This document shows positions 1 to 37,646 of a stretch of DNA of 37,646 nucleotides, one piece after another. The stretch covers positions 1 to 37,646 of the forward strand of contig NZ_PVTI01000030.1 of assembly GCF_003002895.1 (NCBI RefSeq), read 5' to 3'. This stretch comes from Knoellia remsis. GTDB taxonomy: Bacteria; Actinomycetota; Actinomycetes; Actinomycetales; Dermatophilaceae. Under the pieces are notes generated by a model. That model saw only the letters and a list, made by a program, of their open reading frames with translations, was not told the origin of the DNA and did not search any database. Both the position numbers and the translations under genes were made by a program. Position 1 is the first letter of the stretch. Each line of letters opens with the position of its first letter.

Positions 1-307
1 GAACAACCCCAACGAGCGCCTCAACCGAGAGATCCGCCGCCGCACCGACGTCGTCGGGATCTTCCCCAACCGCGAGTCCGTGATCCGGCTCGTCGGGGCC
101 GTCCTCGCGGAGCAGCACGACGAATGGGCCGAACAACGCCGCTACCTCGGCCTCGAAGCCCTCAAGAACGCCCGCGCCGTGCTCATCGCCCGCGAGGGAC
201 AGGCCGGGAACGAGGAGGTGACCACCGAGCTGATCGCCGGCGCCATCAACGCCTAAACCACAACCCTCGACGGATCACCGTCGTACACCACCGATCCGGA
301 CTTGACC
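1..307 (+). mobile_element. Right end of an IS256-family insertion sequence (left part outside window)
   Basis: The window opens inside a transposase gene and the element appears to end near base 307. After the transposase stop comes a short non-coding tail of about 50 bases ending in GGACTTGACC, the kind of terminal sequence found at the end of actinobacterial IS256-like elements. The sequence beyond 307 reads as an open DUF2510 gene on the other strand, so the junction is placed by the change from gene to IS tail. The left end, both inverted repeats and the target duplication cannot be checked here. The exact last base is an inference, uncertain by several bases. Confidence 0.75.
2..256 (+). 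CDS. IS256-family (mutator type) transposase, C-terminal fragment
   Basis: This is the last 84 residues of a DDE transposase of the IS256/mutator family; the start lies left of the window. The diagnostic stretch is [20 protein letters not shown] at the very beginning, which matches the conserved region following the catalytic Glu in this family, and is followed by [20 protein letters not shown] and a YLGLE segment typical of the C terminus. The reading frame is open from base 2 to a TAA at 254-256. The enzyme cuts and joins the element ends. Nothing within the visible part is broken, so the copy could be active if the rest is intact. Confidence 0.9.
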
Positions 308-803
308 CGGCCCGCTCTCGTTCCACCTCTTGAGCGAGAGCCGTCGCGTCTTTGGAGAGCTGCTCGATCTGCTCCTTGCGAGCAGCTGCATCCAGTGCCC
401 CCATCTCGCCTAGGAGTCCCCGCAGGCGCGCATCCTCCTCCTCTAGTGACGTGGCAACGCCGAGATACTTCTCGGCCAAGCGCTTGGCATTGAAGGCGGT
501 GATGCGCTCGGGCTGCCATGAGTCGCGTCGGGGGGAGTGGGTGAACACCGGTTGCGCTTGGGACTCTGCAGAGTGGGGCGCCTGCTCTTGTACTCGGGGC
601 TCTTCCGGGACCGGTTCATGCCTCCGCGGCTCGGGTGTTGCCTCCGGTTGAGACTCGGTTTTGGTCGCGGTTGGAACTGGCGGATCGGTCGACGCCAACC
701 CGGCGGTTGAAACGTGATCCGTCCACGTCCGCCCATCCCAATACCGATACTCGAAGCGTCGAAATGGGTCGTGATGCCACCCTGCGCGTGCTTGTTCGGA
801 CAT
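246..803 (-). pseudogene. DUF2510 protein, C terminus replaced by IS256 insertion
   Basis: A 185-codon frame begins at the ATG at 803, preceded by the Shine-Dalgarno-like GGAGAGGGG; a TTG start ten codons upstream is less likely. Residues 8-33 (GWHHDP, then YWDGRTWTDHV) form a DUF2510 domain, a short Trp-rich module common at the N terminus of actinobacterial membrane or secreted proteins of unknown function. A Pro/Glu-rich linker and a charged, probably helical stretch (about 105-160) follow. From about base 307 the frame runs into the IS256 tail, adding about 20 foreign residues before a TGA at 246-248. The original C terminus is therefore missing. Whether the shortened protein works is unknown. 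Confidence 0.8.
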
Positions 804-854
804 TCGAAACCCCTCTCCGTTGAATGTTCCCAACAGAGATCTTGCCCTGAGGCC

Positions 855-875
855 CCAACTTCTGGGAGAAGTTGG
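855..875 (-). terminator. Candidate hairpin terminator after GH92 gene
   Basis: CCAACTTCT and AGAAGTTGG form a perfect 9-bp stem with a GGG loop, 45 bases after the GH92 stop codon and just upstream of the DUF2510 start. No clear T-run follows on the minus strand, so it is a candidate only. Confidence 0.45.
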
Positions 876-919
876 CTTACGTTCTTGCCGAAGCGTCCAT
901 CACGCACGGCCCGTCGGGC

Positions 920-3900
920 TCAGGTCACGGTGACGGTCACCGTCGCGAGCGCGTCGTTGCGGCTGTCGCCGACGAGGACACGGACGGCATAGGTGCCCGG
1001 TGACGCCCACGTGTGGCTGCCGCCGACCGTCGCGGTGCCGTCGGCGGCGACGGTGACCCTGGCGTCCTCGGTCACCGAGCCGTCGCCCCAGGCGACGCGC
1101 GCGGTGTAGCCGCCTGCCGCGGGCACGCCGCCCGAGGCTGTCGCGAGGGTGATGGTGGTCGCGGTGCCGGCCTTCGCGGCCGGGGCGGCACCGCCCGTGA
1201 CGGCGAGGGGGGACCCGTTGTCGGCGACGGCGAAGACGTGGATGCGGCCCTCCGTCGCCGGGTCACCGGCCTGTGTCGGCAGCGTCACTGACGCGACGGT
1301 CTTGCCCGCCGGGATCGTCAGCGGCGCGGTCGCGAAGAGCGTGAGCTTGCACGAGTCGGTGCTCGTCCCGTTGAGGCGCGAGTCCATCCGGACGGCGACG
1401 AGGTTGCCGAACTGCGGTGCGCCACACCAGTCCCCGTACTGGATCTTGTATGCCGTGCTCGTGCCGTCCGTGAACGTCACCGTGCCCGTCGTGTCCTGGT
1501 TCTTCTGGGTGGCGGTCCCGATGAGGCTGAGCTGGGTGGCTCCCGGGGCGAGCGTCACGGGGAGCGTCTGGCCCGCGCCGGTGGCGTTGTCCTTGCCGCC
1601 CTTCTCGGTGCCCGGCATCGAGAAGCGAAGGTCCGTGCCCGGGACGGTGAGGAGGCGACCGGGAACCGCGCCCGCGGCATACAGGGCCGGACGAGAGATG
1701 CCCGCCTGGTCCCCATCGCAGGCGATCTCCTCGCCCGGCTCGCCGATGCACCGTAGGTCGAACCCGCTCGCGTACGACGGGGCGACGCGCTGGTGGATGA
1801 GTGCCGATCCGACGGCCGATCCCTCGGCGCGCTTGTCGCGCACGGTGACCGTGACGTCGTAGGGGCCCGCCGCGGCATACGTGTGCGTGCCGCTGACGAC
1901 GTAGGTGCCGAGGTCACCGGCCTTGACCGTCCCGGTCGAGCTCGTGCCGTCGCCCCAGGCGATCGTCGCGGTGAAGTCCTGCGCGGAGGCGTTCTTGGGC
2001 GCGACGAAGGTCGCGACCGTGCCGCTCACCTGCTCGTCCTCGACGCCTTCGAGCTGGGCCCCGGCGGTGACGGCGAGCTTGGTGTTCGCCGCGTGCGAGC
2101 CGTCGGTGAGGAACTCGACCTCGGAGATCGTCGGGCTGCCGCTGCTCGCCGTGACCACGAGTCGGTAGGCCTGGTAGGTCCCGGGCGTCGCGATCCTGAA
2201 CGGCCTCGTCTGGGTGCGCCACGCGAACGTCTGCGCGGTGCGCGTGTCGAGGGTCGTCCAGGTGCGCCCGTCCTTGGAGCCCTCGACGCGCCACGCACTC
2301 GGGTCGCCGGCGGCGGCGCCGTTGGTGATCGTGTAGAACGTCGCCCGCTGGCCGACGCCGGAGATCGTGTGGGTGATCGTCGGGGTGGGGCTCGAGAAGG
2401 TCGTCGCCGTCCGCGAGTCGTTGTCGACGAGGGCCTTGGCATCGGTCGCCTGCGGCGCGACCGTCGTGCCCTTGCCGGCGCCGGTCACGTCGACGAGCGG
2501 TGCGGGCTTGTCATCACCCTTGGTGAGCGAGGGCGGCGCGGCGTTCGGCTTGGATCCGTAGGCAGACGGCGTCGCGCCCATCTGGAACTCGATCGACGCG
2601 GCGCCGGACAGCATCGAGTGCGGGATCGAGGTGTTCGGCCGGCCCTCGCCGTTGACCTTGAGCTTCTGGACGTAGATGTTGCGCTCGGAGTTGCCCGGCG
2701 CGGTGACGACGAGGTCACCGCTCGCGCGCTTCACCGTGGCCTTGGTGAACTTCGGCGAGCCGACGGCCCACTCGGCCGAGCCGACCTGGAGCGGGTAGAT
2801 GCCCAGCGAGGAGAGGATGTTCCACGCCGACATCTCGCCGTTGTCCTCGTCGCCGGGGTAGCCCTGGCCGATGTCGCCACCGGTGTAGAGCCGGCGCAGC
2901 ACCTCGCGGACCTTCTCGGCCGTGCGGAACTGCTTGCCGGTGAAGTTGTACATGTACGGGAGGTGGTGCGAGACCTGGTTGCTCATCCCGAACTGACCCA
3001 TGCGCACGTCACGCGCCTCGATCATCTCGTGGATCGTGCCGCCGTAGGAGCCGGGCTTCGTCGCGGTCTCGGGCGTCGTGAAGAACTCGTCGAGCTTGTC
3101 GGCGAGCGCCTCGCGACCACCGAGCAGGTTGGCCAGTCCGTTGCCGTCCTGCGGCGCGTGGAAGGCGAAGTTCCACCCGTTCGTCTCGGTGTAGTTGCCG
3201 CCCCAGACCTCGGGGTCGAAGTTCTCGGCGAACTCACCCGAGGCCGAACGCCCCTGGAAGAAGCCGGTCTCGGGGTTGAACAGGTTGACGTATGCCGTGG
3301 CGCGCTTGAGGAAGTACTCGGACTCCTCCGCGAGGGTCGCCTTGCGCGACGCGGGCGTAGCCGGGTCGTCGGCGAGGGACTTGGCCTGGTTGCCGATGCC
3401 GAAGTCGTTGATGAGTCCCTCGAGACCCCACGACACGCTCTCGTGCGTGCTCTCGGGAGTCCAGCCGAGGAACGTCGACGTCGCGATGCCCTTGCGGCCG
3501 ACCGCGGACGTCGGCGGGAGGACGGTCGCGTTCTTCAGGGCGGCGTCGTAGGTCGAGAGCTTGTCCGGCAGGGGCACGCCCTTGACCTGGAGGTCGGCGA
3601 AGGACACGTCGGAGCTCGTGCCCGTCATGAGGTCGGCGTAGCCGGGGGAGGACCAGCGGGCGACCCAGCCGCCGTCGCGGTACTGCTGGACGAAGCCGTC
3701 GGCGATCTCGGCCGCGAACTCGGGGTAGAGCAGTGCGTAGGCCGGCCACACCGTCCGGTAGGTGTCCCAGAAGCCGTTGTTGACGTAGATCTTGCCGTCC
3801 TTGACCGCGGCGTTCGTCGTCGTCGCGGTGGCGCTGCCGGACTTCGGCGAGACCGGGCTCGCGTACTGGTAGCGCGGAGTGGTCGCGGTGCCGGTGTTCT

Positions 3901-5992
3901 CGAACTGGCTGTTGGGGTAGAGGTTGAGCCGGTAGAGGTTCGACATGAGGGTGCGCAGCTCGGTGTCCGAGGCGCCCTCGACCTGCACGACGCCGAGGCG
4001 GTCATCCCACGCCTTCTTGGCCGCGCCCTGGACGTCGGAGAACGAGCGGCCCTGGAGCTCGAGCGCGTGGTTGCGCTTGGCCTGGTCGAGCGAGATGAAG
4101 GACGTCGACAGCCGCAGCTCGACGTCACGGTCACTCGTCGTCGGGAAGGTCGCATAGCGGGTGCCCGTCCGGCCGCCGGGCGCCGTTCCGGACGCGCTGG
4201 CCGGCCGGTCGAAGACGCCGTAGACGAACATCCGGCTCCGGCCGACGGACAGGCCACTGCCGTTGTCGACCCAGCCGGTGAAGGTGCCGGTCGCGTTGTC
4301 GACGGTGAAGGAGCCGTTGTTGTCGACGGTGTCGATGACGAGGCTGCCGGTCGGCGCGCTGTCCGGGAAGGTGAAGCGGTAGACGCCCCCGTGGTCGGCC
4401 GGGGCGAGCTCGGCGGTGATGCCCGCGTCGAAGTTCACCCGGTAGTGGTCGGGGCGGGCCACCTCGGTCGCGTGGTCGTAGGACAGCTGACGGCCGGTGG
4501 CGCTGCCCGTCGGCACACCCTGCGTGATCGACGGCATGACCGACATCTGGTTGCGGTCACCCATCCACGGGGACGGCTCGTGCGAGATGCCGAGCCCCTG
4601 GAGCATCGGCCGGTTCTGCGCGTTGTTGCCCGCCTGGTAGTAGTACTCCCACGACTGCGACGTCGCGTTGCTCACGGGAGTGAAGAACGTGAACCCGTTG
4701 GGGACGGCGGAGATCGGGAGGTTGTTGCCGCGCGAGAACGACCCGGAGCTGTTCGTGCCGCGCCGGATGTCCACGGCATACGTGGGGCTCGAACGGTCGA
4801 TCGTCGCCGGGCTCGGGTCGATGGTGACGTCGTCGACCCAGCCGCCGAAGAAGGTCTTCTCCGTCGCGCCGGCGGTGTTGTCGTAGCCGACGAGGATGGC
4901 GTCGACGGTCTTGCCGGCGGCCTTCGGGCCGAGGTCCACGGTCACCGAGTTCCACTGCGCGGCATACAGGGTCTTGCCCACGCCCTGCTCGTTCGGTGAC
5001 GCGACGCTGCTGTAGGCGTCGACGGCGCCGAGGTCGGACAGCAGGGTGCCGTCGGTGAAGCGCAGGTCGACCGCGGCATACGTCGACGGGTAGGTGAGGT
5101 CGCCGTTCACCATGTCCGGGATGATCTTGTAGCTCAGCTGCGACCGGTCGCCGACGGGGACGTCGACGTCGAAGATCCGGTTCCACGCGTAGCCACGACC
5201 GGCGGCGGTGTGCCGGCCGGAGTAGCGCAGCGCCTTGACCCCGGTCCAGCCCGCGAGGGACTTGATGTTGTAGCCCGAGCGCGGCCCGGCCCCGACGGTG
5301 GTGACCATCGGTTGGGCGCCCGGCTCAGTGGGGGTGAACTCGCCGAAGAGGCCCCAGTCGGCGAGCTGGACGATGCCACCGCCCTGGTTCGCGGTGACGT
5401 CCAGCCGGTAGTACGTGTAGTCGCCCGGGGTGGCGATCGTGAAGGTCTGCTTCTGGAAGCGGGAGGTCCACGTGAGACCGGTGCGACGGTCGAGGTCGGT
5501 CCACGTCGTGCCGTCGGTCGAGCCCAGGAGGGTGACGTCGCGCGGGTCGCGCTCGGGGGCGTCGTTGGCCGACGTGAGGCTGTAGGTGAGCGCGCGCTTG
5601 GGTCCGCTCAGCTGGTAGCGCACCCAGCCGGTCGAGGTGAACGCGAGCCACTTCGTGTCCGGGTTGGAGTCGCTGAGGTTCGCGGCCGTCTCCCCGGGTG
5701 GGTTCTCGGCGCTCGCGGTGATGGCGGCGATCGAGCCGAGGAGGCTGCCGTCCGCGGCCACCCCACCGGTGACGTTCTGCTGCATCGGGCCGTCCGGGCC
5801 GGCCTCGACGGTCGACTCCAGCGGCTGCGGCTGCCCGGTCTCGAACGACGTCGACCACGCGCCACCCGCGGTGCTGTTCGTGCCGGCAGGCGAGGCGCTC
5901 GCCACGCCGGTCACCGTGGCCGACGCGCCGACGAGCGCGAGCGTCAGGACGGAGGCGGCAAGGCCTCGTGGGAACACAGTGGTCAGGGGCAT
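920..5992 (-). CDS. Secreted multidomain GH92 alpha-mannosidase
   Basis: Large exported glycoside hydrolase of family GH92, whose known members are calcium-dependent exo-alpha-mannosidases acting on N-glycans or mannans. Starting at the ATG at 5992 (GGAGGA a few bases upstream) gives 1690 residues with a signal peptide at once (Arg, then a hydrophobic stretch ending ASA); the longer frame to 6082 adds a non-signal leader and was rejected. Domains in order: signal peptide 1-33; F5/8-type discoidin-like module around 80-200; GH92 N-terminal beta domain about 400-620; catalytic barrel about 640-1110 with FWDTYRT near 739, NYTETNGW near 930 (likely acid Glu) and GDEDNGEMSAW near 1045 (likely base Asp pair); a second discoidin-like module near 1170-1290; two PKD-like domains near 1310-1400 and 1600-1690. 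There is no LPXTG or membrane anchor. It is divergent from a LacI regulator and a mannose-6-phosphate isomerase, which supports a mannose substrate. Domain borders are approximate. Confidence 0.93.
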   Translation of the reverse strand: MPLTTVFPRGLAASVLTLALVGASATVTGVASASPAGTNSTAGGAWSTSFETGQPQPLESTVEAGPDGPMQQNVTGGVAADGSLLGSIAAITASAENPPGETAANLSDSNPDTKWLAFTSTGWVRYQLSGPKRALTYSLTSANDAPERDPRDVTLLGSTDGTTWTDLDRRTGLTWTSRFQKQTFTIATPGDYTYYRLDVTANQGGGIVQLADWGLFGEFTPTEPGAQPMVTTVGAGPRSGYNIKSLAGWTGVKALRYSGRHTAAGRGYAWNRIFDVDVPVGDRSQLSYKIIPDMVNGDLTYPSTYAAVDLRFTDGTLLSDLGAVDAYSSVASPNEQGVGKTLYAAQWNSVTVDLGPKAAGKTVDAILVGYDNTAGATEKTFFGGWVDDVTIDPSPATIDRSSPTYAVDIRRGTNSSGSFSRGNNLPISAVPNGFTFFTPVSNATSQSWEYYYQAGNNAQNRPMLQGLGISHEPSPWMGDRNQMSVMPSITQGVPTGSATGRQLSYDHATEVARPDHYRVNFDAGITAELAPADHGGVYRFTFPDSAPTGSLVIDTVDNNGSFTVDNATGTFTGWVDNGSGLSVGRSRMFVYGVFDRPASASGTAPGGRTGTRYATFPTTSDRDVELRLSTSFISLDQAKRNHALELQGRSFSDVQGAAKKAWDDRLGVVQVEGASDTELRTLMSNLYRLNLYPNSQFENTGTATTPRYQYASPVSPKSGSATATTTNAAVKDGKIYVNNGFWDTYRTVWPAYALLYPEFAAEIADGFVQQYRDGGWVARWSSPGYADLMTGTSSDVSFADLQVKGVPLPDKLSTYDAALKNATVLPPTSAVGRKGIATSTFLGWTPESTHESVSWGLEGLINDFGIGNQAKSLADDPATPASRKATLAEESEYFLKRATAYVNLFNPETGFFQGRSASGEFAENFDPEVWGGNYTETNGWNFAFHAPQDGNGLANLLGGREALADKLDEFFTTPETATKPGSYGGTIHEMIEARDVRMGQFGMSNQVSHHLPYMYNFTGKQFRTAEKVREVLRRLYTGGDIGQGYPGDEDNGEMSAWNILSSLGIYPLQVGSAEWAVGSPKFTKATVKRASGDLVVTAPGNSERNIYVQKLKVNGEGRPNTSIPHSMLSGAASIEFQMGATPSAYGSKPNAAPPSLTKGDDKPAPLVDVTGAGKGTTVAPQATDAKALVDNDSRTATTFSSPTPTITHTISGVGQRATFYTITNGAAAGDPSAWRVEGSKDGRTWTTLDTRTAQTFAWRTQTRPFRIATPGTYQAYRLVVTASSGSPTISEVEFLTDGSHAANTKLAVTAGAQLEGVEDEQVSGTVATFVAPKNASAQDFTATIAWGDGTSSTGTVKAGDLGTYVVSGTHTYAAAGPYDVTVTVRDKRAEGSAVGSALIHQRVAPSYASGFDLRCIGEPGEEIACDGDQAGISRPALYAAGAVPGRLLTVPGTDLRFSMPGTEKGGKDNATGAGQTLPVTLAPGATQLSLIGTATQKNQDTTGTVTFTDGTSTAYKIQYGDWCGAPQFGNLVAVRMDSRLNGTSTDSCKLTLFATAPLTIPAGKTVASVTLPTQAGDPATEGRIHVFAVADNGSPLAVTGGAAPAAKAGTATTITLATASGGVPAAGGYTARVAWGDGSVTEDARVTVAADGTATVGGSHTWASPGTYAVRVLVGDSRNDALATVTVTVT

Positions 5993-6098
5993 GACGTCCT
6001 CCGGCAGCTCACGCGGTCCGCGACCGGTCGTCGTCGACCGGCCGTCCTGCCGACCTTGGCTGTATGCCGGGTGGTCCGGCAAGACGAGGACCCCACCT

Positions 6099-6113
6099 TG
6101 TCCGGTCGGGACA
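6099..6113. promoter_or_regulatory. Inverted repeat in GH92-lacI divergent promoter region
   Basis: TGTCC and GGACA face each other across GGTCG, midway between the divergent GH92 and lacI starts. It is a candidate operator for the LacI-type protein, but its odd length does not fit the usual even-symmetry LacI site, so confidence is low. Confidence 0.3.
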
Positions 6114-6186
6114 CCGAATCGGACAGAAGCATCGGACCTCTCGGCGGAAGATGCTGTCCGCGTTGCTCAGGGACCGCCGCGTTTGG

Positions 6187-6192
6187 TGTGAT
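6187..6192 (+). promoter_or_regulatory. Candidate -10 box of leaderless lacI-type gene
   Basis: TGTGAT ends six bases before the ATG at 6199, the same spacing seen at many other starts in this window. It lacks the usual A at position 2, so it is weaker than the others. Confidence 0.35.
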
Positions 6193-6198
6193 CAGTGC

Positions 6199-7245
6199 AT
6201 GACAGCGTTGTCGGGAAAACGGACATCGGCGCGGCCCACGATGGCCGACGTCGCCGCGGAGGCCCATGTCTCCGTCAAGACCGTCTCCCGGGTCGTGAAC
6301 CGTGAGCCCGGCGTCCGTCGCGACACCGAGCTGCGGGTGCGTGCCGTCATCGACCGGATCGGCTTCATGCGTCACGACGGCGCGCGCATCCTGCGCCAGG
6401 GCCGCACCCAGACCATCGCCCTCGTCGTCGAGGACCTCGCCAACCCGTTCTACTCGCAGATCAGCGCGGCGGTCGAGCGCGAGGCCAGGATCCGCCAGTA
6501 CCAGCTCATCACCGCCTCCGCCGAGGGCTCGCCGACCCGGGAACGCGGGGTCCTCGAGAGCCTCATCAACCGCCGGGTCGACGGTCTCGTCGTGGTGCCG
6601 GCAGGCGAGCGGCCCGCCGTGGACCCGACGGTCGCCGCGAGCGGGACACCCATCGTCTACGTCGACAGGCCGGTGCGCGGGCAGGCCACGGACACCGTCA
6701 TCAGCGACAACCCCGGCGGGGTGCGCAGCGCCGTCGAGCACCTCGTGGCCAACGGGCACCGCCGCATCGCCCTCCTCGGGGACGATGCGGAGTTCTGGAC
6801 GGCCCGCCAACGGCGCGAGGCGTTCGTCCAGATCCACGACGCGCTCGGGCTGCCCGGTGACGCGAAGGTCTCCATGGGTCCGCACACGGTCGACTCGCTG
6901 ACCGAGCGGCTCGCCACGTGGTCCCGGGAGCGCAGTCCCGTCACGGCCGTCATCACCGGCAACAACCGGGTGACCCTCGCCGCCCTGCACGCCATGCGAC
7001 GCTCCGGCGTCGAGATGGGGCTCGTCGGCTATGACGACTTCGAGCTGGCCGACCTCATCGAACCGGCCGTCACCGTCGTCAACCAGGACCCCACGTCGAT
7101 GGGGCAGAAGGCCGCGCTGCAGCTCATCGCCCGCATCCTCGGGGACGAGTCACCCGCCCAGACCGTCGTCATGCCCACCCGCCTCATCGTCCGGGAGTCG
7201 GGGCGGCTCCCGGCATCCCGCTCTCTCCGGAAGGCCAGCTCATGA
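6199..7245 (+). CDS. LacI-family transcriptional regulator
   Basis: A 348-residue LacI/GalR-type repressor. The N-terminal helix-turn-helix is clear at about 14-36 (MADVAAEAHVSVKTVSRVVN), followed by the hinge and a periplasmic-binding-like sensor domain starting at QTIALVVEDLANPFYSQI and containing VDGLVVVPAG and a C-terminal GYDDFELADL segment typical of the family. The start chosen is the ATG at 6199; the frame is open further upstream, but those residues do not resemble the family. ATG at 6241 is a possible shorter start. The gene lies divergent to the GH92 mannosidase and overlaps the manA start by ATGA, so it most likely senses mannose or a mannose phosphate and controls both. The ligand is inferred from position only. 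Confidence 0.9.
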   Translation: MTALSGKRTSARPTMADVAAEAHVSVKTVSRVVNREPGVRRDTELRVRAVIDRIGFMRHDGARILRQGRTQTIALVVEDLANPFYSQISAAVEREARIRQYQLITASAEGSPTRERGVLESLINRRVDGLVVVPAGERPAVDPTVAASGTPIVYVDRPVRGQATDTVISDNPGGVRSAVEHLVANGHRRIALLGDDAEFWTARQRREAFVQIHDALGLPGDAKVSMGPHTVDSLTERLATWSRERSPVTAVITGNNRVTLAALHAMRRSGVEMGLVGYDDFELADLIEPAVTVVNQDPTSMGQKAALQLIARILGDESPAQTVVMPTRLIVRESGRLPASRSLRKASS

Positions 7246-8300
7246 CCAGCACCGACATCGCGAGTGACACCGAGCTCGCGGCGGGAGGGCCCGTCATCGC
7301 CCACCTGGCGCCGAACATCCCGCGCCGCTTCTACCGCGGCGGCGAGCGCATCTTCGCCTTCCGCAGTGCCGCCACCCCGGGCGACTTCGACGGCCGCCGC
7401 CCGGAGGACTGGCTCGGCTCGACGGCCCGCCTCTTCGCCGAGGGCGGCGGCGGGGTGACGACCCTCGCCGACGGCACCGAGCTGCCCGACGCGCTGGCGG
7501 CCGACCCGGTCGGCTGGCTCGGTGCGGCGCATGCCGCCCGCTTCGGTGGTGACCCCAACCTGCTCACCAAGCTCCTCGACAGCGGGGAACGGCTCCCCGT
7601 GCACTCCCACCCGAGCCGAGACTTCGCCAAGGCGCACCTCGACTGCGACCACGGCAAGACCGAGGCCTGGATCGTGCTCGCCGCCGAGCCCGGTGCGACG
7701 GTGTGGGTCGGCTTCCGCGACGAGCTGGGCGAGGACGAGCTGGCCGAGCTCGTCGACGCCCAGGACGAGCGGCTGCTCGAGGCGTGCAACCCCATCTCGG
7801 TGTCCGCCGGTGACGCCGTCCTCGTGCCCGCGGGCCAGCCACACGCCATCGGCGAAGGCGTCCTCGTCCTCGAGCTGCAGGAGCCCACCGACTTCTCCGT
7901 GATGCTCGAGCACGAGCGGTTCGGCCTCGAGCTCGACCACGCCTTCCTCGGCCTCGACCGGCCCCTGGCCCTGCGCAGCGTCGACCACGGCCCGCTGTCG
8001 GCCGAACGGATCGCGTCGCTGCGCACCCGCTGGGCCGACGTCGAGGGTCAGGGCCCGGCACTGCCCGACGAGGGGAGCGAGTACTTCCGCGCCGAGGTCG
8101 TGCGACCGGTGGGCGCTCCCGTGACGGTCGACGCGGCATACGCGGTCGTCGTCGCCGTCGCGGGACGCGGCGCGATCGACTCCGCCCAGGGGTCGCTCGC
8201 CGTCGCCGCCGGCGACGTCCTCCTCGTACCGCACGCCGCAGGACCGCTCACCGTGAGCGGCGACGTCACCCTCATCCGCTGTATGCCGCCCGCGCCCTGA
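7242..8300 (+). CDS. manA: Class I mannose-6-phosphate isomerase
   Basis: Cupin-type zinc enzyme interconverting mannose 6-phosphate and fructose 6-phosphate, taking released mannose into glycolysis. Of 352 residues, the metal-binding signature is visible: PVHSHPSRDFAKAHLD near residues 119-134 (His pair), GKTEAW shortly after (Glu), and PAGQPHAIGEG near 198-208 (His). An N-terminal FYRGGERI motif and the DPNLLTKLLD segment also fit the family. The start ATG overlaps the regulator's stop (ATGA), so the two genes are translationally coupled. The C-terminal cupin half is less conserved. Bacterial and eukaryotic class I enzymes use the same fold; other sugar-phosphate isomerases of the fold cannot be excluded, but the mannosidase neighbour supports this call. 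Confidence 0.88.
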   Translation: MTSTDIASDTELAAGGPVIAHLAPNIPRRFYRGGERIFAFRSAATPGDFDGRRPEDWLGSTARLFAEGGGGVTTLADGTELPDALAADPVGWLGAAHAARFGGDPNLLTKLLDSGERLPVHSHPSRDFAKAHLDCDHGKTEAWIVLAAEPGATVWVGFRDELGEDELAELVDAQDERLLEACNPISVSAGDAVLVPAGQPHAIGEGVLVLELQEPTDFSVMLEHERFGLELDHAFLGLDRPLALRSVDHGPLSAERIASLRTRWADVEGQGPALPDEGSEYFRAEVVRPVGAPVTVDAAYAVVVAVAGRGAIDSAQGSLAVAAGDVLLVPHAAGPLTVSGDVTLIRCMPPAP

Positions 8301-8327
8301 GGGGTCCCGCCCCACCCACCTCAGCAT

Positions 8328-8344
8328 TATCGGGTTACCCGATA
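8328..8344. promoter_or_regulatory. Perfect 17-bp palindrome between convergent genes
   Basis: TATCGGGTTACCCGATA reads as two 8-bp arms around a single central T. It lies 27 bases after manA and just before a large terminator hairpin. With a one-base centre it looks more like a protein-binding operator than an RNA hairpin, yet no start codon is near on either strand. Confidence 0.5.
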
Positions 8345-8348
8345 CTCT

Positions 8349-8388
8349 CCGCCCGCGCCCGAGAAGCCTTCTCGGGTCGAGCGGGCGG
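8349..8388. terminator. Bidirectional hairpin terminator between manA and S4 gene
   Basis: A nested hairpin: outer arms CCGCCCGC (8349-8356) and GCGGGCGG (8381-8388), inner arms CCCGAGAA (8358-8365) and TTCTCGGG (8369-8376) with a GCC loop. All 16 base pairs are perfect, and it sits between two converging genes. There is no U-tract, which is usual in high-GC actinobacteria. Confidence 0.75.
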
Positions 8389-8415
8389 AAGTCGGGTGGA
8401 GCGGGCGGGCGCGGC

Positions 8416-8637
8416 TCAGGCGTCGATCGCGACGCGGACGGTCTCACCGGCGTAGGTCACCGTGTCGCCGTCACGCAGCTGGCGGCCCCGGCGGGTCTCG
8501 ACCTCGCCGTTGACCTCGACCTCGCCGGACTCGATGACAGCCCGCGCGTCGGCGCCGTCCTCGACGAGGCTCGCGAACTTCAGCAGCTGGCCGAGGCGGA
8601 TGCTGTCGCCGGTGATCGGGATGTCGGTGGTTGCCAC
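8416..8637 (-). CDS. Small S4-domain RNA-binding protein
   Basis: A 73-residue protein made almost wholly of one S4 RNA-binding domain, recognisable from IRLGQLLKFASLVEDGADARAV followed by IESGEVEVNGEVETRRGRQL and DGDTVTYAGETVRV. This is the YbcJ/YaaA-like stand-alone S4 type, thought to bind structured RNA, probably ribosomal. The start is the GTG at 8637, which has a TACGCT box ending six bases upstream and no Shine-Dalgarno, so the mRNA is probably leaderless. It is convergent with manA and lies downstream of selB on the same strand, separated by 57 bases. A link with selenocysteine insertion is not supported by anything beyond position. Confidence 0.85.
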   Translation of the reverse strand: MATTDIPITGDSIRLGQLLKFASLVEDGADARAVIESGEVEVNGEVETRRGRQLRDGDTVTYAGETVRVAIDA

Positions 8638-8643
8638 GATGTC

Positions 8644-8649
8644 AGCGTA
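8644..8649 (-). promoter_or_regulatory. Candidate -10 box, leaderless S4 gene
   Basis: TACGCT on the minus strand ends six bases before the GTG start at 8637. It overlaps a copy of the CGGCATAC octamer (8647-8654). Confidence 0.5.
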
Positions 8650-8694
8650 TGCCGCGGGCGCGCCGTGCGATCATTCCGCGCCCGCGGTTTCCCC

Positions 8695-10551
8695 TCAGCG
8701 GTTGACGCGGCGGTGGCCGGCGTCGATCCGGGTCGTCCAGCCGCGGGAGTCGAGGTGCTCGAGCAGCGGGATGACCACGCGCCGCGTCGTGCCCAGCGCC
8801 TGACGAGCGGCGCTCGTCGTGAACGGCTGTTCCAACCCGGCAAGCGTCCGCATCGCGAATGCCGGCGCAGTGGGTAGGACGACGAGCCCGTCAGCGAGGC
8901 GCAGCAGCCGTCCGGCCCGCTCGGCCGCGGCCAGTTCCCTTGTCCCCAAACCAAGTTCGGCGAGGTCGTCCGCCTCCGGAGCGGCGAACGGCTCGGCGCG
9001 CAGCCGCTCCTCGAGACGCGCGAGGGCCGGCTCGATGGGGGAGACGTCCCGGTCGTGACCGGGCAGCCACAGGTGCCGCCCGTCGCCCTCGACGTCGGTC
9101 TCCGCGACGACCAGCCCGAGCAGCTCCGCATCGGGCAGCTCGAGCAGGTCGACGGCGGCGCGCGGTGTGAGCCCGGCCGCGAGCGGCTCGGCCGCGTGGT
9201 GCCCGGCCACGGCCGCGCGCAGTCGCACCGCCCAGGAGTCAAGGGCGGCGTCGTCGACCCACCACCCGCGATGCACCCGTATGCCGTCCGGCACACTCGT
9301 CGTGGCATCCGTCAGTCCCAGCCGGTGCAGGTCGTCGGACCGGACCGCGCGGCGACGACGCACCTCGGCGCGCAGTGGCTCCGACGGGTCCTCGGTGTCG
9401 AGAGCCGCAGCGCGCCGGCGTGCATCCCCGCGACGCACCAGCGACGGTGGGTCCGCGTCGAGCACCTCGACGCCGCCGACGATCCGACGGTCACCCGGGT
9501 CGCGCAGGACCACCCGGTCGCCGCGCCCGAGCGGCTCGGGGCGGGCGAGGGTGAGCCGAGCGTGGTCGCCGTCGAGCGGCCGCAGTCGCGCGGGCACCGA
9601 CGCGGTCCCGACGTGCACGGTGAGGTGCTCCGGCGCCGTGTCGAGGCCGTCCCCGTCGAGGCCGTCCCCGTCGTGGCCTGCGCCGTCGACTCGGCGCACG
9701 TCGACCAGCGAGGTCCGCGGCCATCGACCCGGCGTCACCAGCGCGTCCCCGCGGGCCACGTCGTCGGCCGCGACCCCGCGCAGGTTGACCGCGACCCGGC
9801 TCACCGGGCCCACCTCCGTCACCGACTCGCCGTGCCGCTGCAGCCCGCGCACCGTGACCGTCGCCGGCGTCTCGGTGTCGGGCCGCAGCAGCTCGAGCCG
9901 GTCGCCGACTGCGAGACGTCCCGTCGCGAGGGTGCCCGTGACGACCGTGCCGGCGCCGGTCATCGTGAACGACCGGTCCACCCAGAGCCGCACCCGGGCG
10001 ACATCGTCCGGGGCGGGTGTGCCGGCCAGCACGTCGTCGAGCGCAGCCCGCAGCTCGTCGAGCCCGGTCCCCGTGCGCGCCGAGACACTGACGACGGGGG
10101 CGTCCGCCAGCCCGGTCCCCGCGAGCTCGCGGCGCACCTGCGTCGTCACCGCCTCGACGCGGTCGGGCGCGAGGTCGCTGCGGGTGAGGACGACGAGCCC
10201 GTGCTCGACCCCGAGCGCCAGCAGCGCGTCCCGGTGGTCGGCGGACTGCGCCCGCCACCCCTCGTCGGCGGCCACGACGAAGCACACGAGCGGCGCCGGC
10301 CCGAGCCCGGCGAGCATGTTGCCGAGGAACCGCTCGTGCCCCGGCACGTCGACGAATGCCACCTCGGCGCCCGACGGCAGCGTCGTCCACGCGAACCCGA
10401 GGTCGATCGTCAGCCCGCGCCGCTTCTCCTCGGCCCACCGGTCCGGCTCCATGCCGGTCAGCGCACGGACGAGCGTGCTCTTGCCGTGGTCGACGTGCCC
10501 CGCGGTCGCAACGACGTACCGGCGCGGCTCGCTCTCGGGTGGCCCCGTCAC
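8695..10551 (-). CDS. selB: Selenocysteine-specific elongation factor SelB
   Basis: GTPase that carries selenocysteyl-tRNA to UGA codons marked by a SECIS hairpin. Starting at the GTG at 10551 gives 618 residues; the upstream-open frame is a shadow of selA. The G1 loop GHVDHGKST lies at 18-26, G3 DVPGHE near 72-77, and the G4 position reads TRSD rather than NKXD. Domains II and III of the EF-Tu type follow (VTGTLATGRLAVGDRLELL), and the C-terminal third holds the winged-helix repeats expected for the SECIS-binding domain IV. Its GTG overlaps the selA stop (GTGA), so the two are coupled. A short acidic Gly-Asp-Leu repeat encoded by a 15-bp tandem repeat lies before domain IV. The partner tRNA-Sec, selD and a UGA-containing fdhA are all close by. 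Confidence 0.95.
   Translation of the reverse strand: MTGPPESEPRRYVVATAGHVDHGKSTLVRALTGMEPDRWAEEKRRGLTIDLGFAWTTLPSGAEVAFVDVPGHERFLGNMLAGLGPAPLVCFVVAADEGWRAQSADHRDALLALGVEHGLVVLTRSDLAPDRVEAVTTQVRRELAGTGLADAPVVSVSARTGTGLDELRAALDDVLAGTPAPDDVARVRLWVDRSFTMTGAGTVVTGTLATGRLAVGDRLELLRPDTETPATVTVRGLQRHGESVTEVGPVSRVAVNLRGVAADDVARGDALVTPGRWPRTSLVDVRRVDGAGHDGDGLDGDGLDTAPEHLTVHVGTASVPARLRPLDGDHARLTLARPEPLGRGDRVVLRDPGDRRIVGGVEVLDADPPSLVRRGDARRRAAALDTEDPSEPLRAEVRRRRAVRSDDLHRLGLTDATTSVPDGIRVHRGWWVDDAALDSWAVRLRAAVAGHHAAEPLAAGLTPRAAVDLLELPDAELLGLVVAETDVEGDGRHLWLPGHDRDVSPIEPALARLEERLRAEPFAAPEADDLAELGLGTRELAAAERAGRLLRLADGLVVLPTAPAFAMRTLAGLEQPFTTSAARQALGTTRRVVIPLLEHLDSRGWTTRIDAGHRRVNR
9641..9670 (-). repeat. 15-bp tandem repeat within selB
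   Basis: TCGAGGCCGTCCCCG occurs twice in tandem with a partial third copy, encoding a repeated Gly-Asp-Gly-Leu-Asp segment in a predicted loop of SelB. It keeps the reading frame and is probably a polymorphic linker. Confidence 0.7.
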
Positions 10552-11894
10552 GGCGCCGACAGCGCGGCCCGGATCGCGCCGGCCAGCCGCGCGTCGTCGG
10601 ACTCCGGGACGCAGCGCAGGTCGACGAGGCAGGCGCCGTCGCTGACCCGCGGCAGCACCGCGGGCTCGCCCGTCCGCAGACGAGCGGCCGCGGCCTCCGG
10701 CAGCCGCAGCGCCCAGCCGCGCAGCGGCACCCCGGGCGCGCCGCCGCCGCCGACCCGGCCGTCGTGCTCGACGACGTCGTATGCCGTCCGCGCGCCACCG
10801 GACACATCCTCCCGACCCGCGCCGCTCACCGCGTCGGCAAGGGCCCGGGTCCGGCGGAGCAGATCGTCGGCGTCGGCGTGGAGGGCCTGTGTCACCGGCA
10901 CGCGACCCCCGTCGAGGGTGGCCTCGAGGGCGGCAAGGGTGAGCTTGTCGGCGCGCACGGCCCGCGCCAACGGGTGGGTGGCGAGACGGCGGACGAGGTC
11001 GGCGCGCCCGAGGACGATGCCGGCCTGCGGCCCGCCGAGCAGCTTGTCGCCGCTCGCGGTGACGATGTCGGCGCCGTCGCGCAGGGTGGTCGCGGCGTCC
11101 GGCTCGTCGGGGATGAGGGGGTCCGGCTCGAGCAGCCCGCTGCCGAGGTCGGCGACGAGCGGGACGTCGTGCTCGTCGGCCAGGGCCCGCAGCTCCGCCA
11201 CCCCGACAGCCGAGGTGAAGCCTTCGACGCGGAAGTTGCTCGGGTGGATCTTGAGCAGGCACCCGGTGTCGGGGCCGATGGCGGAGGCGTAGTCGGCGAG
11301 GTGCGTGCGGTTGGTCGTCCCGACCTCCCGCAGCCGCGCCCCGGTCGAGGCGATGAGGTCGGTGAGCCGGAACCCCGCACCGATCTCGATGAGCTCGCCG
11401 CGGCTGACGACGACCTCCTTGCCAGCGGCCAGCGCCGTCGTCGCCAGGACGAGGGCAGCCGCGCCGTTGCCGACGACGAGCGCCTCCTCGGCGGCGGGGC
11501 AGGCCCGGAGCAGCGCCTCCCGGGTCGCAGCGCCACGCGTGCTACGCGTCCCCGAGACGAGGTCGAGCTCGACGTCCACATAGCCGCTCGCCGCGACGAG
11601 CGCCTCGACCGCCGCCTCGGACAGCGGCGCCCGGCCGAGGTTGGTGTGCACGACGACACCGGTGGCGTTGATGACGGGACGCAGGCCGGTGCTGCGTCGG
11701 TCCGCGAGCCGGGTCACGACCTCGCGGGCAACGGCGTCGGGCGCGATCTCGCCGGTGCGCGCCCGGGTCTGCGCGGACCCGACCACGTCACGAACGACCC
11801 TGTCGCTCAGGCGTTCCCGAGCCGACACGACCTCGGGGAGGGCGAGCAGGTCGTCGGTGCGGGGGATGAGGCGGCGCGGGTCGGGACCACTCAC
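10548..11894 (-). CDS. selA: L-seryl-tRNA(Sec) selenium transferase SelA
   Basis: PLP enzyme that converts Ser-tRNA-Sec to Sec-tRNA-Sec with selenophosphate. The protein has 448 residues from the GTG at 11894, which has GAGGAGG nine bases upstream; the ATG at 11933 is open but its extra residues encode the repeat-bearing leader and are not family-like. Conserved features: VINATGVVVHTNLGRAPLS near 75-93, VVGNGAAALVL, and TASGDKLLGGPQAG near 275 with the PLP-binding Lys. The gene is between tRNA-Sec and selB on the same strand. Its C-terminal part (TAYDVV) carries an 18-base copy of a sequence also found just upstream of its own start, both containing the CGGCATAC octamer. Confidence 0.95.
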   Translation of the reverse strand: MSGPDPRRLIPRTDDLLALPEVVSARERLSDRVVRDVVGSAQTRARTGEIAPDAVAREVVTRLADRRSTGLRPVINATGVVVHTNLGRAPLSEAAVEALVAASGYVDVELDLVSGTRSTRGAATREALLRACPAAEEALVVGNGAAALVLATTALAAGKEVVVSRGELIEIGAGFRLTDLIASTGARLREVGTTNRTHLADYASAIGPDTGCLLKIHPSNFRVEGFTSAVGVAELRALADEHDVPLVADLGSGLLEPDPLIPDEPDAATTLRDGADIVTASGDKLLGGPQAGIVLGRADLVRRLATHPLARAVRADKLTLAALEATLDGGRVPVTQALHADADDLLRRTRALADAVSGAGREDVSGGARTAYDVVEHDGRVGGGGAPGVPLRGWALRLPEAAAARLRTGEPAVLPRVSDGACLVDLRCVPESDDARLAGAIRAALSAP

Positions 11895-11973
11895 GGGCGG
11901 CAACCTCCTCCACGGATGGCGCGCGGACGGCATACGGGCTCACGGTTCGTGCGCGCCGCGCGAGCGGACACTG

Positions 11974-12069
11974 TGGCGGAGACGGACGGGAATCGAACCC
12001 GCCGGACCGAGATGCTCGGTCCCACCGGTTTTGAAGACCGGGGGGCCCACCAGGAACCCTGACGCCTCC
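11974..12069 (-). tRNA. selC: tRNA-Sec (anticodon TCA)
   Basis: The minus strand from 12069 reads GGAGGCGTC at the 5' end and ends CCGTCTCCGCCA, giving a long acceptor stem with encoded CCA at 11976-11974. The anticodon loop lies in CCGGTCTTCAAAACCGG, with TCA pairing to UGA. A very long variable arm is formed by GGACCGAG and CTCGGTCC, and the T loop is GTTCGATTC. The total of 96 bases, the extended acceptor and the long extra arm are hallmarks of tRNA-Sec. One weak pair (G-T) and a possible mismatch lie in the acceptor stem. Confidence 0.95.
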
Positions 12070-12076
12070 GAGCGCA

Positions 12077-12106
12077 AACCTAGTCGACGCACGAGACATT
12101 TACGCT
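12077..12106. promoter_or_regulatory. Back-to-back -10 boxes of tRNA-Sec and selD
   Basis: On the minus strand TAGGTT (12082-12077) ends seven bases before the mature 5' end of tRNA-Sec. On the plus strand TACGCT (12101-12106) ends six bases before the selD GTG. The two promoters diverge within a 43-base gap, so their polymerase footprints must overlap. Confidence 0.5.
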
Positions 12107-12112
12107 GGTCGG

Positions 12113-13108
12113 GTGCCTGCGAACGACGCGACGACGACTCGGCTCACCGGCTACGCCCACGGCGGCGGCTGTGCGTGCAAGATCCCGCCCGGCGAGCTCG
12201 AGTACGTCGTGCGCGACCTCACCGGTCAGGCCGGACCGGACGTCCTCGTCGGCCTCGACGACGGTGACGACGCCGCGGCGGTGCGGGTGCGCGACGACCT
12301 CGCCGTCCTGTCGACGGCCGACTTCTTCACGCCGGTCGTCGACGACGCCTTCGACTGGGGGCGGATCGCCGCCGCGAACGCCCTCTCCGACATCTATGCG
12401 ATGGGCGGGCGGCCGGTCGTCGCGGTGAACCTCGTCGGCTGGCCCCGCGACGTGCTGCCGATGGAGCTGCTCACCGAGGTGCTGCGCGGCGGTCTCGCGG
12501 TCGCGGCCGAGGCGGGGTGTCCCGTCATCGGCGGGCACACGATCGACGACCCCGAGCCGAAGTACGGCATGGCGGTCACCGGCGTCGCCGACCCGGAGCG
12601 GCTGCTGCGCAACGACGCGGCCGAGCCGGGGCTGCCGATCACGCTGACCAAGCCCATCGGGGTCGGCCTGCTGAACAACCGGCACAAGCAGACCGGCGAG
12701 GTGTTCCCTGCCGCGATCGAGGTCATGACCGGGCTCAACCGGGACGCGTCGCAGGCCGCGCTCGACGCGGGGATCCGGGCGGCGACCGACGTCACCGGCT
12801 TCGGGCTGCTCGGGCACCTGCACAAGCTCGCCCGCGCCTCCGGCATCGGCGCAGTCATCGACCGGTCCGCGGTGCCCGTCGTCGAGGGGGCGCTCGACGC
12901 GCTCGCCGACGGCTACGTCTCGGGCGGGACGCGCCGCAACCTCGACTGGGTGCGCCCGCACCTCGTCATCGGCGGCGACGTCGACGAGGACGACCTGCTG
13001 CTGCTCGCGGACGCCCAGACCTCCGGTGGCCTGCTCGTCGTCGGTGAGCTGCCCGGGCACCCCGTCATCGGGCACACCATCCGCGGCGCCGGCCTGCACA
13101 TCCGCTGA
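12113..13108 (+). CDS. selD: Selenophosphate synthase SelD
   Basis: ATP-dependent enzyme making selenophosphate from selenide, the selenium donor for SelA. 331 residues from a GTG start. The glycine-rich catalytic loop GGGCACKIPPG lies at 17-27: the catalytic position is Cys20 (TGT codon, not TGA), with Cys22 and Lys23 next to it. Family motifs VLSTADFFTPVVDD, RIAAANALSDIYAMGG, IGGHTIDDPEPKYGMAV and TDVTGFGLLGHL follow in the usual order of the PurM/AIR-synthase fold. The gene diverges from tRNA-Sec and converges with the NrfD-like gene. With a Cys-type SelD, the only visible selenoprotein in this window is FdhA. Confidence 0.95.
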   Translation: MPANDATTTRLTGYAHGGGCACKIPPGELEYVVRDLTGQAGPDVLVGLDDGDDAAAVRVRDDLAVLSTADFFTPVVDDAFDWGRIAAANALSDIYAMGGRPVVAVNLVGWPRDVLPMELLTEVLRGGLAVAAEAGCPVIGGHTIDDPEPKYGMAVTGVADPERLLRNDAAEPGLPITLTKPIGVGLLNNRHKQTGEVFPAAIEVMTGLNRDASQAALDAGIRAATDVTGFGLLGHLHKLARASGIGAVIDRSAVPVVEGALDALADGYVSGGTRRNLDWVRPHLVIGGDVDEDDLLLLADAQTSGGLLVVGELPGHPVIGHTIRGAGLHIR

Positions 13109-13113
13109 GCCGC

Positions 13114-13137
13114 ACCGCCGGGAAAGGAGTGGCGGGT
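13114..13137. terminator. Weak hairpin between convergent selD and NrfD-like gene
   Basis: ACCGCC and GGCGGGT can pair around an 11-base loop in the 38-base gap between the two stop codons. It is short, and support is only its position. Confidence 0.3.
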
Positions 13138-13146
13138 CAGCGACGG

Positions 13147-14247
13147 TCAGCGGGCGGTGGTGATCGAGTCGTCGGTGACGCCCGCTGCCTGGCGCTCGGC
13201 GAGGCGGCGGCGCTGCGGCTCGATCGTGTAGCGCGGGTCCTTCGCCGACTCGATGCCGGCCTCGAACACCCCGAACCGGGTCAGCGCCGAGGCCCCGAGC
13301 AACGCCAGTCCGGACAGGGCCGACCCGACCCGCGAGCGGCCGAGCACGACCGCGCCGACGCCACCGGCGATGGCCAGCCGCTCGGCCCACTTCAGCAGCT
13401 CGCCGGGGTGACCGTGGTGCAGCGGCTCGGCCGCGACCGGGTCCATCCGGCCCTCCATGTACTTCATCGCCGCGACGTCGCCGGCGACGCCCATGACCGC
13501 CAGCGCCCGGGCCGGACCGGTCTCGCGCACGGGGGTCGTCACCATGGCCAGCCCGCTCGCGGCCAGGCTCGCCGAGGAGACGAAGACGAACGGCAGGTCC
13601 TTGTGCGCGGCGTTCCACGTCGGGTTCGCCGTGTCGGAGAGCAGCACGGCGGTGTATGCCGCGAGCGGGCCCGCGAAGAGCGCTGCCTCCCAGCCCGCGG
13701 GCCCTTCGACCGCGCGCAGCACCGGGCGCAGCGGACCGAGCGGCAGGCGCTCACCGACGAGCCGGTCCACCTCGTTGACGGCGGTGATGCCGGCGCCGCC
13801 GCTGTAGGCGGTGAGGATCCACGACCCGACGCTCATCGGCGAGGTGAGCTTGAAGGTGCGCAGCATGTTGTAGAAGCGCTCCGGTCGGCCGAGGTCGCGT
13901 ACGAGGGCCACGCCACCGAGAGACACGGCCGCGATGGCGCCGAGCCGGGCGTTGCGCCGCAGCAGCTCGCGACCGGTCAGCTGGGCGCCGAGCGCGAGCA
14001 GCCCCGAGCCGCCCGCAACGCCGCCGAGGAAGAGGTAGGCGGCGACCTCGTGACCCCACGGCGGCGCCTTGACGACGGGCTTGCCGTAGTAGGAGGTGAA
14101 CTGCGCCTCGGGCACCATGAGCATCTCGGCCGAGCCGTCGGTGCGGCCGCCGGGAGTGCGCTTCCTCGGGCGCGCGAGCTTGCCGAAGCGGCGCCGGCGA
14201 CCGGGGGGCTCGGGTGGACGGGTGGCGTCGAACTCGGACGTCGTCAC
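13147..14247 (-). CDS. NrfD-like membrane subunit of formate dehydrogenase
   Basis: Integral membrane protein of 366 residues in the NrfD/PsrC family, which anchors Fe-S oxidoreductases and passes electrons to or from quinone. Start GTG at 14247 overlaps the fdhB stop (GTGA); the longer frame above it is a shadow of fdhB. A basic cytoplasmic N terminus (about 1-40) is followed by FTSYYGKPVVKAPPWGHEV and then about eight hydrophobic segments, including YLFLGGVAGGSGLLALGAQL and LVRDLGRPERFYNMLRTFKL, a typical NrfD signature. It replaces the cytochrome b subunit of E. coli formate dehydrogenase-N, so no haem-binding gene is expected here. It is last in a three-gene operon fdhA-fdhB-nrfD-like. 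Confidence 0.88.
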   Translation of the reverse strand: MTTSEFDATRPPEPPGRRRRFGKLARPRKRTPGGRTDGSAEMLMVPEAQFTSYYGKPVVKAPPWGHEVAAYLFLGGVAGGSGLLALGAQLTGRELLRRNARLGAIAAVSLGGVALVRDLGRPERFYNMLRTFKLTSPMSVGSWILTAYSGGAGITAVNEVDRLVGERLPLGPLRPVLRAVEGPAGWEAALFAGPLAAYTAVLLSDTANPTWNAAHKDLPFVFVSSASLAASGLAMVTTPVRETGPARALAVMGVAGDVAAMKYMEGRMDPVAAEPLHHGHPGELLKWAERLAIAGGVGAVVLGRSRVGSALSGLALLGASALTRFGVFEAGIESAKDPRYTIEPQRRRLAERQAAGVTDDSITTAR

Positions 14248-15317
14248 CGGCGGCCTCCGAGGAACGCGAGCGCGGCGGCGGCGAGCATGCCGCCGGTCGC
14301 GATGGCGGCGCGCTTGGCCATCTCGGGCAGGTCCGCGGTGCACACCCGCGGGTCCGGCGGCAGGCCGTAGACCTCCGGCTCGTCGAGCAGCAGGAAGAGC
14401 GCGCCCGTGCCGCCGACGCCGTCGAGCTCGTTGGCGCCGTAGAGCCGCGCCTCGGTCATGCCCTGCGCGTGCAGCTGGGCGACGCGCTCGCGGGCGTCGG
14501 TGACGAGGTCGTCGTGGTCGCCGAACTTGATCGACGTCGTCGGGCACGTCTTCGCGCACGCCGGGGTCTCGTCGTCGAGGAGCCGGTCGTAGCAGAGGGT
14601 GCACTTCTGGGCGACGCCGCGCTTGGGGACGTCGGGCTGCTCGCCCTTGCGCTCGCCCTCACGGGTCGTCGGCGCGGCAGTGCCGTCGCTGCGCCGCTCC
14701 ACGACCCCGAAGGGGCAGCCCGCGACGCACGTCCCGCAGCCGTTGCACACGTCGTCCTGGACGACAACGGTCCCGAACTCGGTGCGCATGAGCGCGCCCG
14801 TCGGGCACACGTCGAGGCAGCCGGCGTGCGTGCAGTGCTTGCACACGTCGGAGGCCATGAGCCAGCGGAACTCCGGGGTGTCCGGGGGAGTCGTGTCGAC
14901 GTTCCCGTATGCCGTGGGCGCGCCGTCCGTGGTGCCCGTGGCGTCCGCGGAGGCGCCCGGTCCGGGCGGTGCGTCGTCCTGCGGACGGCGCACGGACGGC
15001 ATACCGAGGGAGACGAGACGGCGACCCGACTCGCGGGCGACCTCGATGCGCTCCTTGTCCTGCTCGACGAACGCGACGTGGCGCCACGTGCTCGCGCCGA
15101 GCGAGACGGTGTTGTCGTAGGACATGGCGGTCAGCTCGAGGTCGCCATCGCGCGGGTTGTGGTTCCACTCCTTGCACGCGACCTCGCACGCCTTGCAGCC
15201 GATGCAGATCGAGGTGTCGGTGAAGAAGCCCTTGCGCTCGCGGACGTCGGGCCAGTGGGCGTCGGCGGCCGGGTCGGTCGGACCCGAGAACTGGTGTCCC
15301 AGAGAGAGATTCACCAT
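14244..15317 (-). CDS. fdhB: Formate dehydrogenase Fe-S (beta) subunit
   Basis: Electron-transfer subunit of 357 residues that links the FdhA active site to the membrane subunit. Four cysteine clusters for four [4Fe-4S] centres are visible: CIGCKACEVACKEWNHN near 38-54, HCTHAGCLDVCP, CNGCGTCVAGCPFG, and CTLCYDRLLDDETPACAKTCP (split here by family-typical spacing). One hydrophobic segment at the C terminus (ATGGMLAAAALAFLG) may anchor it. ATG at 15317 has GGAGG six bases upstream and overlaps the fdhA stop by seven bases. Between the first and second clusters lies a Pro/Gly/Ala-rich insertion, about residues 105-137, encoded by an imperfect 98-bp inverted repeat bearing the CGGCATAC octamer at each end. 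Confidence 0.93.
   Translation of the reverse strand: MVNLSLGHQFSGPTDPAADAHWPDVRERKGFFTDTSICIGCKACEVACKEWNHNPRDGDLELTAMSYDNTVSLGASTWRHVAFVEQDKERIEVARESGRRLVSLGMPSVRRPQDDAPPGPGASADATGTTDGAPTAYGNVDTTPPDTPEFRWLMASDVCKHCTHAGCLDVCPTGALMRTEFGTVVVQDDVCNGCGTCVAGCPFGVVERRSDGTAAPTTREGERKGEQPDVPKRGVAQKCTLCYDRLLDDETPACAKTCPTTSIKFGDHDDLVTDARERVAQLHAQGMTEARLYGANELDGVGGTGALFLLLDEPEVYGLPPDPRVCTADLPEMAKRAAIATGGMLAAAALAFLGGRR
14907..15004. repeat. 98-bp imperfect palindromic element inside fdhB
   Basis: The left end (14907-14929) begins GTATGCCGTGGGCGCGCC and the right end (14982-15004) is its near-complement, finishing GCACGGACGGCATAC; 20 of 23 end bases match in inverted orientation. The element codes for a low-complexity Pro/Gly/Ala linker between Fe-S clusters and preserves the frame. 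It resembles REP- or MITE-like sequences tolerated in protein loops. No second full copy is present in this window. Confidence 0.5.
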
Positions 15318-18300
15318 CGGCTGCCTCCTGGTTCGTCGTCGGGGTTCGGCTTCGCGAAGTCACCCTCGGCCTCGGCGGCACTGAGCGCGGCCGTCTCGGC
15401 CTCGGGGTCGGTGAGCCGCTGGTTGTCGGTCGCGGGCGTGACGCCGGCCCGCCGGATGTACTCGTCGAGCAGCTCGAGCTCGGCACCGTCGCGGGGACGG
15501 CGACCGGCGATGACGTCGCACGAGCCGACCTTGGACTCCTGGATCTGGGTGTTCGGGTCGAGGGTGATGCCGATGAGGTCGTTCGCGGCGTCACCGGTGA
15601 CGATGGCCTGGTCGCCGACGCCCCAGTGGTAGGGCAGGCCGACCTGGTGCACGGTGCGGCCGCCGACCGTGAGTGGCGTCATCCTGTCGGTGACGAGGAC
15701 GCGGGCCTCGATGACGGCGCGCGGCGAGATGATCGTCGCCCAGCCGCCCTCCTCGAGGCCGCGCTCGGCCGCAAGCGCGGGGGAGACCTCGCAGAACATC
15801 TCCGGCTGGAGCTCGGAGAGGTAGGGCAGCCAGCGGCTCATGCCACCGGCCGTGTGGTGCTCGGTGAGCCGGTAGGTCGTGAAGACGTAGGGGAAGACCT
15901 CGACGCCCTTGCTGCCGTAGCTCGGCGCACCCAGGTTGTCCTCGCGGGCATACATGATGCGCGTCGGGCTCTGCTGCTGCGTGTAGAGCGCGTTGTCGAC
16001 CGGCGACTCCTGCGGCTCGTAGTGCGTCGGCAGCGGGCCGTCGACGAGACCCTTCGGCGCGAAGAGCCAGCCCTTGCCGTCGGACTGCATGATGAACGGG
16101 TCGTCGCCGGTGATCGCGGCCGGGCCGCCGACCTCCGGGTCGGGCTTCGCGTGCGGGGCACGGTCGACGGGGAAGTCGGGCACGTCGTCGCCGACCCAGC
16201 GCTGCTGCGCCTCGTCCCACCAGATGTACTTCTTGCGCTCGCTCCACGGCTTGCCGTCCGGGTCGGCCGAGGCGCGGTTGTAGAGGATGCGCCGGTCGGC
16301 CGGCCACGCCCAGCCCCACTCGTGCTGGCTCACGCCGGGGCCGCCCTGCGGAGTGCGGCGCGCGGACATGTTGACGTCGTCGGCGAAGACGCCGCTGTAG
16401 ATCCAGCAGCCGCACGCGGTGCTGCCGTCGGCCTTGAGCTCCTGGTAGCCCGAGAGCGCCCGCCCGGCGTCAGGACCGGTGAGCTGGACACCGTTGATCT
16501 CACGCAGCACCGACTCGGGGATCGGGTCGCCGTGCTCGTCGAGCGGGTAGTCCCAGGTCATGTCGAGCAGCGGGCGGTCACGCTCGTCGGTCGACTCGGC
16601 GACGAGCTCGCGGATGCGGACCCCGAGCTGGTAGAAGAAGTCGAGGTCGCTCTGGCACTCCTCCGGCGGGGCGAGCGCCTTGTGCCGCCACTGCAGCAGC
16701 CGCTGCGTCTGGGTGAAGGTGCCGGCCTTCTCGACGTGCGTCGCCGCCGGCATGAAGAAGACCTCGGTCTCGATGTCCTCGGTGCGCATCTCGCCGGAGG
16801 CGATCTCGGGGGAGTCCTTCCACCACGTCGCGGACTCGATGAGGCTGAGGTCGCGCACGACCATCCACTTCAGGTGCGGCAGGGCGAGGCGCTGCATGCG
16901 TCCGTTGGCCGAGCCGACGGCGGGGTTCTGCCCGAGGACGAAGAAGCCCTCGACCTCGTCGGCGAGCATCGCCAGGGTCGTCTGGTACGTGCCGTGGGCG
17001 CCGGTGAGGCGTGGCAGGTAGTCGAAGCCCCAGTTGTTCTCGGCCGTCGCGCCGTCGCCGAAGTAGGACTTCATCAGGCTGACGAAGTAGGCGTCGGCGT
17101 TCGCCCAGTAGCCCTTCTGCTTCTTCGAGGCGATGCCGTCGAGGTAGTCCTGCAGCGTGTCGTGCTGGCCCGCGATCGGCATCGGCAGGTAGCCGGGGAG
17201 CAGGTTGAACAGGGTCGGGATGTCGGTCGAGCCCTGGATGCTCGCGTGCCCGCGCAGCGCCATGATGCCGCCACCGGGACGGCCGACGTTGCCGAGCAGC
17301 AGCTGGAGGACCGCGGCGGTCCGGATGAACTGCGCGCCCAGGGTGTGCTGCGTCCAGCCGGTGGCGTAGCCGAAGCACGTCGTGCGGTCGCGGCCGGAGT
17401 TCTCGGTCACGGCCCGGGCGAGGTAGTCGAAGTCGGCCGCACTGACGCCGCACAGCTCCTCGACGAGCTCGGGGGTGTAGCGCGCGTAGTGCCGCTTGAG
17501 GATCTGGAAGACGGTGTTCGGGTCCTGCAGGGTGTCGTCGCGCAGCACCTCCGCGTGCTCGAGCGCCGGACCGCCGGAGCCGTGCGCGTCACCGGGCGCA
17601 GTCTCCTTGGTGTTGGAGTTCGCGTCGTTCGCCGACGGGTCGCTGCCCTCGACCTTGCCGTCGCCGTCCTCGCTCTTCGGGGCGGCGTAGGACCAGCTCG
17701 TCATGTCGTACTTGCCGGTCTCGGGGTCGAAGCCGCTGAAGAGACCGTCGAGGTCCTCGGTGTCGCGGAAGTCCTCGCTGACGATCGTCGCGGCGTTGGT
17801 GTAGGCGACGACGTACTCCTTGAACCACTTGTCGTGGGTCAGGACGTAGTTGATGAGGCCGCCGAGCAGCGCGACGTCGGAGCCGGCGCGCAGCGGGATG
17901 TGCCGGTCGGCGACCGCCGAGGTGCGGGTGAACCGCGGGTCGACGTGGATGACCTTGGCGCCGCGCGCCTTGGCCTCACTGACCCACTGGAAGCCGACGG
18001 GGTGCGCCTCGGCCATGTTGCCGCCCTGCAGCACGATGCAGTCGGCGTTGGCCATGTCCTGGAGCGTTTGGGTGGCGCCGCCGCGCCCGAACGAGGCTCC
18101 CAGACCGGGAACCGTGGCGGAGTGTCAAATACGCGCCTGGTTCTCGATCTGGATCGCGCCCGCGGCCGTGAACAGCTTCTTGATGAGGTAGTTCTCCTCG
18201 TTGTCGAGGGTGGCTCCCCCGAGCGAGGCGATGCCCATGGTGCGGCGCAGGCGACGGCCCTTGTCGTCGAGCTCCTGCCAGGTGTTGCGACGCGACTCGA

Positions 18301-18688
18301 CGAACCGCTTCGCGATCATGTCGATGGCCTCGTCGCGGTCCAGCCGCTGCCACTCGGTGGCCCGCGGCGCGCGGTAGAGGACGTGCATCTGGCGGCCGGG
18401 CGCGTTGACGAGCTGCTCGCTCGCCGAGCCCTTGGGGCAGAGGCGGCCGCGCGAGATCGGGGAGTCCGGGTCGCCCTCGATCTGGGTGACCCGCTCGTCC
18501 TTGACGTAGACGCGCTGGCCGCAGCCCACGGCGCAGTAGGGACAGACGCTCTGGACGACGCGGTCGGCAGTGGCGTTGCGGGAGGTCAGGCCGCGGGTCG
18601 TCGGCGAGGTGATCGCCGGTCCGCGCCCGAGCCGGTCACCCGAGCGCAGCTGCCGGAGCACCGGCCACTGCAGCGGACTGATTCCCAT
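15311..18688 (-). CDS. fdhA: Selenocysteine-containing formate dehydrogenase, catalytic (alpha) subunit
   Basis: Molybdopterin formate dehydrogenase read through an in-frame TGA at 18127-18125, giving 1125 residues with selenocysteine at 188. Evidence for readthrough: the residues around it, NQARI-U-HSATVPGLG, match the active-site segment of Sec formate dehydrogenases; a SECIS hairpin follows; and selA, selB, selD and tRNA-Sec are adjacent. An N-terminal [4Fe-4S] motif has Cys49, Cys52, Cys56 and Cys84 (CPYCAVGC). Downstream come NADCIVLQGGNMAEAHPVGFQW, the molybdopterin-binding core, and the C-terminal MGD-binding domain with TYRLTEHHTAGGMSRW. No twin-arginine signal is present, so the enzyme should stay in the cytoplasm, unlike E. 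coli FdnG. An acidic Ser/Asp/Asn-rich insertion (about 326-379) is not usual for the family. First gene of fdhA-fdhB-nrfD-like; probably leaderless. Confidence 0.95.
18095..18127 (-). promoter_or_regulatory. SECIS element of fdhA (UGA recoding hairpin)
   Basis: Immediately after the TGA, GGTTCCC (18113-18107) and GGGAGCC (18101-18095) form a 7-bp stem, with one G-U pair, around the loop GGTCT. The loop begins 18 bases after the TGA. From memory, the E. coli fdhF SECIS has the same GGUCU loop at the same distance. SelB would bind here. Confidence 0.85.
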
Positions 18689-18695
18689 GAGTCAG

Positions 18696-18701
18696 ACCCT
18701 A
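18696..18701 (-). promoter_or_regulatory. Candidate -10 box of leaderless fdhA
   Basis: TAGGGT on the minus strand ends seven bases before the fdhA ATG. No Shine-Dalgarno lies between. Confidence 0.45.
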
Positions 18702-18763
18702 GAACACGTCGCGCCGATCTTCACGACTCCTCGCTCGTGTCTCTGACTGCCGCCTGCGACACC

Positions 18764-18852
18764 AACTTTCCCGCCCCATGCGGGAACCTTGCGTGAGTGA
18801 GGGGAACCGTTCCCCTCACTCACTCAAGGTAGGGCCATGGGGCGGGAAAGTT
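18764..18852. repeat. 89-bp three-tier inverted repeat upstream of fdhA
   Basis: Outer arms AACTTTCCCGCCCCATG (18764-18780) and its exact complement (18836-18852), middle arms ACCTTG (18786-18791) and CAAGGT (18825-18830), inner arms TGAGTGAGGGGAA (18794-18806) and TTCCCCTCACTCA (18810-18822) with a CCG loop. That is 36 perfect pairs broken only by symmetric 5x5 and 2x2 internal loops. It lies in the 325-base gap between whiB and fdhA, downstream of the whiB terminator. It may be a mobile palindromic element or an RNA control structure. The rest of the gap holds one CGGCATAC octamer (18883-18890) and no gene that I can support. Confidence 0.75.
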
Positions 18853-18901
18853 GAGGTGAGGGGGAGTCGGTGGGTGGGCGGACGGCATACGGCCGGGCAT
18901 G

Positions 18902-18954
18902 AAAAAGCCGAGTGGCTGGGAGTCTCTCCCTGATCCCTCCCAGCCACCCGGCTT
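18902..18954 (-). terminator. Rho-independent terminator of whiB
   Basis: Two 18-base arms (18905-18922 and 18937-18954) pair with one mismatch. Read on the minus strand, the stem ends GGCTTTTTC, giving the classical U-tract. It begins 60 bases after the whiB stop. Confidence 0.85.
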
Positions 18955-19013
18955 GGTGCCGGAACGAGGTGCGTCCCTGGTCGCGGCCGCTCCGGCGTCT
19001 GTGGGCGAGCCGC

Positions 19014-19301
19014 TCAGCTGGCGAGCTCGCGCTGGTTGAGGACGCGGATGCGCTCCTCCTCGGTCATGCCGCCCCACACGCCGTACGGCTCGCGCGCGGC
19101 GAGGGCGTGGTCACGACACTGCTTGAGGACCGGGCACGCGTCGCAGACGGCCTTCGCACGGCTGTCGCGGCTGCGGCGCTGGTTGCCGCGCTCACCCTCG
19201 GGGTGGAAGAAGACCTCGGGGCTCACCTCGCGGCAGTGGCCCTCGAACTGCCACTCCCACACGTCGAGGGTCGGCCTCGGCAGTCGTGCGATGTCAGTCA
19301 T
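19014..19301 (-). CDS. WhiB-family iron-sulfur regulator
   Basis: A 95-residue WhiB-like protein. These are actinobacterial [4Fe-4S] proteins that bind the housekeeping sigma factor and change transcription. Four cysteines are visible: GHCREV near residue 23, then CDACPVLKQC. The FFHPEGERG stretch and the GVWGGMTEEERIRVL turn and basic tail complete the pattern. ATG at 19301 has AGGAGGAG five bases upstream, so upstream starts in the open frame were rejected. It is divergent from guaB, an arrangement common in actinobacteria. By eye it falls in the FFHPEGERG-bearing subgroup; I do not assign a number. A -10-like TAGCGT lies roughly 75 bases upstream, so unlike many neighbours it has a leader. 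Confidence 0.92.
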   Translation of the reverse strand: MTDIARLPRPTLDVWEWQFEGHCREVSPEVFFHPEGERGNQRRSRDSRAKAVCDACPVLKQCRDHALAAREPYGVWGGMTEEERIRVLNQRELAS

Positions 19302-19524
19302 GGTGCTCCTCCTGATACGTGTCCGACGGTGCTGTCGCGCACCGACGCTGGTCACGCCCCTGCGTGCAGCCACCACGCTAGGAACGGGTCGGTCAGAGCG
19401 GGGTTTGCCTCCGGTAAGAAGTTGGCAAAGTCCAGACTTCAACCAGACGAGCCGAGGGTGCGCCGGCGCCTTGTCCCGGACCGTCACGGGCGCTCACCTG
19501 CGCGGTTCGGCGCCCGCGCACCGC

Positions 19525-21543
<2,019 letters not shown>

Positions 21544-21547
<4 letters not shown>

Positions 21548-21810
21548 CGAGGCAGCCCCGTCTCGGGGTCGTACAGGTCGTCCATGATCTCCTCGACGCT
21601 CGGGCCTCCGGGAAGCCGCTCTGCGTCGATCTGGGCCAGCAGCCGGTCGACTTCATCCTTCTTGGAGTCGCGCTCGGCCTCACGGACGAGGTCGGCGAGA
21701 TAGCGCTCGAGGGCGCTCTCGATGGCGCCGGTCTGGGTCTGTCCGGTGCGCGCGGCGACGTCACGGGCCAAGGTGACCACGCGCTCGTTCTTGATGTTGA
21801 GCTGCACCAT
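21544..21810 (-). CDS. vapB: VapB-type antitoxin
   Basis: An 88-residue antitoxin of the Rv0623-like VapB family. The N-terminal part (VQLNIKNERVVTLARDVAARTG) forms the DNA-binding ribbon-helix-helix-like domain and the Asp/Glu-rich C terminus (VEEIMDDLYDPETGLP) the toxin-binding tail. The ATG at 21810 has TAGACT ending six bases upstream, so the mRNA is likely leaderless. Three TCTACC repeats overlap this promoter and reach into the end of the adjacent peptidase gene, and are the best candidate for autoregulation by the VapBC complex. Confidence 0.9.
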
Positions 21811-21816
21811 GGTGGA

Positions 21817-21845
21817 AGTCTACCTTCGATGTCTACCGATCTACC
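21817..21845 (-). promoter_or_regulatory. vapBC promoter with three direct repeats
   Basis: TCTACC (GGTAGA on the minus strand) occurs at 21819, 21832 and 21840. The first overlaps the -10 box TAGACT (21822-21817). The other two lie in the last codons of the upstream peptidase gene. Confidence 0.5.
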
Positions 21846-22879
21846 ATCGTCGCTCGCCACGACCGCAGGGTGACGCCGCCGTCGCCGGTGCGGTCGACGG
21901 ACGTGGCGGCGAGCATCGCGTGCCCGATGGCGCGGGTGAGGCAGTCGGCGGCCGCGGTCTGGAGCGCCACGAGGTCGACGCCCTCAGGTGTCGACCGGGC
22001 GCCGGTCGCGAGGGTGAACACCGTGTCCCCGTCGTATGCCGTGTGCACCGGCGAGAGCGCCCGTGCCAGTCCGTCCTGACTCACCTCGGCGAGCGCCCGG
22101 CACTGGGTCTTGGTGAGGGCGGCGTCGGTGGCGACGACGGCGATGGTCGTCGCGGTGCCCGCACGCAGCGCCTCGGTCTCGGCAGCGCGCTGCTCCCAGT
22201 AGGCCTGTGCCGCAGCAGGATCCGGCGTGGGCACGTCGTCGAACTCGCCCGCGAGACCGGACCGGACGGCATACAGGGAACCATCGGGAGCACACGGCGA
22301 GCCCATCGCGTTGACGACGACGAGGGCGCCGACGGTGACGCCGCCGCCGACGGCGCTCGCCGTCCCGACGCCGCCCTTGAGGCCGCCGGCCGCGGCTCCG
22401 GTGCCGGCGCCGACGCTTCCCTGCGCCACCGGGCCGTCGGTGGCCTCGCGCCATGCCCGGGCCCCGTCGTCCGCGGTCGGGGTGTTCTCGAAGACGCCGC
22501 CCCGGCCGAGGTCGAACACGACGGCTGCGGGGACGATCGGGACGACCTGACCCGGGGACTCCGGTGACCCGACCGGCCACCCGCGCCCCGCGGCATACGA
22601 CTCCTGCATGACGCCGTCTGCGGTGGCGAGCCCGAACGCGCTGCCACCGGTGAGGACGACCGCGTCGACGCGGTCGACGAGCTTCGTCGGGTCGAGCAGG
22701 TCGGTCTCACGGGTGCCGGGTGCGCCTCCTGCGACGCAGACCCCGCCGACCGTGCCCTCGGGTGGGACGACGACGGTGACCCCGGTCAGCCAGCCCGGCT
22801 CGTCGCGGGTGACCTGCCCGACGCGCACTCCCGCGACGTCGGTGATCGCGTTGAGCCGGCCCGGCGTGGGAGCGTCCAT
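21833..22879 (-). CDS. P1 (DmpA-type) self-processing aminopeptidase
   Basis: A 348-residue member of the peptidase family S58, the L-aminopeptidase/D-esterase group, which cleaves itself into two chains and exposes a catalytic N-terminal Ser. Visible features: LNAITDVAGVRVGQVT at the N terminus, VVLTGGSAFGL, the glycine-rich GAGTGAAAGGLKGGVGTAS, and ALVVVNAMGS, where the family cleaves between Gly and Ser. Start ATG at 22879; the longer frame to 22996 overlaps the MFS gene and was rejected. CATGCT ends six bases upstream, again suggesting a leaderless mRNA. The natural substrate is not indicated by the neighbours. Confidence 0.88.
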   Translation of the reverse strand: MDAPTPGRLNAITDVAGVRVGQVTRDEPGWLTGVTVVVPPEGTVGGVCVAGGAPGTRETDLLDPTKLVDRVDAVVLTGGSAFGLATADGVMQESYAAGRGWPVGSPESPGQVVPIVPAAVVFDLGRGGVFENTPTADDGARAWREATDGPVAQGSVGAGTGAAAGGLKGGVGTASAVGGGVTVGALVVVNAMGSPCAPDGSLYAVRSGLAGEFDDVPTPDPAAAQAYWEQRAAETEALRAGTATTIAVVATDAALTKTQCRALAEVSQDGLARALSPVHTAYDGDTVFTLATGARSTPEGVDLVALQTAAADCLTRAIGHAMLAATSVDRTGDGGVTLRSWRATMVDR

Positions 22880-22885
22880 GGCCCC

Positions 22886-22891
22886 AGCATG
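22886..22891 (-). promoter_or_regulatory. Candidate -10 box of peptidase gene
   Basis: CATGCT on the minus strand ends six bases before the ATG at 22879. It is a weak match to TANNNT. Confidence 0.35.
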
Positions 22892-22892
22892 C

Positions 22893-22926
22893 CGAAGGCC
22901 GGCCCCGCGGACGGGACCGGCCTTCG
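22893..22926 (-). terminator. Hairpin terminator after the MFS efflux gene
   Basis: CGAAGGCCGG (22893-22902) pairs perfectly with CCGGCCTTCG (22917-22926), and inside the loop CCCG pairs with CGGG. It lies 33 bases after the MFS stop and would end its transcript before the peptidase gene. Confidence 0.65.
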
Positions 22927-22931
22927 ATGGG

Positions 22932-22953
22932 TGACCGACCGGGCGGTCGGTCA
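22932..22953. promoter_or_regulatory. 22-bp palindrome, TetR-operator-like
   Basis: TGACCGACC and GGTCGGTCA are perfect inverted arms around GGGC. GACCGACC/GGTCGGTC palindromes are typical operators of TetR-family regulators of efflux genes, but this one lies six bases after the MFS stop and upstream of the peptidase gene. It could instead be part of the terminator. No tetR gene is in the window. Confidence 0.5.
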
Positions 22954-22958
22954 GGGCG

Positions 22959-24593
22959 TCAGTGGAGGACGACCGGGGGAGCGACCTCGTCGGCACTCTC
23001 CTCGTCGAGCAGGTGGCTCACCTCGCGCTGTCGCGGCAGGAACCACGCGGACACGAGGGTGAACGCCACCATGATCGCGGCGACGAGGAAGGTGCTGCCG
23101 AAGACCTCGCCCATCTTCTGGCGGACCGCGTCGAGCAGGGCGGCCTGGCCGGCGGCCTGGTCCTGGAACTTGCCGAGGATCTCGCCGACGGCGGGGTACT
23201 GCTGCAGCAGCGACGGGATCTGCGACGGGTCGGTCTTCGGGGCCTTCTCACCGAACTCACGAGCCTGCGACACGAGCGGGTCGTTGTTGAGGCCGTTGGT
23301 GAGGACGACGGAGATGATCGCGACACCGATCGAGCTCGCGACCTGCTGGGTGATGTTGAGCAGGGTCGAGCCGCGGGCCACCTGGTGCGCCGTGAGCGTC
23401 TTGATGGCCGAGGTCATGAGCGGCATCATCGTGCCGCCCATGCCGAGGCCCATGACGAACAGGACCGGGATGAGGTAGCCCCAGTAGGACGTGTCCGCGT
23501 CGACCTGGGTCAGGGCGAACATGCCGCCGGTGATGAGCAGCAGGCCGAAGGGCACGATGCGGCCGACGGGCATCTTGTCGGCGAGGGCTCCAGCGATCGG
23601 CATCGTGAGCATGGCGCCGATGCCCTGCGGGGCGACGAGCAGGCCGGCGCTGAGGGCGCTCTCGCCACGCACCTGCTGGAGGTACGTCGGCACGAGGAGC
23701 AGGCCGCCGAAGAAGGCGCCGGCGAAGATGAACATCGTGATCGTCGCGACCGTGAGGTTCTTGTTCTTGAACAGCCGCAGGTCGAGCAGCGGGTGCTCGG
23801 GCCGGAAGCTGTGGAAGACGAACGCCACGATGAGCGCGAGGCCGACACCGGCGAAGCCGAGCACCTTGGCCGAGAGGAACGTGCCCTCGTCCGGGATCGA
23901 GGAGACGCCGTAGAGGAACATCGCCAGACCCGGGCTCATCAGCGCCATGCCGAGGAAGTCGAACGACTCGGTCGGCTCCGGCTTGTCCGCGGGAAGCGCC
24001 CACGCGGCATACGCCAGCGCGATGATGCCGAGCGGAAGGTTGATGAGGAAGATCCAGTGCCACGACACCTTGTCGATGAGCCAGCCACCGAGGATCGGGC
24101 CACCGATCGGGCCGAGCAGCATCGGCACACCGAGGATCGCCATGAGGCGGCCCATGCGGGCCGGGCCGGCCGCGCGGGTCATGATCGTCATGCCGAGCGG
24201 CATGAGCAGACCGCCGCCGAGGCCCTGGATGACCCGGAAGAGGATGAGCATGTTGATGCTCTGGGCCGCGGCGCAGAGGACCGAGCCGAGGGTGAAGAGC
24301 AGCAGCGCCAGCATGTAGAGGCGCTTGGTGCCGAAGCGGTCGGCGGCCCACCCGGTCAGCGGGATGACGGTCGCGAGCGCGAGCGTGTAGGCCGTGACGG
24401 TCCACGCGACGGTCGAGTAGGGCAGCGGGTTGTCGGCGCCGGTGAAGGTGACCTGGAGGTCGGGGAGGGCGACGTTGACGACGGTGATGTCGAGGATCGA
24501 CATGATGGCGCCGAGGACGACGACACCCGCGATCTTGAGGACGGCACCGTCGATCTTGTCGGGGTACTCGGTGGTTTGCGCAGGGCTTGACAA
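22959..24593 (-). CDS. DHA2-family (EmrB/QacA-type) drug efflux MFS transporter
   Basis: A proton-driven multidrug exporter of 544 residues with about 14 hydrophobic segments. Motif C-like and motif A-like stretches are visible: SILDITVVNVALPDLQ in helix 1, GWAADRFGTKRLYML after helix 2, FRVIQGLGGGLLMPLGMTI in helix 4, and LGVPMLLGPIGGPILGGWLI in helix 5. The start chosen is the TTG at 24593 with GAGGAG seven bases upstream; the ATG at 24755 adds residues unlike the family. An extended loop near 460-500 lies between helices 13 and 14, as usual for DHA2. No regulator gene is adjacent; a TetR-like palindrome lies just after the stop. Substrates cannot be deduced. Confidence 0.9.
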   Translation of the reverse strand: MSSPAQTTEYPDKIDGAVLKIAGVVVLGAIMSILDITVVNVALPDLQVTFTGADNPLPYSTVAWTVTAYTLALATVIPLTGWAADRFGTKRLYMLALLLFTLGSVLCAAAQSINMLILFRVIQGLGGGLLMPLGMTIMTRAAGPARMGRLMAILGVPMLLGPIGGPILGGWLIDKVSWHWIFLINLPLGIIALAYAAWALPADKPEPTESFDFLGMALMSPGLAMFLYGVSSIPDEGTFLSAKVLGFAGVGLALIVAFVFHSFRPEHPLLDLRLFKNKNLTVATITMFIFAGAFFGGLLLVPTYLQQVRGESALSAGLLVAPQGIGAMLTMPIAGALADKMPVGRIVPFGLLLITGGMFALTQVDADTSYWGYLIPVLFVMGLGMGGTMMPLMTSAIKTLTAHQVARGSTLLNITQQVASSIGVAIISVVLTNGLNNDPLVSQAREFGEKAPKTDPSQIPSLLQQYPAVGEILGKFQDQAAGQAALLDAVRQKMGEVFGSTFLVAAIMVAFTLVSAWFLPRQREVSHLLDEESADEVAPPVVLH

Positions 24594-24775
24594 ACTGGGC
24601 TCCTCGAAGAGCAGTGAGAGCGGTGAGCGGCGGAGAGAGTGCGGCGACGCTGCCGGGACGAGAGTTCGGGCGGGCGCGTCATGCCGACAGACGCGAGCGC
24701 CCGTCGAAATGGCCGCCACCGAGCATTGTGCTCCTGCGCGAACCTCCGGCGCCAATCCATCTATTCCCGCGCCGT

Positions 24776-24781
24776 TAGGCT
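24776..24781 (+). promoter_or_regulatory. -10 box of leaderless guaB3
   Basis: TAGGCT ends six bases before the GTG start. The 194-base gap to the MFS gene must also hold the MFS promoter; nothing else stands out in it. Confidence 0.5.
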
Positions 24782-24787
24782 GCGTGC

Positions 24788-25909
24788 GTGAACGAGATCG
24801 AGATCGGCCGTGGCAAGCGCGCGCGACGCGCGTACTCCTTCGACGACGTCGCCGTCGTGCCGTCCCGGCGCACCCGTGACCCGGAGGACGTCAACGTCGG
24901 CTGGCAGATCGACGCCTACCACTTCGACATCCCGGTCATCGCCGCGCCGATGGACTCGGTCATGTCGCCGGAGACGGCGGTCGCGTTCGGGCAGGCGGGC
25001 GGTCTGCCGGTGCTCGACCTCGAGGGCCTGTGGACCCGCTACGAGGACCCGGCGCCGCTCCTCGCCGAGATCGCCACGCTCGAGCCGGCGCTCGCGACGA
25101 CGCGGATGCAGGAGATCTACCGCGCCGACATCGTGCCCGAGCTCATCGTCGAGCGGCTGCGCGCAATCCGGGACGCCGGTGTCACCGTGGCCGGCGCACT
25201 GACGCCGCAGCGCACGCAGCAGCTGTGGAAGACCGTCGTCGACGCCGGCGTCGACCTCTTCGTGATCCGGGGTACGACCGTGTCGGCCGAACACGTCTCG
25301 GGCCGCGCCGAGCCGCTCAACCTCAAGCGGTTCATCTACGAGCTCGACGTGCCGGTCATCGTCGGCGGGGCCGCGTCCTACTCGGCGGCGCTGCACCTCA
25401 TGCGCACCGGCGCGGCGGGTGTGCTCGTCGGCTTCGGCGGCGGCGCGGCGCACACGACGCGCCGGACCCTCGGCATCCACGCGCCGATGGCGTCGGCCAT
25501 CGCCGACGTGGCGGCGGCACGGCGCGACTACCTCGACGAGAGCGGCGGTCGCTACGTCCACGTCATCGCCGACGGGGGTGTCGGCACGAGCGGCGACATC
25601 GTCAAGGCCGTCGCGTGCGGCTCCGACGCCGTCATGCTCGGCGCCGCGCTCGCCCGCACGACCGAGGCGCCGGGCCGCGGCTTCCACTGGGGCCCGGAGG
25701 CGCACCACGCCGAGCTGCCGCGTGGCGAGCGGGTCGAGGTGGGCGGCGTCGCCTCGCTCGAGGAGGTCCTCTTCGGGCCGAGCACCGTCGCCGACGGCAC
25801 GACGAACCTCATCGGGGCGCTGCGCCGGGCCATGGCGACGACCGGCTACACCGAGCTCAAGGACTTCCAGCGCGTCGAGGTCGTCGTCGCCCCCTACGAG
25901 GGCCGGTGA
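24788..25909 (+). CDS. guaB3: GuaB3-family IMP dehydrogenase-related protein
   Basis: A 373-residue TIM-barrel protein of the IMPDH/GMP-reductase superfamily, the second member of the actinobacterial pair. It starts ARRAYSFDDVAVVPSRRTRD, has IAAPMDSVMSPETAVAFG, IADGGVGTSGDIVKAVACG and a C-terminal TTNLIGALRRAMATTGYTEL. It has no CBS domains. The loop that holds the catalytic Cys in GuaB (GPGSICTTR) reads GFGGGAAHTTRR here, with no Cys, so normal IMPDH chemistry is not expected. Cyanobacterial GuaB3 has been described as a GMP reductase, but the role of the actinobacterial form is unsettled. GTG start; convergent with the OFA transporter across a strong terminator. Confidence 0.92.
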   Translation: MNEIEIGRGKRARRAYSFDDVAVVPSRRTRDPEDVNVGWQIDAYHFDIPVIAAPMDSVMSPETAVAFGQAGGLPVLDLEGLWTRYEDPAPLLAEIATLEPALATTRMQEIYRADIVPELIVERLRAIRDAGVTVAGALTPQRTQQLWKTVVDAGVDLFVIRGTTVSAEHVSGRAEPLNLKRFIYELDVPVIVGGAASYSAALHLMRTGAAGVLVGFGGGAAHTTRRTLGIHAPMASAIADVAAARRDYLDESGGRYVHVIADGGVGTSGDIVKAVACGSDAVMLGAALARTTEAPGRGFHWGPEAHHAELPRGERVEVGGVASLEEVLFGPSTVADGTTNLIGALRRAMATTGYTELKDFQRVEVVVAPYEGR

Positions 25910-25920
25910 CCGGCATACGC

Positions 25921-25973
25921 AAGGCGCGCACCCGGCATACCGAAACAACGGTCGTATGCCGGGTGCGCGCCTT
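25921..25973. terminator. Bidirectional terminator with CGGCATAC in both arms
   Basis: AAGGCGCGCACCCGGCATAC (25921-25940) pairs over all 20 bases with its complement at 25954-25973 around a 13-base loop, between the converging guaB3 and OFA genes. The octamer lies at the loop end of both arms, and a third copy is at 25911-25918 just before the hairpin. Confidence 0.85.
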
Positions 25974-25984
25974 CGCGCGCCGGC

Positions 25985-27556
25985 TCAGCTGAAGAGCTTC
26001 GCCGCGGTCGTGAGGGTCTGGAACACGCCGTAGGCCAGCAGCGCGATCGCCAGGCCCCAGGAGAAGACGACGCGCACCGTCGACGAGCTCGAGTGGGTCG
26101 CCTCGGCCGCCTCGGCCTCGGCCGCGAACTCCTTGTCCTTCGACGCCTGTGCGGCGACGACGTCCTTCGGCTCGTGGAACCGGTCGGCGACGGGCCGGAT
26201 GAGCAGGTTCGCGACGAACCCGACGGCGAGGATGCCGACCATGGTGAGCAGGGCCGGGCGGTACGCCTCCGCCGTCAGCGTGCCCGGCTTGCCCTGGGCG
26301 TCGAGGAAGGCGTTGATGATGAGCGGCCCGGCGACACCGGCGGCCGACCACGCGGTGAGGAGCCGGCCGTGGATGGCGCCGACCTGGAAGACGCCGAAGA
26401 GGTCGCGCAGGTAGGCCGGGACGGTCGCGAACCCGCCGCCGTAGAACGACAGGATGATCGCCGCGAGGAGGACGAAGAGGCCGACGGCGTTGTGACCCTG
26501 CGTGGCGAGCAGGACGTAGCAGACGAGGCCGACGCCGAGGTAGATCATGTAGATCGGCTTGCGTCCGATCTTGTCCGACGCGGTCGACCAGAGGAACCGG
26601 CCACCCATGTTGAACAGCGACAGCAGGCCGACGAACCCGCCCGCCGCACCGGCCGCGACCATCGAGGTGCCGTCGGCGCCGCGGAAGAAGTCCTGCACCA
26701 TCGGAGCGGCCTGCTCGAGGATGCCGATGCCGGCGGTGACGTTGCAGAACAGGACGACCCAGAGCAGCCAGAACTGCGGGGTCTTGATGGCGTTCGCGGC
26801 GGAGACGTCGCTGTCGGAGACGAGGGCCTTCTTCTTCACCGTCGACGGGTCGAACCCGGCGGGCTTCCACCCGGGCGCCGGAACGCGGACGTTGGCGACG
26901 CCGACCATCATGATGAGGAAGTAGGCGATGCCGAGGGTGACGAAGAGGAGCGTGAGCGCCCGGCCGTCGGCGAGCGAGCCCGGCGTGCTCGGGTCGAAGT
27001 CGGGGTCGTAGGCCGAGAGCAGCTGCCGCGAGAGCGGGCTCGCGACCATCGCACCGCCACCGAAGCCCATGATCGCCATGCCGGTCGCGAGACCCGGCCG
27101 GTCCGGGAACCACTTGATGAGGGTCGACACCGGGGAGATGTAGCCGATGCCGAGCCCGATGCCGCCGATGAACCCGTAGCCGAGGTAGAGCAGCCACAGC
27201 TGCTTGGTCGCGATGCCGAGCGAGCCGACGAGGAAGCCGAGCGCCCAGCAACAGGCGGCGACGAACATCGCCATGCGCGGGCCCTTGCGGTCGACCCAGG
27301 TGCCCATCACGGCGGCGGACAGGCCGAGCATGACGATGGCGATGGAGAAGACGATGCCGATCGCGGTCTGGCTCGCGCCGAAGTGCTGCACCATCGACGT
27401 CTTGTAGACGCTCGTCGCGTACACCTGCCCGATGCAGAGGTGGATCGCGAGTGCCGCCGGGGGGATGAGCCAGCGGTTGTAGCTCATCGGCGCCACGGTG
27501 TGGGCGCGGTCCAGCAGGGCGAGTGGGCCGCGTGACGCGGTCGACGTCGTTGTCAT
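25985..27556 (-). CDS. OFA-family (oxalate/formate antiporter type) MFS transporter
   Basis: A 523-residue major facilitator protein of the OFA family, first known from the oxalate:formate exchanger of Oxalobacter. Features: NRWLIPPAALAIHLCIGQVYATSVYK in helix 1, GTWVDRKGPRMAMFVAACC, YGFIGGIGLGIGYISPVSTLIKWFPDRPGLATGMAIMGFGGG (split here across helices 4-5), and FSDKIGRKPIYM-like ASDKIGRKP after helix 8. ATG at 27556 has AAAGG upstream; the longer frame is rejected. A charged Lys/Glu/Ala-rich stretch and an extra hydrophobic segment form the C terminus. Many OFA members carry other monocarboxylates, so formate is a guess, encouraged by the formate dehydrogenase 7 kb away. Confidence 0.88.
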   Translation of the reverse strand: MTTTSTASRGPLALLDRAHTVAPMSYNRWLIPPAALAIHLCIGQVYATSVYKTSMVQHFGASQTAIGIVFSIAIVMLGLSAAVMGTWVDRKGPRMAMFVAACCWALGFLVGSLGIATKQLWLLYLGYGFIGGIGLGIGYISPVSTLIKWFPDRPGLATGMAIMGFGGGAMVASPLSRQLLSAYDPDFDPSTPGSLADGRALTLLFVTLGIAYFLIMMVGVANVRVPAPGWKPAGFDPSTVKKKALVSDSDVSAANAIKTPQFWLLWVVLFCNVTAGIGILEQAAPMVQDFFRGADGTSMVAAGAAGGFVGLLSLFNMGGRFLWSTASDKIGRKPIYMIYLGVGLVCYVLLATQGHNAVGLFVLLAAIILSFYGGGFATVPAYLRDLFGVFQVGAIHGRLLTAWSAAGVAGPLIINAFLDAQGKPGTLTAEAYRPALLTMVGILAVGFVANLLIRPVADRFHEPKDVVAAQASKDKEFAAEAEAAEATHSSSSTVRVVFSWGLAIALLAYGVFQTLTTAAKLFS

Positions 27557-27684
27557 GGGGGGCCTTTCGAGGCAGGACATCCGGGCCGTGGGCGTACGGC
27601 ACCGAGGCAGGGTACGTGCATGTGCTTCCCGCCACAGCGACGGGCAAACATCGAATCTAGTCTGGCGCGGACACCGCCGCGCTG

Positions 27685-27700
27685 ATTACCCTTGGGTAAT
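27685..27700 (+). promoter_or_regulatory. Palindrome over the gabD2 -10 box and start codon
   Basis: ATTACCC and GGGTAAT are perfect 7-bp arms around TT. The left arm contains most of the -10 box TACCCT (27687-27692) and the right arm ends in the AT of the ATG start at 27699. A bound protein would block both transcription and initiation. Confidence 0.55.
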
Positions 27701-29288
27701 GACTGGTGTCGTCGTTGACCCCGAGCTCGACCCGAGTGCCACGTATGCCGTGGACCCGGCCCGCGTCCGTCGGCTCGCCGCCGACGTGGTCGCCTCGCCG
27801 GGCGCCGAGCACCATGTGAGCCACAGCCCCATGACCGGAGCGCCGGTGGCGTCGCTGCCGGTCTCGAGCGCGGAGGACGTCGCCGTCGCGATCAGCACGG
27901 CCCGGGCAGCCCAGCGCGCCTGGGCGGCCACGGACGTCGAGCGCCGGGCCGCGGTGCTCATGCGCTTCCACGACCTCGTCCTCGAGCGCCAGGTCGAGCT
28001 GCTCGACCTCATCCAGCTCGAGTCGGGCAAATCGCGGGCGCACGCCTTCGAGGAGATCGCCGACTGTGCCATCGCCGCCCGGCACTACGGCCGCCGCGCC
28101 GCGGACTACCTCGCCGACCTCCGTGTCCCCGGCGTCATCCCCGTGCTGTCGCAGGCCGTCGAGAGCCGTCGCCCCAAGGGCGTCGTCGGGGTCGTCTCAC
28201 CGTGGAACTACCCGCTCAGCCTGGCCATCACCGACGCCATGCCGGCCCTCGTCGCCGGCAACGCCGTGGTCCTGCGCCCGGACCAGCAGACCTCGCTCAC
28301 CGCACTCGCCGGGGTCGAGCTGCTGCGGGAGGCAGGCCTGCCGGACGGCGTCCTCCAGGTCGTCCTCGGACCAGGTGCCTCGACCGGGCAGGCGGTCGTC
28401 GACCGGGCCGACTACATCTGCTACACCGGCTCCACCCCGACCGGCCGCCGGGTCGGACAGTCCGCCGCCGAGCGGCTCGTCGGGTTCAGTCTCGAGCTCG
28501 GCGGCAAGAACTCCCTCTACGTCGCCGACGACGCCGACCTCGACCGGGCCGTCGCCGGTGCCGTGCGGGCGAGCTTCGCCTCCGCCGGGCAGCTGTGCAT
28601 CAGCGCCGAGCGGATCCTCGTGCACCGCGACGTCAAGGACGAGTTCGTCACCCGCTTCGTCGACGCGGTCGAGCAGCTGCGACTCGGCACCTCCCTCACC
28701 TACGACTACGACATCGGCTCGCTCGTCGGCCAGCGCCAGCTCGATACCGTGACCGCGCACGTCGAGGACGCCCGGAGCAAGGGCGCCGTCGTCCTCACCG
28801 GGGGGCGGGCGCGCCCCGATGTCGGACCGTTCGTGTACGAGCCGACGGTCCTCACCGGCGTGACCGAGGCGATGGTGTGTCGCAACGACGAGACCTTCGG
28901 ACCGGTCGTCTCGATCTACGAGGTCGGCTCCGACGACGAGGCGGTCGCCTTCGCCAACGACACCGAGTACGGCCTCAACGCGTCGGTGTGGACGCGCGAC
29001 GTCGCGCGTGGTCGCCGGGTCGCCGCGCGCATCCGCACCGGGACGGTCAACATCAACGAGGCGTATGCCGCTGCGTGGGGTTCCATGGGTGCCTCCATGG
29101 GCGGGATGAAGGCCTCCGGCATCGGCCGCCGCCACGGACGCGAGGGCATCCTCAAGTACACCGAGAGCCAGAACATCACCGCGCAGCGGCTCGTGCCCAT
29201 CGGGGAAATGCCCGGGCTGTCAGCGCAGCGCTACGCGCAGGTCATGACGCTCGCCCTCAAGGGCATGCGCCGGCTCGGGTTCCGGTGA
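27699..29288 (+). CDS. gabD2: NADP-type succinate-semialdehyde dehydrogenase
   Basis: Aldehyde dehydrogenase of 529 residues, by resemblance the actinobacterial GabD2 type that oxidises succinate semialdehyde to succinate. The catalytic residues are in place: Asn in VVSPWNYPLSLAITDAMP, Glu in FSLELGGKNSLYV and Cys300 in SAGQLCISAERI. The FGPVVSIYEV and GLNASVWTRD segments and the C-terminal GRRHGREGILKYTESQNI motif are typical. The ATG at 27699 has a -10 box six bases upstream (leaderless) within a palindrome. The stop overlaps the GTG of the GMC oxidoreductase, so the two form an operon. The exact substrate is inferred from family and conserved neighbourhood. Confidence 0.88.
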   Translation: MTGVVVDPELDPSATYAVDPARVRRLAADVVASPGAEHHVSHSPMTGAPVASLPVSSAEDVAVAISTARAAQRAWAATDVERRAAVLMRFHDLVLERQVELLDLIQLESGKSRAHAFEEIADCAIAARHYGRRAADYLADLRVPGVIPVLSQAVESRRPKGVVGVVSPWNYPLSLAITDAMPALVAGNAVVLRPDQQTSLTALAGVELLREAGLPDGVLQVVLGPGASTGQAVVDRADYICYTGSTPTGRRVGQSAAERLVGFSLELGGKNSLYVADDADLDRAVAGAVRASFASAGQLCISAERILVHRDVKDEFVTRFVDAVEQLRLGTSLTYDYDIGSLVGQRQLDTVTAHVEDARSKGAVVLTGGRARPDVGPFVYEPTVLTGVTEAMVCRNDETFGPVVSIYEVGSDDEAVAFANDTEYGLNASVWTRDVARGRRVAARIRTGTVNINEAYAAAWGSMGASMGGMKASGIGRRHGREGILKYTESQNITAQRLVPIGEMPGLSAQRYAQVMTLALKGMRRLGFR

Positions 29289-31063
29289 GCGACAACGGGA
29301 TCGGCGGCGAGGCCGCCGCTGCCGCAGACGTGCCGGGCACCGCAGGGACCGACGTCGACGTCGTCGTCATCGGCACCGGGTTCGGTGGGTCGGTCGCCGC
29401 GCTCCGGCTCGCGGAGAAGGGCTACTCGGTCCACATGCTCGAGGCGGGGCGCCGCTTCGAGGACGAGGACTTCGCGAAGACGTCCTGGGATACCCGCAAC
29501 TACCTGTGGGCGCCGCAGCTCGGCTGCTACGGCATCCAGCGGATCCACAAGCTGCCCGACGTCATGATCCTCGCCGGGGCGGGGGTCGGCGGTGGCTCGC
29601 TCAACTACGCGAACACCCTCTACGTCCCACCGGAGCCGTTCTTCCGCGACCGGCAGTGGGGCCACATCACCGACTGGCAGGCCGAGCTCGCCCCCCACTA
29701 CGACACCGCCCAGCGCATGCTCGGTGTCGTCGAGAACACCATCGAGGGGCCCGTCGAGCAGATCTGGCGCGAGGTGGCCGCGGACATGGGTGTGCCCGAG
29801 ACCTTCCACAAGACTCCCGTCGGGATCTACTTCGGCAAGCCGGGCGTCGAGGTGGACGACCCCTACTTCGGGGGAGCCGGGCCGAAGCGCAAGGGTTGCA
29901 CCCAGTGCGGCAACTGCATGGTCGGCTGTCGTCACGGCGCGAAGAACACGCTGCGCAAGAACTACCTCCACCTCGCCGAGAACCTCGGGGTCGTCATCGA
30001 GCCGATGCGCACGGTGACCCGGCTGGGAGTGGTGCCGGGCAGCGGAGGCGAGCGGCCGGCATACGAGACCTATCGGGTGCTGCACGAGCGGACCGGACCC
30101 GTGCCCGGCAAGGACCCTCGCGTCATCACCGCCCGGCACGTCGTCGTCGCGGCGGGCACGTGGGGGACCCAGACGCTGCTGCACACGATGGCGGCCGAGG
30201 GCGAGCTGCCCCGGATGTCGCGCCGGCTCGGCGAGCTGACCCGGACCAACAGCGAGGCGCTGCTCGGTGCCATGACCCAGCACGTCGACCCCAAAGCCGA
30301 ACTCGCACAAGGGATTGCGATCACGTCGTCGTTCCACCCGGACGCGGACACGCACGTCGAGAACGTCCGCTACGGCCCGGGATCGAACGCGATGGGACTG
30401 CTGTCGACGGTGCTCGTCCCCGGCGACACCGGGCGGCCGCGTCCGGTGGAGTTCGTCCTGTCGCTGCTGCGCGAGCCGCAGCAGCTGTTCAAGCAGTTCC
30501 CCATGACGCGCCGGTGGAGCGAGCGGATCATCATCGGGCTCGTCATGCAGACCCGCGACAACTCGCTGCGGGTGTCCGGCAAGCGCGGCCTCTTCGGGCG
30601 GGTCCGGCTCACGTCGACCCAGGGCCACGGCGAACCCAACCCCACCTTCATCAAGGCCGGGCACGAGGCGATGACCGCCGTGGCGCAGCGACTCCAGAAG
30701 CTCACCGGCGAGTACACCATCGCCGGAGGCACGTGGGGCGAGGTCTTCGACGTGCCGCTCACCGCGCACTTCCTCGGCGGCGTCGTCATCGGTGACTCGC
30801 CGGAGACCGGCGTCATCGACGCCTACCACCGGCTCTGGGGGCACCCCGGCATCTCCGTCGTCGACGGGTCGGCGATCTCGGCGAACCTCGGGGTCAACCC
30901 GTCGCTGACGATCACCGCACAGTCCGAGCGGGCGATGTCGCTGTGGCCGAACCGCGGTGAGCTCGACCCGCGGCCCGCGCAGGACGAGGCCTACCGCAGG
31001 CTCGACCCGGTGCCCGCCAAGAACCCGGCTGTGAGCACGATGAGAGTGCGCAGCGCCGGCTGA
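29285..31063 (+). CDS. GMC-family FAD oxidoreductase, cholesterol-oxidase-like
   Basis: A 592-residue flavoprotein resembling mycobacterial ChoD. The Rossmann FAD motif VVVIGTGFGGSVAALRLAEKG is split over about 23-43, GAGVGGGSLNYANTLYVPP follows near 100-118, and the C-terminal GVIDAYHRLWGHPGISVVDGSAISANLGVNPSLTI region (in two parts) closes the FAD site with the expected His and Asn. A ferredoxin-like Cys set, GCTQCGNCMVGCRHGAKNTL, lies near residue 204 and is present in this subgroup. GTG start overlaps the gabD2 stop (GTGA). Despite the ChoD label, members of this group often do not oxidise cholesterol; the physiological substrate is unknown. Confidence 0.87.
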   Translation: MSDNGIGGEAAAAADVPGTAGTDVDVVVIGTGFGGSVAALRLAEKGYSVHMLEAGRRFEDEDFAKTSWDTRNYLWAPQLGCYGIQRIHKLPDVMILAGAGVGGGSLNYANTLYVPPEPFFRDRQWGHITDWQAELAPHYDTAQRMLGVVENTIEGPVEQIWREVAADMGVPETFHKTPVGIYFGKPGVEVDDPYFGGAGPKRKGCTQCGNCMVGCRHGAKNTLRKNYLHLAENLGVVIEPMRTVTRLGVVPGSGGERPAYETYRVLHERTGPVPGKDPRVITARHVVVAAGTWGTQTLLHTMAAEGELPRMSRRLGELTRTNSEALLGAMTQHVDPKAELAQGIAITSSFHPDADTHVENVRYGPGSNAMGLLSTVLVPGDTGRPRPVEFVLSLLREPQQLFKQFPMTRRWSERIIIGLVMQTRDNSLRVSGKRGLFGRVRLTSTQGHGEPNPTFIKAGHEAMTAVAQRLQKLTGEYTIAGGTWGEVFDVPLTAHFLGGVVIGDSPETGVIDAYHRLWGHPGISVVDGSAISANLGVNPSLTITAQSERAMSLWPNRGELDPRPAQDEAYRRLDPVPAKNPAVSTMRVRSAG

Positions 31064-31081
31064 GGGGTGAGGCTGGTTGTC

Positions 31082-32488
31082 ATGGACAGCAGCACCTCCC
31101 ATGGCAGCCCGTGGCTCGCGGACCTCGACGAGCGGCCGTCGCTGTCGACGCTGCTCACCGGGCACGAGGACACCGATGTCGCCGTCGTCGGCGCCGGCAT
31201 CGTCGGGCTGACGACGGCACTGCTCGCGCTGCGCGACGGGTTGCGCGTCGTCGTCCTCGAGGGCGCTCGCGTCGGCACCGGCACGACAGGGCACACGACC
31301 GGCAAGGTGACCGCCCAGCACTCGCTCGTCTACGCCGACCTCCTTGACCGCGTGGGCGTCGAGAAGGCACAGGCGTATGCCGACGCCAACGTCGCGGGGA
31401 TCGCGCTCGTGGAGCGGCTCGCCGACGAGCTCGGCATCGAGTGCGAGCTGACGCGGACGGACGCGCTGGCCTACGGGCGGTTCGCCTCGACGCGGTCTCG
31501 CATCGAGCGGGAGGTCGAGGCCGCGGTGCGGCTCGGACTGCCGGCGTCCTTCGTCACCGAATCCGACCTGCCGTTCGAGATCGACTCCGGCGTGGTCTTC
31601 GCCGACCAGCTGCACCTGCACGCCGGCCGGTATGCCGTCGGGCTGGCTCGCGCGGTCCGGGGCGCCGGCGGGGTCATCCACGAGGGGGCTCGGGTGACGG
31701 ACATCGCCGAGGGAGACGGCCGTGTCGAGCTGACGACGTCCTCGGGCACGGTCAACGCCGACCACGCCGTCGTCGCGACGTTGCTGCCGCCGGGGCTGAT
31801 GGGTGGCTTCTTCGCCCGCACCCGGCCGAAGGGGTCCTACGGCCTCGCGGTGCAGCTGTCCTCGCCGCCGCCCGCGTCCATGACGATCTCAGTCGATGAG
31901 CCGGCGCGCTCGACGCGTCCCTGGACGCCCCCGGGGGGTGGCCACGGGCTCGTCGTCGTCGGCAACGGCCACGACGTCGGCGACGGCAGCGACGGGCTCG
32001 AGAAGGTGGCCGACCTCGAGCGGTGGACCCGGGCCACCTTCCCGGTGACGTCGGTCGACCACCGGTGGTTCGCCCACGACTACACGACTCCCGATACGGT
32101 GCCCTATGTCGGTCGCCCGCCGTTGGCCGAGAACACTGCTGTCGCAACGGGATTCGGCAAGTGGGGGCTGGCTGCGGGAAGCGCTGCAGCGGTGATGGTC
32201 ACCGACGCGATCGCCGGACGGGACAATGCGTGGGCGGAGATGTTCGACGCCTCCCGCCGCGACACCCTGCGGGCGCTGCCGAAGCTCGCGGTCGACAACG
32301 CCAAGGTCGGCGCCGACCTCGTGACCGGACAGCTGCGCACCGGCGCGCCGCGGTGCACCCACCTCGGCTGTCGGCTGCGCTGGAACGACGCCGAGACGAC
32401 GTGGGACTGCTACTGCCACGGTTCTCGGTTCGGCCAGGACGGCGAGGTCCTCACCGGCCCGGCGACGCGCCCGCTCGATCTGGGCTGA
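31082..32488 (+). CDS. FAD-dependent oxidoreductase fused to a Rieske domain
   Basis: A DAO-type flavoprotein of about 468 residues with a C-terminal Rieske [2Fe-2S] domain. The FAD-binding motif [20 protein letters not shown] lies near 32-51, followed by [20 protein letters not shown], typical of the group. The Rieske ligands are CTH (Cys and His) near 425 and CYCHGSRF near 443, the normal C-X-H and C-X2-H spacing. The start may be the ATG at 31082 or a GTG at 31067. Only 18 bases separate it from the GMC gene, so it is probably the last gene of the gabD2 operon. It may pass electrons from an unknown amine or acid to the Rieske centre. It converges with the ABC gene eight bases away. Confidence 0.85.
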
Positions 32489-32496
32489 CGGGCGCG

Positions 32497-34302
32497 TCAG
32501 TCCTCGTCGCGCCAGGCGCGCCACAGGGCGGCGTAGGCGCCGTCGCGCTCCATGAGCTCGTCGTGCGTGCCGAGCTCGGCGATCCGGCCGCCGTCGACGA
32601 CGCACACCCGGTCCGCGTCGTAGGCGGTGTGCAGCCGGTGGGCTATCGCGACCACCGTTCGTCCCTGCGTCACTGCCGCGAGGGAGCGTTCAAGGTGCCG
32701 GGCGGCACGCGGGTCGAGCAGCGACGTCGCCTCGTCGAGGACGAGGGTGTGCGGGTCGGCGAGGACGAGCCGGGCCAGCGCGAGCTGTTGCGCCTGTGAG
32801 TCGGTGAGCGCGTGCCCGCCGGACCCGACGGTCGTGTCGAGTCCCTCGGGGAGCGCACGCACCCAGGCGTCGGCATCGACGGCCGCGAGGGCGGCATACA
32901 CCTCGTCGTCGGAGGCGCCCGGCCGCGGCAGGCGCAGGTTCTCGCCCACGGTGCCCACGAAGACGTGGTGCTCCTGGGTGACGAGCGCGACCTCGCCGCG
33001 GAGTCGCGCGAGGGTGAGGTCGACCAGGGGCACTCCGCCGACGGTGACTCGCCCGGTGCGGGGACCGTCGATGCCGGCGATGAGCTGGCCGAGGGTGGAC
33101 TTGCCGGCGCCGGAGGGGCCGACGATGGCGAGGCGTTCGCCGGGGCGCAGGGTGAGCGAGACGCCGTGGAGGACGTCGCGGCCGTCGCGGTAGGAGTAGC
33201 GGACGTCCTCGACCGCGATGCCGTCGCCGTGGGGCTCCCCGCCCGTGGCGATGCGGTCCGGCGGTACCTCGCCGACGCCGAGAACGCGCGCGAGAGACGT
33301 TGCCGCGAACTGGATCTCGTCGAGCCAGCTGATCAGGTCCCCGAGGGGGTCGAGCATCTGCTGGATGTAGAGCGTCACCGCGGTCGCGGCGCCGATGGTG
33401 ACGTAGCCGTTCCACGACAGCCAGCCACCCCACAGCACCGACACGGCCACGGGCAGGAAGAAGCCGATCTCCAGCCACGGGAACCACCGCATCCGGAGCG
33501 AGACGCCGAGCCGTTCGGCCCGCGCGGCCTCATCGAGCGCGTCGTCGAACCGCTCGCGGCGGCGCTCGCTCAGGCTGAGGGCATCCATGGTGCGCAGGCC
33601 CTCGATCGTCTCTGCGCCAACGGAGTTCAGTCGGGCATAGCTCGCGTGCTCCCACAGGTAGACGCGACCGGCGCGGCGGAGGTACCACCGGCTCGAGGGG
33701 ACGTGCAGCAGCAGCGGAGTGAGCAGGGCGAGGGCCGCGAGTGGTGAGGTGAAGACTGCGGCGACGACGGTGGCGGTGACGGTCATGACGGACACGACGA
33801 TGGCCGGGATGCCGAACCGGATGACGTGGGTCATCGCGTCGATGTCGTTCGTCGTGCGCGCGACGAGGTCACCGGTGCCGGCACGCTCGATCGTCGAGAG
33901 CGGCAGCCGGACGGCGTCGCGGACGAAGTCCTCGCGCAGCCGCGCGAAGACGTGCTCGGACAGCACGAACGCCGCCCGCCGCGCGAACCACGTGAGCACC
34001 GTCTGGGCGAGGATCGCCGCGACGAGGACGCCGATGAGGACGTCGATGCGGCCGAGGTCGGCGCCGGTGCTGCTGCCGTCGCGGCCGGCGCGGGTGACCG
34101 TCTCGACGATCTGCCCGACGACCCACGGGCCGACGAGCCCGACGAGCGCCGCGAGCCCGTGCAGGACGAGGACGACGGCGAGCGGGCGCCGGTGCGAGCG
34201 CAGCAGGACGCGGACGTGCCTGGTCACGGTCTGCCGGGTCGCGATGGGCAGCGAGCGCCGGGCGTGGTCGGTCTCGCCGATGCGGGACAGGATCGGGGTC
34301 AT
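32497..34302 (-). CDS. ABC exporter half-transporter (membrane plus ATPase domain)
   Basis: A 601-residue type IV ABC half-transporter: about six membrane helices (40-310) followed by an ATPase domain (about 355-590). Walker A is GPSGAGKST, Q-loop VTQEHHVFVGTV, Walker B HTLVLDEATSLLD and the switch His in AIAHRL, all sound. The signature motif, normally LSGGQ, reads LTDSQ. It is thus one half of an asymmetric heterodimer, supplying the good Walker A and the poor signature. The partner is directly upstream and supplies LSGGQ with a degenerate Walker A, but is broken by a deletion. The substrate is unknown. Confidence 0.9.
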   Translation of the reverse strand: MTPILSRIGETDHARRSLPIATRQTVTRHVRVLLRSHRRPLAVVLVLHGLAALVGLVGPWVVGQIVETVTRAGRDGSSTGADLGRIDVLIGVLVAAILAQTVLTWFARRAAFVLSEHVFARLREDFVRDAVRLPLSTIERAGTGDLVARTTNDIDAMTHVIRFGIPAIVVSVMTVTATVVAAVFTSPLAALALLTPLLLHVPSSRWYLRRAGRVYLWEHASYARLNSVGAETIEGLRTMDALSLSERRRERFDDALDEAARAERLGVSLRMRWFPWLEIGFFLPVAVSVLWGGWLSWNGYVTIGAATAVTLYIQQMLDPLGDLISWLDEIQFAATSLARVLGVGEVPPDRIATGGEPHGDGIAVEDVRYSYRDGRDVLHGVSLTLRPGERLAIVGPSGAGKSTLGQLIAGIDGPRTGRVTVGGVPLVDLTLARLRGEVALVTQEHHVFVGTVGENLRLPRPGASDDEVYAALAAVDADAWVRALPEGLDTTVGSGGHALTDSQAQQLALARLVLADPHTLVLDEATSLLDPRAARHLERSLAAVTQGRTVVAIAHRLHTAYDADRVCVVDGGRIAELGTHDELMERDGAYAALWRAWRDED

Positions 34303-34305
34303 CGC

Positions 34306-35659
34306 TCAGTCACCTTCTCCGCGCAGGACGATGCGCCGGTATGCCGGGTGCTCGCGCGAGAGGTCGCGGTGCGTCCCGTGGGCGGTCACCTTGCCGTGCT
34401 CGGCGACGAGGACGGTGTCGGCGCGATCGAGGAGCAGTGGGCTCGCCGTGACGAGGACGGTCGTGGCGCCGGCCCGGTGCTTCGGGAGCCGCTCGGCGAT
34501 ACGTGCCTCGGTGTGGGCGTCGACGGCGCTCGTCGGCTCGACGAGGACGAGAACCTCGGGGTCGCGCAGGAGGGCACGGGCGAGGGCGAGGCGCTGGCGC
34601 TGGCCGCCGGAGAGGGCGCGGCCGCGCTCCTCGAGCTCGCCGTCGAGCCGGCCGTCGACCGAGTCGATGGCGTCGGCCGCATCGGCGGTGTGCAGGGCGG
34701 CCCACAGCTCGGTGTCGTCGGCCCGGCCGCTCGGGTCGAGCTCGCCGCGCACCGGACCGCTGAAGAGGTACGGGTCGGACTCGGAGACGACGATGCGCCG
34801 GCGCACCTCCTCGATGGGGAGGTCGTCGAGGCTGGTGTCGCCCCAGGTCACGCCGTGCCGTCCGGGCACGATCCGGCCGAGGCGCGCCGCGATGGCCGCG
34901 GACTCCTCGGGGCGCGCCGACACGATGGCGGTGAGCTGGCCCGGCTCGATGCGCACGCCCGAGACAGGATCGACGAGCGGCCCATCCCCTGTCCCGATCC
35001 CACCCAATTGGACGGTTCGGGACGGACCGATCTGGGACGACGGGTGGTCGGGCTCGGCCGCGAGGATGGGGACGAGCCGGCCGGCCATGACCCGCGAGGT
35101 GATGAGCTTGTTGACGAACTCCGTCGCCGTCCGCAGTGGCATCGTGAGGAACGCGGTGTACCCGTAGAACGCGACGAGCTGCCCCGCGGAGATCTCGCCC
35201 GAGACCGCGAGGTGCGCGCCGAGGCCGGTGACCACGACGACGAAGATGCCGGGCAGCAGCACCTGCGCCGCGTCGAGCAGCGCCTGCACGGAGGCCATGC
35301 GGATGCCCGCGTCGCGCACGCGAGAGGACTGGCCGGCATACCGGCCGAGGAAGTTCTCCTCACCGCCCACGCCGCGCAACACGCGCAACCCGGCCACGGT
35401 GTCCGCGCCGAGCGCGGTGAGCCGGCCGGCCTGGTCGCGCTGCGCCTGCTGGCGCTTCTGCAGCGGACGCATGATGAGCGCCAGGGACGAGATGAGCAGC
35501 GGCCCGCCGACGAGCATGACGACACCGAGGAGCACCGAGCCGCGCAGCAGGATGACCGACACGACGACGAAGCCGGACCAGCCACAGGAGCAGGCGGTCG
35601 GCGTTCGTCGGGGGAGTGGCGTCTGGCTCCAGCTCGTAGGGCCACGTGGTCGTCGGCAT
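34306..35659 (-). pseudogene. Partner ABC half-transporter with internal deletion and frameshift
   Basis: The N terminus is readable from the ATG at 35659 (MPTTTWPYELEPDATPP, then RLLLWLVR). Near 35570-35580 the frame shifts and the sequence jumps to FVVVSVILLRGSVLLGVVML, which in full-length relatives lies about 130 residues further on, in the fourth membrane helix. About three helices are therefore lost and the remainder is out of frame with the start. From there 418 codons are intact to the stop at 34306. The ATPase part has SARPEES in place of Walker A, a good LSGGQRQRLALARAL signature, and VEPTSAVD at Walker B, the expected degenerate half of a heterodimer. The intact downstream gene lies three bases on. 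Confidence 0.8.
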
Positions 35660-35725
35660 CGCGTCCCTCACGCTAGGTGTGGCGGACGGGCTCGGGCCAC
35701 CGAGTTTCCGCTCAGGTGAGGCGTT

Positions 35726-35731
35726 TAGGCT
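35726..35731 (+). promoter_or_regulatory. -10 box of SURF1 gene
   Basis: TAGGCT ends seven bases before the GTG at 35739, in the divergent gap with the ABC pseudogene. It is identical to the guaB3 box. Confidence 0.5.
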
Positions 35732-35738
35732 GCGCTAC

Positions 35739-36521
35739 GTGCTCGAGTCCGCCCGCAAGCCGCGCAACCTCGCGCTGCTCGCGGTCGTCGTGCTCGTCGT
35801 CGTCGCGTTCATCCAGCTCGGCCGGTGGCAGCTCGGCGTCGCCGAGGACCAGTCCGCCAAGGACGCGCTCGAGAAGGCGCGCTCGCAGGCACCCGTGCCC
35901 GTGCAGACGCTGCTGCGGCCGCACCAGGACTTCCCGAACTCGTTGAGTGCGCGGCCGGTGTCGGCGACGGGGACGTTCGGCGCAGACCAGGTCATCGTCG
36001 CGAACCGGCGGCTCGAGGGGCGGACCGGCTATTGGGTCGTCGCGCCGTTGCGGGTCGAGACGACCGGGGCGACGCTGCCGGTGCTGCGGGGGTTCGTCTC
36101 GTCGCCGGAGGACGCGCCGCCGGTGCCGCGGGGGACGGTCACCGTGAGTGGTGGGCTGGCTCCGCCGGAGAGCCCGTATGCCGGTGACGCGCCTCCCGAG
36201 GGTCAGCTCGGCTCGATCGACACCTCGGTCCTCGTGGGCCGCTGGCCGGGGCAGCTGTACAACGCGTTCGTCTTCCAGGAGGCCGAGTCGCCTACTCCCG
36301 CAGCGGAGTTCGTGGGTTCGATGCAGCGGGTGCCCACTCCGGTCGGTGACTCGGGGATCAGGGGTCGCAACGCGGCATACGCGCTGCAGTGGTGGGTCTT
36401 CGCGGCGTTCGCGCTGTACATGTGGTGGCGGATCGTGCGCGAGGACCGGCGTGAGGACGAGGCGGCGCGGGCCGCGCAGCAGGCTCCCAGAGAGCCGGGG
36501 GACAATGAGGGACGTGACTGA
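35739..36521 (+). CDS. SURF1-family cytochrome oxidase assembly protein
   Basis: A 260-residue membrane protein with one helix at each end (ALLAVVVLVVVAFIQLGRWQL near 12-32 and WWVFAAFALYMWW near 225) and an extracytoplasmic middle domain, the SURF1/Shy1 layout. The family helps assemble haem-copper cytochrome c oxidase. Typical pieces are FIQLGRWQL, VSATGTF, VIVANRRLEGRTGYWVVAPL and LPVLRGFV. The start is the GTG at 35739, matching the position of the first helix; the frame is open further upstream without family likeness. It is followed by a DUF3817 gene with a short overlap, a pairing seen in many actinobacteria. Confidence 0.9.
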   Translation: MLESARKPRNLALLAVVVLVVVAFIQLGRWQLGVAEDQSAKDALEKARSQAPVPVQTLLRPHQDFPNSLSARPVSATGTFGADQVIVANRRLEGRTGYWVVAPLRVETTGATLPVLRGFVSSPEDAPPVPRGTVTVSGGLAPPESPYAGDAPPEGQLGSIDTSVLVGRWPGQLYNAFVFQEAESPTPAAEFVGSMQRVPTPVGDSGIRGRNAAYALQWWVFAAFALYMWWRIVREDRREDEAARAAQQAPREPGDNEGRD

Positions 36522-36945
36522 TGTGAACAGCAGGCAGGGCGATGCGAGTGGCGCTGACGGTGTCGGCGGTGTCGACGGTGGCGCGATCCGGGACGTCGAT
36601 GCGGCGCGCAAGGCGCTGACGTTCTTCAAGGTGATGGCGTTCGTCGTGGGCGTCGGGCTGCTCGTGCTCGTCGTCGAGCTGGTCCTCGAGTACTTCACGG
36701 CGATGTCGGGGCCGAACAACCCGCTGCGGTGGTGGCCGCAGCCGCACGGCTTCATCTACATGGTCTATCTCGTTGCCACCGCGAACCTCGGGTTCAAGGT
36801 CGGCTGGTCGCTGCCGAAGATGGTCGGCGTGATGCTCGCGGGGTGCGTGCCGTTCCTGTCGTTCTGGGTGGAGCGCAAGATGGCTACCGACGTCGAGGCT
36901 CGCTTGGCCGCGTCGAGCGCCGAAGGTCCCTCTGTGGCCGCCTGA
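36505..36945 (+). CDS. DUF3817 membrane protein
   Basis: A small membrane protein of about 146 residues with a Gly/Asp-rich N-terminal tail and about three hydrophobic segments: FFKVMAFVVGVGLLVLVVEL, FIYMVYLVATANLGFKVGWS and VGVMLAGCVPFLSFWVERK. The segment FIYMVYLVATANLG with a preceding PHG is the DUF3817 hallmark. The ATG at 36505 is preceded by GGGGGA; a GTG at 36514 is also possible. It overlaps the SURF1 end. The function is not known. In many actinobacteria a guaA gene follows; here a DUF222/HNH gene on the other strand follows instead. Confidence 0.85.
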   Translation: MRDVTDVNSRQGDASGADGVGGVDGGAIRDVDAARKALTFFKVMAFVVGVGLLVLVVELVLEYFTAMSGPNNPLRWWPQPHGFIYMVYLVATANLGFKVGWSLPKMVGVMLAGCVPFLSFWVERKMATDVEARLAASSAEGPSVAA

Positions 36946-36960
36946 CGCGGCGGTCACGTT

Positions 36961-37646
36961 TCAGAAGGGGATCGTCTCGGGTTCTCGTGGTGGCGGGGGC
37001 GGCATGTCGACGAGCACCGTGCGGCCCCTGACCAGTCCGCTGTGGAGGTCGGTGCGGGTGTCGTGGAAGAGGGGTCGGCCTCGGTCGTCGTAGGTGCGGC
37101 AGTTACGGGCGGCGTACCGACGGTGAGCGTGGCGGCCGTGGGCCGTGTGGCGGTCGGTGTCGAGGAGGTCGTCGAGCAGGGTCTCGAGGGTGCTGGGCTT
37201 CTCGCTTGTCGTGGTGTCGCTGGTGTTCTCGGTTTCGGGCGTGCTGGGGTGCACGGTGGCGAGGCGCAAATGGTCGACGGGGTGGGTGGTGAACTCGCGG
37301 CCGGTGGGGTCGGTCCAGGTGGCGGTGCCGTCGGGGTCGAGTCGGACGCGCCAGTCGTGGCGTTGCTTGATGCGGTGGTGATGTCGACAGAGCGCGATGA
37401 GGTTTCCCGGGTGTGTGGGTCCTTGGGGCCAGGGGATGACGTGGTCGAGGTCGGTCTGCCTCGCGGAGGCGGTGCAGCCGGGGAATCGGCAGGTGCCGTC
37501 ACGCAGCCTCACGAGGCGGGCCATCGCGGCCGGGACGCGGTACGCGGATGACTCCGCATCGCTGGACGTGGCGTTCCTGGTGCGGGTGGGCGCGAGCGAC
37601 ACCGGAACGTACCCGCTGATGAGGGCACCCGTGTCGGGGTGACAGG
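36961..37646 (-). CDS. DUF222/HNH endonuclease-domain protein (5' end outside window)
   Basis: The C-terminal 228 codons of a DUF222-HNH protein, the 13E12-type family scattered through actinobacterial genomes. The frame stays open to the window edge (HPDTGALISGYVPVS), so the start is not seen. The HNH nuclease motif is complete: CRFPGCTASARQTDLDHVIP with two Cys and His, then NLIALCRHHHRIKQ. A C-terminal polar tail rich in Thr, His and Arg follows. Such genes often occur as repeated, mobile-like copies of uncertain role. The base composition is slightly less extreme than that of its neighbours. Confidence 0.88.
   Translation of the reverse strand, partial: CHPDTGALISGYVPVSLAPTRTRNATSSDAESSAYRVPAAMARLVRLRDGTCRFPGCTASARQTDLDHVIPWPQGPTHPGNLIALCRHHHRIKQRHDWRVRLDPDGTATWTDPTGREFTTHPVDHLRLATVHPSTPETENTSDTTTSEKPSTLETLLDDLLDTDRHTAHGRHAHRRYAARNCRTYDDRGRPLFHDTRTDLHSGLVRGRTVLVDMPPPPPREPETIPF

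Follow-up and report, generated by a model that had tools for sequence, protein, structure and literature searches.

The octamer CGGCATAC of Knoellia and related actinobacteria as a probable DNA uptake sequence

The octamer CGGCATAC, found 35 times in a 37,646-nucleotide stretch of Knoellia remsis DNA (the window, i.e., the whole of the stretch analysed), is probably a DNA uptake sequence, with which members of the Dermatophilaceae/Intrasporangiaceae family would mark DNA as their own; it would have arisen independently of the Neisseria and Haemophilus tags and would be read by a Tad pilus together with ComEA and ComEC. Some bacteria identify kindred DNA, and import it, by means of repeated DNA words; in the accessible part of one source, uptake sequences are described for two Gram-negative families, Neisseriaceae and Pasteurellaceae (PMC12616744). 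The same reading had been proposed in an initial annotation of the window; it is supported by most of the tests made at the level of sequence pattern, and a role in uptake is what we infer.

The copies in the window (18 on the plus and 17 on the minus strand) span positions 1448 to 36380 and are listed below, each line being a copy of CGGCATAC unless otherwise stated.

1448..1455, minus, in gene 920-5992(-)
1675..1682, plus, in gene 920-5992(-)
1873..1880, plus, in gene 920-5992(-)
3290..3297, minus, in gene 920-5992(-)
4774..4781, plus, in gene 920-5992(-)
4960..4967, plus, in gene 920-5992(-)
5074..5081, plus, in gene 920-5992(-)
6062..6069, minus, outside called genes
8134..8141, plus, in gene 7242-8300(+)
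8281..8288, minus, in gene 7242-8300(+)
8647..8654, minus, outside called genes
9279..9286, minus, encodes an ATA codon, in selB-like gene 8695-10551(-)
10779..10786, minus, in selA-like gene 10548-11894(-)
11928..11935, plus, intergenic, with GGCGCGCGGA upstream
13654..13661, minus, in gene 13147-14247(-)
14907..14914, minus, in gene 14244-15317(-)
14997..15004, plus, in gene 14244-15317(-)
18883..18890, plus, intergenic
22034..22041, minus, in gene 21833-22879(-)
22267..22274, plus, in gene 21833-22879(-)
22591..22598, plus, in gene 21833-22879(-)
24005..24012, plus, in gene 22959-24593(-)
25911..25918, plus, intergenic
25933..25940, plus, left arm of stem
25954..25961, minus, right arm of stem
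25905..25985, no strand, terminator-like stem formed by an inverted motif pair, between convergent called genes 24788-25909(+) and 25985-27556(-)
27743..27750, minus, in gene 27699-29288(+)
29063..29070, minus, in gene 27699-29288(+)
30057..30064, plus, in gene 29285-31063(+)
31375..31382, minus, in gene 31082-32488(+)
31630..31637, minus, in gene 31082-32488(+)
32892..32899, plus, in gene 32497-34302(-)
34339..34346, minus, in gene 34306-35562(-)
35334..35341, plus, in gene 34306-35562(-)
36176..36183, minus, in gene 35646-36521(+)
36373..36380, plus, in gene 35646-36521(+)

Dinucleotide-preserving shuffles of the window (n=100) contain 0.51 copies on average and 4 at most, and a second-order Markov model predicts 0.85; CGGCATAC ranks first among 8-mers for exceptionality, and the original count of 36 GGCATAC cores, 35 of them within the full octamer, was reproduced. 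The over-representation extends to the whole Knoellia draft genome (G000, 3.57 Mb), in which 3,277 copies (1655 plus, 1622 minus) compare with 276 (162 and 114) of the reversed-letter control. In a 418 kb sample of this genome, composed of the window and 20 further stretches, 394 copies were counted versus 3.9-5.4 expected under Markov models with the motif masked, or 22 under a third-order model without masking; in the 368 called genes of the sample, 265 copies were found versus 20.5 (sd 4.4) under within-gene shuffling of synonymous codons, the largest of 200 shuffles giving 34. Both comparisons had been suggested in the initial annotation; the counts are far from the Markov and codon expectations, and the enrichment is not limited to the window.

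The distribution of the copies agrees with what had been described from the window. In a complete Knoellia genome (G078), sampled as 20 stretches around the chromosome (400 kb, about 10% of the genome), 140 copies lie on the plus and 148 on the minus strand, and 143 on the G-rich versus 145 on the C-rich strand as defined by GC skew, confirming the absence of strand bias. Copies are about 1 kb apart (mean gaps of 994 and 1,208 in the two Knoellia genomes), with a coefficient of variation of 1.03 in G000 and 0.86 in G078, so that evenness is at most slightly above random. They are denser between genes (2.60 versus 0.72 per kb in G000; 1.28 versus 0.64 in G078), while coding copies mostly specify Ala-Tyr as GCA-TAC or Tyr-Ala as TAT-GCC; the rare codons GCA, TAT, and a single ATA (at 9279) were all seen within copies in window genes, and gene classes by GC3 displayed no simple trend. 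The terminator stem said to carry a copy in each arm is found at 25933-25961, the region 25905..25985 folding at -59.2 kcal/mol (z -7.67; none of 200 shuffles as good). Pairs closer than 80 bp number 50 versus 29 expected in G000, 25 of the 50 being opposed; in G078 there are 11 versus 17 expected, i.e., no excess, 10 of the 11 being opposed, and this counts against the uptake reading. One-mismatch forms, whose excess would likewise be anticipated from known uptake sequences, exceed the motif-free background only a little, again a point against (309 versus 221-273 in G000; 282 versus 207-250 in G078).

Comparison of the window region with its orthologues in eight other Knoellia (about 80% identity) indicates that copies persist at orthologous sites beyond the needs of the protein: 101 of 151 cells at coding copies are fully conserved, compared with 19.2% for control 8-mers in the same phase; of the rare codons, GCA is retained in 47/47 cells within the motif versus 23/187 outside it, and TAT in 54/81 versus 20/59. 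The motif is, moreover, scarce in one conjugative element of G078, taken as recently acquired DNA: a 20 kb stretch with a TrwC relaxase and an integrase contains a single copy against a mean of 14.4 (Poisson 9e-6). Further long gaps in the motif were judged by eye, and one of them appears ordinary.

As had been recommended, related genera were surveyed, and the motif proved to be family-wide. All nine Knoellia genomes are rich (1,971-3,277 copies of CGGCATAC; reversed-letter controls 54-276), as are some 30 further genera of the family, whose counts run from the hundreds up to 4,724; across 361 genomes from 19 other families the count never exceeds 180. Within the family (186 genomes, 53 genera) the motif has been lost in scattered lineages: about 114 genomes, dialect users included, were classed as motif-rich, 67 as poor, and 5 as intermediate, the classes being assigned by hand and genera g10, g15, and g52 being borderline. 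Dialects, in the form of the one-letter variants CCGCATAC and CGGCATTC, are also present: in genus g13 (4/4 genomes) CCGCATAC reaches 511-1,204 copies versus 153-322 of CGGCATAC, and in genome G047 CGGCATTC reaches 3,135 versus 1,025 of CGGCATAC; G046 has 730 copies of CGGCATTC, and none of the remaining 184 family genomes has more than 388. The GC-rich candidates CGGCATCC, CGGCGTAC, and CCGCATCG were not distinguished from codon effects, and we do not put them forward as dialects. A longer consensus, with GGCGCGCGGA on the upstream side, seemed promising at first in the G000 sample, where 40 of 128 intergenic copies match this flank at 8 or more of 10 positions; it was dropped since G078 is without it (2/62 at 8/10), and beyond G000 the flanks carry little signal, chiefly A or G at -1 and C or G at +8.

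The search for competence genes, also proposed at the outset, revealed comEA and comEC (L039:1522-4769) and two Tad systems, in keeping with an uptake sequence. ComEC itself, matched in 180 of the 186 family genomes, offers no contrast and was set aside as a discriminator; the six genomes without a match are all motif-rich, which counts against the uptake reading, though they are incomplete or fragmented. Of 75 chosen genomes, a single one has N-methylated type IV pilins, which were considered and rejected as receptors; a ComP orthologue is therefore unlikely. Any Tad T2SSF protein, present in 75 of 75 genomes, was rejected as a discriminator. The tad-1-like locus is partially associated with the motif: it is found in 108 of the approximately 114 motif-rich genomes, and the six genera lacking its TadC are all motif-poor, compared with 14 of the 45 classed genera possessing it (Fisher 0.002, a value which ignores phylogeny and relies on hand-made classes). 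The locus is not sufficient, being present in motif-free Phycicoccus and others; indeed, ComEC with the tad-1-like set does not predict the motif, because ComEC and the complete locus also occur in motif-poor genomes, as in 17/17 motif-poor loci picked for the presence of TadC. Among the 21 genomes without tad-1 TadC (one of which, the 68% complete G181, was assigned by elimination), G073, G074, G117, and G123 are motif-rich and at least 99% complete, which counts against the uptake reading; pieces of the locus are left near prfB in all four, which we read as recent loss. In genus g32, the motif-poor G083 (19 copies) has kept tadABC but lacks, within the 20 kb of its DNA inspected there, the four pilin genes which follow it in its relatives G084 (3,681 copies) and G085 (1,062). 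No motif-tracking gene shared with G000 was found around comEC (47 loci: 34 rich, 13 poor) or tad-1 (20 loci: 13 rich, 7 poor), and when the Tad proteins were compared column by column against motif status (25 rich, 17 poor), no clear receptor emerged; the slightly higher signal of TadF/TadG over TadA-C was not used, these proteins being more variable and phylogeny being ignored.

In the mechanism that we infer, which comprises a receptor, uptake, and drive, the competence machine would carry at the cell surface a receptor that binds CGGCATAC in free DNA; this receptor would belong to the Tad/Flp pilus system, a minor pilin of the TadE/F/G type being the first candidate, and the bound DNA would pass to ComEA, then to ComEC, and finally to recombination. 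Tagged fragments would enter more often, so that uptake and recombination would maintain old copies and spread new ones, the latter settling between genes and where the protein code permits; a change of receptor in a lineage would change the dialect, and loss of the pilus or of its specificity would lead to loss of the tag. The fuller proposition, that this is a third, independent uptake sequence, the first in Gram-positives, read by a Tad/Flp minor pilin rather than a type IVa one, with dialects and losses of pilus and motif across 53 genera, we hold to be only slightly favoured. If true, uptake sequences would have a third origin, in Gram-positive actinobacteria and with a different pilus type; the dialects and losses would allow direct study of what makes cells favour their own DNA, and of whether such tags are built by drive or by selection, a large family of soil bacteria would be naturally transformable, now or recently, and there would be a guide for tagging DNA for laboratory uptake in its members.

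Conservation, restriction to the family, and absence from new foreign DNA would also be predicted for a site bound by a nucleoid protein, or by one that organises the chromosome, if the site were maintained by selection in cis and with dialects tracking changes in the protein. This explanation appears unlikely: described organising sites number tens to hundreds and are oriented or regional, whereas here about one site per 1.1 kb is seen on both strands with no bias in replication direction, many copies lie in genes and bring rare codons with them, and the motif is lost in scattered lineages. A Chi-type recombination hot spot, active in the repair of breaks or once DNA has entered the cell, would fit the octamer size class and the high copy number; Chi-type sites are, however, strand-biased, so the even division relative to GC skew in G078, together with the unexpected intergenic enrichment, makes a Chi/KOPS-like role very unlikely.

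A methylation or restriction site, or an iterated word such as HIP1, is likewise very unlikely; HIP1 does provide a precedent for a hugely over-represented octamer, but it is palindromic and CGGCATAC is not, so that the HIP1-like possibility raised in the initial annotation fails, and methylation alone leaves the excess of copies unexplained. Codon-pair or mutational bias, an interspersed repeat, or an adapter artefact is extremely improbable. The octamer does lie within an Illumina primer sequence, and the GGCGCGCGGA flank of G000 might suggest a repeat; yet flanks vary among copies and that of G000 is nearly missing from G078, the sites persist in the genomes of other Knoellia, and synonymous shuffling accounts for 20.5 of 265 genic copies. 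As the main cause, these explanations are excluded by the shuffles, the orthologue conservation, and the codon retention.

Known systems resemble CGGCATAC in some features and differ from it in others. The USS of Pasteurellaceae has a short core, at about one per kb and on both strands, as is the case for CGGCATAC, from which it differs in its unrelated sequence and in its A/T-rich flanks, not seen here. The DUS of Neisseriaceae likewise comes in thousands of strict copies, with dialects that differ among relatives or occur two to a single genome; certain copies pair up as terminator-like stems, conservation is strong (71% exact across the aligned Neisseria genomes as a whole; PMC2397512), and there are relatives without the tag (PMC3630211). 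Its sequence is unrelated, and the hosts of CGGCATAC differ in being Gram-positive and nearly devoid of N-methylated type IV pilins; moreover, one-mismatch forms, which both H. influenzae and N. gonorrhoeae have in excess according to the accessible part of one report (PMC1939737), are few for CGGCATAC, inverted pairs are not generally in excess, and the role in uptake is putative. The nearest parallel in machinery is Micrococcus luteus, whose transformation depends on a Tad/Flp pilus (PMC4322843) of the kind that the tad-1-like locus resembles; comEA, comEC, and two Tad systems are features in common. No mention of uptake sequences was found in those parts of the M. luteus literature that were accessible. 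The N-termini of M. luteus TadE and TadF (PMC6370729) resemble, by eye, L159:8811-9227 and L159:8339-8800.

The octamer CGGCATAC, singled out by the initial annotation as highly over-represented, is the top-ranking exceptional 8-mer of the window: it occurs 35 times (+ strand, 18; - strand, 17), whereas dinucleotide-preserving shuffles (n=100) average 0.51. The enrichment extends well beyond the window: the draft Knoellia remsis genome that holds it (G000; 3,573,222 bases, 62 contigs, the window being contig 30) contains 1,655 + 1,622 copies, against 162 + 114 for a control in which the letters of the octamer are reversed. In a 418 kb sample of this genome (the window plus 20 stretches), 394 copies occur, compared with 3.9-5.4 predicted by Markov models whose training masked the motif; within the 368 genes of the sample, called with a simple in-house script, there are 265 copies versus 20.5 (sd 4.4; maximum 34 in 200 shuffles) after within-gene synonymous codon shuffling. 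The excess is explained neither by composition nor by codon usage or amino-acid order. The core is also strict, because one-mismatch forms, when summed, barely exceed expectation (309 versus 221-273 in G000 and 282 versus 207-250 in the complete Knoellia genome G078); for the neisserial DNA uptake sequence (DUS), Treangen et al. describe many one-mismatch forms (PMC2397512).

The placement of the copies agrees with what had been noticed in the window. Strand bias is absent also from 400 kb spread round the complete genome G078 (140 copies on +, 148 on -), where the split between G-rich and C-rich strands (143 versus 145 copies) indicates a word without replication polarity; copies are denser between genes than within them (2.60 versus 0.72 per kb in G000, 1.28 versus 0.64 per kb in G078), and those within genes are accommodated at the cost of rare codons, 213 of the 265 in the G000 sample falling into two reading frames out of six, which encode Ala-Tyr (GCA TAC) or Tyr-Ala (TAT GCC). 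Pairs less than 80 bp apart number 50 in G000, half of them opposed, against 29 under random placement, and 11 in G078, 10 of them opposed, against 17; since the excess is seen in G000 and not in G078, pairing characterises the former and is not general. One opposed pair supplies both arms of the stem reported initially:

25905-25985: stem between two convergent genes, -59 kcal/mol, z -7.7

Flanks common to several species are mainly limited to a purine (A/G) at -1 and a C or G at +8; an upstream GGCGCGCGGA, matching at 8 of 10, accompanies 40 of 128 intergenic copies in G000 and 2 of 62 in G078. Two other repeats were met in G000: CAATCAGT, a second over-represented word that occurs 46 times in the 418 kb sample, in clusters whose spacing is often 30-42 bp, and CCAATTGG/ACCCAATT arrays, mostly of 66-76 bp period and often at contig ends, some units of which include CGGCATAC (L numbers denote the stretches examined):

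L051:229-496, L048:187-315, L046:17758-18993 and others: CAATCAGT clusters, a repeat family distinct from CGGCATAC
L045:13-510, L046:25-455, L056:252-348, L044:13216-13348: CCAATTGG/ACCCAATT arrays
Window 35002-35011: single copy of CCAATTGG/ACCCAATT

The comparison with related genera suggested initially was carried out on 186 genomes (53 genera) of the same GTDB family, Dermatophilaceae, classed by hand as motif-rich or motif-poor. All nine Knoellia genomes carry 1,971-3,277 copies, and 31 genera are motif-rich by these hand classes, with a few hundred up to 4,724 copies (in G099). Phycicoccus (g46; 18-35 copies, n=12) and genus g27 (9-38 copies, n=16), which is probably Janibacter, are motif-poor, and four named Janibacter loci (76 kb) contain no copy; motif-poor species also occur within rich genera (G008 in g4, G083 in g32, G113 in g41). 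Among 361 genomes from 19 other families of the order, counts reach at most 180 (G468, control 195), and the motif/control ratio is about 4 at most, only at low counts (e.g., 39 versus 10 in G429).

Within the family, one-letter variants, or dialects, are found. In all four genomes of genus g13, CCGCATAC (511-1,204 copies) accompanies CGGCATAC (153-322); elsewhere it mostly numbers some tens, rising to at most 476 in G086 and some genomes of g40 and g41. Genome G047 (g22) holds 3,135 copies of CGGCATTC and 1,025 of CGGCATAC, CGGCATTC numbering 730 in G046 and at most 388 in the remaining 184 family genomes, while a 21 kb sample of Flexivirga caeni shows CGTCATAC alongside CGGCATAC. Dialects among relatives, and two dialects together in one genome, are both described for the Neisseriaceae (PMC3630211), which the Dermatophilaceae resemble in this respect. 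Octamers strong in single genomes (CCGCATCG in L151 of G082, CGGCGTAC in L155 of G015, CGGCATCC in L152 of G178) are possibly further dialects or codon effects.

Conservation was followed by aligning the window with its orthologous counterpart in eight other Knoellia (15-22 kb covered in each, 80-82% identity). All eight letters are present in 101 of 151 genic genome-by-site cells, related genomes' cells not being independent, against 19.2% for codon-phase-matched control 8-mers taken from no more than 300 bp away; for the neisserial DUS, Treangen et al. report 71% exact conservation (PMC2397512). At conserved alanines, GCA is retained in 47/47 cells inside the motif versus 23/187 outside; TAT is retained in 54/81 versus 20/59. 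Patchily present sites mostly face sequence with at least two differences (14/14 cells, at 4 positions, for sites found only in a relative; 40/48 non-identical ungapped coding cells for sites with a window copy). In Neisseria, many DUS gains face unrelated sequence, which the same article reads as a sign of origin by recombination (PMC2397512); in Knoellia, two or three synonymous changes could be an alternative.

Scarcity in foreign DNA is seen at 724-744 kb of G078, where 1 copy is present versus a mean of 14.4 per 20 kb stretch (Poisson 9e-6); this stretch is an integrated conjugative element, judging by its genes for a phage-type integrase and for a 1,919-residue protein that has a TrwC relaxase domain. 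Long gaps free of the motif occur elsewhere too, one of 10.5 kb in G000 and three (8, 6, and 5 kb) in G078; by eye their genes are insertion-sequence-like and defence-like, except that the gap in L187 looks ordinary.

Competence genes, whose presence had been proposed as a check, were found as comEA-comEC (contig 37 of G000, L039:1522-4769; Pfam SLBB and HHH_3 domains) together with two Tad systems. The G000 ComEC is closest, among named genomes, to that of K. subterranea (82% over the query), which places the window in Knoellia, and is matched in 180 of the 186 family genomes; the six others are motif-rich, yet incomplete or fragmented. N-methylated type IV pilins occur in 1 of 75 chosen genomes and T2SSF (TadB/TadC-type) proteins in all 75, with match positions that reveal the two Tad systems; transformation of Micrococcus luteus requires tad-1 as well as tad-2, according to PMC4322843. 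A tad-1-like TadC is present in 165/186 genomes, and is absent, by the hand classes, from 6 of about 114 motif-rich genomes, two of which are less than 80% complete, and from 15 of the 67 that are motif-poor. At genus level, the six wholly lacking it are all motif-poor, compared with 14 of the 45 classed ones in which it occurs (Fisher 0.002, without correction for phylogeny). Among TadC-negative motif-rich genomes, G073, G117 (four pilin genes), and G123 have tad-1 pieces at prfB, and in G074 the very end of the prfB stretch includes part of tadA; no tad-1 piece was seen at the prfB locus of the motif-rich G121 (75% complete) or of the motif-poor G001, G022, G038, G070, G094, G095, and G096, and partial loci were seen there in the motif-poor G064, G068, and G092. 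In Knoellia, the tad-1 locus is distant from prfB in G077, and prfB is absent from 19 kb round it in G078. The motif-poor G083 keeps tadA-tadB-tadC (L231:8557-11558), followed by short unrelated frames, with the four pilin genes absent from the 20 kb stretch examined; its motif-rich congeners G084 and G085 have all of them downstream. Tad-1 looks required in the long term, yet not sufficient for the motif, because motif-poor Phycicoccus, g27, G008, G113, and G183 hold the complete locus.

A cis-acting chromosome site would account for the conservation of CGGCATAC, but explains its dialects, losses, and density less well. The initial proposal of a DNA uptake sequence is favoured and is probably correct. 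The word is strict, lacks polarity, and is confined to the family, where it numbers hundreds to thousands of copies; it has dialects, is strongly conserved at the DNA level, is nearly absent from the conjugative element, and is partly associated with a pilus locus that serves transformation in another actinobacterium. A DNA uptake sequence would be expected to show this pattern, from which we infer competence, a role of the word in raising uptake, and a protein that reads it. Among the open-licence papers listed, no title or abstract opening was found to describe an actinobacterial uptake-sequence motif, although one may be reported elsewhere; the Micrococcus luteus papers examined gave no match for the uptake-sequence terms searched, and, among the matches listed for CGGCATAC, abstracts showing the octamer contain it as primer text.

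The window also carries a selenocysteine set (8695-18688), comprising selB-, selA-, and selD-like genes, tRNA-Sec, and a formate-dehydrogenase-like operon, and a toxin-antitoxin-like pair:

11974-12069, - strand: tRNA-Sec
18127-18125, - strand: in-frame TGA of the formate-dehydrogenase-like catalytic gene, followed by HSATVPGL, fitting the expected Sec codon
21131-21810, - strand: two small adjacent genes, by eye a VapBC-type toxin-antitoxin-like pair
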